NCBI GenBank assembly: GCA_013297865.1 | Contig: JAAFIP010000002.1 | Span: forward strand, 248,001 to 312,000 | Length of the DNA stretch: 64,000 nt | Direction: 5' to 3' | Origin: Polaromonas sp. | GTDB lineage: Bacteria > Pseudomonadota > Gammaproteobacteria > Burkholderiales > Burkholderiaceae_C | In this document: positions 1 to 64,000 of the stretch, in pieces | How positions within the stretch are numbered: the stretch's first letter is position 1 | Layout: each line of letters begins with the position of its first letter | Translations under genes and position numbers: made by a program | The notes under the pieces: model-generated | The model's database searches: none | What the model was told of the DNA's origin: nothing | What the model saw: the letters and a program-made list of their open reading frames with translations, nothing else

Positions 1-273
1 CTGCACTCGGGCTAACTCTGCATGTCACACCTGCTTTGAAAAACTAGCACTGAGCAGCGATCGTCTGCAGCATTAGTTTTTGTGGTGATCGACCCGGGTG
101 TTGTGATGGTTGACACGCCAGGCACAACGCGCCTGATAGCCCGGGAGATACAAAATCTTGCATATTTGATATACCTGCCCATGGCCACTGCGTAGTGCAA
201 ACCAGCGCATGAAAGGTAATATTCCGATACTGGCGACGCAAGATAGTCAGTCATACCAAAAAAGGGACAGGAT

Positions 274-1305
274 ATGCAGCAGCTCATGAGCTTTTACGCG
301 GCGCCCATCATGGCCCAAAGCCTGGGCGAGCAGATGGACGCCAACCGCGTCGAAGTCCTGGTGCTCACACCCGAGCAGTTCATGAGTATCGTGCAGGACA
401 AAACCGAAGGGCGCTACAACCGAAAATACGCCGAGGAAGTACGCGACACGCTCAAAGGCACTGCGTTTGCAGACTACTGGAAAACCACTTTCTACCCCAA
501 CCTTAACGCGCCCGGTACCCTGCCCGCAGGCCAGCTAGGCGCTGACGCCTATACCCTCGTCCACACCCTCCACGCCCTGGGCGTGCCCGGCACCCGCGTC
601 TACAGCAAGATGCACAAGGGCAAGGAATATCTCATCATCAAAGGCCACGCTGGACTGCGCAACCTGCTGCAAGGCACCCGCTACCTCGCTACCAACCCGC
701 AAATCATCCAGATGGGCCTGGGTGCCCAAGGCCTCAAGAACGTCGCCAAAGGCGGCTTCATACTTGGATTGGTGGTCACCGCAGGCATCGAAGTAACCGA
801 ATTCATCCTCAACGATGAAAAGACCCTGGGAGACCTGGTGGGAAGCATTGGCTACGAAGCGGTGAAGAGCGGAGTGGTGGCGGGGCTGGCTTTGGGGTTT
901 GGTACGGGTATAGTGAAAATGGCTGCACTTGGCCTCACTGGATGGGTAGGGTCAGTACTAGCTGTGGCTGCTCTGCCGCTCGGAGTTATGTTTGTTGCGG
1001 CTTTGACGATAGGCGTGATTGTGAACGTAATTGACAACCACTTCGATGTAAAAAAGAAAGTTCTTGATGCACTTAAAGCACTTCCTGGAAACATAGAGGA
1101 AGGCGTATACAAAATCAAGAGCGATAGCTTGAGCGAAATGGAAAAAATAAAAATGGAAGTTGATAGACGTTGGGAACTGATGAAAAATGACCTTAAGAAG
1201 ACTGCAAACCACGCTATAGATAAAGCTATTCAATCTGGAACAGATGCAATTAAAAATTACTTAGAGCAATCGTTCAAACAAATACTACTTCCTGTAAGAA
1301 GATGA
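274..1305 (+). CDS. putative pore-forming toxin/effector (343 aa)
   Basis: Long ORF with RBS-like gggacagg upstream; soluble N-terminal part, then Gly/Ala-rich hydrophobic segments (GGFILGLVVTAGIEV, AVKSGVVAGLALGFGTGIVKMAALGLTGWVGSVLAVAALPLGVMFVAALTIGVIV), then a charged helical tail; ATGA-coupled to two small membrane proteins. Confidence 0.55.
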   Translation: MQQLMSFYAAPIMAQSLGEQMDANRVEVLVLTPEQFMSIVQDKTEGRYNRKYAEEVRDTLKGTAFADYWKTTFYPNLNAPGTLPAGQLGADAYTLVHTLHALGVPGTRVYSKMHKGKEYLIIKGHAGLRNLLQGTRYLATNPQIIQMGLGAQGLKNVAKGGFILGLVVTAGIEVTEFILNDEKTLGDLVGSIGYEAVKSGVVAGLALGFGTGIVKMAALGLTGWVGSVLAVAALPLGVMFVAALTIGVIVNVIDNHFDVKKKVLDALKALPGNIEEGVYKIKSDSLSEMEKIKMEVDRRWELMKNDLKKTANHAIDKAIQSGTDAIKNYLEQSFKQILLPVRR

Positions 1306-1796
1306 CACCATTGGAAGACTTCAAAAAATGGGCGCGTTGGGGTATTCCTATGCTGGTTGTCATCTTGGGTCTAGCTGCTTGGAGTTTATTGGTTGCTATC
1401 CCCAGCACCTTTAACGATCTAGCGAATCAAGTACCCGGTTTGCGCATTAGCTCGGGTCTGGCGGTAGTCCCGTTTTTTGCGTTGTTTACAGCGTCCCTTC
1501 TTCTGATGGCTATTTTGCTTTTTATGGGACTGAAAAAAGCAGCAGAGCTAGCGGGTTATTTATTCATCGTTTTTTTTATTCTTACTCTGATATCCATACC
1601 CATCGCTTTCATTGGCGGCCCATTACTTCAAAACCACTATCTTCCTAAAATGGGCTACACCGAGTGCGATAAATTGCGTGGTGGTCAGTCTTTCTTTTTC
1701 AACGACTGGGTCAAAAACCCCGAGTGGTGCGTTGACCAAAAAGACCATGCGTGGGTCCGTGAGCAGGCGGCTAAGCGGGGTGGGGAGAAAAAATGA
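1302..1796 (+). CDS. multi-TM membrane protein, candidate immunity protein
   Basis: ATGA overlap with upstream ORF; several TM segments; C-terminal GYTECDK...NDWVKNPEWC motif shared with the next ORF. Confidence 0.55.
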   Translation: MTPLEDFKKWARWGIPMLVVILGLAAWSLLVAIPSTFNDLANQVPGLRISSGLAVVPFFALFTASLLLMAILLFMGLKKAAELAGYLFIVFFILTLISIPIAFIGGPLLQNHYLPKMGYTECDKLRGGQSFFFNDWVKNPEWCVDQKDHAWVREQAAKRGGEKK

Positions 1797-2407
1797 ATGA
1801 CGCCAGCGAGGCTGCGGCAGTTAAACCCGCCAAACCTGCGAAGAAAAAATACCTGTCTGCAAAGGCAAAGCTTGAGCTAGCGCAGCATAAAAAGAATGGC
1901 CCACGCGCCATCGCAATGCTGCTGGTGTTGATAGGCATATGTGCATGGCTTTTTTACGCTCTGGCCTGGGTACCCTTGCGTGACATACGCAACCAGGCAC
2001 CAATTGTTTTTGTGAGCTCATTTGGGCTGATGGCTGCGGTTTGCATTGCTCCATTTGCCGGAGGGACTGTTGGAATAGCTTTGCGCATGACGCAACGCAA
2101 CGCGCTAGCTGCAAAGATGGAGAACTGGTCGATGTATGGCATGCTCGTCAGTTTTGTATGCATACCTGTGCTTCTTCTGGCGGGCGAATTTTCACCTTTT
2201 TTCTTCCTGCACGATAGAGGCTATCACCAGTGCGGCCACTACAAACAAGTGCGTGGAAGCTCTGACCCCAAACGCCTTCATTTTCAGTTCACCAAAGATT
2301 GGGTGACCAATCCAGACTGGTGCGATCATCGCCAAGACTATGCAAAGGTGTATGAGTTGGCGGCGAAGGAGCAAGCTGCCAAGGAACAAGCAGGCGGTGC
2401 GAGGTAG
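1793..2407 (+). CDS. multi-TM membrane protein, second candidate immunity protein (paralogue)
   Basis: ATGA overlap with upstream ORF; GYHQCGHYK...TKDWVTNPDWC motif parallels the preceding ORF. Confidence 0.55.
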   Translation: MNDASEAAAVKPAKPAKKKYLSAKAKLELAQHKKNGPRAIAMLLVLIGICAWLFYALAWVPLRDIRNQAPIVFVSSFGLMAAVCIAPFAGGTVGIALRMTQRNALAAKMENWSMYGMLVSFVCIPVLLLAGEFSPFFFLHDRGYHQCGHYKQVRGSSDPKRLHFQFTKDWVTNPDWCDHRQDYAKVYELAAKEQAAKEQAGGAR

Positions 2408-2434
2408 TCCAGCATCTGCGTTGACATTGCAGAT

Positions 2435-2489
2435 ACTATGAATTTTATAGCTGCTCCCGTGACAGTCTATTGGGCTGGCAGCCTAAAAG
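2435..2489 (-). repeat. F1 interspersed repeat copy 1
   Basis: actatgaattttatagctgctcccgtgacagtctattgggctggcagcc; reverse complement matches the F1 consensus. Confidence 0.85.
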
Positions 2490-2632
2490 ATGTCTGAAGA
2501 TACCCTTTTAGCGCTTTCCCGTCGGCTTGTTAACTCTGGTTTAGTTTTCGCAAAACCACTGCGCCTGCGATTGATAAAAACTTGTTGCCTTCACAAAGGC
2601 AGCACAAAACGGCGCGCTACAAGAAACCGCAA

Positions 2633-2759
2633 GCGGTGATGGGGTGTGGTTTTGATGAAAATCTGCAGCAAGGCGCGCGGTGCATAAGCTGGCTGTGCGT
2701 TAGCTCAATTCGCGCGTGTTTGCGGAGGATTTTGCAGCGAAACTTTCCCCATCGCCGCA
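2633..2759 (+). repeat. F2 structured repeat copy a
   Basis: GCGGTGATGGGG...GATGAAAATCTGCAGCAAGGCGCGCGGTGCAT...CGCGCGTGTTTGCGGAGGATTTTGCAGCGAAA...CCCCATCGCCGC; complementary ends. Confidence 0.75.
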
Positions 2760-2810
2760 GCTCACGGTCTTTGCGCTTTGGGTTATGCAGTCTCCGGGCA
2801 GAGCGCAAAA

Positions 2811-2884
2811 GGGGTCAGAGCAAAATTTCGTATGAGTATTACGCGCCTCGGAAGAATGGTTGTCCAGAATTTTGATCTGACCCC
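2811..2884. repeat. short inverted-repeat element, RAYT/REP-like remnant
   Basis: GGGGTCAGAGCAAAATT ... AATTTTGATCTGACCCC, 16/17 complementary ends, no ORF inside. Confidence 0.6.
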
Positions 2885-2915
2885 GTTTGCTTCAGAGTTC
2901 TGATGAGTAACGAGC

Positions 2916-3179
2916 TTAGGGTCTGCGCCAGAACTCTACAAAAATACACCATAAAAGTCCTTCAAGATCCAGTGGATCATCAGAAGTGTCTACTTCCTGG
3001 AGGTAGTCTTTAAGCAAAAACCAGTGGATCACTAAAACTCCGACGATAGGAATAAATATGCACACCAAACTTTTCATTATTTTGAGCCACAGCTCGTACC
3101 GTGGACTGACCCAAAGTCTCCACAAGACCAGTAGAAGATAAAGTATGTACAGAACTAAGTAGAAAATGCCTAAGCTCAT
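2916..3179 (-). CDS. small membrane protein, hypothetical
   Basis: 87 aa ORF with two hydrophobic segments; overlaps the xerC start codon (ATGA). Confidence 0.5.
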   Translation of the reverse strand: MSLGIFYLVLYILYLLLVLWRLWVSPRYELWLKIMKSLVCIFIPIVGVLVIHWFLLKDYLQEVDTSDDPLDLEGLLWCIFVEFWRRP

Positions 3180-4129
3180 TTACTTGCTTTCAAACGCTTC
3201 GCCCGCGGATGCGCCGCGTCATAGGCCTTGGCCAGGTGCTGAAAATCGAGGCGGGTGTAGACCTGGGTGGTGGTGATGTTGGCGTGGCCTAGCAGCTCCT
3301 GGACGGCGCGCAGGTCTTGGCTGCTTTGCAGGACGTGGCTGGCGAAGCTGTGGCGCAGCATGTGGGGGTGCACGGGGGTGGCCAGGCCGGCTTGCAGGCT
3401 GCGGCGCTTGAGGCGCTGCCAGATGGACTGGGCGGTGAGGCGGGTGCCGTTTTTGCCGATGAAAAGGGCGCTTTGGTCGGTGGCTGATGTGGGCAGCAGA
3501 TCGCTGCGCACAGACAGATATTTTTGCAAGGCTTCGATCGACTTGGCTCCCAGGGGCACGGTGCGCACCTTGCTGCCTTTACCAGTCACCTTGACCTCGG
3601 CGGCGTCCAGCTGCAGCCAGCCTTTGGCCGATGCAGTGGCCTGCACGTCCAGCCCCACCAGCTCGCCCACGCGCAGGCCGCTGCCGTAGAGCAGCTCGGT
3701 GATGGCGGCGTCGCGCGCCTCCAGGCGGGGGTCAAAGCTGCCGTCTGCGCTGCCGCGCTCAAAGCTGGCCAGCTGCACCGCGTCGTCCACCGCCAGTGCC
3801 TTGGGCAGGGGCTTGGGCTGCTTGGGCGCGCGCACGTCTTGCACCGGGTTGGCGTGAATCAGGCCTTCGCGGCCCAGCCAGGTATAAAAGCCGCGCCAGC
3901 CGCTCAGGATCAGCGCGATGCCGCGCCCGCTGCGGCCCTGGCTGTGCATCTGCGCCACCCAGCGGCGAATGTGCGCGTTGTGCACCTGCGGCAGGCTGAT
4001 GGGGACGGCCAGGGCTAGCGCCTGGAGCTTGCGCAGGTCTTCGGTATAGAGGGCGACAGTGCGCTTGGCCAGGCGTTTTTGCACGCGCACATGATCGAGA
4101 TATTTCTCAATCAGCGCGGCGTCGGTCAT
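3176..4129 (-). CDS. xerC: tyrosine recombinase XerC
   Basis: Catalytic motifs ...HMLRHSFASH, LGHANITTTQVYTRLDF; next to DUF484 and dapF as in many proteobacteria. Confidence 0.93.
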   Translation of the reverse strand: MTDAALIEKYLDHVRVQKRLAKRTVALYTEDLRKLQALALAVPISLPQVHNAHIRRWVAQMHSQGRSGRGIALILSGWRGFYTWLGREGLIHANPVQDVRAPKQPKPLPKALAVDDAVQLASFERGSADGSFDPRLEARDAAITELLYGSGLRVGELVGLDVQATASAKGWLQLDAAEVKVTGKGSKVRTVPLGAKSIEALQKYLSVRSDLLPTSATDQSALFIGKNGTRLTAQSIWQRLKRRSLQAGLATPVHPHMLRHSFASHVLQSSQDLRAVQELLGHANITTTQVYTRLDFQHLAKAYDAAHPRAKRLKASK

Positions 4130-4135
4130 GGCAGG

Positions 4136-4822
4136 TCAGGCGCGCAGCCGTGCCAGCGCTGCGCTGGCCAGCTCGGCGATGCGCTCTAAAAAGTCGGTGC
4201 CCATGTTGGCGTTAAAGCGCTCGGGGTCGGGCGAGGCCAGCACCAGCATGCCAAAGGAATCAGCCGCAGCGCCTGCGCGCAGGGGGATCAGCGCCACCGA
4301 CATGGCCAGCTCGGGCTGGGCCAGCCACTGCACAGCTTCAAAGCTGGAGTTCACGCCGCAGTAGGGCACAGTGATGGACGAGGCAAAAGCCTTGGCATCG
4401 CTGCTCACGCCAGTGGCAAAAGGCTGGTCAGAAAACAGGCCGTTGGTGTCCCACACCTTGATCGCCACCTGTGGCACGAGAAACTGGTGCTTGATCTCGC
4501 GCGTCAGCACCTCGGGCAGCTCGATAGCGTGGTGGGTGAGCAGCAGGTTGCGGGTCCAGCGCTGCATCTTGTCGGCGATCATCATGTTGTCGTTGCCGTT
4601 GCGCACCATCTCCATGATGCGGCGCTCCAGCGTCTTGATCTTCTCGCGCAGCATCTCGGCCTGGCGTTCCTGCAGGCTGACTGCGCGCGCGCCATGGCCG
4701 CTGGAGAGCTGCACAGTGGCCAGCAGCTCGGCGTGGCGCTCAAAAAAGTCGGGCGTGTTGACCAGAAACTGGGCAATGTCGGCCTCTGTGATGGGCGGTA
4801 CGTCGTTGGCTTTAAGGGTCAT
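4136..4822 (-). CDS. DUF484 family protein
   Basis: ITEADIAQFLVNTPDFFERHAELL N-terminus and GAF-like C-terminus; xerC-dapF neighbourhood. Confidence 0.88.
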   Translation of the reverse strand: MTLKANDVPPITEADIAQFLVNTPDFFERHAELLATVQLSSGHGARAVSLQERQAEMLREKIKTLERRIMEMVRNGNDNMMIADKMQRWTRNLLLTHHAIELPEVLTREIKHQFLVPQVAIKVWDTNGLFSDQPFATGVSSDAKAFASSITVPYCGVNSSFEAVQWLAQPELAMSVALIPLRAGAAADSFGMLVLASPDPERFNANMGTDFLERIAELASAALARLRA

Positions 4823-4837
4823 GGGTCTTCCTCGGGT

Positions 4838-5740
4838 CTAGCGGGGGTGGTCGGGCACGTCAATGGTGCCCTGAAAAACGGTGGTGGCTGGGCCGATCAT
4901 CATCACACTGTGGCCCAGGCCTGCCCACTCAATGGTGAGAATGCCGCCGCGTGCGTGCACATCGACTTTGGCGTCCAGCAGCCCCAGGCGAATGCCTGCC
5001 ACCACAGCGGCGCAGGCACCGGTGCCGCAGGTCAGCGTCTCGCCGGCGCCGCGCTCATACACGCGCAGGCGAATGGTCTGGCGGTTCACTATCTGCATGA
5101 AGCCGGCATTGACGCGCTGCGAAAAGGCCGGGTGCGCCTGCACCCAGGGCCCCACGGTGTCCACCGGCGCGGTGTCCACATCGTCCACGATCTGCACCGC
5201 ATGCGGGTTGCCCATGGAGAGCACGGCTATCTCTTTGCTCAAGGTATGCGCTATGTTTTCAATAGCTGCTCCCGCGATATTCCATTGGGCTAGACGCCAT
5301 TTTTGCCATGAATTAGCGGCCACAGGCACGGCCTGGGACGCATCAAAAGGCACCTGCGGCAGATCAAACACCGGCACGCTCATGTCCACCAGCACGCGGC
5401 CATCGCTTTGCTCGGTCAGCACCAGGGTGTTGTTCATGGTCTTGACGCGGATGGAGGTTTTGTCGGTCAGGCCGCGCTCGCGCACATAGCGCACAAAGCA
5501 GCGCGAGCCGTTGCCGCAGTGCTCCACCTCGCCGCCATCGGCGTTGTGGATCACGTATTCAAAGTCCACGCTGGCGTCAGGCGCGGGGCGCACGGTGAGT
5601 ATCTGGTCAGCGCCTACGCCAAAGTGCCTATCGCCCAAAAAGCGGTATTGCGCGGCGCTCAAGCCCAGCCGTCCGCGCGTTTCGTCCAGCACGACAAAGT
5701 CGTTGCCTGCGCCGTGCATTTTGGTGAAACTGATCTGCAT
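4838..5740 (-). CDS. dapF: diaminopimelate epimerase (contains in-frame F1 repeat)
   Basis: [39 protein letters not shown]; start set at [13 protein letters not shown] rather than the longer ORF. Confidence 0.93.
5251..5307 (-). repeat. F1 copy 2, in frame within dapF
   Basis: Coding strand ctagcccaatggaatatcgcgggagcagctattgaaaacatagc -> [15 protein letters not shown]. Confidence 0.9.
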
Positions 5741-5748
5741 AGCCCCAA

Positions 5749-6327
5749 TTATCCCCTGCTTGGCGCAGCCAAGGCGCTGGCGGCAAAAAACTGCTGGGCC
5801 TGGGCCAGCGCCTGCGCGTCGGCGCGCACCGCATCGGGCGGCCCGCCTTTGCCCCATAGCACACCTGCAAAGTGCATGTTCAAAAAGCCCGCGCACAGGG
5901 CTATGGAGTCAATCATGGGCTGCGACTTGGCCCGGTCGCCACTGGTGGTGATGAGGTGCAGCGTCTTTTGCGCCATGGCCTCCTTAAAGGGCACGCCGGG
6001 GATGCGCATCCACGCGCTCCAGTGGTCCAAGTACAGCTTAAGCGGCGCAGGGATGCTGTACCAGTAGACCGGGGCCACAAAGACCAGATCGGTGCAGTCC
6101 AGCGTGGCCTGCAGCAGGGTGAGCATGTCGCCGCTGGGCTGGGGGTATTGGCCTGTGGTGTGGCGCTGGTCTACAAATGGGGGAATCTGCATCTGCGCCA
6201 GGGCGTGCCAGGTCTGCTGCGCGCCTGCAGGCAGGGCGGCGGCAGCCTGCTGGGCCAGCCATTCGGTGTTGCCCAGGTGGCCGCGCTCGCGGGTGGAGGT
6301 GGTGAGAAAGAGGTATTTGCTAGCCAT
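5749..6327 (-). CDS. NAD(P)H-dependent FMN reductase / flavodoxin-fold protein
   Basis: [44 protein letters not shown] flavodoxin-fold motifs. Confidence 0.75.
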
Positions 6328-6448
6328 GCCTGTATGTTAACTGCGCTGAGCGCCATGGTCGTTGATAGGGGGCCGCGTTGAGGGGGCCGCGTTGTTCCAA
6401 ATCGGCTATCCTCATGGCCTGCACAACCATACAACAGAGACAACACCT

Positions 6449-7009
6449 ATGCGCATCCCCGAATGGACCCCCGCCGCCCACCCCCAGTCAGACGAACTGA
6501 TCAACGCCATCAAGGCGCGCCGCGGTGGCCAGCTGATCCAGCTGGACAAAGCCCTGCTGTGGAGCGAGCCGCTGGCCCGCGGCTGGAACGTCTACCTCAA
6601 AGCCGTGCGCACCGAGCTGCCCACCAGCCGCAAGCTGCGCGAGCTGGCGATCTGCACCGTAGCCCTGCTGACCGGCGCCGCCTACGAATACCATCACCAC
6701 GCCCCCGACTTTCTGGCCGCAGGCGGCACCCAGGCCGAGCTGGACGCCCTGAACGCCCATCTAGCCCCATTTTTAAAGCAAAATCAGCCGCTAGCCCAAT
6801 GGAATATCGCAGGAGCAGCTATCGAAAACGTAGTAATGCAATATGCCGCAGAGATGACTTTGCACGTCAAAGTAAGCGACGCCACCTTTGCCGCGCTGCA
6901 GCAGCACTTTGACACTACGCAGATAGTTGAGCTGACCTCGGCCATCGCCACCTACAACATGGTGGCCAGGTTTTTGGTGGCACTGGGGGTGACACCGGAA
7001 GAGCGCTGA
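6449..7009 (+). CDS. carboxymuconolactone decarboxylase-like (AhpD-fold) protein with in-frame F1 repeat
   Basis: KLRELAICTVALLTGAAYEYHHHAPDFLAAG motif; start at MRIPEWTPAAHPQ. Confidence 0.8.
   Translation: MRIPEWTPAAHPQSDELINAIKARRGGQLIQLDKALLWSEPLARGWNVYLKAVRTELPTSRKLRELAICTVALLTGAAYEYHHHAPDFLAAGGTQAELDALNAHLAPFLKQNQPLAQWNIAGAAIENVVMQYAAEMTLHVKVSDATFAALQQHFDTTQIVELTSAIATYNMVARFLVALGVTPEER
6780..6834 (+). repeat. F1 copy 3, in frame
   Basis: cgctagcccaatggaatatcgcaggagcagctatcgaaaacgtagt -> [15 protein letters not shown]. Confidence 0.9.
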
Positions 7010-7100
7010 AGTCTTTGGATTTCTAGCCGCTTGGGGCCCCTTTGCTCTCGAGCGTGAATGGCGAGGGCTAGGGGATTTTGCGCCAAGCTTGGTCACCTAA

Positions 7101-7226
7101 GCGGCAGTTGAGGAAGTCGTGCTGCAAAAACTTCCGCGAACACGCGCGAGCACCATCCCCGTATATCCACCGCATGCACCGCGCGCCTCGCTACAGTTTT
7201 TCATCCCGACCACGCTCAACTACCGC
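7101..7226 (-). repeat. F2 copy b
   Basis: GCGGCAGTTGAG ... GCTGCAAAAACTTCCGCGAACACGCGCGAG ... GCATGCACCGCGCGCCTCGCTACAGTTTTTCATC ... CTCAACTACCGC; reverse orientation to copy a. Confidence 0.75.
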
Positions 7227-7375
7227 TTTGCTGGGTCGGTGGGTTGTTTGAGGGCTAGATTCTGCCAGGGCGACTTTACAAATTTTGCCGTGCCTGCTCA
7301 TAATTGCGTTACATGACAACAACTCAATAAATGCAATCATGCTTCTGAAATTGTTCCTGTCGCGTTATCTTGCGG
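7149..7375 (+). repeat. direct repeat unit 1 (half F2 plus leader region)
   Basis: Near-repeat at 8332-8551, including ttttgccgtgcctgctcataat...caactcaataaatgcaat...gaaattgtt. Confidence 0.75.
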
Positions 7376-7424
7376 ACTACCAAGTTATTCAGCAGTTTCG
7401 CGGGATGTATCAAAGTTAACCAAT

Positions 7425-7790
7425 ATGTGTCGCGTTGCTGACTATTGGTCAATCGCTTTGTTCCTGTTGCTAGCTGCTACCGGATTGGTAAGCGCTATTT
7501 TGCAACTTCGATTTTTGAATCATTTGGAAGTTACCACGCCGTCATTGTGGAGAAAATTGGGTATGCGCAAGGTTTGGACTGATGACGGAAATATCAGCTA
7601 TGCAGCGGCTCAGTGGTTTCTCTTAGAAGGCGAATACAAATCCATTAATGATCAAGCAATTATTGAAAAGGGTGACCGCGCGCGCTTGGCTTTCTTTTGT
7701 ATGTTGGCTGCTTTGATGGCGTGGGGTGTATGTGCGTCGGTGTCGGGAGTTTGGTTTCCATTTTCGTGTTTACTGGAGATTTTTATATGA
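7425..7790 (+). CDS. small membrane protein, hypothetical
   Basis: 121 aa, hydrophobic segments at both ends. Confidence 0.5.
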   Translation: MCRVADYWSIALFLLLAATGLVSAILQLRFLNHLEVTTPSLWRKLGMRKVWTDDGNISYAAAQWFLLEGEYKSINDQAIIEKGDRARLAFFCMLAALMAWGVCASVSGVWFPFSCLLEIFI

Positions 7791-7876
7791 GCACTGTTTA
7801 CTTGCCGCTCGTGGTGGTTAACTGGTTTGCTTGTGCCTATATTTCTGAATCATCTAGTCCCAAAGAGATTGTCTCA

Positions 7877-8299
7877 ATGCTAGTTCGTACTCTAGCCCTT
7901 GCAGCAGCTATGACCTCACCTGTTGCCTTTGCGCAAGCTTTCGATTGGACGATGCTACAAGGTCAGTGGGCAGAAAGTGCGAAAAACCAGTTTGGCTGTC
8001 GCAAGGACAATGTTCATCATCGGTTTGAGGTCAGCGCTGACAGAAAATCGCTGACGTTCAAATTTGATCGAAAATGGGAAATTCGTACTGGCAAAGAGGT
8101 TGAACAGTACTCGGCAGCGATCAAGAAGGCAGAAACCAATATGCTGGTTATCAGCTATGGCTCAGAACTTGGCGAAATGCCAGCAGACACGAAAGAATGG
8201 GAGTTGCGGTTTATTGGTCCAGGTACCTACCGCTGGCGCTTAATGTCTTGGCCTGAGGGGCAATATAACAATGTAATTGGTGTCAGATGCGGGGCATAG
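7877..8299 (+). CDS. secreted/periplasmic hypothetical protein
   Basis: Start at MLVRTLALAAAMTSPVAFAQA (signal peptide) then FDWTMLQGQWAESAKNQFGCRKDN. Confidence 0.55.
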   Translation: MLVRTLALAAAMTSPVAFAQAFDWTMLQGQWAESAKNQFGCRKDNVHHRFEVSADRKSLTFKFDRKWEIRTGKEVEQYSAAIKKAETNMLVISYGSELGEMPADTKEWELRFIGPGTYRWRLMSWPEGQYNNVIGVRCGA

Positions 8300-8331
8300 C
8301 GAGGTATGACCTTGAAACGGTGAACACACTC

Positions 8332-8551
8332 AAGCATCATCCCCTTATGTCTACCGAGTGCAGCGCGCCTCGCTGCAGTTTTTCATCCCTACCACGCTTA
8401 ACTACCGCTTTGCTGGGTTGGTGGGCTTTTAGAGCGTTAAACCGGACGAGGCTGCTTTACAAATTTTGCCGTGCCTGCTCATAATCACCGTACATGGCGA
8501 CAACTCAATAAATGCAATTGTGCATTTTGAAATTGTTTCTGTCATGTTATT
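8332..8551 (+). repeat. direct repeat unit 2, contains half copy F2-c (8332-8407)
   Basis: agcatcatccccttatgtctaccgagtgcagcgcgcctcgctgcagtttttcatccctaccacgcttaactaccgc... parallels 7149 onward. Confidence 0.75.
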
Positions 8552-8882
8552 TGACCGTTTCACATACCAATACTTAAGAGCAATGGACTTCTCGCCAATC
8601 ATAGCTTGGTCTGCGCCGTTGGTAGGCATAGTGTTTGCTGGCCTATTCGGGGCTTCGCGCGCCAAATTTGACACCAAATCAATTTGGGGCGCAGCGTTAC
8701 TGACTGCCCTCGGGATTGGCTTCACTCTGATGCTGGTGCAAGTATTTTTACATAGCTTTTGTGTAGAAATGAAGGGCTGCGTCAATCGCGGGGACGTCAA
8801 CATGGGTTACTGGTTCCAGTCAATTTTTGCCATTCCAATCTACTGGTTGGTTTCTGTAAGCGTTTGGCAGATGAAGCAATGA
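8544..8882 (+). CDS. small multi-TM membrane protein, hypothetical
   Basis: MLFDRFTYQYLRAMDFSPIIAWSAPLVGIVFAGLFGASRAK..., several TM segments. Confidence 0.5.
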   Translation: MLFDRFTYQYLRAMDFSPIIAWSAPLVGIVFAGLFGASRAKFDTKSIWGAALLTALGIGFTLMLVQVFLHSFCVEMKGCVNRGDVNMGYWFQSIFAIPIYWLVSVSVWQMKQ

Positions 8883-8887
8883 AAATG

Positions 8888-8949
8888 GTCTTTAACATAT
8901 TGGCAAAGGAGCGATTGTTTTCGGTGCTCCCTTGCCTCGGACGTTAGAC
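8888..8949 (+). other. attC-like (integron cassette recombination site-like) sequence
   Basis: CTTTAAC ... GGCAAAGGAGC-13 nt-GCTCCCTTGCC ... GTTAGAC; lies between a stop codon (8880-8882) and the next ATG (8963). Confidence 0.5.
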
Positions 8950-8962
8950 GCCACAACTAGCT

Positions 8963-9592
8963 ATGACAGATCCGCTTTTTCTAGCAGTTGCGAGGACAGC
9001 CCTGTCTTCAGCGACTAAGTTGGTGGGCTTTGCTTACGAGTGGTTCCGTCGTCCCACTGTCAGCTACAAGCGTGCGCCAAAGAACCTTTTTACTCACATC
9101 AAACCTGGCACTTCCGTGGCACGCGTGAAGGAACTGCTTGGTCCTCCCCATCAAGAAACTGACGGACAGTATCGCTATGCCTTCAGCGAAGCATGCGTGC
9201 AAGTTGACTCCACCGACAAAACCACAGTCGACTCGGTTTCTGTCGGTCTACGGGGTATCACTCGTCGCAATCGCTTCCACGTCTGGCCAATAAATAATCT
9301 TCTTCTGGGTAAGACTACTTTTGCATCCATCATAGACGCGAGCGACAAAGTTATCTTTGATTATTCCTCAAAGTTCTACCACTTCTATGTCTTTAAGTAC
9401 TACGGTTTTTCTGGCCACTATTGGAACTATGCCCTTGGATATCTCGAATGCCCAGGCGTGTCTCCAGATGGGTATCACTGGTCGCCGGATACTCAATCGC
9501 GCCATGAGATACCGAGAAAATTGATATTTAACTGGGCGTGTGTGACGCGTTTAGAAGAGCCACCTTTATTTAACCACTATGGATTCCTATGA
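8963..9592 (+). CDS. hypothetical protein (209 aa)
   Basis: ORF starting 14 nt after the attC-like site; no family recognised. Confidence 0.5.
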   Translation: MTDPLFLAVARTALSSATKLVGFAYEWFRRPTVSYKRAPKNLFTHIKPGTSVARVKELLGPPHQETDGQYRYAFSEACVQVDSTDKTTVDSVSVGLRGITRRNRFHVWPINNLLLGKTTFASIIDASDKVIFDYSSKFYHFYVFKYYGFSGHYWNYALGYLECPGVSPDGYHWSPDTQSRHEIPRKLIFNWACVTRLEEPPLFNHYGFL

Positions 9593-9644
9593 CACCTAAG
9601 CCGTGCGGGCACCGTAAGAGCAGGGTGTCTTTAAACTTTATCTT

Positions 9645-10169
9645 ATGTTGCTCGCAATGACTCGTAGGAATCGAGTGCGCAAGGTCGTCATCTTGTGTAG
9701 CCATTTCCTTCGCAATCTCGCGTACTACCGAGCCGGCTGGCGCCATTCCATTCCACGCCGAACCACTCAGTTCTGGGTCACAGCTAACGGCAACTTTCTT
9801 GACCACTGCGTCCTTGATTGGTGCAAGCTTTTCGCCGACGTTCGCGGCAAGCACCATTGGCGCAAGGTCGTCACTGACCACGACGCATTCCTGGCGAGTA
9901 TGCTTGCTGTACTGAGAATGAACTCGGACGATTTCGACGCGTATATCAATGAAATGCAAACGTACAGGGACAAGTTCGTCGCACATTTAGACTTAGAAAA
10001 CGTCATGTACCCCCCGCGGCTTCGGCTCGCACGTCGTAGCGCGTCCTACCTGTACGACTACGTACTATTGCATGAGGATGACGATGGATTTTTCCCCGAG
10101 GGTCCTCTTACTGCGGCACGGTTTTATCGACTCTTTGCGAACGAAGGCAGAGGAGTTTATGCCGTATGA
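9645..10169 (+). CDS. hypothetical protein, AbiU2/HEPN-like
   Basis: ILCSHFLRNLAYYRAGW...FWVTANGNFLDHCVLDWCKLF...MQTYRDKFVAHLDL; R-x5-H motif. The true start may be downstream of 9645. Confidence 0.45.
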   Translation: MLLAMTRRNRVRKVVILCSHFLRNLAYYRAGWRHSIPRRTTQFWVTANGNFLDHCVLDWCKLFADVRGKHHWRKVVTDHDAFLASMLAVLRMNSDDFDAYINEMQTYRDKFVAHLDLENVMYPPRLRLARRSASYLYDYVLLHEDDDGFFPEGPLTAARFYRLFANEGRGVYAV

Positions 10170-10276
10170 GAACGCGGCACAACATGTCAATCGATGCGCG
10201 CCCACAGCAACAGCAGATGGCTTTGCCACTCTTTTTGGTAGTCCACTTGTATTCACGTTAAGTATTACGCACGCTC

Positions 10277-10792
10277 ATGCCCCGATACGTCGCATTGCTT
10301 CGCGGAGTGAGTCCGCAAAACGCAAAGATGCCTGAACTCAAGGCTTGCTTTGAGTTAGCGGGCTTCACGAGTGTGCGCACTGTCTTGTCGAGCGGCAACG
10401 TGGTTTTCGATTCGGTAATTACCGATCAAGCGGCAATTGAGACGGCGGCTGAGCAAGCGATGGAAAAAAGCTTGAATCGGTCCTTCTACCCGATCGTCAG
10501 GGCGGTCACTGAGCTTGAGAGCATTTTGGCCTCTGATCCCTACACTGAGCATGGCATTCCAACTGATGCGAAGCGGGTCGTCAGCTTCTTTCGCCAGGCA
10601 CCCATTCCCCGGGTCTCTTTGCCGCTGGCTCAGGACATGGCATCCGTGTTCTTGGTTCGCGGGCGCGAGGCTTTTACGGCGTACAAGCCCGTGGACAAGG
10701 GGCCTGTGTTCATGGTACTGATCGAGAAGGCGTTTGGAAAAGAGGTGACCACGCGCACTCTTGATACAGTGGCAAAGTGTGCAGCAGCGTAA
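10277..10792 (+). CDS. DUF1697 family protein
   Basis: MPRYVALLRGVSPQNAKMPELKACFELAGFTSVRTVLSSGNVVFDS is characteristic of DUF1697. Confidence 0.85.
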   Translation: MPRYVALLRGVSPQNAKMPELKACFELAGFTSVRTVLSSGNVVFDSVITDQAAIETAAEQAMEKSLNRSFYPIVRAVTELESILASDPYTEHGIPTDAKRVVSFFRQAPIPRVSLPLAQDMASVFLVRGREAFTAYKPVDKGPVFMVLIEKAFGKEVTTRTLDTVAKCAAA

Positions 10793-10891
10793 TCTGAGGC
10801 GGGATCAAATATGCCTCAGGGTGACAAAAGCGTTTGCATCACCAATACGCCAAGGACACGCGGGCTGTTCAGCATGCAAAGAGCAATGTGA

Positions 10892-11013
10892 CAGGGTGGG
10901 TTTGTCCCGATGAAAATTTTGGAGAAAGGCGCGCGGTGCATGCGCTGGCCTTGCATTACCGAAGTTCGCGCGTGTTTTCGTAAAAATTTTGGCGAAAGGG
11001 ATAACCCGCCCTG
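10892..11013 (+). repeat. F2 copy d
   Basis: CAGGGTGGGTTTGTCCCGATGAAAATTTTGGAGAAAGGCGCGCGGTGCATGCG...CGCGCGTGTTTTCGTAAAAATTTTGGCGAAAGGGATAACCCGCCCTG. Confidence 0.75.
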
Positions 11014-11069
11014 AATCCAACTGACCGGATATAACGGCCAGCCAAGTGACCAACTAGCAAAGGCAAAAG

Positions 11070-12038
11070 TCAATCCGCCTTAATCCCATTGTCCCGCACC
11101 ACCTTAGCCCAAATCTCCATCTGCTTGTCAATAAACCCACGAGCGACTTCAGGCGAACCGCCTACGATGTCGATGCCTTGTGCGTCGAGCTTTTTGGCGA
11201 TGTCGGCGTTCTTGAGGGCTTTGTTGACCTCTTCGTTCATGCGTTTCAAGATTTCGGGTGGGGTTTTGGCGGGGGCGAGGATGGCCCACCAGGCGGGGGC
11301 TTCAAAGCCTGCGATGCCGCTCTCGGCCATGGTGGGCACATTGGGCAGATCGGGGCTGCGTTTGCTGGTGGTGACCACCAGGGGGCGCATACGGCCGCTG
11401 TCGATGTGCGGCTTGGTCACAAACACCGAGCCAATGGACAGCGGCACATGGCCTGCCACGGCGTCGTTCATCAGCGGGCCGCCGCCTTTGTAGGGGATGT
11501 GCTGCCAGTCCAGGCTGTTGTTCTTGCCGATCAGGGCCATGGCCAGATGGCCCAGCGAGCCGCTGCCGATGCTGCCGTAGCTCACGTTCTTTTTGGCTTT
11601 AGCCGCGGTCACCACATCGGCAAAGCTTTTAAATTCGCTGCCCACATGGGTGGCCAGCACCATCGGCGCGGTGCCGATCAGGGCGATCGGCTCGAGGTCT
11701 TTGCGGGTGTCAAAGCTCATGTTGGCGATCAGTGCCGGGTTGACCGCGTGGGTGTCAAACACCACGGCAAAGGTGTAGCCATCGGCGGCAGCCTGCGCTA
11801 CCTGCGCGGTGCCAATGGCGCCTGATGCACCGCCTTTGTTCTCCACAATTACGCTCTGGCCCAGCTGCGCCTGCAGTGGGATCGACAAAATGCGTGCAAC
11901 CTGGTCTACCGAGCCGCCGGGCGGGAAGACGGCCACCAGTTTGATGGGCTGTTTGCTGGGCCAGGCCTGGGCTAGGGCGCTGTGGGGAGCCAGGGCGGTG
12001 GCGCTGAGTGCGGCGGCCAGTAGCCAGGAGATTTTCAT
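11070..12038 (-). CDS. tripartite tricarboxylate transporter substrate-binding protein (Bug family)
   Basis: WPSKQPIKLVAVFPPGGSVDQVARIL...VENKGGASGAIGTAQVAQAAADGYT. Confidence 0.9.
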   Translation of the reverse strand: MKISWLLAAALSATALAPHSALAQAWPSKQPIKLVAVFPPGGSVDQVARILSIPLQAQLGQSVIVENKGGASGAIGTAQVAQAAADGYTFAVVFDTHAVNPALIANMSFDTRKDLEPIALIGTAPMVLATHVGSEFKSFADVVTAAKAKKNVSYGSIGSGSLGHLAMALIGKNNSLDWQHIPYKGGGPLMNDAVAGHVPLSIGSVFVTKPHIDSGRMRPLVVTTSKRSPDLPNVPTMAESGIAGFEAPAWWAILAPAKTPPEILKRMNEEVNKALKNADIAKKLDAQGIDIVGGSPEVARGFIDKQMEIWAKVVRDNGIKAD

Positions 12039-12070
12039 GGGGTTGTCCTTGTTGTCATGATTTTGAAAGC

Positions 12071-13051
12071 TCAGATTTTACGGATCCACTTTTGCTGCAT
12101 CCAGCGGACAAACCCGCGCGCCATGCGGTTGTCGGTGATCATTGATCCGCGCTGCAGCACCTTGGGCGTTTGCGCCAGGTGGAAGCCGTCAAACTTGTCG
12201 TTGCTGCCGCCCATGCCTACCAGCGGCCAGTGGCGCCGGGCCGTGGGCGCTGCACCGTCGATGCGCAGGCAGGTGCCGCTGACAAAGGCGGCCGCGGGCG
12301 ACAGCAGATAGCAGATGGCGCTGGAGACCTCGCTCTCGGTGCCCAGGCGCTGCAGGGGCACGTTTTCGTGGATGCGGCGGATCAGCGGGCTCATGATGGG
12401 CGGGTATTTGTCCATGCCGCTGGTGGCGATAAAGCCGGGGGCTACGGCATTGCAGCGCACGGGGGCCCACTCCAGGGCCATCGTCTCGGTGAGCGAGAGC
12501 ATGCCCGCCCGCGCAGCCCCGCTGTGGCCCATGCCCGGCACAGCGCCCTGAATATCCATGATGATGTTGACCACAGCCCCGCTTTTCTGCGCGCGCATGG
12601 CCTGGTTGTAGCACTCGCGCGCCATGAGGAAACCGCCGGTCAGGTTGCTGCGTACCACGGCGTCAAAGCCTTTGGCGCTGATGCGGTGCAAAGGGCTGGG
12701 AAACTGCCCACCCGCGTTGTTGACCAGGCCATCAATGCGCCCAAACTGCGCCACGATCTCGCCCACCACGGCTTTGACGCGCTCTTCATCGCGAATGTCG
12801 GCTGCATAGCACGCTGCCAAGCCCTGCGCCTGGGCGATCTCAGCCTCCACCGTGCGCAGCTTCTCCAGCGTGCGCCCCACCAGCACCACCTGGGCGCCCA
12901 GCGCGGCCAGCTCGTGTGCTGTGCAGCGGCCCATGCCGGAGCCTGCGCCAGTGACTACGATGACCTGGCCCTGGAACAGGCCGGGGCGGAAAATGCTCTG
13001 ATAGCGCTGGGCTGCGGATAGGCTGGGGGAGGGGGTAGGACTTGGCTGCAT
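12071..13051 (-). CDS. SDR family oxidoreductase
   Basis: VIVVTGAGSGMGRCTAHELAALGA, NNAGGQFPSP, Rossmann fold motifs. Confidence 0.88.
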   Translation of the reverse strand: MQPSPTPSPSLSAAQRYQSIFRPGLFQGQVIVVTGAGSGMGRCTAHELAALGAQVVLVGRTLEKLRTVEAEIAQAQGLAACYAADIRDEERVKAVVGEIVAQFGRIDGLVNNAGGQFPSPLHRISAKGFDAVVRSNLTGGFLMARECYNQAMRAQKSGAVVNIIMDIQGAVPGMGHSGAARAGMLSLTETMALEWAPVRCNAVAPGFIATSGMDKYPPIMSPLIRRIHENVPLQRLGTESEVSSAICYLLSPAAAFVSGTCLRIDGAAPTARRHWPLVGMGGSNDKFDGFHLAQTPKVLQRGSMITDNRMARGFVRWMQQKWIRKI

Positions 13052-13200
13052 AGTGTTGGTTATGGTCGGGTTAGCAGGCTTGGGCAGGTCTGAATCAAGA
13101 TGGTCGCATGTCTTTCGCGTGCCAGGCCTGAGAGCCTGCAGAATCGGGAAAATAGCGAATGTTGCGCATAAAATTCTGTAACGTGATGTAATCTCCTATT

Positions 13201-14967
13201 ATGGTGCGATCTATAACCCTTCTATACCCCCTGCGCGAGCCAGCGCCCCTGCTGCCAGCCGCGACAGTGCTGCTACTGCGCGATACGCCGCAGGGCATCG
13301 AAGTGCTCATGACTCGCCGCTCCCTGAAGGCCAGTTTTGCGCCGGGTGCCTATGTGTTTCCGGGCGGCGGTATTGAAGATGCAGATAGAAAACAGGCGCT
13401 AGGCCAATCAAATATCGCGGGAGCAGCTACATATTCGATAGCAAGACGCCCCGGTCAAACGCATATGCGCTGCGCCACGGCACTGGCCGCCATCCGCGAA
13501 AGCTTTGAAGAGCTGGGCATTTTGCTGGCCCGCAAAGCGGATGGTGCATGGTGTGGACAGGCGGACGTGGACGCGCTCAGCCGCAGTGCGCCGTTTTATG
13601 AGCAGATGCAGGCCAAGGGCTACACCATGGCAGCCAATGAGGTGTATTTTCTGGCCCACTGGATCACCGACCGTGATCTGCCCAAGCGTTTTGATGTGCC
13701 TTTTTTGGTGGCGCGCATGCCGCCAGGCCAGGCCCCGTTGGCTGACGATGCCGAGCAGTTTGCGCCCGAATGGGTGCGCCCCGCAGACGCGCTGGCGCGC
13801 CATGCCGTGGGCCATTTCTTCATGATTTTTCCTACGGTGCGCACGCTCGAGCGCCTGCAGGCCTACCCGAATGTCGATGCCGTGCTGAGCGCCTGTGCAG
13901 GCGACAAGCCGCTGTGGACCAGCTGCCCGCGTGCGGGCCTGCTGGCGGGCAAGGAAGCGCGCTGCATGGAGCACGAAGGGCCGTTTGGCGAGCTGGCCAT
14001 GGTCTGCCCAGATGGGCAGATCAGGCACACGCTGGACTGGCAGCATGCCAAGCCTGTGCCCCTGCTGCGCCATGTCATGCGCCTGACAGCGCCCAACCCC
14101 GGCATGATGACCGGGCCAGGCACCAACACCTATATCGTGGGCACGCCAGACACCGGCTATGTGGTGATTGACCCCGGTCCTAACGACAGTGCGCATATCC
14201 GCCGCATCATCGAGGCTACCGAGGGCGACATCAACGCCATCGTCTGCACCCACTCACACCCCGACCATTCGCCTGCAGCCTATCCCCTGCGCGCCATGGT
14301 GATGGAGGCGACCAACACCGTGCCAGGCGAGCTGATGGGCGAATATGCCAGCCTGATGTGCCCCGTGCTGGGCCTGCCCAGCGCAGCCACGGCACGCGAG
14401 ACAGCCCATTTTGAGCCAGACATCACGCTACAGAATTATGAGCTGCTCTCGCAATATTTCAGAGGCTCTGGGGATGAAAATGCACTCCAGATCACCCTGC
14501 AGGTGGTGCACACGCCGGGTCACGCGGCCAACCACCTGTGCCTGGTGCTGCAGGAAGATGGCCTGCTCTTTAGCGGCGACCATGTTCTCAACGGCAGCAC
14601 CACGGTGATCGACCCTCCTGATGGCGACATGACCGACTACCTGGCCTCGCTGGACCTGCTGGCTGCGGCCTGCGATGCGCACACTGTGGACTTCATTCTG
14701 CCAGCCCACGGCTATGTGCTGACCCATTGCCTGGGCGCAGACCACAATGGGGGTGCGCGCCGCGCAATTGAGGCCCTGAAGGCGCACCGACTGCAGCGCG
14801 AGGCCAAGGTGATTGCTGCCATGCGCGCCAAGCCGGGTGCCAGTGTGCAGGACCTGGTGCCGCTGGCGTATGCCGATGTGTCGCCCCAGCTATGGCCTGT
14901 GGCTGCGCGCTCACTGACGGCGCATATGCAGCGCATCGAGGCGCAGGGCCTGCTGGTGGGAGCCTAA
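13201..14967 (+). CDS. NUDIX hydrolase - MBL-fold metallo-hydrolase fusion, with in-frame F1 repeat
   Basis: N-terminal FPGGGIEDA..AAIRESFEELGIL NUDIX signature; C-terminal CTHSHPDHSPAA and VVHTPGHAANHLC MBL motifs in one 588 aa ORF. Confidence 0.85.
   Translation: MVRSITLLYPLREPAPLLPAATVLLLRDTPQGIEVLMTRRSLKASFAPGAYVFPGGGIEDADRKQALGQSNIAGAATYSIARRPGQTHMRCATALAAIRESFEELGILLARKADGAWCGQADVDALSRSAPFYEQMQAKGYTMAANEVYFLAHWITDRDLPKRFDVPFLVARMPPGQAPLADDAEQFAPEWVRPADALARHAVGHFFMIFPTVRTLERLQAYPNVDAVLSACAGDKPLWTSCPRAGLLAGKEARCMEHEGPFGELAMVCPDGQIRHTLDWQHAKPVPLLRHVMRLTAPNPGMMTGPGTNTYIVGTPDTGYVVIDPGPNDSAHIRRIIEATEGDINAIVCTHSHPDHSPAAYPLRAMVMEATNTVPGELMGEYASLMCPVLGLPSAATARETAHFEPDITLQNYELLSQYFRGSGDENALQITLQVVHTPGHAANHLCLVLQEDGLLFSGDHVLNGSTTVIDPPDGDMTDYLASLDLLAAACDAHTVDFILPAHGYVLTHCLGADHNGGARRAIEALKAHRLQREAKVIAAMRAKPGASVQDLVPLAYADVSPQLWPVAARSLTAHMQRIEAQGLLVGA
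13388..13442 (+). repeat. F1 copy 4, in frame
   Basis: gctaggccaatcaaatatcgcgggagcagctacatattcgatag -> LGQSNIAGAATYSIA. Confidence 0.85.
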
Positions 14968-15602
14968 GCCAAGGCCTGCGCCATCGCCGCCAGCAGCTGC
15001 TCTGCGGGTTGCGCGCCAGAAACACCTACCTTGCGGTTGAAGATAAAAAAGGGCACGCCGCTGATGCCCAGCTCGCGCAGTTGGGCATCCTGCTGCGCAA
15101 TGCGCTCCAGCGCAGCCGTATCCTGCAAGCGTGCCACCACCGCCTCCACCGGCACGCCACAGCGGGTGGCAATGCCGCCCAGACTGGCATCGTCAGTCAG
15201 GTCCGCGCCATCGCAGAAGTATGCGTGCATCAAAGCCTCTTTCACCTGGGGCTGCAGGCCAAACTGCGCCGCCAGATCGACCAGGGCATGGGCCTTGATG
15301 GTGTTGGGCTGGCGCGCAATGCTGTCAAAAGCAAACGGGATGTCTACAGCCTCGCCTGCGGTGCGCACGCGCTCATACACCTCGTGGGCAGGGCGGCCGA
15401 ACTTGCGCTGGACATAGTCCTGGCGCGACATGCCCTCGGCGGGCATATCAGGGTTGAGTTGAAAAGGCAGCCAGCTGAGCGTGGGCGCTGGCGCGTTGGG
15501 GTATTGGTCGGCGAACATCTCCAGCGCCTGCTCGAGATGGCGCTTGCCGATATAGCACCAGGGGCAGACGATGTCGCTGGCAATGTCGATATGCAGTTCC
15601 AT
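14964..15602 (-). CDS. DsbA family oxidoreductase (FrnE-like)
   Basis: MELHIDIASDIVCPWCYIGKRHLE with CPWC motif. Confidence 0.88.
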   Translation of the reverse strand: MELHIDIASDIVCPWCYIGKRHLEQALEMFADQYPNAPAPTLSWLPFQLNPDMPAEGMSRQDYVQRKFGRPAHEVYERVRTAGEAVDIPFAFDSIARQPNTIKAHALVDLAAQFGLQPQVKEALMHAYFCDGADLTDDASLGGIATRCGVPVEAVVARLQDTAALERIAQQDAQLRELGISGVPFFIFNRKVGVSGAQPAEQLLAAMAQALA

Positions 15603-15613
15603 GGGACGTACGC

Positions 15614-17182
15614 CTACACTTCGCGCTTGAGCGCAGGGAAGAGGATCACATCGCGGATGCTGGGGCTGTCGGTCAGCAGCATCATCAGCCGGTCAATACC
15701 AATGCCGCAGCCACCTGTGGGCGGCATGCCGTATTCGAGCGCGCGGACAAAGTCGTGGTCGTAGTACATGGCTTCGTCATCGCCGCTGTCTTTGGCCGCT
15801 ACTTGCGACTGAAAGCGCGCAGCCTGCTCCTCGGCATCGTTGAGCTCGCTGAAGCCATTGCCAAATTCGCGGCCCGTGATGTAGAGCTCAAAGCGCTCGG
15901 TGATCTCGGGGTTTTTGTCGTTGGCACGGGCCAACGGCGAGATTTCGGTGGGGTGCTCGCAGATGAAGGTGGGCTGCCAGAGCTTTTCCTCCACGGTTTC
16001 TTCAAAATACAGCACTTGCAGCGACGCCAGGCTGCGGGTAGAGAGCTTGTCAGCATCTTCTTTCATGCCAAGTTTGCGCAGCGCATTGATCAGCCATTCT
16101 TTGCTGTCCACGTTGTCGCCGGCTTCGGTATGCTTGACGATGGCATCGCGGATGCTCAGGCGCTCAAAGGGCTGGGCCAGGTCTACGGCCTTGCCGCCAT
16201 AGCCCAGCTGCAGGCCTCCGGTGGCCTTGATGGCCACATCACGGATCAAAGCCTCGGTGTAGCTCATCAGGTCCTGGTAGTTCCAGTAGGCCGCATAGAA
16301 CTCCATCATGGTGAATTCGGGGTTATGGCGTACGCTGATGCCTTCGTTACGGAAGTTGCGGTTGATCTCAAACACGCGGTCAAAGCCGCCCACCACCAGG
16401 CGCTTGAGGTAGAGCTCGGGCGCGATGCGCAAAAACATCTCCTGGTCCAGCGCATTGTGGTGGGTAGTGAAGGGTTTGGCATTGGCACCCCCGGGGATGG
16501 GGTGCAGCATGGGGGTTTCCACCTCAAGAAAACCGTTGTCCACCATGAAATTGCGGATTGAGGTCACGCCCTTGCTGCGCGCGCGAAAGCGCTCGCGTGC
16601 CACTTCATCGGTGATCAAATCCACATAACGCTGGCGGTACTTCACCTCCAGGTCTGAAATGCCGTGAAACTTGTCGGGCAGTGGGCGCAGGCTTTTGGTC
16701 AGCAGGCGAATGCTGGTGACCTTGATGGTGAGCTCGCCGGTTTTGGTTTTGAACAGCTTGCCCTCGGCGCCAATGATGTCGCCCAGATCCCAGTGTTTAA
16801 AAAGCTCGTAAGCTTCTTCGCCAATGGCATCCTTGCTCACATACAGCTGGATGCGGCTTACGCCGCCCAGGCCTGCAGAGCCGTCCTGCACGGTGGCAAA
16901 GCTGGCCTTGCCCATCACCCGCTTGAGCATCATGCGGCCGGCCACGCTGGCACTCTGGGCGGCGTCATCGCTGCCGGGCATGTCGACAGCGCCGTATTGG
17001 GCGTGCAGTGCTCCAGCCGCGTCGGCAGGCTTGAAATCGTTGGGAAAAGCCACGGGCCCACCGCTGGCCTGCACGCTGCGGATGGCTTGCAGCTTGGAGC
17101 GCCGCTCGGCCATCAGTTTGTTTTCGTCTACAGGTTCTGTGGCGGCTGTGGCAGAGCTGGTGGTGGGGTTGGATTGGTTCAT
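15614..17182 (-). CDS. lysS: lysine--tRNA ligase
   Basis: Class II motifs: [72 protein letters not shown]. Confidence 0.95.
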
Positions 17183-17284
17183 AAGGCGCGCAGTTGCGTG
17201 GAGCAGGTCTAGGGACAATGGTCTGGACGCAGGGCTGCGTCGCAAAACCCTGTATTTTAGGGGGTTCGCGCTGTGCAGGTCGCC

Positions 17285-18244
17285 CTAGCGGCCCGAGGCT
17301 AAAAAATGCTGCGCGGTCACGCGCAGACCCTCAGCCAGGCTGTGCGGTGGATGCCATTGCAGTAGGCGCTGGGTTTTGGTGATATCTACAGCCAGATTGC
17401 CACACAGGCGCTGGGCGATAGCGCCACGACTGGCCAGCGTGAGCGCGGTTTCGAGCCAGCGCGAGGGGACGGGTATCAAGCGGGCAGGGCGCTGCAGCGC
17501 GACAGCCAGTTCGCGCAACAGCTCGGTGGTTGACACATCATGGGCGTCACTGGCCAGAAAAGTCTGGTTGGCCGCGGCGGGGTGGGTCAGCGCGGTGGAC
17601 AGCAGGCTGACCAGATTGTCCAAGCCTATCAGGCTGCGCTGGTTGTGCACGGCGCCCAGAGGCAGAGGCAGGCCGCGCTGGAGCCAGCGCATCAGGGTCA
17701 AGAAATTAGCCCGAACTCCTGGGCCATAAACCAGAGGCGGACGAACAATGACCACTTGCAGGCCTGTCTCAGCAGCAATCTGCCGCAAGCCCATCTCGGC
17801 TTCGTGTTTGCTGATGCCATAGGGGTCAGCCGGGTTGGCGGCGTCATCTGCATGGAAAGCCTGGCCTGCAATGGTGAATTCGCCATTGACTTTGATGGAG
17901 CTTAAAAACACAAATCGTTTGACACCATGCTCAGCCGCCAGACGGGCCAGGCGCAGCGTAGGGACCGTGTTGACAGCGCGGTAGTCAGCCAAGGGATCTA
18001 CAGACGCATCCTGGACCTGGTGTACGCGGGCGGCAGTGTGCAGCACGGCATCACAGCCCTGCAAAACCGATTGCCAGGCGGCTTGATCATCCAGAGGGGC
18101 CTGCAAAGCTTGTGCGGAGGCAGGCAGCAAAGAGGGGGGCAACTGGCCGCGTGACTGCGCTATGACGGACCAGCCAGCGCCAGCTAGGCTTTGCACGGCA
18201 GCAGAGCCCACAAATCCGCTGGCGCCCGTGACGATGAGCTTCAT
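17285..18244 (-). CDS. NAD-dependent epimerase/dehydratase family protein
   Basis: MKLIVTGASGFVGSAAVQSLAGAGW; YGISKHEAE. Confidence 0.85.
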   Translation of the reverse strand: MKLIVTGASGFVGSAAVQSLAGAGWSVIAQSRGQLPPSLLPASAQALQAPLDDQAAWQSVLQGCDAVLHTAARVHQVQDASVDPLADYRAVNTVPTLRLARLAAEHGVKRFVFLSSIKVNGEFTIAGQAFHADDAANPADPYGISKHEAEMGLRQIAAETGLQVVIVRPPLVYGPGVRANFLTLMRWLQRGLPLPLGAVHNQRSLIGLDNLVSLLSTALTHPAAANQTFLASDAHDVSTTELLRELAVALQRPARLIPVPSRWLETALTLASRGAIAQRLCGNLAVDITKTQRLLQWHPPHSLAEGLRVTAQHFLASGR

Positions 18245-19368
18245 CGTGCGACGGCCTCTTGGTAGACCTTGAGGGTTTTGCTGGCAAGCGATGGCAGGGA
18301 AAATTCGTCGTTTGCACGTTGCAATGCCTGCTGGCCCAGGCGCTCACGCAGGGGCGCGTCAGCCAGCAGGGTATTGAGGGCCTGCGCCAGTTCGCCGACA
18401 TCAGAGGGCGTGACGGTCAATCCACTGACGCCGTCCCGGTTGACAAAATCAACCCCATTGTTGAGTTTGGTACTCACCACGGGCTTGGAGCAGGCCATGG
18501 CCTCCACCTGCACGATGCCAAAAGCCTCGGCTTGGTTGACAGCAGGCAGACAGAAGATATCGCAGGCCTGGTAGTACGCAGGCAGGTCGGCGTCGCTGAT
18601 CAAACCAGCAAAATGGATGCGATTCGACGCGGTGGATTGCTGGGCCAGCGCTTTCCACGGCGCACTGAGCGGGCCTTCGCCGCCAATAATAAGCTGCGTC
18701 GTCGCGGGCAGAGCATCCATCGCCTTGATCAGCACATCAAAACCTTTGTAGTGCACATGCCGGCCCAGTGCAAATATGCGCTGGCCTGGATACTGCTGCC
18801 GCAGCTGGGCTGTTTTGGCGTAGTCGTGGCGGTAGCGCTGCAGGTCAAAGCCATAGGGAATCACATGAAAACGGCTGTGGTCGGCAAGCGCAGACAACAT
18901 GGGCGAGCTGCTGAAGTGCGCTGGGGTAGAGGCTACTATCGCTTTGGCCTGCCGGACAGCAGAAAGCAGCAAGGGACGGTACAGGCGCAGCATGGTTTTC
19001 TGGCGGATGATGTCCGCATGCCAGGTGATCACACGCGGCACACTGGCAGGCAATGCCATGGCGGCCATATGCGACATTGGGTCTGGAAAATGCAGGTGGA
19101 TCAGGTCAAACTGCCTGGCCCGGTGCAGTGAGCGCGCAGTGCTTATCAGCTGTGGCGACAGGGCAAGGCTGCCGTCAACGTTCCAGCTGGGCGTCCTGAT
19201 CAAGGGGTAGCCGTGTAGCAGGCCTTGCGACCCGTGCCAGCTGCGGCTGGGCACCAAGTGCACAAAATCCACCTCACCTTTGAGCGACTGGAATAAATGC
19301 TCAATATGCGTCTGCATCCCGCCAGGGATTTCGTCAAAAAAGCGGCCGAAACACAGAACTTTAAGCAT
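18241..19368 (-). CDS. glycosyltransferase family 4 protein
   Basis: GRHVHYKGFDVLIKAM, PAVNQAEAFGIVQVEAMACSKPVVSTKLNNG. Confidence 0.85.
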   Translation of the reverse strand: MLKVLCFGRFFDEIPGGMQTHIEHLFQSLKGEVDFVHLVPSRSWHGSQGLLHGYPLIRTPSWNVDGSLALSPQLISTARSLHRARQFDLIHLHFPDPMSHMAAMALPASVPRVITWHADIIRQKTMLRLYRPLLLSAVRQAKAIVASTPAHFSSSPMLSALADHSRFHVIPYGFDLQRYRHDYAKTAQLRQQYPGQRIFALGRHVHYKGFDVLIKAMDALPATTQLIIGGEGPLSAPWKALAQQSTASNRIHFAGLISDADLPAYYQACDIFCLPAVNQAEAFGIVQVEAMACSKPVVSTKLNNGVDFVNRDGVSGLTVTPSDVGELAQALNTLLADAPLRERLGQQALQRANDEFSLPSLASKTLKVYQEAVAR

Positions 19369-19411
19369 GGTTATTGAAGCGATAGTAACGCTTATGGTAC
19401 CATTAGTTCAC

Positions 19412-19765
19412 ATGATGAACACATCCTCTCTCGAAGTCAATTTCAAGGCCTTGCAGGTGCTTGAAAAGAGTCCGCAAATCAACCAGCGTGAGCTGGCCGC
19501 AGCGTTGGGTGTGAGTCTTGGCAAAGCCAACTATTGCATCAAGGCCTTGCTTGCCAAGGGTCAAATCAAAGTTCAGAACTTTAAGAACAGTCAAAACAAA
19601 CTGGCTTATGCCTATGTACTGACACCTGTAGGTATTGCAGCAAGAGCAGATTTAACCCTGCAATTCCTGCAGGTCAAGTTAGCCGAGTACGAGCGACTGA
19701 AGGCGGACATCGAGAAACTGAAACTGCAGGTTGAAAATATCTCTGCCAACGCAAGAAGCAAATGA
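19412..19765 (+). CDS. MarR-type EPS-associated transcriptional regulator
   Basis: LQVLEKSPQINQRELAAALGVSLGKANYCIKALLAKGQIKVQNFKNSQNKLAYAYVLTPVGI; within polysaccharide cluster. Confidence 0.8.
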   Translation: MMNTSSLEVNFKALQVLEKSPQINQRELAAALGVSLGKANYCIKALLAKGQIKVQNFKNSQNKLAYAYVLTPVGIAARADLTLQFLQVKLAEYERLKADIEKLKLQVENISANARSK

Positions 19766-19810
19766 CTATCGTGAATTCTTGCATCAACCCAGATACGGTT
19801 TTCAGGCAGG

Positions 19811-21376
19811 ATGTCCTGCCGCAGTGCCTGGCTGAATAGAGCAATCGACGTGACTCAGCCAATCGTTCGCATGGGCGACTCACTTTTGCTTATCACTGGA
19901 GCAAAAGTATGGGTAACAGCGCTGTCAATACTGGTGGTTCCGTTATACCTGCGTTATCTTGGCCTGGAGGCTTTCGGCATCATTGGTTTTTTTGCCGCAT
20001 TGCAAGCAGCCATGGTGGTTTTTGACTTGGGATTGAGCGCAACTCTGACCAAAAAATTGGCGCAATTGAATAACAGCGAAACTGAAATCCGCAGTGCAAG
20101 AGACCTGATGCGCAGCGCAGAAACCATCTATGCGGTGGTGGCACTGGTGGTGGTTGTATTGTTGGTGATTCTTTCCCAGACATTAAGCTCGCACTGGTCA
20201 CTGAAGGATATCAAGGGTGAAGTCAACATCACTACATTGGTGCTTTTGGCGGCAAGCTCGCTGGCGATGCTTTGGCCAACTGCTTTGTATTCCGCTGCTT
20301 TGAGTGGGTTGAATCAACTTAAGATATTGTCGATTGCATTGTCTGTGTCTGCCCTGCTGCGCGTGAGCATTGCTGTATTTATTGCATACAAGACCTCAAA
20401 TTTGACATATTTTTTCGCAGCGCAGCTGATAGGTGCCACATTGCAGACCGTGTGGTTGAGGCACTTGGCTTGGGTGCGTTTGACTCTACGCGGTCACCGC
20501 CCTGTATTTTCCATGCAGGCAATCGCACATTCGGCGAACTTTACCGGGGATATGGCTGTGATTGCGGTGTTCAGCATTGCGCTAACCCAGGGCGACAAGC
20601 TGTTGCTGAGTCAGCGCTTGAGTCTGGCAGATTTCGGCGTGTATTCGTTGGCAGCTACGGCCGCATCGGGCCTGTATGTTCTTTCTACTCCCTTTTTTTC
20701 GGTCATCTTTCCCTACTTTGCCAGACTGAGAGCATTATCAGATGACAAATCCATGGGACTTGCCTACCGCCGAGCAAGCGAATTGATGGCCTGCGGTCTT
20801 TTGCCCTTGGCTGCAGTGCTGGTGGTGTTTCCGTATGAGGTGCTGTGGATGTGGTCTGCGAACGCGCAGGTAAGTCAGCGTGCAGCACAGGTATTGATGC
20901 TTCTTGCAGCTGGCACGGCCATCAATGGATTGCTTTTGACTCCGTATGCTTATCAAATAGCCCTTGGTAAAACCAGATTGTCGCTTTGGATGAGTGGGGC
21001 CGCATTGGCAGTGACAATGCCTGCCTTGTGGCTCTTGTCCGCAGCATATGGAACAGTGGGTGCTGCCAGCGTTTGGTTTGGAGTCAATACAGGCTTGCTG
21101 CTGGTATGGCCCTATTGCATGCACCAGACTGTATTGAAGGAACATCGATTATGGTGGTATGGGCGTGCTGTGGCAGTTCCCATATTCGTCAGTCTGGGGC
21201 TGACGGTGCTGTTTGCGTATCTGCTGCCTGATACGCTGCCGCGTCCACTGATGCTGCTGGTGTTTGCCGGAGTAGTGTTGGCAAATTTCTTTGTATTGCT
21301 GTGTTTATTGCCTTTTGCGAGAGAATCAATTGCTGAAAATTTTGCCCGCAGGAATATTTTCAGTAAAAAGGTGTGA
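19811..21376 (+). CDS. oligosaccharide flippase (Wzx-type polysaccharide biosynthesis protein)
   Basis: Multi-TM ~520 aa, LYLRYLGLEAFGIIGFFAALQ motif. Confidence 0.8.
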   Translation: MSCRSAWLNRAIDVTQPIVRMGDSLLLITGAKVWVTALSILVVPLYLRYLGLEAFGIIGFFAALQAAMVVFDLGLSATLTKKLAQLNNSETEIRSARDLMRSAETIYAVVALVVVVLLVILSQTLSSHWSLKDIKGEVNITTLVLLAASSLAMLWPTALYSAALSGLNQLKILSIALSVSALLRVSIAVFIAYKTSNLTYFFAAQLIGATLQTVWLRHLAWVRLTLRGHRPVFSMQAIAHSANFTGDMAVIAVFSIALTQGDKLLLSQRLSLADFGVYSLAATAASGLYVLSTPFFSVIFPYFARLRALSDDKSMGLAYRRASELMACGLLPLAAVLVVFPYEVLWMWSANAQVSQRAAQVLMLLAAGTAINGLLLTPYAYQIALGKTRLSLWMSGAALAVTMPALWLLSAAYGTVGAASVWFGVNTGLLLVWPYCMHQTVLKEHRLWWYGRAVAVPIFVSLGLTVLFAYLLPDTLPRPLMLLVFAGVVLANFFVLLCLLPFARESIAENFARRNIFSKKV

Positions 21377-21433
21377 AGCACGCCAATACAAATTTTTGAT
21401 GTGATTTGATGAGTTACCTCTGCCAGAATACTA

Positions 21434-22261
21434 ATGTCTATTGGAGAAAATAAAGTGTTTATCAGTTATGCGCAGAATCTGGAAGATGTCATGCTGTCAA
21501 GGGTATTTGCGGCAAAAACCGACGGTTTTTACGTTGATGTAGGAGCATGGGATCCAGATAAGGACTCGGTCACAAAAGCTTTTTATGAAAAGGGCTGGTC
21601 GGGAGTTAATGTGGAGCCTGGTCACTACAACTGGCAACGCCTCGTAAAGGCACGAACAAGAGACATCAATCTGCAAGTTGCAGTCAGCGATCACGAGGGG
21701 CAGGCTAAATTTCTCGAAGTCGCTGGCAGCGGTTTGTCCAGTCTGGAGGATGGAGTGGAATCAACTTTGGACAGCTATGGTTTAAAAGGGCGTGAGAAGC
21801 TAGTCACATTAACCACATTAGCCAAAATTTTTGAACAACACTGCCAAGCCAAACAGGTAGACTTCCTGAAAATTGATGTCGAGGGGCACGAGGACGCAGT
21901 GATTAAAGGGATGAATTGGAGTCGTTTCAGACCAGTCGTCGTGCTGATAGAAGCGACAGTTGCTGAAACCGGTGAACCCAACTGGGCTCAATGGGAAGAG
22001 ATTTTGCTTCAATCAAATTACCATTTCGCTTGGTTTGACGGGCTGAACCGTTTTTATGTTCGGTCAGAAAATCAAGAACTTTTGGCGCAGTTCAACAAAC
22101 CACCCTGTGTATTTGATGAATTTCGTTTGCATAGAACGCACAGCCTGGTCCTCGCGCAATCAACAGCCATTAGACTGGCACTGGACCGATTCTTACCGCA
22201 TTCTGTAGTGGGCATTCTTCGCAACTCGTACAGATGGGCACGTCGTATAGTGAGCCGATAA
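21434..22261 (+). CDS. FkbM family methyltransferase
   Basis: GFYVDVGAWDPDKDSVTKAFYEKGWSGVNVEPG...DFLKIDVEGHEDAVIKGMNW. Confidence 0.88.
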   Translation: MSIGENKVFISYAQNLEDVMLSRVFAAKTDGFYVDVGAWDPDKDSVTKAFYEKGWSGVNVEPGHYNWQRLVKARTRDINLQVAVSDHEGQAKFLEVAGSGLSSLEDGVESTLDSYGLKGREKLVTLTTLAKIFEQHCQAKQVDFLKIDVEGHEDAVIKGMNWSRFRPVVVLIEATVAETGEPNWAQWEEILLQSNYHFAWFDGLNRFYVRSENQELLAQFNKPPCVFDEFRLHRTHSLVLAQSTAIRLALDRFLPHSVVGILRNSYRWARRIVSR

Positions 22262-22387
22262 GCGCCAGCATGTTCTTGCAAGCGCCAATAGGCGATGCGC
22301 TAAACTTGACAGTTGATCTGATCCTCGTGCCCAACGAGCCAGGTGCATGCTGGTTCCCAAGCATCAAACAACGGATGGAGTAAAAAA

Positions 22388-23425
22388 ATGACAACTTTAA
22401 AACGCATATTGAAAGAAATTTCTTTGGCTTTGCGAGGCAAGCCGGATCCAAGGGACTTGTACGTCGCTGCGCGAGACCTTGGTGTCATGCACTTGAATAT
22501 CAAGCATTTTGGTTACCATCTTGCCCGTCAGCTGGAAGGAAAACTCCAAGGGGTCGACTGTGCATCTGAGCCTCAGCAACACAACCTGGTGAGTAAAGCA
22601 ACTACGCAAGATGATATGGAATCTGCCTGGTTTGCGTATTGGTGCAAACAACTGAAAATTGCCCCTATTTATCACCGCAAGCTCTGGGAATATGCTTTCC
22701 TGCTTCAATGTTTGCATGATCAGGGTCTGTTGCGCGAGGGAGTCAAAGCCATGGGCTTTGGTTGTGGCGAAGAGCCTATGGCTTCGTATTTCGCCTCGCA
22801 TGGAATGGATGTTCTGGTTACTGATCTGGATCCGGTCCAGGTGGCAGGCAAGGGCTGGGCTGAAACCCAGCAGCATGCCAAGTCCATAGAGATGGCTTTT
22901 CGTGCAGACTTGGTAAGCAGGGAAGTCTTTGATGCCAAAGTCAAGCATCAGTTTGTCGACATGAATGCGATTCCAAACCAACCGTCTAATTTCGATATGT
23001 GCTGGTCTATCTGCGCGATGGAGCATTTGGGAAACATTGAGTTGGGTTTGTCTTTTGTGGAAAACTCGTTGAAGGTGTTGAAACCCGGCGGTATAGCGAT
23101 CCACACTACTGAATTTAACTATTTATCCGATAACGATACGCGTGAGAGTGGTGAAACAGTACTGTTTTTGCGTAAGCATTTCGAGGCCCTTGCCCAGCGT
23201 CTGGCCGCTTCGGGGCACGAGTTGCTGGGTCCGGATTTTTCAACTGGAACGGGTGTACTGGATGATTTTATTGACGTACCGCCCTACGGCTATGAAACAA
23301 AAGGGTGGCTGATCAACGACCAAACACCGCATATGAGATCGAAATTCCCTGCGCACCTCAAGCTCTCTGTCGCGGGTTATGCGTCTACCTGCTTTGGTTT
23401 GATAGTGCGCAAGCGTAAAACTTGA
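22388..23425 (+). CDS. class I SAM-dependent methyltransferase
   Basis: VKAMGFGCGEEPMASYFASHGMDVLVTDLD; FDMCWSICAMEHLGN. Confidence 0.78.
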   Translation: MTTLKRILKEISLALRGKPDPRDLYVAARDLGVMHLNIKHFGYHLARQLEGKLQGVDCASEPQQHNLVSKATTQDDMESAWFAYWCKQLKIAPIYHRKLWEYAFLLQCLHDQGLLREGVKAMGFGCGEEPMASYFASHGMDVLVTDLDPVQVAGKGWAETQQHAKSIEMAFRADLVSREVFDAKVKHQFVDMNAIPNQPSNFDMCWSICAMEHLGNIELGLSFVENSLKVLKPGGIAIHTTEFNYLSDNDTRESGETVLFLRKHFEALAQRLAASGHELLGPDFSTGTGVLDDFIDVPPYGYETKGWLINDQTPHMRSKFPAHLKLSVAGYASTCFGLIVRKRKT

Positions 23426-23495
23426 ACAAGACTTGCAATCTGGCGTTGAGTTTTCGCGATCTAGCCCGAGATATGTCAAGCATGGAGAAAGCAGC

Positions 23496-24644
23496 ATGAG
23501 CAAGCCAATACGCATAGCTCTGGGTGCGACTGTGTTGGCACGAGGCATGGCTTCAGATGGGCATTTGGATGGCATTGGGGTATACACTCGCGAACTGCTG
23601 CGTACCTTGACACAGACCGGGTCTGAATTGGATGTATCGCCAGTGGTCTTTGGCAATAAGGCTATGCATATCGGTGACCGCACTGCCAGTGCACTGCCCT
23701 TGAGTTTTGAGGCGAGTAGTGCAATAGCCTATCTGACGCACATGAGTACGCCTGGTGCTGATCGCATACATCGTGAAGCAGACTTGTTTCACGCACCTGA
23801 TCACTGCATACCGCGGTTTCGTAAAACTCCTGTAGTAGCCAGCATCATGGATGTCATACCACTTACAAAACCAGAATTTGCCAGATCTACATTACGCAGA
23901 GTCAAAAGCACGGTGTTTGCTCATCTGGCTTGCAAGGCACAGCATATTGTCACCATCTCTGAATATTCTGCTATGGAGATTGAGCAGGTGCTTGGTATTC
24001 CGAGGCAGCGTATCACGGTAACGCCATTGGGCGTGAATAGCCGCTACTTTGAACATGCAACGCCCGCCGCGCGTGTGGACTTGCTCAATCGCTATGCATT
24101 AAGCAAACCCTATTTTCTGTTTGTGGGCACCTTGCAAGCACGCAAAAACGTGGAGCGTATTGTTAATGCATATGAACGATTGCCAGTAGGCGTGCAAGAT
24201 GCCTTTGATTTGGTGATTGCAGGGCGTGCGAGACCTGATATGGTGGGCCTGACAGATCGATTATTGCGGGCGCGCAGTCAGGGCTGCGTCAAATGGATTC
24301 AGTATGTGCCAGATGCTGACTTACCGATACTGATGCAGTCTGCCACGTCACTGGTGTTTCCCTCGCTCTATGAAGGTTTTGGATTGCCCGTGTTGGAGGC
24401 TTTTGCGTCCCGCACGCCGGTAATTACCTCCAACACAACGTCATTGCCTGAAGTAGCTGGTGGAGCGGCAATTCTGGTCAATCCGATGGCTGTCGAAGAG
24501 ATATCTGATGCCATGCAACGTGTTGCGCAGCCTGCAGAACAATTGAATCAAATGGTCGAGCGTGCTTATGCCAGGGCCAGGCAGTTTACTTGGGAGAGCA
24601 CGGCAGCATTAACGCTAGCTGCATACCGCTGCGTAGTGGCCTGA
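23496..24644 (+). CDS. glycosyltransferase family 4 protein
   Basis: YFLFVGTLQARKNVERIVNAYERL, SLYEGFGLPVLEAFASRTPVITSNTTSLPEVAGGAAILVNP. Confidence 0.88.
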   Translation: MSKPIRIALGATVLARGMASDGHLDGIGVYTRELLRTLTQTGSELDVSPVVFGNKAMHIGDRTASALPLSFEASSAIAYLTHMSTPGADRIHREADLFHAPDHCIPRFRKTPVVASIMDVIPLTKPEFARSTLRRVKSTVFAHLACKAQHIVTISEYSAMEIEQVLGIPRQRITVTPLGVNSRYFEHATPAARVDLLNRYALSKPYFLFVGTLQARKNVERIVNAYERLPVGVQDAFDLVIAGRARPDMVGLTDRLLRARSQGCVKWIQYVPDADLPILMQSATSLVFPSLYEGFGLPVLEAFASRTPVITSNTTSLPEVAGGAAILVNPMAVEEISDAMQRVAQPAEQLNQMVERAYARARQFTWESTAALTLAAYRCVVA

Positions 24645-24678
24645 TTGTTTGAAAATCGACAGAAAGCAATTCTCGGCG

Positions 24679-26595
24679 CTAAGTATTTTGCTCGGGGCTG
24701 TATTCGACCACATATTGTCTCAATTGGGTTTGCACGTCGGCCGTGGAGGCCGAGGCAGAAAGCCCCAGTAGCCTAGTGATTTGTGCAGAGAGCTCTGGCC
24801 ACAAGGTGTAATGTTCTTGGGCGCGCCAGATCTTTGGATGGCTGGTCTTTTGCGGATTGGTGCCAATCAACAGTTCTTCATAGAGTTTTTCACCTGGCCG
24901 CAAGCCGGTAATTTCTATCTTTATGTCCCCTTCGGGATGGACTGTATCCCGAACTGTCATGCCGGAGAGCTTGATCATCATATGTGCGAGATCTATGATT
25001 TTGACAGGCTCTCCCATATCCAACACAAATACCTCTGCAGATTCAGATCGTGCTGTCGTTATGGCGCTGGCCTGAATCACTAGCTGAGCTGCTTCAGGTA
25101 TGGTCATGAAGTAGCGTGTCACGTCCATGTGGGTTACAGAAACGGGCCCACCATGCTGTATTTGCTGCCTGAACTTAGGAACCACTGAGCCAGAAGAACC
25201 TAAGACATTGCCAAAGCGGACCATGCACAATTTGGTGGTTTTTCCTTGTGCAATAGCCTCATGTGCCAATGCCTGCAGAATCATCTCAGCCAAACGCTTG
25301 GTTGCCCCCATCACATTGGTCGGACGTACTGCCTTGTCGGTGCTGATCAGCACCATCGTCGGCACATTGCATGCAATGGCGGTCTGGGCCACATTGAGCG
25401 TACCCAGTACATTGTTTTGAATGCCTGCGACTGGGTTGCTTTCAACCAGAGGCACATGTTTGTAGGCGGCAGCGTGGTAAATGGTATCTGGTCGCCAGGC
25501 GGCAATGATTTCATGCACGCGAGCCTTGTCTTGCACCGAGGCCAATAGGGGCACCAGGTGGATGGGCGGCCCCGGCATCTTTGCTGCCAGGCTTTGCAAG
25601 TCTTCCAGTATGGTGTACAGGGCAAACTCGCTGAGTTCAACAAGTACGAGGGTGGTGGGTTGAATTTTTAAGATTTGACGGCTGAGTTCGCTGCCTATGG
25701 AGCCACCTGCACCCGTGACCAAAACCACTTTTCCCAGAATATTCTTGCGCATGAGTTCCGGATCGGGCTCCACCGCGTCCCGGCCCAGCAGGTCTTCAAT
25801 GTCCAGCTCGCGCAGATCGCTTGCCTGTATGCGCCCATGGGCCAGGTCGGAGAGTGTGGGCAGGGTGCGCACGGCAACTCTGACAGCGCTCATGGCTTTC
25901 AATATCTCATTGCGGCGCTGGCGTGTGATGGATGGCAGAGCCAGCAGTACATCACGCACTTGCAAGCGTTCAACCACTTTGGCCAGATCATGGGGGTTGT
26001 ATACGTCGATGCCTTTGAGCTGCCCACGATGCAAGCTGGGGTTATCGTCCAGAAAACCGACGACACGCAAGTCTTCACTTCGGGACAAAGAAGACGCCAG
26101 GGCCAGACCTGAGTCGCCAGCGCCATAAATCAGCACATTGCCTGCGGTGGCGGAGCGTAATTGGGCCACATAAGGCTCGCCCAAAAGATGGCGCGCAATC
26201 AAACGCACTGCGCCCACAGTCAGCAGCAGTAATGCAGGCTGTAGCAGACCGATGGTTCGGGGCACATCTGCAAAACCGATGGCTGTAAAAATAGCGCTGA
26301 ACATCAGGGCGTAGATGCCTACGGCTCTGGCAACGGCCTCCAATGCTTCGCGCCCTGCAAAGCGAAAGATGGCACGGTAGAGACCGAAAACCACAAACAA
26401 AGGTATGGCCAGCAGCGGCGCAGCTGTGACGGCCAGCCATTGGTTGCCCTGGATAGTGACCCAGGTTTCATATCGCAGGCACAGGGCCAACCAAACGGTC
26501 AATACACACAGGCAAACGTCTACACACAGCGCCAGCAGGCGTTTGGCCGTGCGTGGCAGCGCCAGCATGGTGTGTGTGAAAGAGGGACGTAGCAT
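24679..26595 (-). CDS. nucleoside-diphosphate sugar epimerase/dehydratase (WbpM/CapD-like)
   Basis: N-terminal TM region then VVLVTGAGGSIGSELSRQILK...DKAVRPTNVMGATKRLAEM. Confidence 0.9.
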   Translation of the reverse strand: MLRPSFTHTMLALPRTAKRLLALCVDVCLCVLTVWLALCLRYETWVTIQGNQWLAVTAAPLLAIPLFVVFGLYRAIFRFAGREALEAVARAVGIYALMFSAIFTAIGFADVPRTIGLLQPALLLLTVGAVRLIARHLLGEPYVAQLRSATAGNVLIYGAGDSGLALASSLSRSEDLRVVGFLDDNPSLHRGQLKGIDVYNPHDLAKVVERLQVRDVLLALPSITRQRRNEILKAMSAVRVAVRTLPTLSDLAHGRIQASDLRELDIEDLLGRDAVEPDPELMRKNILGKVVLVTGAGGSIGSELSRQILKIQPTTLVLVELSEFALYTILEDLQSLAAKMPGPPIHLVPLLASVQDKARVHEIIAAWRPDTIYHAAAYKHVPLVESNPVAGIQNNVLGTLNVAQTAIACNVPTMVLISTDKAVRPTNVMGATKRLAEMILQALAHEAIAQGKTTKLCMVRFGNVLGSSGSVVPKFRQQIQHGGPVSVTHMDVTRYFMTIPEAAQLVIQASAITTARSESAEVFVLDMGEPVKIIDLAHMMIKLSGMTVRDTVHPEGDIKIEITGLRPGEKLYEELLIGTNPQKTSHPKIWRAQEHYTLWPELSAQITRLLGLSASASTADVQTQLRQYVVEYSPEQNT

Positions 26596-26610
26596 GGTGT
26601 AGGTTTGAGT

Positions 26611-27186
26611 TTAATGCGCGATACCTTCGCGTCTCCAGACTTGGGTAAACGTTCTCCACAAAATATGCATGTCAAGCCTGAGCGATTGGCGATGCACATA
26701 CTCCTCATCAAAACGTACTTTGTCGGCGATGGACAATTCATCACGGCCATTGATCTGCGCCCAACCAGTCAACCCTGGTACCAGTGCATCTACACCGCGC
26801 TCGGTGCGCAGTGCAATCAGATCGTCCTGGTTGAACAGCGCCGGCCGTGGGCCTACAAAGCTCATATGGCCCGTGAGAATGCTCCAAAGCTGCGGCACTT
26901 CGTCCAGACTGGTTTTGCGCAGAAAGGGGCCTATGGGGGTGAGGTATTGATCAGGGTTGGTCAGCAAATGCGTGGCTACCGCTGGGGTATCGGTGCGCAT
27001 ACTACGAAACTTGGGCATATTGAAGAGGCGGTTGTGTTGCCCCACACGTTCAGACCAGTAAAGTACCGGCCCGCGGGAGCTGAGTTTGATGGCGATGGCA
27101 ATGAGGCATAGCGGCAAGGCCAGCAAAGCCAGCAAGGTGAACGCCATACCGAAGTCAAACAGTCTTTTCACATTAAATAAGGCCAC
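26611..27186 (-). CDS. initiating sugar transferase (PglC/WcaJ-type); true start may be VKRLFDFG at 27171
   Basis: [75 protein letters not shown]. Confidence 0.88.
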
Positions 27187-27228
27187 AGACCAATGAAATA
27201 TCGCGGGAACAGCTACTAAATATATAGC
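27174..27228 (+). repeat. F1 copy 5 (upstream of/overlapping the sugar transferase start)
   Basis: ggccacagaccaatgaaatatcgcgggaacagctactaaatatatagc. Confidence 0.85.
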
Positions 27229-27259
27229 AAATGCAACTCAATAAGCAACCTGTATCGCA

Positions 27260-27871
27260 CTATACCAAACCGAATTTTTCCAGCATATCGCTGACCAGTT
27301 CGAGGCGTATGACCGGATTGTCCAGTTCGAGCATTCTTTGCTTGATGGGCAAGGGGATGGGTAGCAGCTCGCACCAACGATTGGCTATCCAGCCACAGTC
27401 ATTCCATGCTTCGGCGCTAGCCTCCAGCTGCGAGCTGCCTACCTGCGGCGGCAGACTGCTTATCACCTTGCGCAGGATCGCTGCACAGGACTCCAGCTCA
27501 GGAGGTAATTGCACCGACATGTCGGGTTCGAGATGTTCTACGTCGGCCACCCACAGCCCATGTTTAAGCCGCTCTCTGCGCGTAATGCGGTAGCGCTGAG
27601 CGCCCACGCACTGCACAACTTTGAGACCCGGTTGGGGTGAGGCGTGGTGGGTGATATTCGCCAGGGTGCCCACATTGGCAAAAGCTTCCTGTCCTTGCGG
27701 CACTTGCACTTCAGCGCCTTCTGTCAGCGCGATAACCCCAAAAGGCGCGCCAGCCTGAATGCATTTGCTGATCATGTCAAGGTAGCGCACCTCAAAAATG
27801 CGCAAGGGCAGCGCACCTTGTGGAAAAAGCACGGTGCCCAGCGGAAACAGTGGCAGTGAGTTGAGAACCAC
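27260..27871 (-). CDS. LON peptidase substrate-binding domain protein
   Basis: LPLFPLGTVLFPQGALPLRIFEVRYLDMISKCI. Confidence 0.88.
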   Translation of the reverse strand: MVLNSLPLFPLGTVLFPQGALPLRIFEVRYLDMISKCIQAGAPFGVIALTEGAEVQVPQGQEAFANVGTLANITHHASPQPGLKVVQCVGAQRYRITRRERLKHGLWVADVEHLEPDMSVQLPPELESCAAILRKVISSLPPQVGSSQLEASAEAWNDCGWIANRWCELLPIPLPIKQRMLELDNPVIRLELVSDMLEKFGLV

Positions 27872-27900
27872 AATAGAAAGATTTTGCTGCAGATGATGGA

Positions 27901-28773
27901 TCAGGCCACAGCGTCAGCAGGCTGGCGCAACAGCATGGCCAAGCTGGACGAGAGCTTATGGCGCAACTCCCTGCGGTCACAGATGAAATCTACGGCGCCT
28001 TTTTGCAGCAGAAACTCGGCACGTTGGAAGCCTTCGGGCAGTTTCTCGCGCACGGTACTTTCGATGACCCGCGGGCCTGCGAAGCCTATCAAAGCCTTGG
28101 GTTCTGCAATGACGATATCGCCGACAAACGCAAAACCTGCGCTGACTCCGCCCATAGTAGGGTCGGTCAGCACACTGATGTAAGGCAGACCCTTCTTGGC
28201 CAGGCGTGTCAATGCCGCATTCGTCTTGGCCATTTGCATCAGGGACAGCAGGCCCTCCTGCATGCGAGCGCCGCCAGTGGCAGTGAAGCAGATAAAAGGG
28301 ACTTTTTGCGCCATCGCCGCTTCGACGCCGCGCACGAAACGCTCGCCCACGACCGAGCCCATGGAGCCGCCCATGAAATCAAACTCAAAACAGGCCACCA
28401 CCACTTCAATGCTATGGATAGCCCCACCCATGACGATCAGGGCATCGGTCTCCCCCGTGTTCTCCAAGGCTTCCTTCAAACGTTCTGGATATTTGCGGCT
28501 GTCTTTGAATTTGAGTGCATCCACAGGAATGACTTCCTGGCCAATTTCATAGCGGCCTTCTGCATCGAGCAGTCCGTTCAGGCGAGCCCGTGCACCAATG
28601 CGATGGTGGTGGCTGCATTTGGGACAGACGTTGAGGTTTTGCTCCAGGTCCGTTTTGTACAGCACGGTGTCACAGCTGGGGCATTTGATCCACAAGCCTT
28701 CCGGCACCTGCCTGCGCTCGGTAGGGTCGGTGGGTTCAATTTTGGAAGGCAGGAGTTTTTCTAACCAAGACAT
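27901..28773 (-). CDS. accD: acetyl-CoA carboxylase carboxyltransferase subunit beta
   Basis: [40 protein letters not shown] zinc ribbon; start trimmed. Confidence 0.95.
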
Positions 28774-28789
28774 AGCGTTTCCTTTGGAA

Positions 28790-29599
28790 TCAAGAGTCCA
28801 GCGCAGCACGGATGCCACGTAAAAAGTCAGCAGCTACAGCGCACACTTTTTCGTGCGGCTGGTCTTCGATCAACTGGATGAGTCTACTGCCAATCACTAC
28901 CGCGTCGCTGACCGCGCCGATGGCTTTGGCGGTGGCAGCGTCCCGGATGCCGAAACCCACACCCACAGGGATTTTGACATGCTGTTTGATGCGCGGAATG
29001 GCCAAGGCCACGGCGCTGGCATCCAAAGCCCCTGAACCTGTGACCCCCTTGAGCGAGACATAGTAGACATAACCGCTGGCCAGACGCCCCACCAAAGCCA
29101 TGCGCTCCGGTGTAGACGTAGGTGCCAGCAGGAAGATCAGATCCATCTTGTGGGCACGCAGCTTGGCAGCGAAATCCTCGCACTCCTCGGGCGGATAGTC
29201 CACCACCAGCACGCCGTCCACCCCTGCGGCTGAGGCATCGCGCACGAAGGCATCTGCCCCGTGTTTGAGGTCATAGCGCTCGATCGGATTGGCATAGCCC
29301 ATCAGTACGATGGGCGTGGTGCTGTCTTTGCTGCGGAAATTTCTGACCATCTCCAACACCTGGCTGGTGCCAATCCCCAAACCAAGGGCTTTTTCGCCAG
29401 CCTTCTGGATCACCGGGCCATCGGCCATCGGGTCACTGAAAGGAACGCCCAGTTCGATAATGTCCGCACCCGCGCCCACCATGGCATGCATCAGTTCAGG
29501 TGTGATGTTGGCGTAGGGAAAGCCGGCCGTCACATACGGGATCAAAGCCTTGCGGCCTTGGGATTGAAGGGCTTCCAGGGTAGTTTGGATGCGGCTCAT
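28790..29599 (-). CDS. trpA: tryptophan synthase alpha subunit
   Basis: [52 protein letters not shown]. Confidence 0.95.
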
Positions 29600-30864
29600 T
29601 TGACCACCTTGATGGTTTGCTCTGCACCTTTGACCGACTGACCCCGACACGATGGTCTGCAGTAGAAGTCTGCATTGCTCAAATCCGCCACGGTGCCGAT
29701 GTCCTTGTCCCCACGGCCCGAGAGATTCACCAAAATGCTTTGATCGCTGCGCATGGTTTTGGCCATCTTCATGGCGTGCGCCACCGCATGGCTGGACTCG
29801 AGCGCGGGAATGATGCCTTCGGTGCGACAGACATAGTGGAACGCATCCAGCGCTTCTGTGTCCGTGATGCCGACATATTCTGCTCGGCCAATATCGTGCA
29901 GCCATGCATGCTCTGGTCCCACACCCGGATAGTCAAGGCCCGCGCTGATGGAGTGGGTTTCAGTGATCTGGCCGTTGTCGTCTTGCAGCAGATAGGTGCG
30001 GTTGCCATGCAGCACGCCGGGGCTGCCGCGCGTGATGGACGCGCTGTGCTTACCGCTGTCCAGACCTTCGCCAGCGGCTTCCACGCCGATCAAACGGGTT
30101 TTTTCATGCGCGATGTAGGGGTAGAAAATGCCCATGGCATTGCTGCCACCGCCCACGCAGGCCACCACAGCATCGGGCTGCCTGTCGGCGCCCAGATACG
30201 AAGGCATTTGGGTCAGGCATTCTTCGCCAATCACGCTTTGAAAATCGCGCACCATCATAGGATAGGGATGTGGTCCTGCTACGGTGCCGATGATGTAGAA
30301 AGTGTTGTCCACATTGGCCACCCAGTCGCGCATGGCTTCATTCAGTGCGTCTTTGAGTGTTCTGCTGCCCGATTCCACCGGCACGACGGTCGCACCCAGC
30401 AGCTTCATGCGGTACACGTTGGGGCTTTGGCGGGCTACATCTACACTGCCCATGTACACCACACACTCCAGACCGTAGCGCGCACAGATGGTGGCGGTGG
30501 CCACGCCGTGCTGGCCCGCGCCTGTTTCGGCAATCACGCGGGGTTTGCCCATGCGTTTGGCCAAAAGGGCCTGGCCAATGGTGTTGTTGATTTTGTGGGC
30601 GCCCGTGTGATTGAGGTCTTCGCGTTTGAAGTAAATCTGCGCGCCGCCCATCTCGCGGCTGGTGCGGGCCGCGTGGTAGATCGGGGAGGGGCGGCCTACA
30701 AAGTGGGCCAACTCATACTTGAATTCACGGATGAATTCGGGGTCTTTTTGGTAATGTGCGTAGGCTTCGCGCAGCTCATTGATGGCATGCGTCAGGGTTT
30801 CGGAGACAAAGCTGCCGCCGTATTTGCCAAAGTGGCCACGGGTATCGGGTTGTGTGTAATTCAT
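29596..30864 (-). CDS. trpB: tryptophan synthase beta subunit
   Basis: [44 protein letters not shown]. Confidence 0.95.
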
Positions 30865-30914
30865 GGTGTGTCAATAAGGGCCAGCCATAGTTTGGATGGT
30901 TGGGCCCTGCGAAA

Positions 30915-31586
30915 TTAGGGGTTGGCAAGTAGTTCATCTGCGCGTCGGACTGCTGCGATGAACTGGATGATCTTGTCGGGGTCCTTGATGCCTTTGGCAG
31001 TCTCCACCCCCGAGCTCACGTCAACGGCCCAGGGCCGCACTTGCACCATGCCATCGATCACGTTTGCAGGCGTCAATCCACCAGACAAAACGAGGCGAGA
31101 GCTTGCGTTTAGTTGAGGATGTGACCAATTGATTGCGTTCCAGTTAAATGTTTTGCCACTGCCGCCAAACCCCTCTGTATGGGCGTCTACCAATATGGCT
31201 TGGGCGTCAGCAAAGTCCTGACTGAATTTTACCAAGTCAAAGCCCTCAGCACCATCCAGGGGTATACGGGCTGCGCGCAAGTATGGCAGTCCCGCCTGCT
31301 GGCAATCCCGAGGTGTTTCATCCCCATGAAATTGGCATACAGCCCTTTGGTTAATCGCGTGGGCAGCTATGATATTTGTAGTGCTTTCATTCACGAAAAG
31401 CAGCACCGGTGTTACAAATGCGGGCAGGCGGCGCGACAGCTGGGCTGCGCGTTCAGCGCTGACATAGCGCGCACTGGGCGGATACAGCACAAAACCGATG
31501 GCGTCAGCTCCCGCCCGGACGGCTGCGTCAACGTCCTGTTCGCGTGTCAGGCCGCAGATCTTGATTCGGGTTCGGTGCTTGTTCAT
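30915..31586 (-). CDS. trpF: phosphoribosylanthranilate isomerase
   Basis: RIKICGLTREQDVDAAVRAGADAIGFVLYPPSARYVS. Confidence 0.93.
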   Translation of the reverse strand: MNKHRTRIKICGLTREQDVDAAVRAGADAIGFVLYPPSARYVSAERAAQLSRRLPAFVTPVLLFVNESTTNIIAAHAINQRAVCQFHGDETPRDCQQAGLPYLRAARIPLDGAEGFDLVKFSQDFADAQAILVDAHTEGFGGSGKTFNWNAINWSHPQLNASSRLVLSGGLTPANVIDGMVQVRPWAVDVSSGVETAKGIKDPDKIIQFIAAVRRADELLANP

Positions 31587-32380
31587 GGCAGCCAATCATA
31601 CGCTGGCGTCCGTTCGGGCAAGCCCCAGTGGGCTTCATAGACAGGCCCCAGAAAATACAGACCGTCAGGTGAAAAAGTGGGCGCGGCTTCCTTGCGACTG
31701 CGTGCTGCCAGCACCTGCTGCATCCACTGTGGGGGGTATTTCTCCTGACCCACAGCGATCAGGCAACCCATGATGTTGCGGATCATGTGGTGCAAAAATG
31801 CATTGGCTTCAAACTCAAAGCGCCAGTACGGGCCATGCTGGCTGATGTGTATGTCACGCATCGTCTTGACGGGGCTCAAGGCCTGGCATTGTGCGGCCCG
31901 AAACGAGGAAAAATCGTTCTCCCCCAGCAAATACTGCGCAGCCTGGAGCATGGGCGCAAGCGACAGCGGGTGGTGTACCCAGCCCACACGGCCCGCCTCC
32001 AGGCTGGGGCGCACCGCTGACTGCAGCAGCACATAGGCATAGCGGCGCGCCATGGCACTGCCCCGGCTGTGAAACTGCGCTGGCACCTCTTTGGCCCATT
32101 GCACGGCGATATCCTGGGGCAGGTAGCTGTTGGGGCCGCGCACCCAGGAGGACTCTTCGCGCTGCAGTGGGGTGTCAAAGTGCACCACCTGCATGGCGCC
32201 GTGCACGCCTGTATCGGTGCGGCCTGCGCACAGCGTCACCACGCGCTCCCCTTTGCGCAAACCACAAAAAGCCGCTAATGCGGCTTCAAGTTTGTCCTGG
32301 ATGGTGTTACCTTCAGGTTGACTTTGCCAGCCAAGATAGCCTTGGCCTGAATAGCTCAGTCCCAGTGCGATACGTGGCAC
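31583..32380 (-). CDS. truA: tRNA pseudouridine(38-40) synthase TruA
   Basis: RIALGLSYSGQGYLGWQSQPEGNTIQDKLEAAL; CAGRTDTGVHGAMQVVHFDT. Confidence 0.94.
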   Translation of the reverse strand: MPRIALGLSYSGQGYLGWQSQPEGNTIQDKLEAALAAFCGLRKGERVVTLCAGRTDTGVHGAMQVVHFDTPLQREESSWVRGPNSYLPQDIAVQWAKEVPAQFHSRGSAMARRYAYVLLQSAVRPSLEAGRVGWVHHPLSLAPMLQAAQYLLGENDFSSFRAAQCQALSPVKTMRDIHISQHGPYWRFEFEANAFLHHMIRNIMGCLIAVGQEKYPPQWMQQVLAARSRKEAAPTFSPDGLYFLGPVYEAHWGLPERTPAYDWLP

Positions 32381-32384
32381 TGCA

Positions 32385-35198
32385 CTAGCTCAGATCCGCC
32401 ACCATGCGCTGCGCACGTGCCTTGAGCTCGCCAGTGGCTTCGGCAGCTACTTCCTGTGCCAAAGAGCGCGCACCGTCGTCGTCGCCGATTTCGCGGAATT
32501 CCTGTGCCAGAGCCAGCTTGGTTTCCAGCGGGTCACCGGACAGGCCCGCTTCCACCGCTTGAGAAGCTGCGCTTGCCGAGGCTGAAGGCTTCAAATCAAG
32601 CGATAGATCGCCTAAATCGAACTCCAGGGAATTGAGCGGCTCTGCAGCGGCAGGTGCAGTAATGGCCATGGGAGCCGTTGGTGCGGAAGTTGCCATCGGC
32701 GCGGGGCTGAAGTTCAGGCCGCTGGCAAAAGATGCCATGTCGGGCGCGGACAGCTTGACCGCATCGCCGCTGGACAGGTTCATGTCGGGCAATTCCAGTG
32801 CGTCAAACTCCAGGTCGACCGGCTGCTCCACAGGCTGCTGGGCACGGATGGCCGAGGTGGATTGCACGTGGATAGGCGAGGTGGTGGAGTAGTTGCTGTT
32901 GTCAGGGGCAGGAGGCGCCTGCACCAGGTCGTCACTGGCAGAAAAATCCAGGTCCAGATCAAAATCTACATTGGGATCAGCAGGCATTTGCGCTTGCACC
33001 GGCTGGGGAATGGTGGTGCCTCCAAAGGCTGAAGCGGCTGCTGCTGCCGCGCCCAGGCCCAGACCCATACCTGCCATAGCCATGCCGCCACCGGCACCTG
33101 ATGGCTGGTAGAGCGGGTTGGCAGGATCGAGCTCGCGCCCCAGGGCGCAGGCGCTCTCCCATTCACTGCCCTGGCCTTTGGTGACATTGAATGCCTCTTT
33201 GGCAACCGTTTCAAAAGCCTTGGCATCACGCCGCTTGGCATAAATCTCCAGCAGTTTGGAATGCACGGCAATGCGCGAAGGATTGGTGCGCAAGGCTTCC
33301 TTGAGAATTTCTTCAGCCTGCAGATCACGGCCATAGGCCAAGTACACATCGGCTTCGGCCACCGGGTCCACATCGCCTGCTGCGTCGAGCTGGCTGGGTG
33401 AGTACACCATCGAGGAAGAGCCCGCGCCGTTGCCGCTGGCGGCATCGTTGGTATCCACGCGTTGACCCCCTGAGGCGCCAAAGAAGGAGTCGGGCTGCAG
33501 GCGGCTTTCCAGGAACGAGCTGTCCACTTGGGAAGCGTTTTTGCGTTGACGCAGGCGATACAGGCCAAACCCGGCCAGCAGGGCCAGCAGGCCGCCAGCA
33601 GCAGGCAAAGTGACAGGGTTGTCCAGCAAACCGTCTACAAAGCCTGGCTCAGGTACGGGTGGCGTGGGTGCTTTGGCTACTGTGGGCGCAGGCTTGGGCG
33701 GCTCAACCGGGGCGGGTGTGACGCTGGCTACAGCGGTGGCTGTGGTGCTTGTGCTGGCAGTGCTGGTTGCTGCGGCAGTCACTGATGCGGTGGGGGTAGC
33801 TGCTGCAACCACAGGTGATGCAGGCGCTGAAGCTGCTGCTGCGGGGGCAGCGGCAGTCACTGTTTTGCTGGCGGTGCCAGCAGTGGCTGTAGCGGAGCTG
33901 GACACTGCAATGCCTGCGCCTGCCGCACTGGCGGCGCCTGACGGGGCTGCATTAGCGGTAGGCTTGGCCGCAGTGGCCGTGCTGTCCAGCTTGGTCAGGT
34001 CCTGGATATTTTTGGATAGCTCAGCTGTGCGCGCTGCGGCGTCTTTGGCCTGTTTTTCCTTGGCAATCGCCTCTTCCTTGCCGGCCTTGGCTGCCGAGGC
34101 TGTGCCGGCTGCGGCTACTGCGCCTTTGGACAGCGTGAGCTTGTCGGGTGCCGTGGCAGCGGGTTTGCGCTCTTCGACATTGGCCTGCACGGTGCCGGTT
34201 GCTTTGCGTCCAGCGCTGGGGGCTGCGGCGGCAGGTGCGCCCTGGGCCAGGCGACGGCGGAAGTCGCCAAAATCCTTGCTTTGTGCGCTGATGATCTGAC
34301 GGGCTTCTGCCTCAGAGGTACCGCCCGCAGTGGCCGCGGTAGGCATATCGAGCACAGCGCCTTTTTTCAGGCGGTTGACGTTGCCTTCGATGAAAGCGTC
34401 TGGGTTGGCGTTGAGCATGGCCACCAGCATCTGGTCCAGCGAGATGCCTTGCGGTTTGTAGCGTACAGCCAGTTGCGTGGCCGTATTGCCTGCCTTGACG
34501 GTGACGCTGCCAGGTTTAGCGGGGGCTGCTGGTGCAGCAGGCGCAGCAGCAGCTCTGGGAGCTGGCGCAGGGCGAGGGGCAGCAGGGGCGCGGCTGGGTG
34601 CGGCTTGGGCGATGGAAGGCGCAGGCGCTGCAGTGCGGGGCGCCACTGCGGTGCTTGGTGTTACCGAGCTTACGCTGGGCGCAGTAATCGGCGCAGGGGC
34701 CGATTGGGCGCGCACATTCGGCGGGTCAAACAGCATGGTGTAGTCACGCACGATGCGGCCTGACGACCAGTTGGCCTCCAAAATGAGGTCTACGAAGGGC
34801 TCGTTGATGGGCCTGTCACTGGTCAGGCGAAGAAAAGATCTGCCGTCGGGCCGACGCTGCAGGCTGAGCGTCGCACTGCCCAGGGCGGGGTTGTATTCCA
34901 GTCCAGCGGCTTTGAAGGCTTCAGGGTTGGCGATGCTGGCCTTCAGGCTGGCAGCTTCTTCGGCATTGATGTCTGGTACGTCTATCTCGGCGCGCAGCGG
35001 CTCTCCGATAGCGGACTGGACATTGACACGGCCCAGGGCCAAAGCATGGGCATCCATGGCCGACAGGCCTAGAACCAAAGACAAAGCGGCGGCTGCCACC
35101 GGTGTCCGCCAAGTGGACAAGCGATGGAAGGCAGAGGAAATCTCTAAAACGGGGTTGAACGGCTGTCCAACGGATGAATTCTTTATGGTTTTGCGCAC
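32385..35198 (-). CDS. fimV: FimV/HubP family polar landmark protein
   Basis: ALGRVNVQSAIGEPLRAEIDVPDINAEEA; LysM-like segment; Ala/Pro-rich linker; C-terminal ETKLALAQEFREIGDDDGARSLAQEV. Confidence 0.88.
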   Translation of the reverse strand: MRKTIKNSSVGQPFNPVLEISSAFHRLSTWRTPVAAAALSLVLGLSAMDAHALALGRVNVQSAIGEPLRAEIDVPDINAEEAASLKASIANPEAFKAAGLEYNPALGSATLSLQRRPDGRSFLRLTSDRPINEPFVDLILEANWSSGRIVRDYTMLFDPPNVRAQSAPAPITAPSVSSVTPSTAVAPRTAAPAPSIAQAAPSRAPAAPRPAPAPRAAAAPAAPAAPAKPGSVTVKAGNTATQLAVRYKPQGISLDQMLVAMLNANPDAFIEGNVNRLKKGAVLDMPTAATAGGTSEAEARQIISAQSKDFGDFRRRLAQGAPAAAAPSAGRKATGTVQANVEERKPAATAPDKLTLSKGAVAAAGTASAAKAGKEEAIAKEKQAKDAAARTAELSKNIQDLTKLDSTATAAKPTANAAPSGAASAAGAGIAVSSSATATAGTASKTVTAAAPAAAASAPASPVVAAATPTASVTAAATSTASTSTTATAVASVTPAPVEPPKPAPTVAKAPTPPVPEPGFVDGLLDNPVTLPAAGGLLALLAGFGLYRLRQRKNASQVDSSFLESRLQPDSFFGASGGQRVDTNDAASGNGAGSSSMVYSPSQLDAAGDVDPVAEADVYLAYGRDLQAEEILKEALRTNPSRIAVHSKLLEIYAKRRDAKAFETVAKEAFNVTKGQGSEWESACALGRELDPANPLYQPSGAGGGMAMAGMGLGLGAAAAAASAFGGTTIPQPVQAQMPADPNVDFDLDLDFSASDDLVQAPPAPDNSNYSTTSPIHVQSTSAIRAQQPVEQPVDLEFDALELPDMNLSSGDAVKLSAPDMASFASGLNFSPAPMATSAPTAPMAITAPAAAEPLNSLEFDLGDLSLDLKPSASASAASQAVEAGLSGDPLETKLALAQEFREIGDDDGARSLAQEVAAEATGELKARAQRMVADLS

Positions 35199-35328
35199 AA
35201 AAGCCTCGACACATATTTGTGAAAAACGACGTTAACATCAACACGTTAGCTTGACAAGCTAAGACAAGGTTTAAGTTTGGATACCACGGGTTTGCCCCCC
35301 GTTACATTTAGACTTTGTTGCCAAAGGA

Positions 35329-35361
35329 CAACGCATCGTAACGTGTTGTTACGATGCGTTG
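35329..35361. other. perfect 14-bp hairpin between asd and fimV
   Basis: CAACGCATCGTAAC-gtgtt-GTTACGATGCGTTG, no U-tract. Confidence 0.8.
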
Positions 35362-35396
35362 GCGAATACTAACTTAGTTTTAACCAGCCCGTATTG

Positions 35397-36530
35397 CTAG
35401 TCAAGCAAGATGCGCAGCATGCGGCGCAGTGGCTCGGCAGCGCCCCACAGCAACTGGTCACCGATCGTGAACGCGCCCACATACTCTGGCCCCATGGCCA
35501 TTTTGCGGATGCGGCCCACGGGAATGGTCATCGTGCCGGTCACCGACACGGGCGTCAGGTCCTTCAAAGTCGCTTCTTTGGTATTGGGCACCACTTTGAC
35601 CCATTGGTTGTCGGCCGCGATCATGGCCTCAATATCAGCCAGTGGCACGTCTTTTTTCAGCTTGAAGGTCAACGCCTGGCTGTGGCAGCGCATGGCACCC
35701 ACGCGGATGCAAAAGCCGTCGACTGGCACAGCAGCCGTGCCAAAACCTGCGCCCATGCCCATGATCTTGTTGGTCTCTGCGCCGCCTTTCCATTCTTCCT
35801 TGCTCATGCCATCGCCCAAGTCTTTGTCGATCCAGGGGATGATGCTGCCGCCCAGCGGCACGCCAAAGTTGGCCACTTCGTCGCCTGCGTAAGCGCGCTG
35901 CTTGGCCGCCACGCGGCGGTCGATCTCCAAAATGGCTGATTTCGGGTCGTCCAACAAGCTTTTTACCTCAGCATTGAGCGAGCCATATTGGGTGAGCAGC
36001 TCGCGCATGTGCTGCGCGCCGCCGCCCGAGGCTGCCTGGTAGGTCATGGTGCTCATCCACTCGACCAGACCGGCCTTGTATAGCGCGCCCACGCCCATCA
36101 GCATGCAGCTGACCGTGCAGTTGCCGCCGATCCAGTTTTTGCCGCCCTTGGCGAGAGCATTTTTGATCACGGGCATATTGACCGGGTCCAAAATGATCAC
36201 TGCGTCGTCGTTCATGCGCAGGCTGGAGGCTGCGTCGATCCAGTGGCCCGTCCAGCCCGCAGCGCGCAGCTTGGGGTAGACCTCGGTGGTGTAGTCACCA
36301 CCCTGGGCGGTGATGATGATGTCGCATTTTTTGAGTGCGTTGATATCGAAGGCGTCTTTGAGCGCAGTTTCGTTCTTGGCCTGCGCAGGGGCTTTGCCGC
36401 CGGCGTTGGAGGTAGAGAAGAACACAGGCTCGATCAAGCCGAAGTCACCTTCAGCGATCATGCGGTCAATCAGCACCGAGCCGACCATGCCGCGCCAGCC
36501 AACCAGGCCTACGAGATTACCAACTTTCAT
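35397..36530 (-). CDS. asd: aspartate-semialdehyde dehydrogenase
   Basis: [44 protein letters not shown]. Confidence 0.95.
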
Positions 36531-36775
36531 TTTGCATGCGCCTTTCAAATAAATCAGGTTTGACTGATCCCCCGGCTCGTCTGGCTCCGGGGTGGGGGCG
36601 CGACGAACCGGGCTGGATTAGCCTTTAATGGTTGTCGTTTTGGTGGAAGCAATGAGCGCACGCACGCACAGCGCAAAGGCGGTGGTGGTTTTCGTGGAGG
36701 ACACGTAGGCGTTCATATGCATGTAATTGTAGCGGATGGACGCATTGCAGGGCCAAAATCCCGCCTCAAAATGCC

Positions 36776-36802
36776 AAAAACCGCCTTTCAAAGCGGTTTT
36801 TA
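36776..36802 (-). terminator. Rho-independent terminator downstream of leuB
   Basis: aaaaaccgcctttcaaagcggtttttat; stem with U-tract on minus strand. Confidence 0.65.
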
Positions 36803-36807
36803 TGCAT

Positions 36808-36862
36808 CAAAAAGGCTGCCAAGCCAATAGAATATCGCGGGAGCAGCTATTAATTTAATAGT
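36808..36862 (+). repeat. F1 copy 6
   Basis: caaaaaggctgccaagccaatagaatatcgcgggagcagctattaatttaatagt. Confidence 0.9.
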
Positions 36863-36875
36863 AAATACCGGCTCA

Positions 36876-37946
36876 TCAGCGCAGCGCGCTGACCACTGCA
36901 TCACCCATCTGCACGGTGCTGACCTTGGTGGTGCCGCTGCTGTAGATGTCGGCGGTGCGCAGGCCCTGGCTGAGGACTTTCTTCACTGCGGCTTCAATGC
37001 GGTCTGCAGCCTGGGCTTGGTTCAAGCTAAAGCGCAGCATCATCGCAGCGCTCAGGATGGTGGCCAATGGGTTGGCAATGCCTTTGCCTGCAATGTCAGG
37101 CGCGCTGCCATGGCTGGGCTCGTACAGGCCTTGGTTTTTAGCGTTCAGCGAGGCGGATGGCAGCATGCCGATGGAGCCTGTCAACATCGCGGCGGCGTCA
37201 CTCAAGATATCGCCAAACATGTTGCCAGTGACCATCACGTCAAACTTCTTGGGCTCTTTCACCAGCTGCATCGCCGCGTTGTCCACGTACATGTGGTCCA
37301 GCGTGACCTCGGGGTATTGTTTGCCGACTTCGGTGACCACGTCTTTCCACAGCTGAAAGGTTTCCAGCACATTGGCTTTGTCCACGCTGGTGACTTTTTT
37401 ATTGCGCTTCATGGCCGCCTGGAAGGCAACGTGGGCGATGCGTTCGATCTCGGGGCGGCTGTAGCGCATGGTGTCGAAGGCTTCTTCGGCACCGGGGAAG
37501 TGGCCGTCAGTGGCCACGCGGCGGCCGCGCGGCTGGCCGAAGTAGATGTCGCCAGTCAGCTCGCGGATGATGAGGATGTCCAAGCCTGCAATCAGCTCGG
37601 GTTTCAAGCTTGACGCGTCGACCAATTGCTCGTAGCAAATGGCCGGGCGGAAGTTGGCAAACAGCCCCATGTTTTTGCGCAGCCCGAGAATGGCCTGCTC
37701 GGGGCGCAACGGGCGGTCAAGCTTGTCGTATTTCCAGTCACCCACCGCGCCAAACAGCACAGCGTCGGCCTGCATGGCCAGCTTGAGGGTGCTCTCAGGC
37801 AGCGGATGGCCGTGGGCCTCATAGGCCGTGCCACCCACCAGGGCGGTTTCGGTTTCAAACTTCAAGCCAAGGACATGTAAAACCTTGACAGCTTCTGCGA
37901 CGATTTCAGTACCGATGCCGTCACCGGGGAGGATTGCGATTTTCAA
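36876..37946 (-). CDS. leuB: 3-isopropylmalate dehydrogenase
   Basis: [49 protein letters not shown]. Confidence 0.95.
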
Positions 37947-37964
37947 AATAGGATTCCGTACAAA

Positions 37965-38420
37965 CTAGTTTTTAGGTTCAAAAGGCAGACCGCCGCTATT
38001 GGGCGGCGTATTGATTCTGTTGCGCTCGGCAGCCAGGCTGGCGGCAAAACTGGTGTCGGCTTTGGCCAGCTGTGCGCAAAGGTAAGAGTCACGTTGGACA
38101 CTGCCTTGGGCTACCACACACAGGTCGCGCAGCGACTGTGCAGAGTTGGGGTTGCTCATCACGGTGCGCATTTCAAATGGAAGCTTCAGCACCATGTCGG
38201 CGTTGGTGGCGTTGGCGCAGGCTTGCGCGTTGGCGGCCCGGTAGGTGGGGTTGTTGCACAGATTGAGTGTGTTGGTGACGGTGGCAGGTGTGCCGATCAA
38301 GGCTTGCACCTGGGGGTTGGCCAAAATCTGCTCCAGCACGCCAGCGGCGTGAACCTGGGACAGTGATATGGCGCAAACCAGCGCAGCGCCAGCGCGGATG
38401 AGAGTGGACAGACGGGACAT
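37965..38420 (-). CDS. secreted hypothetical protein
   Basis: Start MSRLSTLIRAGAALVCAISLSQVHAAG (signal peptide); located between leuB and leuD. Confidence 0.6.
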   Translation of the reverse strand: MSRLSTLIRAGAALVCAISLSQVHAAGVLEQILANPQVQALIGTPATVTNTLNLCNNPTYRAANAQACANATNADMVLKLPFEMRTVMSNPNSAQSLRDLCVVAQGSVQRDSYLCAQLAKADTSFAASLAAERNRINTPPNSGGLPFEPKN

Positions 38421-38448
38421 ACAGACTCCTTTGCACACAGGCAGAAAA

Positions 38449-39099
38449 TCACCCACCAGCAGATAAGGCCAGCCACGGGTGCTGAAGCAGGCGCTGAGAT
38501 TCAAACGCTTTGATCTTATCGGAATGCCGCAGGGTTAACCCGATGTCGTCGAAGCCATTGAGCAAACAGTACTTGCGAAAAGCCTGCACTTCAAACGGGA
38601 TGGACTCGCCCTGGCCTTTGACGACGAGCTGCTTGTCCAGGTCGATGGTGAGCTGGTAGCCTGGGAAGGCGGCAACTTCGTCGAACAGTTTGGCAACTTG
38701 TGCCTCGGGCAGCACGATGGGCAGCAGGCCGTTTTTGAAGCAGTTGTTAAAGAAGATGTCGGCAAAACTTGGCGCAATGACGCATCTGAAACCATACTGG
38801 TCCAGCGCCCAGGGCGCGTGCTCGCGGCTGGAGCCGCAGCCGAAGTTTTTGCGCGCCAGCAGGATGGAGGCGCCTTGGTAGCGGGGCTGGTTGAGTATGA
38901 AGTCCGGGTTGGGCTTGCGGCTGGCAGGGTCCTGACCAGGGTAGCCTGGGTCGAGATAGCGCCACTCGTCAAAGAGGTTGACGCCGAAGCCAGTTTTGCG
39001 GATGGACTTGAGGAACTGCTTGGGAATGATCGCGTCGGTATCGACATTCTCGCGGTCCATGGGGGCTACCAGGCCTTGGTGGATGGTGAATTTTTGCAT
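38449..39099 (-). CDS. leuD: 3-isopropylmalate dehydratase small subunit
   Basis: [38 protein letters not shown]. Confidence 0.95.
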
Positions 39100-39126
39100 G
39101 ATCTTATGGGGTTAAGAGGGGATTTT

Positions 39127-39310
39127 GGACGCGAAGGACGCGAAGGTTTCGCGAAGGACGCTAAAGGAATACCAAAAAAATAAAATTAAAAGTGAAAAAT
39201 AAAAAACTACGTCAAGTGAATAAAAAATTCAAAAATGCAACAAAACTATTTTGGTATTTATTTTTGTCTTCTTTCGCGTTCTTCGCGAAACCTTCGCGCA
39301 CTTCGCGTCC
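39127..39310. repeat. F3 hairpin element copy 1 (between leuD and leuC)
   Basis: GGACGCGAAGGACGCGAAGGTTTCGCGAAGGACGC...GCGTTCTTCGCGAAACCTTCGCGCACTTCGCGTCC; AT-rich interior. Confidence 0.85.
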
Positions 39311-39336
39311 GGTATTAATTTTTCAAAGACTCAAAT

Positions 39337-40758
39337 TTAAACAAACCGCCGCACATCGACAAAATGCCCATGCACTGCAGCAGCGGCAGCCATCGCAGGC
39401 GACACCAGGTGGGTTCGCCCACCAGCGCCCTGGCGGCCTTCGAAGTTGCGGTTGGATGTAGACGCACAGCGCTCGCCGGGCTCCAGGCGGTCGGCGTTCA
39501 TCGCCAGGCACATCGAACAACCCGGCTCGCGCCATTCAAAGCCTGCAGCTTTAAAAATCTCGTGCAGGCCCTCGGCCTCGGCCTGCGCCTTGACCAAGCC
39601 GGAGCCGGGCACGACCAAGGCGACCTTGATGTTCTTGGCTACCTTCATGCCGATTTTTTTGACGATGGCGGCCGCCTCGCGCATGTCTTCGATGCGGCTG
39701 TTGGTGCAAGAGCCGATGAACACCTTGTCAACGAACAAATCGTTGAGCGCTTTGTTGGGCTCCAGGCCCATGTAGACCAAGGCGCGTTCAATGGCGATGC
39801 GCTTGTTGGCATCTTTTTCTTTGTCAGGGTCGGGCACGCGGTCTTCGATCGACAGCACCATCTCGGGGCTGGTGCCCCAGGTGACTTGCGGGATGATTTG
39901 GGTGCCGTCCAGCTCGACGACGGCGTCAAACTTCGCGTCAGCGTCGGAATGCAGCGTTTTCCAATAGGTGATGGCGTGCTGCATAGCTACGCCGGTGGGG
40001 GCCATGGGACGGCCCTGTACGTAGTCGATAGTTTTATCGTCCACCGCGATCAAGCCGGCGCGTGCACCGGCTTCGATAGCCATATTGCACACCGTCATGC
40101 GGCCTTCCATGCTGAGGCTGCGAATGGTGGAGCCTGCAAACTCGATGGTGTAGCCGGTGCCGCCTGCGGTGCCGATTTTGCCAATGATGGCCAGCACCAC
40201 GTCTTTGGCGGTGACGCCTTTGGCAAGCTGGCCGTCCACTTTGATGAGCAAATTTTTGGCCTTCTTGGCCAGCAGGGTTTGCGTGGCCATCACGTGTTCG
40301 ACTTCGCTGGTGCCAATGCCGTGCGCCAGTGCGCCGAATGCGCCGTGGGTGGAGGTGTGGCTGTCGCCGCACACCACCGTCATGCCGGGCAGGGTGGCGC
40401 CGTTCTCGGGGCCGATCACATGGACGATGCCCTGGCGTTTGGACATGAAGGGGAAGAACGCGGCGGCGCCGAACTCCTTGATGTTGGCGTCGAGTGTGAC
40501 GATCTGTTCTTTGCTGACGGGGTCGGTAATGCCGTCGTAGCCCAGCTCCCAGCCGGTGGTGGGGGTGTTGTGATCAGCGGTAGCGACGATGGAGCTGGTG
40601 CGCCAGACTTTGCGCCCTGCCACGCGCAGGCCTTCAAAGGCCTGGGGGCTGGTGACTTCGTGTACCAGGTGGCGGTCGATGTAGAGCACCGAGGTGCCGT
40701 CTTCTTCAGTGTGGACGACGTGTTCGTCCCAGATTTTGTCGTAGAGCGTGCGGGGCAT
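39337..40758 (-). CDS. leuC: 3-isopropylmalate dehydratase large subunit
   Basis: [62 protein letters not shown]. Confidence 0.95.
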
Positions 40759-40889
40759 AGTGAGTTTCCAGGGGGCTTTCAGTTCAAGGGAGTGATTTTA
40801 CGACTTGGGGGGTGTGCGGGTTTGTACGTTTGTAGCGATTATTGGGGCAGTAGTGATCCAAGGATGATTTACTAGCTGGGTCTCGTAGG

Positions 40890-41096
40890 CACGGGTTGGT
40901 GTATGTCATCCGCCCTCATACTGGAGTACCAGAAATCGGTCGGCTGACATACCCCAACCCGTGTGCGACCAACGTAGCGTGCTACCGGTAGTCCCCGACA
41001 AGCCATCGTGTTCAATACCGGTAGCGCGCTAGCTTTTGTGCGGGCGGGATGGCGTGTACAAACCGACCGATTTCTGGTACTCCAGTATGAGGGCGG
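40890..41096. repeat. nested inverted-repeat element
   Basis: 34-bp perfect IR CCGCCCTCATACTGGAGTACCAGAAATCGGTCGG (40910-40943 / 41063-41096) plus 19-bp IR (40890-40908 / 40945-40963, one mismatch) and inner GCGTGCTACCGGTA/TACCGGTAGCGCGC. Confidence 0.85.
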
Positions 41097-41208
41097 TTTG
41101 CATGCGCCATCTCGCCAGCGACCACGCAACTCCTCACTTTCAAACCCATGCACGCTACAAAGCATGTTTTCATAACTCAAGGCAGCTAAAGAAGGCATAT
41201 TTCGATAA

Positions 41209-41264
41209 CCAAACAGCCTCCAAGCCCAATAAAATACCGCGGGAGCAGCTACAAAATTCATAGT
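41209..41264 (+). repeat. F1 copy 7 (overlaps 3' end of LysR gene)
   Basis: caagcccaataaaataccgcgggagcagctacaaaattcatagt. Confidence 0.88.
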
Positions 41265-42211
41265 AAAGCACCTGCAGTCAAATGCTCCACCAACAGCCGC
41301 GCAGGCACGCTCAGCGTAGCAAAGTCGCGCGCCACCAGCAAAATGTCGCGCTGTGCCCAGCTGTCGGTCAGCGGCACCGCCACCAGGTCGCCCACACCGC
41401 GGATCAACGCAAATGCCTTGTCGGGCACCACCCCAATGCCCAGACCGTTGTCGATCATGCGGCACACGGCGTCAAGGCTGGTCACCTGGATGCGTAGCGC
41501 AATCGTTTTGCCAGCCTCGGCCGCAGCGCGGTTTTGCGCCAGATAGATCGCACTGTTGCTGTGCAGGCCTACGTGGTCATAGTCCAGGCTGTCGGCAAAA
41601 GCCAGCTGCTTTTTGCGCGCCAGCGCGTGCTTGCGCGGCACCACCAACACCAGGCGGTCCTGGCGGTAGGGCCTGCTTTGCAGCTCGCCCAGGGCCGCCT
41701 GCGGGTTGCAGATGCCGATGTCTGCCGCGCCCTCGTGCACCGCGCGCACAATGTCGCCTGACAGATGCTCCTGCAGGTCAATGCGTAGCTGCGGATGCAG
41801 CTTGGAAAAAGCGCCGATGTCTTCAGGCAGAAACTGCACAATCGCCGAGATGTTGGCGTGGATGCGCACATGGCCCTTGACTCCGTCGGCGTACTCGGAC
41901 AGCTCGCCCTGCATGCGGTCCAGGCTTAGCAGTACGCTGCGCGCGTGGTGCAAAAAGGTCTCGCCCGCAGGCGCCACGTCCACGCCGCGCGCGTGGCGAT
42001 ATAGCAGGGCGGTGTCCAGCGTAGCTTCCAGGTCGGAGAGGCGCTTGCTCACGGCCGAGGGCGCGATAAATTCGCGCTCTGCCGCCTTGCCGATGCTGCC
42101 CAGCTCGCAGACGGCTACAAACAGCTGTAGCGAGGTCAGGTCGATGCGGCGGGCAAACGATCTTTCGGTGGGACGCAAGGCGGTGGTCATGGGCAGGCAG
42201 GGCGTAAACAT
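41258..42211 (-). CDS. LysR family transcriptional regulator
   Basis: IDLTSLQLFVAVCELGSIGKAAEREFIAPSAVSKRLSDLEATL. Confidence 0.92.
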   Translation of the reverse strand: MFTPCLPMTTALRPTERSFARRIDLTSLQLFVAVCELGSIGKAAEREFIAPSAVSKRLSDLEATLDTALLYRHARGVDVAPAGETFLHHARSVLLSLDRMQGELSEYADGVKGHVRIHANISAIVQFLPEDIGAFSKLHPQLRIDLQEHLSGDIVRAVHEGAADIGICNPQAALGELQSRPYRQDRLVLVVPRKHALARKKQLAFADSLDYDHVGLHSNSAIYLAQNRAAAEAGKTIALRIQVTSLDAVCRMIDNGLGIGVVPDKAFALIRGVGDLVAVPLTDSWAQRDILLVARDFATLSVPARLLVEHLTAGALL

Positions 42212-42364
42212 CGCGTTTGGCGATGAAAAACGTATTTTCCTCTATAAATTTACCTGAGGCATCGTGGTTGGAGATGACTGACTATCGTTTTTGCGGAGAG
42301 CCAAAGCCTGCGAAATCCGCTGTAATTTCATCCATCGCGCAGCTTCTGCGCTCCCATTTTTGCC

Positions 42365-43393
42365 TTGAAGGACATGTTGATGGCTTCTGACCCCAATTTT
42401 CCGCGCCGCGCTGCGCAACATTTTCGCCTGACCCGCCGTAGCGCCTTGAGCGCCGCGGGTGCCTTGGTAGCCGCGCCCTGGGTGCGCGCCCAGAGCTTTC
42501 CCGAGCGGCAGCTCACTATCGTTGTGCCAGCACCCCCGGGCGGCACGGCCGACATTTCCGCCCGCGCGCTGGTGGAGCCGCTGGGCAAGGCCCTGGGCCA
42601 GAGCGTGGTGGTGGACAATAAAGGCGGCGGCAACGGGGCCGTGGGCGCGCAGGCCGTGCTCAACGCCAGGCCCGACGGCCACACCCTGCTGATGGCCTAC
42701 AGCGGTTTTCACTGCATGAGCCCGCATCTGGTCAAGCTGCCGTATGACCCGCTCAAAGACCTGCAGGCCATCTGCAACGTCTACTCAGCACCGCAGGTGA
42801 TGGTGGTGCGCAGCACGCTGGAGAACATCAAAACCGCGCAGGATTTGATTCAGTATGCCAAGGCCAACCCCGGCAAGCTCAACTACGGTAGCTCGGGCAA
42901 TGGCTCTGTGCAGCACATCGCTACCGAGCTGTTCAAGCAGCTCACAGGCACCTTTGTGACGCATATTCCCTACCGCGGCAGCGGCCCCACAATTGTTGAC
43001 CTGCTGGCAGGCCAGATTGACCTCACGGTCACCACCGCGCCCTCGCTGATGCCACATATCCAAAGCGGCAAATTCCGCCCCCTGCTGGTGGCCGGGCCAC
43101 GGCGCCTGAGCTCGCTGCCCAATGTGCCCACTGGTGCAGAGGTGGGCCTCAAGGGCTACGAGGTGGATGCCTGGTTTGCACTCTACACCCATGCCCAGAC
43201 CCCGAAAGCCGCTGTGGAGCGCATCGCCAGCGAGGTGCAGAAAATCATGGCCGTGCAAGCCTTCAAGGACCGCGCCGCATCGCTGGGCGCTGAAGCCAAC
43301 TACCTTGACCCGCAAAAAATGGGTGCCTATGCCCAGGCCGAATACACCAAGTGGGGCCAGGTGATCAAGACCGCTGGCATCAAGGCCGATTGA
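42365..43393 (+). CDS. tripartite tricarboxylate transporter substrate-binding protein (Bug family)
   Basis: FPERQLTIVVPAPPGGTADISARALVEPL...VVDNKGGGNGAVGAQAV; divergent from the LysR gene. Confidence 0.9.
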   Translation: MKDMLMASDPNFPRRAAQHFRLTRRSALSAAGALVAAPWVRAQSFPERQLTIVVPAPPGGTADISARALVEPLGKALGQSVVVDNKGGGNGAVGAQAVLNARPDGHTLLMAYSGFHCMSPHLVKLPYDPLKDLQAICNVYSAPQVMVVRSTLENIKTAQDLIQYAKANPGKLNYGSSGNGSVQHIATELFKQLTGTFVTHIPYRGSGPTIVDLLAGQIDLTVTTAPSLMPHIQSGKFRPLLVAGPRRLSSLPNVPTGAEVGLKGYEVDAWFALYTHAQTPKAAVERIASEVQKIMAVQAFKDRAASLGAEANYLDPQKMGAYAQAEYTKWGQVIKTAGIKAD

Positions 43394-43428
43394 GCTGGCG
43401 CGCGCTGGTTTTAGCGCGTGTTTTACAG

Positions 43429-43485
43429 ATCAAACAGGCTGCCAGACCAATAGAATATCGCGGGAGCAGCTATTAAAAGCATAGT
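43429..43485 (+). repeat. F1 copy 8
   Basis: caaacaggctgccagaccaatagaatatcgcgggagcagctattaaaagcatagt. Confidence 0.9.
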
Positions 43486-43506
43486 AATCTAACCGAGGAG
43501 ACAAGC

Positions 43507-44547
43507 ATGCACAACCTGTACCAGACACTCGCCCCTGTGCTGGCTGGCGCGCTGGCGCTGGCATTGACCGGCTGCGCGTCCACCCCTGGCCTGCAGATCA
43601 AGGAAGTGGGCAGCTTCCATCTGGGTGGCAAGCAAGTCACCCTGAGCGGCCTGCCTGAAAAGGAGCTGCGCTTCACACCCAGCTCGCCGCCCATCAAGGT
43701 CAACCCCAATGGCGAGTTTGAAGCCGAACAGATGTATGTGCAGTATGTGCTGCAGTCCGCGCCCAAGGCTAAACACCCGCTCTTGCTGTGGCACGGCGGC
43801 GGCCTGGCGGGCGTGACCTTTGAGACCAAGCCCGATGGCGGCGCAGGCTGGCAGATGGACTTTTTAAACGCCGGGCACGATGTGTATGTGAGCGACGCGG
43901 TTGAGCGCGGCCGCGCCTCCTGGGCACGCTACCCCGAGATTTTCAGCAGCGAGCCGTTTTTCCGCACCAAGAAAGAAGGCTGGGAGCTGTTTCGCATTGG
44001 CCCCACTTGGGACACCGAGCCTGCCAAGCGCGTAGCCTACCCAGGCGCACAGTTCCCCACCGCGGCCTACGACCAGTTTGCCAAGCAGTTTGTACCGCGC
44101 TGGGCCACCAACAATGCGCCCACCCAGGCCGCCTACGACGCGCTGGTGCAAAAGGTCTGCCCCTGCGTGATCGTGGTGCACAGCCAGGGCAGCACCTTTG
44201 CCTTTGAAGCCGCGCGCAAGGCCCCCCAGCTGGTCAAGGCCGTGGTGGCCGTAGAGCCCAGCGGTGCGCTGGACGCCACCAAGGTCGATATCACTGGCCT
44301 CAAAGCCGTGCCCCACCTGTTTGTCTGGGGCGACAACCTGGACAAAAACGCCACCTGGCAAAGCATCCTGCCGCCGCTGCGCCGGTTTGCCGATGCCCTC
44401 AAAAGCCAGGGCGGCTTGGTGGACACCATCGACCTGCCTGCCCAAGGCATCCAGGGCAATAGCCATATGCTCATGATGGACAAAAACTCCAGCCAGGTGG
44501 CCGCGCTGATCCAGGCCTGGCTGGCCCGGCAAGGCCTGATGCGCTAG
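43507..44547 (+). CDS. alpha/beta hydrolase (lipoprotein-like)
   Basis: LALALTGCAS lipobox; LLWHGGGLAGVTFETKPDGG; VVHSQGSTFAFEAA. Confidence 0.8.
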   Translation: MHNLYQTLAPVLAGALALALTGCASTPGLQIKEVGSFHLGGKQVTLSGLPEKELRFTPSSPPIKVNPNGEFEAEQMYVQYVLQSAPKAKHPLLLWHGGGLAGVTFETKPDGGAGWQMDFLNAGHDVYVSDAVERGRASWARYPEIFSSEPFFRTKKEGWELFRIGPTWDTEPAKRVAYPGAQFPTAAYDQFAKQFVPRWATNNAPTQAAYDALVQKVCPCVIVVHSQGSTFAFEAARKAPQLVKAVVAVEPSGALDATKVDITGLKAVPHLFVWGDNLDKNATWQSILPPLRRFADALKSQGGLVDTIDLPAQGIQGNSHMLMMDKNSSQVAALIQAWLARQGLMR

Positions 44548-44792
44548 AGCGTGTGCCGCATTGCTGCGAGCGCGCAGGCCTTGTGCAGCCGCCTGCCGCT
44601 GCACGGCTTGGCCTGCAATGATGGCCTGAAATAGCAATACCAATCGGTATCGCGCGGGCAATAGCCAATCCCAATCAGGGGTATTGAAGCGAACAATTAG
44701 ACGGCGTTGCCTAATGCGGCTATGGTTCATGTTCCTTGAAACTTCAAGGTGATCACCGTTTTTTACTTATTAACCCCACTAGGAGAACCATC

Positions 44793-45215
44793 ATGGCAGC
44801 ACTCAAAGGCTCCAAGACGGAAGAAAACCTGAAAGCCGCCTTCGCAGGCGAATCTCAGGCCAACCGCCGCTATCTGTATTTCGCAAACAAGGCCGACGTG
44901 GAAGGCCAAAACGATGTGGCAGCGCTGTTCCGCTCCACCGCCGAAGGCGAGACCGGCCACGCGCACGGTCACCTGGAGTGGCTAGAGCAATGCGGCGACC
45001 CAGCCACCGGCATGCCAATCGGCTCCAGCCGCCAGAACCTGGCTGCTGCAGTTGCTGGCGAAACCCATGAGTACACCGACATGTACCCAGGCATGGCCAA
45101 AACCGCCCGTGACGAAGGCCACGACGAAATCGCCGACTGGTTCGAAACCCTGGCCAAGGCAGAGCGTTCACACGCCAACCGCTACGCCAAGGCTTTGGCC
45201 GAGCTGGTTGATTAA
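44793..45215 (+). CDS. rubrerythrin family protein
   Basis: [46 protein letters not shown]. Confidence 0.92.
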
Positions 45216-45241
45216 TTTGGGTTTTTGAAGACCTGAATACA

Positions 45242-45449
45242 GAACTTCCGGACGCGAAGGGCGCGAAGGTTTCGCGAAGGACGCGAAAGAAGACAGAAGA
45301 AAAAATACCAAAGCTTGGACTTCACATACAACCTGTTTACCTTGCGACAAGCAATTTAAATGGGCCAAGATAGGATGTGAATTTTAAAAATTTTGGTATT
45401 CCTTTCGCGTCCTTCGCGAAACCTTCGCGTTCTTCGCGTCCGGCAGTTC
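45242..45449. repeat. F3 hairpin element copy 2
   Basis: GAACTTCCGGACGCGAAGGGCGCGAAGGTTTCGCGAAGGACGCGAAAGAAG...CTTTCGCGTCCTTCGCGAAACCTTCGCGTTCTTCGCGTCCGGCAGTTC. Confidence 0.9.
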
Positions 45450-45499
45450 TGCCCCCGAATTGAGTCCTTGACAGACATTGAATAGACAGAGACCACATC

Positions 45500-46885
45500 A
45501 TGGCACGCGAAGGCAATTTAGAGGCTCCTACCCGACACGCGATCGACTGGAAGGGCCCTGACTATTACAACGAAGAATCCGCCATCAAGGAGATGGAGCG
45601 CATCTTCGATATCTGCCATGGCTGCCGACGCTGTGTGAGCCTGTGCGGCTCCTTCCCTACGCTGTTTGATCTGGTCGACAACAGCAAGACTATGGAAGTT
45701 GATGGCGTTGACAAAAAAGATTACTGGTCTGTGGTGGACCAATGCTATCTGTGCGACCTGTGCTACATGACCAAGTGCCCCTACACGCCTCCGCACGAAT
45801 GGAATCTGGATTTCCCCCACACCATGCTGCGTGCCAAGGCCATCAAATTTCAAAAAGGCGAAGTCAAGCTCAGCGAAAAGCTGCTGGCCAGCACCGATGT
45901 GCACGGCCAGTTTGCCGGTATCCCCATCGTCGTGCAGGCGGTCAACGCAGTCAACAACACCAAGCCCGCCCGCGCTGCGATGGAGTCGGTGCTGGGCGTA
46001 GACAAAGACGCCTGGCTGCCCGCGCTGGCGAGCAAGAAATTCCGCAAATCCGTGCCCAAGGCCAAAGCTACCGTCATCAACAACGGCGAAAAAACCCCAG
46101 GCAAAGTCGTCATCTACAGCACCTGCTACGTCAACTACAACGAACCGGGCATCGGCCACGATTTGCTCAAGATCCTGGACCACAACGACATCCCCTACGA
46201 GCTGGTCAGCAAGGAAAAATGCTGCGGCATGCCCAAGCTGGAGCTCGGTGATCTGCAGTCGGTCAATGCCAGCAAGGAAGCCAACATCCCCGTGCTGGCG
46301 ACATACGCCAAAGAAGGCTACGCCATACTGAGCGCCGTGCCCAGCTGCACCTTGATGTTCAAGCAGGAAATCCCCCTGATGTACCCCGAGGAGGCTGATG
46401 TGCAGGCTGTGAAAGAAGCCATGTGGGACCCGTTTGAATACCTCATGGCCCGCAAGCGCGATGGCCTGATCAAAACCGAATTCCCTGTCAGTCTGGGCAA
46501 GATCAGCTACCAGATTCCCTGCCACGGCCGGGTGCAGAACATCGGCAAGAAAACCGAAGAAATGCTCAAGATGGTGCCCGGCACCTATGTGCAGACCAAC
46601 GAACGCTGCAGCGGCCACGCAGGCACCTTCGGTGTGAAAAAAGCCACCCACCAGCAGGCCATGAAAATCGGCAAACCGCTGTTCAAGAAAATGTCCGAGC
46701 ACCCCGGCTCAGGCGCAGCTGCAGACGGCAGTGTCGCTTCAGCAGCAGGTCTGCCCGACTACATAAGCTCCGACTGCCCTCTGGGCGGTCATCACATCCA
46801 GCAGGGCTTTGAGGTCAACAAGCTGGGCGAACCCGCCTTGGCACACCCACTGACCTTGGTACGCACGGCGTATGGATTGAAATAA
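45500..46885 (+). CDS. heterodisulfide reductase-related / GlpC-like Fe-S protein
   Basis: CHGCRRCVSLCGSFP and CYLCDLCYMTKCPYTPP clusters; CCGMPKLELGD CCG-domain motif. Confidence 0.85.
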   Translation: MAREGNLEAPTRHAIDWKGPDYYNEESAIKEMERIFDICHGCRRCVSLCGSFPTLFDLVDNSKTMEVDGVDKKDYWSVVDQCYLCDLCYMTKCPYTPPHEWNLDFPHTMLRAKAIKFQKGEVKLSEKLLASTDVHGQFAGIPIVVQAVNAVNNTKPARAAMESVLGVDKDAWLPALASKKFRKSVPKAKATVINNGEKTPGKVVIYSTCYVNYNEPGIGHDLLKILDHNDIPYELVSKEKCCGMPKLELGDLQSVNASKEANIPVLATYAKEGYAILSAVPSCTLMFKQEIPLMYPEEADVQAVKEAMWDPFEYLMARKRDGLIKTEFPVSLGKISYQIPCHGRVQNIGKKTEEMLKMVPGTYVQTNERCSGHAGTFGVKKATHQQAMKIGKPLFKKMSEHPGSGAAADGSVASAAGLPDYISSDCPLGGHHIQQGFEVNKLGEPALAHPLTLVRTAYGLK

Positions 46886-46913
46886 TTTTGTAATGGATAG
46901 ACTTTAGAAGACG

Positions 46914-47120
46914 GAACTTCCGGACGCGAAGGGCGCGAAGGTTTCGCGAAGGACGCGAAAGAAGACAGAAGAAAAATACCAAAGTTCGGACTTCACACAC
47001 AACCTGTTCATCTTGCGACAAGCAATTTAAATGGACCAAGCTAGGATGTGAATTTTAAAAATTTTGGTATTCCTTTCGCGTCCTTCGCGAAACCTTCGCG
47101 CCCTTCGCGTCCGGCAGTTC
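46914..47120. repeat. F3 hairpin element copy 3
   Basis: Nearly identical to copy 2 including the interior (ggacttcacacacaacctgttcatcttgcgacaagcaatttaaatgg). Confidence 0.9.
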
Positions 47121-47152
47121 TCCCCCCCCAATCAAGACCTTAGGAACGAAAA

Positions 47153-47743
47153 ATGCAATTAACCGGCAAGATCACCCGAGACAGCCTCATGTCCTTGGAG
47201 GCTTACCACAAGTACCGCAAGGAATACAAAGCCGATGTCATTGCGCACCGGCGTTTGCGCAGTGTGCATCTGGGCGAGCACATCACGCTGCAGTTTGAGA
47301 GCGAGATGACGCTGCGCTACCAGATTCAGGAGATGCTGCGGATTGAGAAAGTGTTTGACGAAGAGGGCATCCAGCAGGAGGTGGATGTTTACGCGCCGCT
47401 GGCGCCGGACGGCAGCAACTGGAAAGCCACGATGCTGATCGAGTACCCCGATGTGAACGAGCGCAAGCGTGAGCTGGCGCGGCTGATCGGCGTGGAAGAC
47501 CGCATGTTCATCGAGGTGGAGGGCCACGGCCGGGTGTATGCCATTGCCGACGAAGACCTGGACCGCGAGAACGACGAAAAAACCTCGGCTGTGCATTTTG
47601 TGCGCTTTGAGTTCACGCCCCCCATGGTGGCCGCCCTTAAGGCGGGCGGCGCAGCCAAGCTGGGCTGTGACCATACCAACTATCCTGCGCATGTGCAGAT
47701 CAGCGCCGACGCACTGACCTCGCTGGCAGGGGATTTGAAGTAG
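47153..47743 (+). CDS. DUF3501 family protein
   Basis: LTGKITRDSLMSLEAYHKYRKEYKADVIAHRRLRSVHLGEHITLQFE; typical partner of rubrerythrin/Fe-S genes. Confidence 0.8.
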   Translation: MQLTGKITRDSLMSLEAYHKYRKEYKADVIAHRRLRSVHLGEHITLQFESEMTLRYQIQEMLRIEKVFDEEGIQQEVDVYAPLAPDGSNWKATMLIEYPDVNERKRELARLIGVEDRMFIEVEGHGRVYAIADEDLDRENDEKTSAVHFVRFEFTPPMVAALKAGGAAKLGCDHTNYPAHVQISADALTSLAGDLK

Positions 47744-47781
47744 TTTTTCACAGGCGCTGCTTAAATATCTTTCATAATCAC

Positions 47782-47818
47782 AGCTTCAGCCCGCGTTGTC
47801 GTGGGCTGGAGCTTTTTT
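47782..47818 (+). terminator. Rho-independent terminator
   Basis: agcttcagcccgcg ttgt cgtgggctggagct tttttt. Confidence 0.75.
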
Positions 47819-47830
47819 ACTTTCCGGCCT

Positions 47831-48604
47831 ATGCTTTTTCTACTTTCTCCTGCCAAATCACTGGACTACGACACGCCCGTAGCGCCAGACCTGCCGCGCA
47901 CATTGCCGCAGTTTGTCAGGCACTCGGCCGAGCTGATTGGCGTGTTGCGCCAGCATTCGCCCCAGCAGATTGCCCAACTGATGGACCTGAGCGATCCGCT
48001 GTCAGCGCTCAATGTCGCACGCTACCAAGCCTGGCGGCCCAAGTTCACTGACAAAAACTCCAAGCAGGCCATCCTGGCTTTCAACGGCGATGTCTACGAA
48101 GGCCTGGACGCCGCCAGCCTGGGCAGGGACGATCTGGACTGGGCGCAGCAGCATGTGGGCATGCTCAGCGGGCTGTATGGCGTGCTGCGGCCGCTGGACA
48201 GCATGCAGCCCTATCGCCTGGAGATGGGCACCCGGCTGGCCACGGCGCGCGGCGACAACCTCTACCAGTTCTGGGGCAGCCAGATTGCGCAGCATCTGAA
48301 CGCGCAGCTGGCGGCAGACAAGACGCCTGTGGTGGTCAATCTGGCAAGCCAGGAGTATTTCAAGTCGGTGGACCGCAAAGTGCTCAAGGCGCGTGTGGTG
48401 GAGTGTGTCTTTGAGGAGCACAAACCTGCGGGCTACAAGGTGGTGAGCTTTTTTGCCAAGCGTGCGCGCGGGCTGATGGCGCGCTATGCAATCCAAAAGC
48501 GCATCACAAGTGTCAAAAAACTCGAATCGTTCAAGGCCGAAGGCTATGCCTTTGACGCGGCCGCATCAGAGGCAGACCGTTTGGTATTTCGGAGGAAGCT
48601 ATGA
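47831..48604 (+). CDS. yaaA: peroxide stress protein YaaA
   Basis: MLFLLSPAKSLDYDTP; NLASQEYFKSVD; KVVSFFAKRARGLMARY. Confidence 0.92.
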   Translation: MLFLLSPAKSLDYDTPVAPDLPRTLPQFVRHSAELIGVLRQHSPQQIAQLMDLSDPLSALNVARYQAWRPKFTDKNSKQAILAFNGDVYEGLDAASLGRDDLDWAQQHVGMLSGLYGVLRPLDSMQPYRLEMGTRLATARGDNLYQFWGSQIAQHLNAQLAADKTPVVVNLASQEYFKSVDRKVLKARVVECVFEEHKPAGYKVVSFFAKRARGLMARYAIQKRITSVKKLESFKAEGYAFDAAASEADRLVFRRKL

Positions 48605-49449
48605 CCCAGGTGATCACGCCCGAGCTCAGGCAATGGATTGTGGCCCAGGCCCAGCAGGGCTTTGCCGCAGAAGCGGTGCTCAAGTCGATGATGGACTCAG
48701 GCTGGCAGGAAGACGTGGCCATCGACGCGCTGGAGACCACGCTACGCGACCACCTGGCCACGGTGCAGCAGCAAAAGGTGCTGCCGGCCGATGTGGCTGT
48801 GCCCCAACCCGCGGTGGATGAGTCGCCGCTGTACATCGACGCGGGCGACCGCAAGGTGAGCGTGCTCAGTTGCATGCGCAACCCGAGCATCATCGTCTTT
48901 GGCAATGTGCTGTCTGATGAAGAATGCGATACGCTGATTGCCGCAGCCAAGCCGCGCATGTCGCGCTCGCTCACGGTGGCTACCAAAACCGGCGGCGAAG
49001 AGCTCAACGCTGACCGCACCAGCAACGGCATGTTTTTCAAACGCGATGAAAATGAAGTGGTCAAGACCCTGGAGCAGCGCCTGGCGGTGCTGGCCAACTG
49101 GCCGATTGAAAACGGCGAGGGCCTGCAGATTCTGCACTACAGGCCAGGTGCAGAATACAAACCGCATTACGACTATTTCGACCCCGACGAACCCGGCACG
49201 CCCACCATCCTCAAGCGCGGCGGCCAGCGTGTGGCCACCATCATCATGTACCTGAGCGAGCCCGTCAAAGGCGGCGGCACCACCTTTCCCGATGTGCAGT
49301 TTGAAGTCGCGCCCAAGCGCGGCAATGCCGTGTTTTTCAGCTACAGCCGGGCGCACCCCAGCAGCAAATCGCTGCACGGCGGCGCGCCTGTGATCGAAGG
49401 AGAAAAATGGATTGCCACCAAATGGCTGCGCGAGCGCCGGTTTGAGTGA
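48601..49449 (+). CDS. 2OG-Fe(II) oxygenase (prolyl 4-hydroxylase-like)
   Basis: LQILHYRPGAEYKPHYDYFDP; GGGTTFPDVQFEVAPKRGNAVFFSY. Confidence 0.85.
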   Translation: MTQVITPELRQWIVAQAQQGFAAEAVLKSMMDSGWQEDVAIDALETTLRDHLATVQQQKVLPADVAVPQPAVDESPLYIDAGDRKVSVLSCMRNPSIIVFGNVLSDEECDTLIAAAKPRMSRSLTVATKTGGEELNADRTSNGMFFKRDENEVVKTLEQRLAVLANWPIENGEGLQILHYRPGAEYKPHYDYFDPDEPGTPTILKRGGQRVATIIMYLSEPVKGGGTTFPDVQFEVAPKRGNAVFFSYSRAHPSSKSLHGGAPVIEGEKWIATKWLRERRFE

Positions 49450-49470
49450 CCACGACGCATATTTTATAAA

Positions 49471-49524
49471 CAAAATGTGCCACCAGACCAATAGAATATC
49501 GCGGGAGCAGCTATGAAAATAAGA
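49471..49524 (+). repeat. F1 copy 9 (supplies RBS and start codon of the next CDS)
   Basis: ccagaccaatagaatatcgcgggagcagctATGaaaataagagc. Confidence 0.88.
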
Positions 49525-50418
49525 GCAAACGGCATTGATATCGAGGTGGAAGACACGGGCGGGCAGGGCACGCCTGTGCTGCTGGTGATGGGCCTGGGCA
49601 TGCAGTTGATCGCCTGGCCACCAGCCATGGTCAACAGCCTGGTCGACGCAGGCTATCGCGTCATTCGCCTGGACAACCGCGACATTGGCCTGAGCCAGCA
49701 TTTCGATGCGCTGGGCACGCCCAATCTGCTGTGGGCGAGTTTTAAGCACCGCGTGGGCATGGCCATTCGCCCGCCCTACAGCTTGCAGGACATGGCGCAG
49801 GACGCCATCGGCGTGCTGGACGCACTAGGTATTGACAGCGCCCATGTGGTGGGCGCATCGATGGGCGGCATGATTGCGCAGCGCATGGCGCTGGGTCACC
49901 CACAGCGTGTGCGCAGCCTGACCAGCATCATGAGCACCAGCGGCGCCACTGGCCTGCCCGGGCCGCAAAGCCATGTGCTGCGTGCGCTGTTCTCGCGCCC
50001 CATGTCGCAGGACGAGGCAGCCATTGTGGCGCACTATGTGCGGTTTTTCGGTGTTATCGGCAGCCCGGCTTTTCCGGTGGACGATGCCTTGCTGCGCGAG
50101 CGCATTCGCGCAGGCATCGCGCGCAGCTACCATCCACAAGGCACGTCGCGCCAGATGCTGGCCATTGCCGCTGACACTACCCGCGCCCAGGCGCTGACCC
50201 AGCTGCGCTGCCCCACTCTGGTGTTGCACGGCAAGGCCGACCCCCTTGTGCCGTTTGCCTGCGCGCAGGACACCGCACGGCGCATCCCCGGTGCCCAACT
50301 GGTCGGCATCGACGGCATGGGGCACGACCTGGCACCTGGCGTGGTCGACGCGCTGCTGCCGCACATGCACGCTTTTTTGCACACCCATTCACCGGCCCTT
50401 CAGCATGAACCTGCCTGA
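49513..50418 (+). CDS. alpha/beta hydrolase
   Basis: [30 protein letters not shown] nucleophile elbow. Confidence 0.88.
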
Positions 50419-51241
50419 ACAATCCCAGCTGGGCAAAGCCAGCGCCTACATTGACCACTACGATGCGTCGCTGCTGTACCCGATCGCGCGGCAGACCAAG
50501 CGCGATGAGCTGGGCATTACCGGCACATTGCCCTTCATGGGCGCCGACCTGTGGACGGCCTATGAACTGAGCTGGCTCAACCCGCGCGGCAAGCCGGTGA
50601 TCGCGCTGGCCCACATCACCGTGCCCTGCGAGACGCCGCATATTGTGGAGAGCAAGAGCTTCAAGCTGTACCTCAACAGTTTCAACAACACCCGCTTTGA
50701 CAGCATCGACGCCGTGCGCGAGCGCATCGCCGTGGACGTGGGTAGCGCCGCCTGGGGCAAGGAGGGCAGGGTGGGTGTGAGGCTGGTGGCCCAGGAGCTG
50801 TTTGCAGCAGAAAAAGTGATTGAGCTTGATGGCGTGAACCTGGATCGCCTGGACCTGGACTGCGAGCATTACACACCGGCACCCGAGCTACTGAGCGCCG
50901 TCTTTGACGAGCAGCCCGTCAGCGAAACCCTGGTGAGCCACCTGCTCAAAAGCAATTGCCTGGTCACCAGTCAGCCCGACTGGGGCAGTGTGCAGATCAG
51001 CTACAGCGGGCCACAGATCGACCAGGGGGGGCTGCTGCAGTACATCGTGAGCTTTCGCAACCACAACGAGTTCCATGAGCAGTGTGTCGAGCGCATCTAC
51101 ACCGACATCATGGCCCGCTGCAAGCCTACCAAGCTGGCCGTGTATGCGCGCTACACCCGACGCGGTGGGCTGGACATCAACCCCTTTCGCACCAGCCACC
51201 CGCAGGCCCTGCCTGCCAATGTGCGCAGTGCCCGCCAGTAA
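50405..51241 (+). CDS. queF: NADPH-dependent 7-cyano-7-deazaguanine reductase
   Basis: [53 protein letters not shown]. Confidence 0.94.
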
Positions 51242-51313
51242 CGCACAGGCGGTGTGGATGGCCGTGGATAGTCCTAATACGACCGCTGTGTATTAGCCTT
51301 TACGATAGCTGCA

Positions 51314-52027
51314 GTGAATACCCTGTCTGACAGCGTCCTGGCGGCGCTGCGTCTCATCAGTTCTTTTGACCCCATGCTGCTGTCCATCCTGGGGCGCTCG
51401 CTGGCCGTGAGCGCGCTGGCCTGCGCGATCGCCTGCAGCGTGGGCTTGGTGCTGGGGGCCTGGCTGGCGGTGGTGCGGTTTAAAGGGCGCGCGGCCGTGC
51501 TGGCGCTGCTCAACACGCTGCTGGCATTGCCAGCGGTGGTGGTGGGGCTGGTGGTGTATCTGCTGCTCTCACGCAGCGGGCCGCTGGGCTTTTTGGGCTG
51601 GCTGTTTTCGTTCAAGGCCATGGTGCTGGCGCAGGCCATCTTGGTGCTGCCGATCGTCACAGCACTCACCCGCCAGACGATTGAAGATGCGCAGGCCGCG
51701 CATGGCGAGCAGCTGCAGTCCATGGGCGCGCGGCTGTGGCTACGCAGCCTGATTTTGGCCTGGGACGAGCGCTACGCCCTGCTGACGGTGCTGATCGCAG
51801 CCTTTGGCCGTGCTATCTCAGAGGTGGGCGCGGTGATGATTGTGGGCGGCAATATCGACGGCTTCACCCGCGTGATGACCACGGCCATTGCGCTGGAAAC
51901 CAGCAAGGGCGACCTGCCGCTGGCCCTGGGCCTGGGGATGGTGCTGCTGTGGATTGTGCTGCTGCTCAACGCGGCTGTGGCGCTGGTCAAGCACTGGCGC
52001 GAGCGTGTGGAGGCGCAGGCGCTATGA
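51314..52027 (+). CDS. tupB: ABC transporter permease, tungstate type
   Basis: FGRAISEVGAVMIVGGNIDGFTRVMTTAIALETSKGDLPLALGLG. Confidence 0.85.
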   Translation: MNTLSDSVLAALRLISSFDPMLLSILGRSLAVSALACAIACSVGLVLGAWLAVVRFKGRAAVLALLNTLLALPAVVVGLVVYLLLSRSGPLGFLGWLFSFKAMVLAQAILVLPIVTALTRQTIEDAQAAHGEQLQSMGARLWLRSLILAWDERYALLTVLIAAFGRAISEVGAVMIVGGNIDGFTRVMTTAIALETSKGDLPLALGLGMVLLWIVLLLNAAVALVKHWRERVEAQAL

Positions 52028-52713
52028 GCGTGCTTGTGCGTGCAGAGCAAGCCAGCGTGCGCTTTGGCCGCGTGCTGGCGCTGCAGGACGTGTCGCTGCA
52101 AGTGCAGCGCGGCCAGTGCGTGGCGCTGATCGGTGGCAACGGCAGTGGCAAGAGCACGTTGCTGCGTCTGATGCATGGCCTGATCACGCCTGCTAGCGGC
52201 ACGCTGGAGCGCGATGGCGCGGTGCGCCAGGCCTTTGTGTTTCAGCGGCCCTTTGTGCTGCGCAGCTCTGTGCTGTCCAATGTGGCGCTGGCCGCCTGGC
52301 TGCAGGGCCAGCCTTGGGCGCAAGCCAAGGTGCAGGCGCTGCAGGCGCTGCGCGAGGTAGGGCTGCATGCGCTGGCCCAGCGCCAGGCACGCACCCTCTC
52401 GGGTGGCCAGCAACAGCGTCTGACGTTTGCGCGCGCACTGGTGGCCCAGCCCGAGCTGCTGCTGCTGGACGAGCCGACGGCCAGCCTGTCGCCACAGGCC
52501 AAGCGTGAAGTGGAGGCCTTGATGCGGCAATGCCTGGAGCGGGGCATGACGGTGGTGTTTGCCAGCCACAATCTGGGCCAGGTCAAGCGCCTGGCCAGCC
52601 GCGTGGTGTGTCTGGATGCTGGCCGCGTGGTGGCTAATCAAGCGACCGCAGAATTTTTTACGGAGCCTGCTACAGAGGCCGCGGCGTCGTTTCTTCGCGG
52701 AGAAACTCTGTGA
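52024..52713 (+). CDS. tupC: ABC transporter ATP-binding protein, tungstate type
   Basis: Walker A GGNGSGKST, LSGGQQQRLTFARALVAQPELLLLDEPTASL. Confidence 0.85.
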   Translation: MSVLVRAEQASVRFGRVLALQDVSLQVQRGQCVALIGGNGSGKSTLLRLMHGLITPASGTLERDGAVRQAFVFQRPFVLRSSVLSNVALAAWLQGQPWAQAKVQALQALREVGLHALAQRQARTLSGGQQQRLTFARALVAQPELLLLDEPTASLSPQAKREVEALMRQCLERGMTVVFASHNLGQVKRLASRVVCLDAGRVVANQATAEFFTEPATEAAASFLRGETL

Positions 52714-53564
52714 CGCTTGTAAGGCATGTGATTTATATGCTTTTCAGGCCGCCAGCCCAATGGAATATCGCGGGAGCAGCTATTATTTTTATAGCGCAAG
52801 TGATGGCTTGGGGTGCAGCCCATGCCCAGAGCATCGTCATGGCGTCAACCACCTCCACAGAGCAATCGGGCCTGTTTGCCCATCTGCTGCCTGCGTTCAA
52901 GCGTGCCAGTGGCATCGATGTGAAGGTGGTGGCGTTGGGTACCGGGCAGGCGATTGACATGGGGCGCCGGGGCGATGCGGATGTGCTGTTTGTGCACGAC
53001 CAGGCGGCAGAAGAAAAGCTGGTTGCAGAGGGTTTTGCGCTCAAGCGCCTGCCGGTGATGTACAACGATTTTGTGCTGATCGGCCCTTCCAGCGACCCTG
53101 CGATGGTTAAAGGTAAAGACGTTGTGGAGGCACTGAAAAAAATCAGTGCCCGCAGTGCGCCCTACATCTCGCGCGGCGACAAATCCGGCACGCACGCGGC
53201 CGAGCTGCGCTTCTGGAGCATGGCTGCGCTGGCGCTCAGCAAGGGCGCGGGCTATAGGGAGTGTGGCTGCGGTATGGGCCCGGCGCTCAATATGGCGGCG
53301 TCTTCGGGCGCCTATGTGCTGAGCGACCGCGCCACTTGGCTCAATTTCAAAAACAGGGCAAATCTGGCGGTGCTGGTGGAAGGCGATAACCGATTGTTCA
53401 ACCAGTACGGCGTGATGGTGATCAACCCGGCCAGACACCCGCATGTGAAAGCGCAGCAGGCGCAGCAATTTGTCGATTGGCTGGTATCACCCGCGGGTCA
53501 AAGCACCATAGCCAGCTACAAAATCGGCACGCAGCAGCTGTTCTTCCCCAACGCCTCGCGTTGA
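52710..53564 (+). CDS. tupA: tungstate substrate-binding protein; signal peptide partly built from F1 repeat
   Basis: MASTTSTEQSGLFAHLLPAFKRASGIDVKVVALGTGQAIDMGRRGDADVLFVHD; alternative start ATG at 52737. Confidence 0.85.
   Translation: MTLVRHVIYMLFRPPAQWNIAGAAIIFIAQVMAWGAAHAQSIVMASTTSTEQSGLFAHLLPAFKRASGIDVKVVALGTGQAIDMGRRGDADVLFVHDQAAEEKLVAEGFALKRLPVMYNDFVLIGPSSDPAMVKGKDVVEALKKISARSAPYISRGDKSGTHAAELRFWSMAALALSKGAGYRECGCGMGPALNMAASSGAYVLSDRATWLNFKNRANLAVLVEGDNRLFNQYGVMVINPARHPHVKAQQAQQFVDWLVSPAGQSTIASYKIGTQQLFFPNASR
52740..52796 (+). repeat. F1 copy 10, in frame within tupA signal peptide
   Basis: gccagcccaatggaatatcgcgggagcagctattatttttatagc -> [15 protein letters not shown]. Confidence 0.9.
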
Positions 53565-53579
53565 GACCACAGACCTGGC

Positions 53580-54716
53580 TTAGCGCTGCGGTCTGCCCAG
53601 CTTGCGGTAGATCGTGGAGCGGCTGATGCCCAACTGCTGTGCTGCCGCAGCCACATTGCCGCGCAGCTGGGTAACGGTGTGTTTGATGAGCGCGGTTTCG
53701 TGGTCTTTCAAAGGCTGGTCAATGGCGCTGGCGTTGCTCCAGCCCAGCTTGCCGCGCGACTTGGGTGCCAAAGTGCCTGCCGTGCTGGCGCGCACCTGCA
53801 GATGCAGGCCAGACCATAGCGGCACAGTCAGCCAGCCGGCAGTGTGCTGTGCGTCAAACAGCTGACCGGCGTGGATGGCAAACACATCGTTCATGTGCAC
53901 CGTAGACGGCACCGGCTGCACCAGCCCCAGCATCTGCCGCGCCATCGGATTCATGGCGCTGAACACGCCTTCTGCGTCGATGCAGACCAGGCCTTCGTTG
54001 TCCTTGCCGCTGTGCTGGCCGGGCCACTGCAGGTGCAGCACCAGCGTGTGGGGGCGCGCGAGCACGAGCGCATTTTCAATCGCCCGCGCCGAGGTGCTGA
54101 CCAGGTGCATCAGCGCTGGCCGCTCGGGCACCTCGATGCCGGTGACATCGACCATGCCTGCGCACTGGCCATCGGGCCCGATGATCGGTGCGCCCGCGCA
54201 GGAGTACCACTGGGCATCCTGGTAGAAATGTTCGCCGCGGTGCAGCCAGGTGCTGCGTTGCTCTTGCAGCGTCACGCCAATGGCGGTGGTGCCCACGGCG
54301 GTCTCTGACAGATCCACACCAATGCGGCTGATCAGATCGGCCCGGCGGTCACTGCGGTCGATTGCACCGCTGGTGTCCACCACCTCGCCATGTGCGTTGG
54401 TCAATATGGCGAAATAGCGGGTCTGCGCAATGGCCACGCTGAGCTGTTCCAGCGCGCTGCGCGCGGCAGTGCGCAGCGTATGGTTAGCCTCCACGCTACG
54501 CCGCTGCACAGCGGAGCTGACCATATCGAAATTGAGCCGGTGATCGGGTTGGTGGCCTGCCGCCAGGCAGCGCTGCCAAGACTGCGCGATCCAGGGCTGC
54601 ACGTACTGCGCAGCTGCACTCTCGCTGCTGTGTCTGGCCCCTTGCAACACCAGGTCACGCGCATGGGAAATGCGTGCGAGGCGCTCTGAACCAGAGTGAG
54701 GAGAAGGATGGATCAT
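53580..54716 (-). CDS. AcoR-like regulator (GAF/PAS + Fis HTH, no AAA+ domain)
   Basis: SWQRCLAAGHQPDHRLNFDMV; C-terminal NVAAAAQQLGISRSTIYRKLG; no Walker A/GAFTGA seen; divergent to AOR genes. Confidence 0.8.
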   Translation of the reverse strand: MIHPSPHSGSERLARISHARDLVLQGARHSSESAAAQYVQPWIAQSWQRCLAAGHQPDHRLNFDMVSSAVQRRSVEANHTLRTAARSALEQLSVAIAQTRYFAILTNAHGEVVDTSGAIDRSDRRADLISRIGVDLSETAVGTTAIGVTLQEQRSTWLHRGEHFYQDAQWYSCAGAPIIGPDGQCAGMVDVTGIEVPERPALMHLVSTSARAIENALVLARPHTLVLHLQWPGQHSGKDNEGLVCIDAEGVFSAMNPMARQMLGLVQPVPSTVHMNDVFAIHAGQLFDAQHTAGWLTVPLWSGLHLQVRASTAGTLAPKSRGKLGWSNASAIDQPLKDHETALIKHTVTQLRGNVAAAAQQLGISRSTIYRKLGRPQR

Positions 54717-54752
54717 GCAATGATTGTCCGGCATCTGCTGAACTGTCATTGT

Positions 54753-54807
54753 GTTGCATTTTGAGAATTTCAGTGCAACGTTTTGTGCGCCTAGGGTTGT
54801 CCCTAGG
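54753..54807. promoter_or_regulatory. candidate operator palindromes between the AcoR-like gene and AOR operon
   Basis: GTTGCA-N15-TGCAAC (54753-54779) and CCTAGGG-ttgt-CCCTAGG (54790-54807). Confidence 0.45.
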
Positions 54808-54905
54808 TCGCTTGCGATGTGGAAGCTCAACAATGGCAATGTTACAAATTTTATAGGCAACGCCTGAGCAGATGGCTGCACCAGGTTCACCCACAGGAGA
54901 TACGT

Positions 54906-55382
54906 ATGCAGAAAGTCTTGCACATCAACCCCGACAAGTGCACCGGGTGCTTGCAGTGCGAAATGGCATGTAGTTTTGAAAACTACGGTACCTATGCCAC
55001 CAGCAAATCGCGCATCAAAGTATTCGATTTTCACCACACTGGCAAAAAAGTGCCCTACACCTGCACGCAGTGTGATGAAGCCTGGTGCCTGCACGCCTGC
55101 CCGGTAGAAGCCATCACGGTAGACAAGGCCACGGGTGCCAAAGTGGTGAACGATTCCACCTGCGTAGGCTGCAAGGTCTGCACCATCGCCTGCCCATTTG
55201 GCACGGTCAACTATGTGCAGGAAACCGGCAAGGTTCAAAAGTGCGACCTGTGCGGCGGCGACCCTGCTTGCGTGGAAGCCTGCCCCACCACCGCCATTAC
55301 CTATGTCGACGCCAACTGGACCGGCATTGACAAAATGAAGTCCTGGGCCGACAAGCTGGGCAACCAGCCTTCTGCTTCGTAA
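54906..55382 (+). CDS. 4Fe-4S ferredoxin-type electron transfer protein (AOR-associated)
   Basis: INPDKCTGCLQCEMACSFENYG, CTQCDEAWCLHACPVEAI, CVGCKVCTIACPFG, CDLCGGDPACVEACP. Confidence 0.88.
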   Translation: MQKVLHINPDKCTGCLQCEMACSFENYGTYATSKSRIKVFDFHHTGKKVPYTCTQCDEAWCLHACPVEAITVDKATGAKVVNDSTCVGCKVCTIACPFGTVNYVQETGKVQKCDLCGGDPACVEACPTTAITYVDANWTGIDKMKSWADKLGNQPSAS

Positions 55383-55454
55383 ACCTTCACCCTTGTATTT
55401 TTTGGGGCGGCTGCAGCCATACCGCCAAGCCGCCTACTTACTGGAGATCACATC

Positions 55455-57302
55455 ATGTCATGGGCTGGAAAAATCCTCCGCGTTAACCTGACCACCGGCG
55501 TCTGCAAGTCAGAGCCGCTCAATATGCAATGGGCGCAGGCCTACATCGGCTCGCGTGGCCTGGCGGCCAAATACCTCACCACCGAGGTCAACCCCAAGGT
55601 AGACCCGCTGTCAGCCGATAACAAAATCTACTTCACCACTGGCCCGCTCACCGGCACCATGGCCTCCACGGGCGGACGCTACACCGTGTCCACCAAGAGC
55701 CCGCTGACCGGGGCCATTGCCTGCTCCAACTCGGGCGGCTACTTTGGTGCCGAGCTCAAGATGGCAGGCTGGGACATGATTGCGGTGGAAGGTAAATCGG
55801 CCAAGCCGGTGTATCTGTACATCAATGACGATGTGGCCGAGCTGCGCGACGCCGCACACCTGTGGGGCAAGAGCGTGTTCGAGACCGAAGGCACGCTCAA
55901 AAAGAGCCTGCAAGACCCGCTGACCCGCGTATGCAGCGTAGGCAAGGCCGGAGAGAACCATGTGCTGTTCGCCGCCGTGGTGAACGACCTGCACCGCGCA
56001 GCGGGGCGCAGCGGCGTGGGCGCGGTGATGGGCAGCAAAATGCTCAAAGCCATCGCCGTGCGCGGCACCAAGGGCGTGGGCAATATCCGCGACCCCAAGC
56101 AGTTCATGAAGGTCACCTTCGAGAAGAAGAAAATCCTCGCAGAGAACGCTGTGACCGGCCAAGGCCTGCCCACCTATGGCACCCAGGTGCTGATGAACGT
56201 CATCAACGAAGTGGGTGCGCTGCCCACGCGCAACCACCGCAACAACCAGTTTGAAGGTGCCAAGGACATCAGCGCCGAGGCCATGGCTACACCGCGCCCC
56301 ACCGACGGCAAAAAGCCCCTGGTCACCAACCAGGCCTGCTTCGGCTGCACCATCGCCTGCGGCCGCATCCAGACCATTGACAAAGACCACTTCACTGTGC
56401 AAAACAAGCCGCAGTACTGGGGCGCATCGGGCGGCCTGGAGTATGAGGCCGCATGGGCACTGGGCGCAGCCAACGGCGTGAACGACCTGGACGCTTTGCA
56501 ATACGCCAACGTGCTGTGCAACGAAGAAGGCATTGACCCGATCAGCTTTGGCGTGACGGTAGGTGCAGTGATGGAGCTGTATGAAATGGGCGTGCTGACC
56601 AAAGAGCAACTGGGCATCGAGGCCCCGTTTGGTTCGGCCAAAGCGCTTGCTTTCTTTGCAGAAGAAACCATCAATGGCCGCGGCTTCGGCAAAGAAATCG
56701 GCCAAGGCTCCAAGCGCTTGACTGCCAAGTATGGCCATCCTGATCTGTCCATGAGCAGCAAAGGCCAGGAGTTCCCAGCGTATGACGGCCGCGGTATCCA
56801 GGGTATTGGCCTGGCGTATGCCACTTCCAATCGTGGCGGCTGCCACCTGCGCGGCTACACCATCGCTTCTGAAGTGCTGGGCATCCCGGTCAAGACCGAT
56901 CCCTTGGAGCACGAAGGCAAGCCAGAGCTGGTCAAAGCTTTCCAGGACGCAACTGCTGCATTCGACTCTTCTGGTCTTTGCGTGTTTACCACCTTCGCCT
57001 GGGGCCTGGCCGATCTGGCACCCCAAATGCAGGCCGCCTGCGACGAAAAGTTCACCACCGAAGAGCTGGAGAAAATCGGCGAGCGCATCTGGAACATGGA
57101 GCGCGAATTCAACAACGCTGCGGGCTTTACCCACAAGGATGACACCTTGCCCAAGCGCCTGCTGACCGAAGCCGCCACCAGTGGCCCCACCAAAGGCAAA
57201 GTCAACGAGCTGGCCAAGATGCTGCCCAAGTACTACGAAGTGCGTGGCTGGGATCCAGAAGGCCGCCCCACGGCCAAAACCCGCGAGCGCCTGGGCTTGT
57301 AA
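55455..57302 (+). CDS. aor: aldehyde:ferredoxin oxidoreductase family (tungsten enzyme)
   Basis: MSWAGKILRVNLTTGVCKSEPL...YIGSRGLAAKYL; CFGCTIACGR; NRGGCHLRGYTIASEVLG. Confidence 0.92.
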   Translation: MSWAGKILRVNLTTGVCKSEPLNMQWAQAYIGSRGLAAKYLTTEVNPKVDPLSADNKIYFTTGPLTGTMASTGGRYTVSTKSPLTGAIACSNSGGYFGAELKMAGWDMIAVEGKSAKPVYLYINDDVAELRDAAHLWGKSVFETEGTLKKSLQDPLTRVCSVGKAGENHVLFAAVVNDLHRAAGRSGVGAVMGSKMLKAIAVRGTKGVGNIRDPKQFMKVTFEKKKILAENAVTGQGLPTYGTQVLMNVINEVGALPTRNHRNNQFEGAKDISAEAMATPRPTDGKKPLVTNQACFGCTIACGRIQTIDKDHFTVQNKPQYWGASGGLEYEAAWALGAANGVNDLDALQYANVLCNEEGIDPISFGVTVGAVMELYEMGVLTKEQLGIEAPFGSAKALAFFAEETINGRGFGKEIGQGSKRLTAKYGHPDLSMSSKGQEFPAYDGRGIQGIGLAYATSNRGGCHLRGYTIASEVLGIPVKTDPLEHEGKPELVKAFQDATAAFDSSGLCVFTTFAWGLADLAPQMQAACDEKFTTEELEKIGERIWNMEREFNNAAGFTHKDDTLPKRLLTEAATSGPTKGKVNELAKMLPKYYEVRGWDPEGRPTAKTRERLGL

Positions 57303-57358
57303 AACCTGGTTTTCCAAGGCAGCGTATCTGCGCAGGCCTTGGTTTGTTGGCTGAAGAA

Positions 57359-57458
57359 GGTAACGCAAAAAGCGCAAAAAAGACGCAAAAAACGCTAAAA
57401 ATGGAAGTTGAATTTTTAGTGTTTTTCGAATTCTTTTTTTAGTGCTTTTTGCGTTACC
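57359..57458. repeat. F4 hairpin element (single copy), GGTAACGCAAAAAGC termini
   Basis: GGTAACGCAAAAAGC ... GCTTTTTGCGTTACC, 15-bp perfect IR flanking ~70 bp AT-rich. Confidence 0.8.
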
Positions 57459-57490
57459 TTTTTCTATGTTGCACTAAGAAAGGTATTTGT

Positions 57491-58789
57491 ATGCACCACA
57501 TCATCATCGGCGCAGGCCCCGCAGGCGTGATTGCGGCAGAGACGATTCGCAAGCACGCACCGCGCGATGACATCACCCTGATCGGTGACGAAAAGGAAGC
57601 GCCGTATTCACGCATGGCCATTCCTTACCTGTTGGTGGGCAATATCAAAGAGCAGGGCACCCATCTGCGCAAAAGCGCGTCGCATTTCAAGGATTTAAAA
57701 ATCAATGTGGTCAACAGCCAGGTCAAGGCGGTGGACTGCGCTGGTAAAAAGCTGGCACTCAGCGATGGCCAGAGCATGCCGTATGACCGCCTGTTGATTG
57801 CCACCGGCTCCACGCCGATGCGCCCACCGATTGCTGGCATGGACTTGCCCGGCATCTACAGCTGCTGGACGCTGGCTGATGCCCGCGCCATCATGGACAA
57901 GGTCAAGCCCGGCTCGCGTGTGCTGCAGATGGGCGCAGGCTTTATTGGCTGCATCATCATGGAGGCGCTGGCTGCGCGCATAGAAACGCACAAGACAGGA
58001 AAACTGACGGTGGTGGAGATGGGCGACCGCATGGTGCCGCGCATGATGGGCCCGGCCGCGGGCGGCATGATCAAGCGCTGGGTGCAGTCCAAGGGGGTGG
58101 ATGTGCACACGGGCGCCAAGGTGGAGTCCATTGCCCAGCAGGGCGCTGCACTGGTGGCCAAGCTGTCTACGGGCCAGAGCATCGAAGTGGATGTGATCAT
58201 CAGCGCTACGGGCGTGAAGCCCACCATTGGCTTCCTCAAAGACTCAGGCCTGAGCTGCAAAACCGGTGTGCTGGCCGATGACCGCATGCAGACCAATATG
58301 CCCGGTGTCTACGCTGCAGGCGACTGCGCCGAGGCTTATGACCATTTCACCGGCGCGCAAGTGGTCAGCGCCATTCAGCCCAATGCGGCAGACCAGGCGC
58401 GTGTGGCTGCGCTCAATATGGCGGGGCAGCATGCCTCGCTCAAGCAGGTCACGCAGATCAACGTGCTCGACACGCTAGGCCTGGTGTCCACCAGCTTTGG
58501 CAGCTGGCAGGGTGTGCCCGGTGGTGAGCAGATCGAGCTCAAGGACGACAGCAACTACAAGCTGCTGTCCATGCAGTTCAAAGGCGATGTCATGGTGGGC
58601 TGCAACTCGATTGGCTGGACCGACCATGTGGGCGCGTTGCGCGGGCTGGTGGAGGGCAAGGTCAAAATGGGCGAATGGAAAGCCAAGCTGCAGTCCGACC
58701 CGACCAAGCTGATGGCCGCCTATCTGGCCACAGCCCAGGCCCAGGGAGAGTGGAGCGGCGCTGCTGATGTGAGCAGGCGCGCGCGCTGA
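57491..58789 (+). CDS. FAD/NAD(P)-dependent oxidoreductase (AOR-associated)
   Basis: HHIIIGAGPAGVIAAETIRKHAP; GVYAAGDCAEAYDHFTG. Confidence 0.88.
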   Translation: MHHIIIGAGPAGVIAAETIRKHAPRDDITLIGDEKEAPYSRMAIPYLLVGNIKEQGTHLRKSASHFKDLKINVVNSQVKAVDCAGKKLALSDGQSMPYDRLLIATGSTPMRPPIAGMDLPGIYSCWTLADARAIMDKVKPGSRVLQMGAGFIGCIIMEALAARIETHKTGKLTVVEMGDRMVPRMMGPAAGGMIKRWVQSKGVDVHTGAKVESIAQQGAALVAKLSTGQSIEVDVIISATGVKPTIGFLKDSGLSCKTGVLADDRMQTNMPGVYAAGDCAEAYDHFTGAQVVSAIQPNAADQARVAALNMAGQHASLKQVTQINVLDTLGLVSTSFGSWQGVPGGEQIELKDDSNYKLLSMQFKGDVMVGCNSIGWTDHVGALRGLVEGKVKMGEWKAKLQSDPTKLMAAYLATAQAQGEWSGAADVSRRAR

Positions 58790-58918
58790 AAACTCGCCCT
58801 TTCAAAAGCGCGCTACCATCAGCGCATGTGGACAGGCATTGTTGTGATCACTGCGTATTTTGCTTTGCATTGCAGCGTATGTCTTGTGCTATGCGTGTGC
58901 CATGTGGATAGATGAACC

Positions 58919-59173
58919 ATGAAAATTACCCTCAAACTCTTTGCTTCGCTGACAGACTATCTGCCGCCCTCAGACCGCAGCAGCAATATCACTGCGCTTG
59001 ACGTATCACCCGATGCCAGCATTTTGCAGATCATTGAACCGTTCGGCATGCCCGTCAAACTGGTGCATCTGGTGCTCGTCAACGGCACCTATATCGACCC
59101 CACCCAGCGCGCAACGCGCAGGCTGCAGGAGGGCGATGTGCTGGCCATCTGGCCGCCGATTGCTGGCGGTTGA
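58919..59173 (+). CDS. MoaD/ThiS family protein
   Basis: 84 aa ubiquitin-like protein, KITLKLFASLTDYLPP...GDVLAIWPPIAGG C-terminal Gly-Gly. Confidence 0.85.
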   Translation: MKITLKLFASLTDYLPPSDRSSNITALDVSPDASILQIIEPFGMPVKLVHLVLVNGTYIDPTQRATRRLQEGDVLAIWPPIAGG

Positions 59174-59192
59174 TGCATTGAGCATATCAAAC

Positions 59193-59250
59193 ACTATGAA
59201 TTTTATAGCTGCTCCCGCGATATTCTATTGGCTTGGCGGCCTTTTTTCTT
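59193..59250 (-). repeat. F1 copy 11
   Basis: actatgaattttatagctgctcccgcgatattctattggcttggcggcctttttt. Confidence 0.9.
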
Positions 59251-59261
59251 TGTAAAACACA

Positions 59262-59561
59262 GTGCAGTCATACTACGCTGAGCAATTTGACCGCGAGATG
59301 GGCTGCACGGTGGCCGAGTGGCTGATGTGGCTGCCTGCGGCCATGGGCGATGTACCCTGGCAGCAACAGGGCGACGCGCTGCAGGCTACGCTGGGCGCAG
59401 GCAGTGTGCGTATCCAGTGGCGGGCAGGCCAGCCACGCCAGATTGCTCTATTCAAACTGCCGCGCCTGCACGTCGGCTTTGCCTTTGAAGGCCTGGATGA
59501 TGCGCAGCGTTACAACTTCATGAAGCGCTTTGACCTGTATATGCAGCGCGGTGGCGGCTAA
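59262..59561 (+). CDS. conserved hypothetical protein
   Basis: 99 aa ORF directly downstream of the MoaD-like gene. Confidence 0.6.
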   Translation: MQSYYAEQFDREMGCTVAEWLMWLPAAMGDVPWQQQGDALQATLGAGSVRIQWRAGQPRQIALFKLPRLHVGFAFEGLDDAQRYNFMKRFDLYMQRGGG

Positions 59562-59661
59562 TTTTTACATTTCATCACTTTAAAGCGCCCTGCTTCCTCG
59601 TTCTATGGTGTGACCTCATGCAAAAGGCGTAGCCTGATGCGGTCACACTTTGAGATAAAGG

Positions 59662-61116
59662 ATGTCTATGCGTATGTTCTGGCAGAAATTCGACCCCTGT
59701 CTGTGGGTGGTCTGCGCGAGTGTCTGGCTCGCAGCCTGTGGTTCCAATTCCGAGGTGGCCAATCTGCCTTCGGGCAATCCTGGCACTGGCACGGTCACTC
59801 CCACTCCCACGGTCGTTGGCTCCACCAGCGCCATTGCCGGACAGCTCTATACCTACCAGGCCAGCGTGAGCGGCAGCACCGCCACGGCCTGGAGCTGGAA
59901 CTGGGGCGATGGCACGGCAGCCGCCACAGGCTCGCCCGTGCAAAAAGTGTGGAACCGCGCGGGCAACTTCACCACCACCATCACTGTCAGCGCGGGCAAT
60001 ACCTCCAGCAGTGCCAACGTGGCGGTCAAAACCGTGATGGAGCCTGTGACCTCCAGCACCAACCATAACTGCGCCATCCTGCCCGATGCTACGGTGCAAT
60101 GCTGGGGTAGCAACAGTGCAGGCCAGCTGGGTAACAATTCCACGGTAACCAGCGTAGTGCTGGTGACCGTCAATGGCCTCACCGATGCGGTCGGTTTGAC
60201 CTCTGGCCAGAACCATACCTGCGCCTTGCGTGCCAACGGCACCGTGAGCTGCTGGGGCAGCAACAGGGCCGGGCAATTGGGTGATGGCAGCTTTACTGAC
60301 AGCCTGGTGCCCGTGCCAGTGCAGGGCCTGACCAACGCGGTGGCAGTGACAGCCAACCAGCAGCATACCTGCGCGCTGATCAACAACGGCAGCGTGAAAT
60401 GCTGGGGCAGCAACAATAACAACCAGCTGGGTGATACCACCAGATCCCCGGACCAGGGCTCTTCCAGCAGCCCCGTCACCGTGACAGGGGTGATCGACGC
60501 TAAAGCCATTTCTGCGGGTGATGCACATGTCTGCGCCTTGCTTGACGGGGGCAGCGTGCGCTGCTGGGGCACCAATTCGAATGGGCGGCTGGGCACCACT
60601 ACGCTTTCAGCCATCACCTCGACCGTATCCGACCTCACCAATGCGGTGGCGTTATCGTCTGTCTCGGGGCAGGGGCAGATGTGTGCCCTGCTGGCAGATG
60701 CCACGGTCAAATGCTGGGGGCTCAGCTGGGAGCGGCTGTTGGGTATCGGAGAGGTTGGTGATGTGTATTCTGCAACCGCTGTGCCGGAGCTGACCAATGC
60801 AGTAGGGGTGTCGGTCGGGCGCACGCACAGCTGCGCCTTGCGCTTGGATGCCACGGTCTACTGCTGGGGTAACAATGCGCAGGGCCAGCTGGGCGACGGC
60901 TCAACCAACAGCAGTAACGCCATCGTGCGGGTCCTCAATCTGTCAGATGTGGTGACTTTGAACACCGGTGAGAACCACACCTGCGCGCTCAGGCAAGGCG
61001 GCAGGCTCAGCTGCTGGGGCGGCATCAACAGTTTCGGCGAAGTGGGCACCGACGCAAAAGGGCCTGTCACACTGGCGCAGCCGTCTTTTGCAGATGCGGC
61101 ATTGTTCTGGCGGTAA
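59662..61116 (+). CDS. RCC1-repeat lipoprotein with PKD-like domain
   Basis: VWLAACGS lipobox; WSWNWGDGTAAATGSPVQKVWNRAGNF PKD-like; repeated HTCALR..G.V.CWG.N..GQLGDGS units. Confidence 0.85.
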   Translation: MSMRMFWQKFDPCLWVVCASVWLAACGSNSEVANLPSGNPGTGTVTPTPTVVGSTSAIAGQLYTYQASVSGSTATAWSWNWGDGTAAATGSPVQKVWNRAGNFTTTITVSAGNTSSSANVAVKTVMEPVTSSTNHNCAILPDATVQCWGSNSAGQLGNNSTVTSVVLVTVNGLTDAVGLTSGQNHTCALRANGTVSCWGSNRAGQLGDGSFTDSLVPVPVQGLTNAVAVTANQQHTCALINNGSVKCWGSNNNNQLGDTTRSPDQGSSSSPVTVTGVIDAKAISAGDAHVCALLDGGSVRCWGTNSNGRLGTTTLSAITSTVSDLTNAVALSSVSGQGQMCALLADATVKCWGLSWERLLGIGEVGDVYSATAVPELTNAVGVSVGRTHSCALRLDATVYCWGNNAQGQLGDGSTNSSNAIVRVLNLSDVVTLNTGENHTCALRQGGRLSCWGGINSFGEVGTDAKGPVTLAQPSFADAALFWR

Positions 61117-61238
61117 AACCCCGGCCCTGCAAGCAGCTCCGAGCCTACAGATGCATGGATTTGTGACTTAGCTTGCCTGCCCGCTGGGACCTTGCGGGCC
61201 GCCAGCCACTGTTTTGCCAGGGGTTATAAAATAACGCC

Positions 61239-61652
61239 ATGCAACCATTTCACCTCGCCTTCCCCGTTACCGATCTAGACCAAGCCCGTGCCTTCTATGG
61301 CAACGTACTAGGCTGTGCAGAGGGGCGCAGCTCCCCGCACTGGATCGATTTTGATTTTTATGGTCACCAAATTGTTGCGCATCTGTCGCCAGACGAATGC
61401 AAGCCTGCCGGTACCAGCGCTGTAGACGGCCACGGTGTGCCTGTGCGCCACTTTGGCGTCGTGCTGGCAATGGACCAGTGGGAAGCGCTGGCCGCCAAGC
61501 TCAAGGCAGCAAACACCCAGTTTGTGATTGAGCCGTACATTCGCTTCAAAGGCGAAGTAGGCGAGCAGGCCACGATGTTTTTTCACGACCCCTGCGGTAA
61601 CGCGCTTGAATTCAAGGCTTTCAAGGATATTGGTCAGCTGTTTGCTAAGTAA
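61239..61652 (+). CDS. VOC family protein (glyoxalase-like)
   Basis: [29 protein letters not shown]...[15 protein letters not shown]. Confidence 0.9.
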
Positions 61653-61673
61653 ATAGTGTCTGATCTTGGTCCG

Positions 61674-61926
61674 CACGCTGCCCAGGCGCCCTGGGGCAGT
61701 CCACCCGAGCGCCGGCCCGCTTCGCGGGAAGCCTCTGCGGTACGTAAAATTTGGGGAACCGGGCAAACTCGCGCTACGCGCTCAGACAGCGCCCGGTTCT
61801 GTTGGTGGCCACATAACTTTGCTGCGCAAAGTGAGTGTCCCCCCGCTAAAGCGAGCCCAAATTTTTCCGTTCCTCGAGCCCGGCGCTCTGATTGGGTGGA
61901 CCACCCCAGGGCACCTGGGCAGCGTG
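61674..61926. repeat. 253-bp inverted-repeat element
   Basis: CACGCTGCCCAGGCGCCCTGGGGCAGTCCACCC vs GGGTGGACCACCCCAGGGCACCTGGGCAGCGTG (30/33 complementary); inner GAACCGGGC/GCCCGGTTC. Confidence 0.75.
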
Positions 61927-62168
61927 CTCTTCACTGGCTAAGTGGTTCGCTCGGCGGTTTCGCAGTGGGGCGATGTGGCCTTGGTTGATCAGGATCTTGC
62001 TCCCCCGGCTTGGACTAGCCTGTCGAAGTCCGTAAAAGCGAAGGCAGGCGCGGAGTGTACAGAGCACGCAGAACGCACGGTGGGCATGAGCGCACAGTGC
62101 ACAACGCAAAGAATCCTCCGTCATCTCCCGGCGCGCGGGCTTTGAACAAACCCATTAGCCAGGGTGAA

Positions 62169-62283
62169 GCGATGGGAGCGTGTCGATGAAAAAATCGCAG
62201 AAAGGCGCGGCCCACCACCTCAAGATGACTGCCAAGCATCACGCGTGTTTTCGGAGATTTTTTGCAGCGACATGTCCCATCGC
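62169..62283 (+). repeat. F2 copy e
   Basis: GCGATGGGA...GATGAAAAAATCGCAGAAAGGCGCGGC...ACGCGTGTTTTCGGAGATTTTTTGCAGCGAC...TCCCATCGC. Confidence 0.7.
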
Positions 62284-62409
62284 CCGTCCAGGGTGAACTT
62301 CAGCTACAGAGCCTTGCTGCGGGCTGTTAAAAGGCAACAAAGAACAACCAACAAACCACAAAAAAAGCCTCGCCATGGGCTATTAAAAACCGCAAATAAC
62401 AAAGCAGAT

Positions 62410-62468
62410 TACTACAAAATTAATAGCTGCCCCCGCGATATTCCATTGACCTGCAAGCTGATTTGTAT
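62410..62468 (-). repeat. F1 copy 12
   Basis: tactacaaaattaatagctgcccccgcgatattccattgacctgcaagctg. Confidence 0.85.
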
Positions 62469-62473
62469 AAGAA

Positions 62474-62863
62474 CTAAGCCCTGGAAGCCATGAATAGCAT
62501 GGCGCTTTTCATGCCCAGCAGTGTCAGCAGCAAAGAGCCCAGCAAGTGCAGCGCCGCAGTGGCCAGCGCCAGTGCGTAGCGTGACTGCTGCATCATGCCC
62601 ACCACCTCGGCGCTGAAAGTGCTGAAGGTCGTTAGCGCACCCAGAAATCCCGTGATCAAGCCCAGGCGCCACACCGGGTCCAGCTCGGGCAGGGCGTTGA
62701 ATACGCCGATGCACAGGCCAATCAAGTAGCCCCCTACCCAGTTGGCCGCCAGCGTGCCCCAGGGCAGCCCTGGCCCCGCGTTCAGCCAAAGGCCCAGACC
62801 CCAGCGCGCCAATGCGCCCGCACTGGCTCCCATACAGATTGCAAACACGTTCCACATGCGCAA
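62474..62863 (-). CDS. crcB: fluoride efflux transporter CrcB/FluC
   Basis: GASAGALARWGLGLWLN...LPWGTLAANWVGGYLIG...GFLGALTTFSTFSAE. Confidence 0.92.
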   Translation of the reverse strand: MRMWNVFAICMGASAGALARWGLGLWLNAGPGLPWGTLAANWVGGYLIGLCIGVFNALPELDPVWRLGLITGFLGALTTFSTFSAEVVGMMQQSRYALALATAALHLLGSLLLTLLGMKSAMLFMASRA

Positions 62864-62911
62864 AGTGTAGCCTGTGCCGTGCCGGTGCTGCGATCAGGCG
62901 ACAATAGCGCG

Positions 62912-63670
62912 ATGAGCACGCAGGCACTACCAACACCGGGCTTTTTGGGCATTGTGATGCTCGACACGCAGTTCCCACGCCCCTTGGGTGATATCGGACA
63001 CCCTGAGACTTTCAGCGTGCCCACACACCGCGAGATCGTGCGTGGCATCTGGCCCGCCAAGGTGGTGCAGTCGGCCGCAGGGCTGCACCAGGCGCGCACG
63101 GTGCCTGCTTTTCAGGCGGTGGTGCGCAATCTGGAAAAGCGCGGAGCCAAAGCGATTACCACCAGCTGCGGCTTTTTGGTGTTGCTGCAAAAAGAGCTGC
63201 AATCGGCCGTGCGCGTGCCTTTGGTGACCTCCAGCTTGCTGCAGCTGCCCCAGCTACTCAAGACGCATCAGCGCGTGGGCGTGCTCACGATCAGTGCCCA
63301 AGCTCTGGGCAAAGAGCATTTGCGCAGCGCAGGCGTGCCGCGCGAGCGGCTGGGCGATGTGCTGGTGCAGGGGGTTGCGGCGGGCACGGAGTTTGTCACG
63401 CGCATTCTGGGTAATCAGCCGCAGATGGATCTGGCGCAGGCCCAGCAGGACGTGGTGGCTGCTGCGCTGGCGCTCAAAGCGCGTGCGCCTGACCTCCACA
63501 CTGTTGTACTGGAGTGCACCAATATGCCGCCGTATGCGGGCGCGATAGAGGCGGCTACGGGCTGGAAGCTGCTGAGTGTGACAGACGATCCGCGTCTGCT
63601 CAAAGCCTTTGCGCAGGCCGCGCCAGCGCAGCCTGGCCCACTGCCAGAACAGAGTCAGCCCGCTGGCTGA
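62912..63670 (+). CDS. aspartate/glutamate racemase family protein
   Basis: GFLGIVMLDTQFPRPLGDIGHPETFSVP; AITTSCGFLVLLQKEL; VVLECTNMPPYAGAI. Confidence 0.75.
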   Translation: MSTQALPTPGFLGIVMLDTQFPRPLGDIGHPETFSVPTHREIVRGIWPAKVVQSAAGLHQARTVPAFQAVVRNLEKRGAKAITTSCGFLVLLQKELQSAVRVPLVTSSLLQLPQLLKTHQRVGVLTISAQALGKEHLRSAGVPRERLGDVLVQGVAAGTEFVTRILGNQPQMDLAQAQQDVVAAALALKARAPDLHTVVLECTNMPPYAGAIEAATGWKLLSVTDDPRLLKAFAQAAPAQPGPLPEQSQPAG

Positions 63671-63999
63671 GCGCTGCGTGTGAGGCCCTGGTATGCGCAG
63701 GCGATGGCCGCGGCGAGCCGGGCATTATTGAGCACCAGTTCGATATTGGCTGCCAGGCTGTGGCCGCCGGTGATTTCGTTCACCCGTGCCAGCAGGAAGG
63801 GGGTAAGCTCCTTGCCATCCATGGGCTGCGCATCAGCCTCACGCAGGGCCTGTGCAATGGCGGGGTCGATCACGCTGCGCTGCATTGCGTAGGCTTCTGG
63901 AATAGGATTGGCCACCACCATGCCACCGTGCAAATCCATCGCCCATTTGGCATGCATCACCTGGGCAATGGCTTGGGCGCTGTCCAGCCGGTAGTCCAC
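63655..63999 (-). CDS. psuG: pseudouridine-5'-phosphate glycosidase, C-terminal part (truncated by window edge)
   Basis: GGMVVANPIPEAYAM...GKELTPFLLARVNEITGGHSLAANIELVLNNARLAAAIA. Confidence 0.8.
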   Translation of the reverse strand: MDYRLDSAQAIAQVMHAKWAMDLHGGMVVANPIPEAYAMQRSVIDPAIAQALREADAQPMDGKELTPFLLARVNEITGGHSLAANIELVLNNARLAAAIACAYQGLTRSAQPAG

Positions 64000-64000
64000 T

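Follow-up and report, generated by a model that had tools for sequence, protein, structure and literature searches.

A 58-nt repeat with lineage dialects in Polaromonas and other Comamonadaceae behaves more like a self-recognition tag than a recently jumping element

To which of the described kinds of short bacterial repeat is a motif of 58 nt, here called F1 and present at some hundreds of positions in a Polaromonas genome, to be compared? The candidates are REP/REPIN elements, MITEs, the protein-coding palindromes of Wolbachia, the Rickettsia palindromic elements (RPEs), which are palindromic and longer than F1, and the uptake sequences of the Neisseriaceae (DUS) and Pasteurellaceae (USS). 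Neisserial DUS form lineage dialects (PMC3630211), and recent DUS are often not explicable by point mutation, recombination being the explanation instead (PMC2397512). Natural competence is documented in Verminephrobacter eiseniae and in Acidovorax species; V. eiseniae needs type IV pilus genes for uptake, and for that species the authors inferred possible sequence-selective uptake, naming no motif (PMC4212676). A literature search, which missed most subscription journals, found no published description of the repeat.

The window, by which is meant the whole stretch of 64,000 nt that was analysed (Polaromonas sp., GCA_013297865.1, contig JAAFIP010000002.1, positions 248,001 to 312,000), had been credited in a first-pass annotation with twelve copies of F1 in both orientations. 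All twelve are where it placed them, eight on the + strand and four on the - strand, with 0-4 mismatches in their 27-nt core; a shuffled sequence gave zero core matches even when 8 mismatches were allowed. Four copies had been said to be read through in proteins, and they are indeed in frame: within dapF (diaminopimelate epimerase, ORF 4838-5740 -; copy at 5248..5305, listed at 5251, - strand), which is a net 8 aa longer than the dapF of G003, G001 and G011; within a predicted 186-aa ORF (6449-7009, +; copy at 6779..6836, listed at 6782, +); within a NUDIX/metallo-beta-lactamase ORF (13201-14967, +; copy at 13387..13444, listed at 13390, +); and in the signal-peptide region of a PBP-like gene whose ORF runs from a GTG at 52710 (copy at 52740..52797, listed at 52743, +). 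The start- and stop-codon positions that had been noticed are equally real, as the copy at 49471..49528 (listed at 49474, +) provides the ATG of an abhydrolase gene (49513-50418) and that at 41209..41266 (listed at 41212, +) overlaps the stop codon of a LysR-family gene (41258-42211, -). Intergenic copies are at 2433..2490 (listed at 2435, -), at 27173..27230 (listed at 27176, +), at 36807..36864 (listed at 36810, +), directly after the stop of an isocitrate/isopropylmalate dehydrogenase-family gene, at 43430..43487 (listed at 43433, +), where a gene (43507-44547) starts 20 nt downstream, and at 59191..59248 (listed at 59194, -). One further copy (62409..62466, listed at 62412, -) is near the 3' end of a small listed ORF (62412-62978, -) that is uncertain as a gene. 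Degenerate F1-like matches, each with 8 mismatches in the core, are at 14427..14461 (-, E 0.019) and 31329..31382 (+, E 0.005). A tRNA/tmRNA scan of the window found none.

F1 is not the only repeat present. A second family, GGACGCGAAGGnCGCGAAGGTTTCGCGAAGGACGCGAAAG, occurs in the window as inverted pairs (39112-39312, 45235-45456 and 46907-47127); two 156-bp copies of it are 94% identical and there are 87-92% matches in G016. A long inverted repeat (40892-41114; 99-nt arms, 76%) immediately precedes the F1 copy at 41212; the intergenic stretch that contains it exceeds that of relatives by about 400 nt. Further diverged repeats, of 70-90 nt and 75-88% alike, are at 2631-2733, 7160-7342, 8363-8523 and 10914-10989.

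The hundreds of copies anticipated from a scan of the whole genome were found: its 3.99 Mb contain 607 matches (312 + 295 by strand) to the 19-nt core AATATCGCGGGAGCAGCTA with at most 2 mismatches, and the reversed pattern, in the same scan, has 0. In a 464-kb sample, made up of the window and 400 kb of contig C1, nhmmer (E<1e-3) identified 92 copies, in agreement with the one per 5 kb or so first estimated, and by extrapolation the whole genome would have ~800. The consensus is AAATnGGCCTCCAGgCCAATAGAATATCGCGGGAGCAGCTATTAAATTnATAGCAA. Within its register of about 58 nt, conservation is strong across positions 18-44, the 27-nt core, where most sites reach 70-90% or more. The left arm and the seven-base spacer vary in sequence within limits of composition, with AAA or TTT at 3-5 and an AT-rich spacer. 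AT-rich tracts are at about -6 (ahead of the register), +4, +27 and +48, with a modest 11-nt component, and within the motif there is a dyad, GCTAY-N7-RTAGC. The consensus has no terminal inverted repeats, and the F1 of this genome is not palindromic, its folding being no better than that of shuffles (mean z -0.52). Copies in G016 do fold (mean z -1.85), the core there, and in G001, being a perfect palindrome.

Where are the copies with respect to genes? By the calls of a home-made gene caller, which are approximate, 48 of the 92 lie between genes, where copies are enriched, 28 (about 30%) are wholly within predicted genes, in frame, and the remaining 16 overlap the end of a gene. Among those within genes, 14 of the 19 on the same strand are read in one frame, giving xAQQNIAGAAIxNIA, and 6 of the 9 on the opposite strand in one frame, giving IAAPAIFxxP, a single preferred frame per orientation being as expected from survival of stop-free frames. 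The host genes in contig C1, named from reading the protein sequences, include purL (two copies), uvrC, truB, tmk and dapE. Between divergent genes the motif is depleted, and it is common between convergent or co-oriented genes, which is what an RNA element acting in transcripts, be it a terminator, an mRNA stabiliser or an sRNA target, might show. That explanation is nonetheless highly improbable, given that both orientations are used, that copies are in frame within genes, that there is no T-run, and that an Rfam search of the window gave zero matches. A hairpin or RNA model for the Polaromonas dialect was rejected, as that dialect shows no folding beyond that of shuffles.

Is F1 peculiar to the genome in which it was noticed? 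Its GGG core essentially is, only a few copies being found in other genomes. Not so the generic 3' end, AGCAGCTAY-N7-ATAG: of 37 family genomes, 15 have between 9 and 337 copies of it and one more has 3, many Comamonadaceae genomes having 0 matches to the fixed pattern, by which other dialects are under-reported, and it is in 0 of 24 genomes of other families. Eight sampled lineages, namely the Polaromonas genome, PCZ-1 (G113), G207, G032/G239, G036, G071, G016 and G001, align ungapped over 58 nt, the ends of the motif (AAAn-GGC... and GCTAY-N7-RTAG) being common to them and the central 20 nt lineage-specific. The dialects found across the Comamonadaceae bear out the first-pass annotation, which had proposed a family-wide element ending AGCAGCTAT...ATAGTA with F1 as one of its lineage-specific subfamilies. 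F1 is one dialect of an old, vertically inherited, length-constant Comamonadaceae motif, and is not a young insertion family. How readily a dialect can be overlooked is illustrated by G157, a congener of G032, in which the core is kept and GTGCTAT replaces AGCAGCTAT in most of the copies read. To judge from those copies this is a dialect shift within one genus, and as G157 is nearly motif-free by pattern, a fixed pattern can mistake a change of dialect for loss.

The F1 dialect itself has no match in plasmid or phage collections, which may omit near records, and for the palindromic dialect only three family plasmids are among the matches listed. In plasmid NZ_MZ513635.1 (L327, 585-690) a class 1 integron has, flanked by dfrA12 and aadA2, a DUF1010 cassette gene with an element of the palindromic dialect, TTTTTGGCCTCTAGCGCTTGCGTAGCAAGCGCAAGCAGCTATCGTTTTAGCAG. 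Among 1754 plasmid records, nearly all from Enterobacterales, most of the top matches listed are annotated with the same DUF1010 gene. The dialect points to a probable Comamonadaceae origin of this cassette, which serves as an example of how a dialect could be used as a marker of DNA origin.

Orthologues of intragenic sites were found with a chimeric protein query and then read. For truB, for purL-1 and for the gene at C1:372144 the corresponding position is occupied in 4 of 4 relatives by an element or by something resembling one, and for dapE it is so in 3 of 4. More widely, truB has the strict 3' pattern in 27 of 80 family loci (two loci with a match elsewhere not being counted) and an identical inter-anchor length in 68 of the 80; in several Variovorax the DNA motif is eroded or lost and the residues of the truB insertion are retained at the protein level. 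Within the window, the abhydrolase start-codon site (49474) has in G016 an own-dialect copy at the same position, ungapped through the core, and the PBP-like signal-peptide site (52743) has own-dialect versions in four other genera. What is inherited by locus and what by genome can be told apart by comparing ten sites in seven genomes, the sites being chosen for having orthologues, and so mostly coding, and the register being set by hand from alignments. Core identity (nt 18-37) was 0.76 for different sites of the same genome, 0.49 for the same site in different genomes and 0.45 where both were different, and in 0 of 2000 within-site label shuffles was the observed core value matched. For the N7 spacer the corresponding values were 0.47, 0.66 and 0.43. 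Clustering is by genome for the core, and by locus for the spacer and left arm. Each locus, it follows, passes on its position, left arm and spacer, whereas the core is set by genome. The motif is a vertically inherited one of constant length; its positions are old, gains are occasional, and all copies are kept in the dialect of their genome.

On contig C1 the spacing of copies is under-dispersed, 20-kb counts having an index of dispersion of 0.29 versus 1.23 for the null (P 0.00035), and the spacing CV is 0.75 (P 0.0002), the null used preserving the intergenic share of the copies. In G032 spacing goes in the same direction (P 0.016), and in G036 the evenness is not significant (P 0.19); for all these statistical tests the units are copies, not phylogeny. 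Might the motif then be the binding site of a chromosome-organising or regulatory protein, for instance a nucleoid-domain factor, whose specificity drifts and whose sites co-evolve by selection? Regular spacing, the dyad, the rigid register and phased AT tracts are in keeping with this, as is the stability of positions between congeners, G032 and G239 (82% identical) having 6 of 6 sites in common. It is nevertheless unlikely, in part because the motif is patchy, even within one genus: of two members of a Xenophilus-type genus, G071 has 244 pattern matches and G177 has 0, one coding site common to the two being ungapped but eroded beyond recognition in G177. With such patchiness, and with 0 copies in many family genomes, the motif is not essential. 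There is also no strand rule, and it is implausible that selection alone, without drive, would bring about parallel change at hundreds of sites in some half of the 20 positions.

Had the copies spread recently, as the first-pass annotation entertained? It would have counted against mobility that every relative had these copies at unchanged positions, and this is borne out in part: 10 of the 14 sites examined are occupied in one or more other genera too, by an element with the core of the genome concerned. The other 4, among the relatives sampled, are filled only in the Polaromonas genome, so gains do occur. These are 41212, which is empty in the relatives whose alignment spans the site; 13390, where the NUDIX/metallo-beta-lactamase gene of 4 of 4 relatives is without the element and shorter; C1:36670, for which four relatives were also compared; and C1:282253, compared in 37. 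The filled uvrC and purL-2 sites are common to G036 only. Relative to element-free orthologues the net gain is 33 nt at 13390 and 39 or 42 nt at purL-2, and C1:282253 is longer by 39 or 45 nt than nearly all of the 37; at other sites it is 9 to 69 nt, clean cases being 33-45 nt. A clean 58-bp insertion was rejected as a sufficient model, since net gain within genes varies, and so was pure point mutation, since gains add DNA. Recent multiplication would be expected to link variants of the left arm with those of the spacer. Among the 92 copies they are unlinked (r -0.011), so there are no duplication lineages and no sign of recent copying, and left-right correlation is absent from G032 and G036 as well. 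That the test is able to detect duplicates is clear from the positive control, G016, in which duplicates were detected and r is 0.25. With most sites common to other genera, the congeners in full accord and no duplication lineages, recent mobility of F1 is not supported.

Older mobility has to be weighed separately. An ancient spread, by a trans-acting transposase, of a non-autonomous REP/REPIN- or RPE-type element, homogenised by continuing element-to-element conversion or core replacement, is a possible though doubtful source of the motif. High copy number, intergenic enrichment and in-frame intragenic copies suit it, as do the net DNA gain at sites filled only in the Polaromonas genome, the perfect hairpin core of G016 and G001, and RTAG-CTGCT on the reverse strand, which, as read off the consensus alone, may resemble a GTAG-tagged REP. 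The genome even has one RAYT-like Y1 transposase gene, yet what surrounds that gene speaks the other way. Located at G000:C12:185248 (L102, 1468-2169) between ruvC and a gltB-like gene, it is not flanked by the motif, the nearest copy being beyond ruvC about 0.6 kb away, and the other 28 of the 29 Y1 loci examined have zero elements matching the 3' pattern. Most family genomes, motif-bearing or not, have one copy of the Y1 gene, and motif-bearing G021 has none. As the driver it was rejected, on account of being single-copy with or without the motif and unflanked by it. Even spacing, positions common to several genera, the lack of duplication lineages, a Polaromonas dialect without a hairpin and a net gain that is not a constant 58 nt likewise count against such an origin; what sustains its probability is that gains add DNA and that some dialects form hairpins. 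If it were correct, the copies would have been rewritten in place, not replaced, which would be equally unusual. The competence gene comEC was also rejected, as a discriminator: it is present almost everywhere, in genomes with the motif and without.

The reading ranked first, and adopted tentatively, is that the motif is an uptake-signal-like sequence kept at each locus by molecular drive. It is so ranked because of the work on V. eiseniae and Acidovorax, though that paper (PMC4212676) does not test the F1 motif. Preferential uptake and recombination of motif-bearing DNA in natural transformation would hold every copy to the local dialect. If the DNA receptor on the cell surface differed in preference from lineage to lineage, it would select for matching copies and, as it drifted, all sites would follow it, as with the DUS and USS of Neisseriaceae and Pasteurellaceae. 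Within genes the motif would be tolerated where the frame stays open and the site is a permissive loop, a signal peptide or the end of a gene, and the recurring peptides would result. A stronger form of the proposal, which we hold with rather more reserve, is that natural transformation throughout the family relies on a 58-nt self-recognition sequence, well beyond the length of any uptake sequence known, its dialect being rewritten by molecular drive at several hundred loci at once, including in essential genes. Against uptake are the 27-nt core and 58-nt register, far longer than DUS or USS, the enrichment of copies between genes, and the net gain of DNA in genes (33-45 nt in the clean cases), which single-base drift does not give; even spacing and dialects would equally fit a chromosome-organising protein. 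If the uptake proposal is true, this large environmental family would have an uptake sequence of its own, differing in dialect from genus to genus; the dialects would set borders of gene exchange, and sequence-specific transformation would be testable in known competent strains. Whether by uptake or by mobility, essential proteins are having their loops, start codons and signal peptides remodelled by a short repeat.

How, in sum, does F1 compare with the systems named at the outset? Like MITEs it is non-coding, interspersed and transposase-free; unlike them it is without terminal inverted repeats in its consensus, and has a constant register with locus-specific outer parts. Target-site duplication was likewise not seen, in comparisons that had no close empty site to draw on. 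As RPEs and the Wolbachia palindromes do, it occurs in frame in protein genes, including essential ones, and for that one feature the comparison with Rickettsia drawn in the first-pass annotation is apt. It does not extend to palindromy, since F1 does not fold, or to recent mobility, the positions being old, the dialect that of the lineage, and the net gain in genes less than the unit length. With REP/REPIN elements it has in common being short, numerous and vertically persistent, with a hairpin core in some lineages and a RAYT-like gene in the genome. REP/REPIN are mostly extragenic, unlike F1 with its 28 of 92 copies wholly within predicted genes and 16 overlapping gene ends, and F1 here has no palindrome, no copy lineages and no place beside the RAYT-like gene; lack of folding and the unflanked gene set it outside the REPs. 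With defining features absent or not seen in each case, the motif is not filed as REP, RPE or MITE. From DUS and USS it differs in its 58-nt register and 27-nt core, theirs being about 10-30 nt with a short core of about 9-12 nt, and in having fewer copies, about 1 per 5 kb. The likeness, drawn from sequence alone, is in hundreds of copies on both strands, in lineage dialects that follow the genome at conserved orthologous positions, in sites both intragenic and intergenic in permissive regions and, for USS, in AT tracts beside the core. The repeat, though outside their range of size, thus appears to evolve like an uptake-sequence system, and it behaves more like a self-recognition tag than like an element that has recently jumped.
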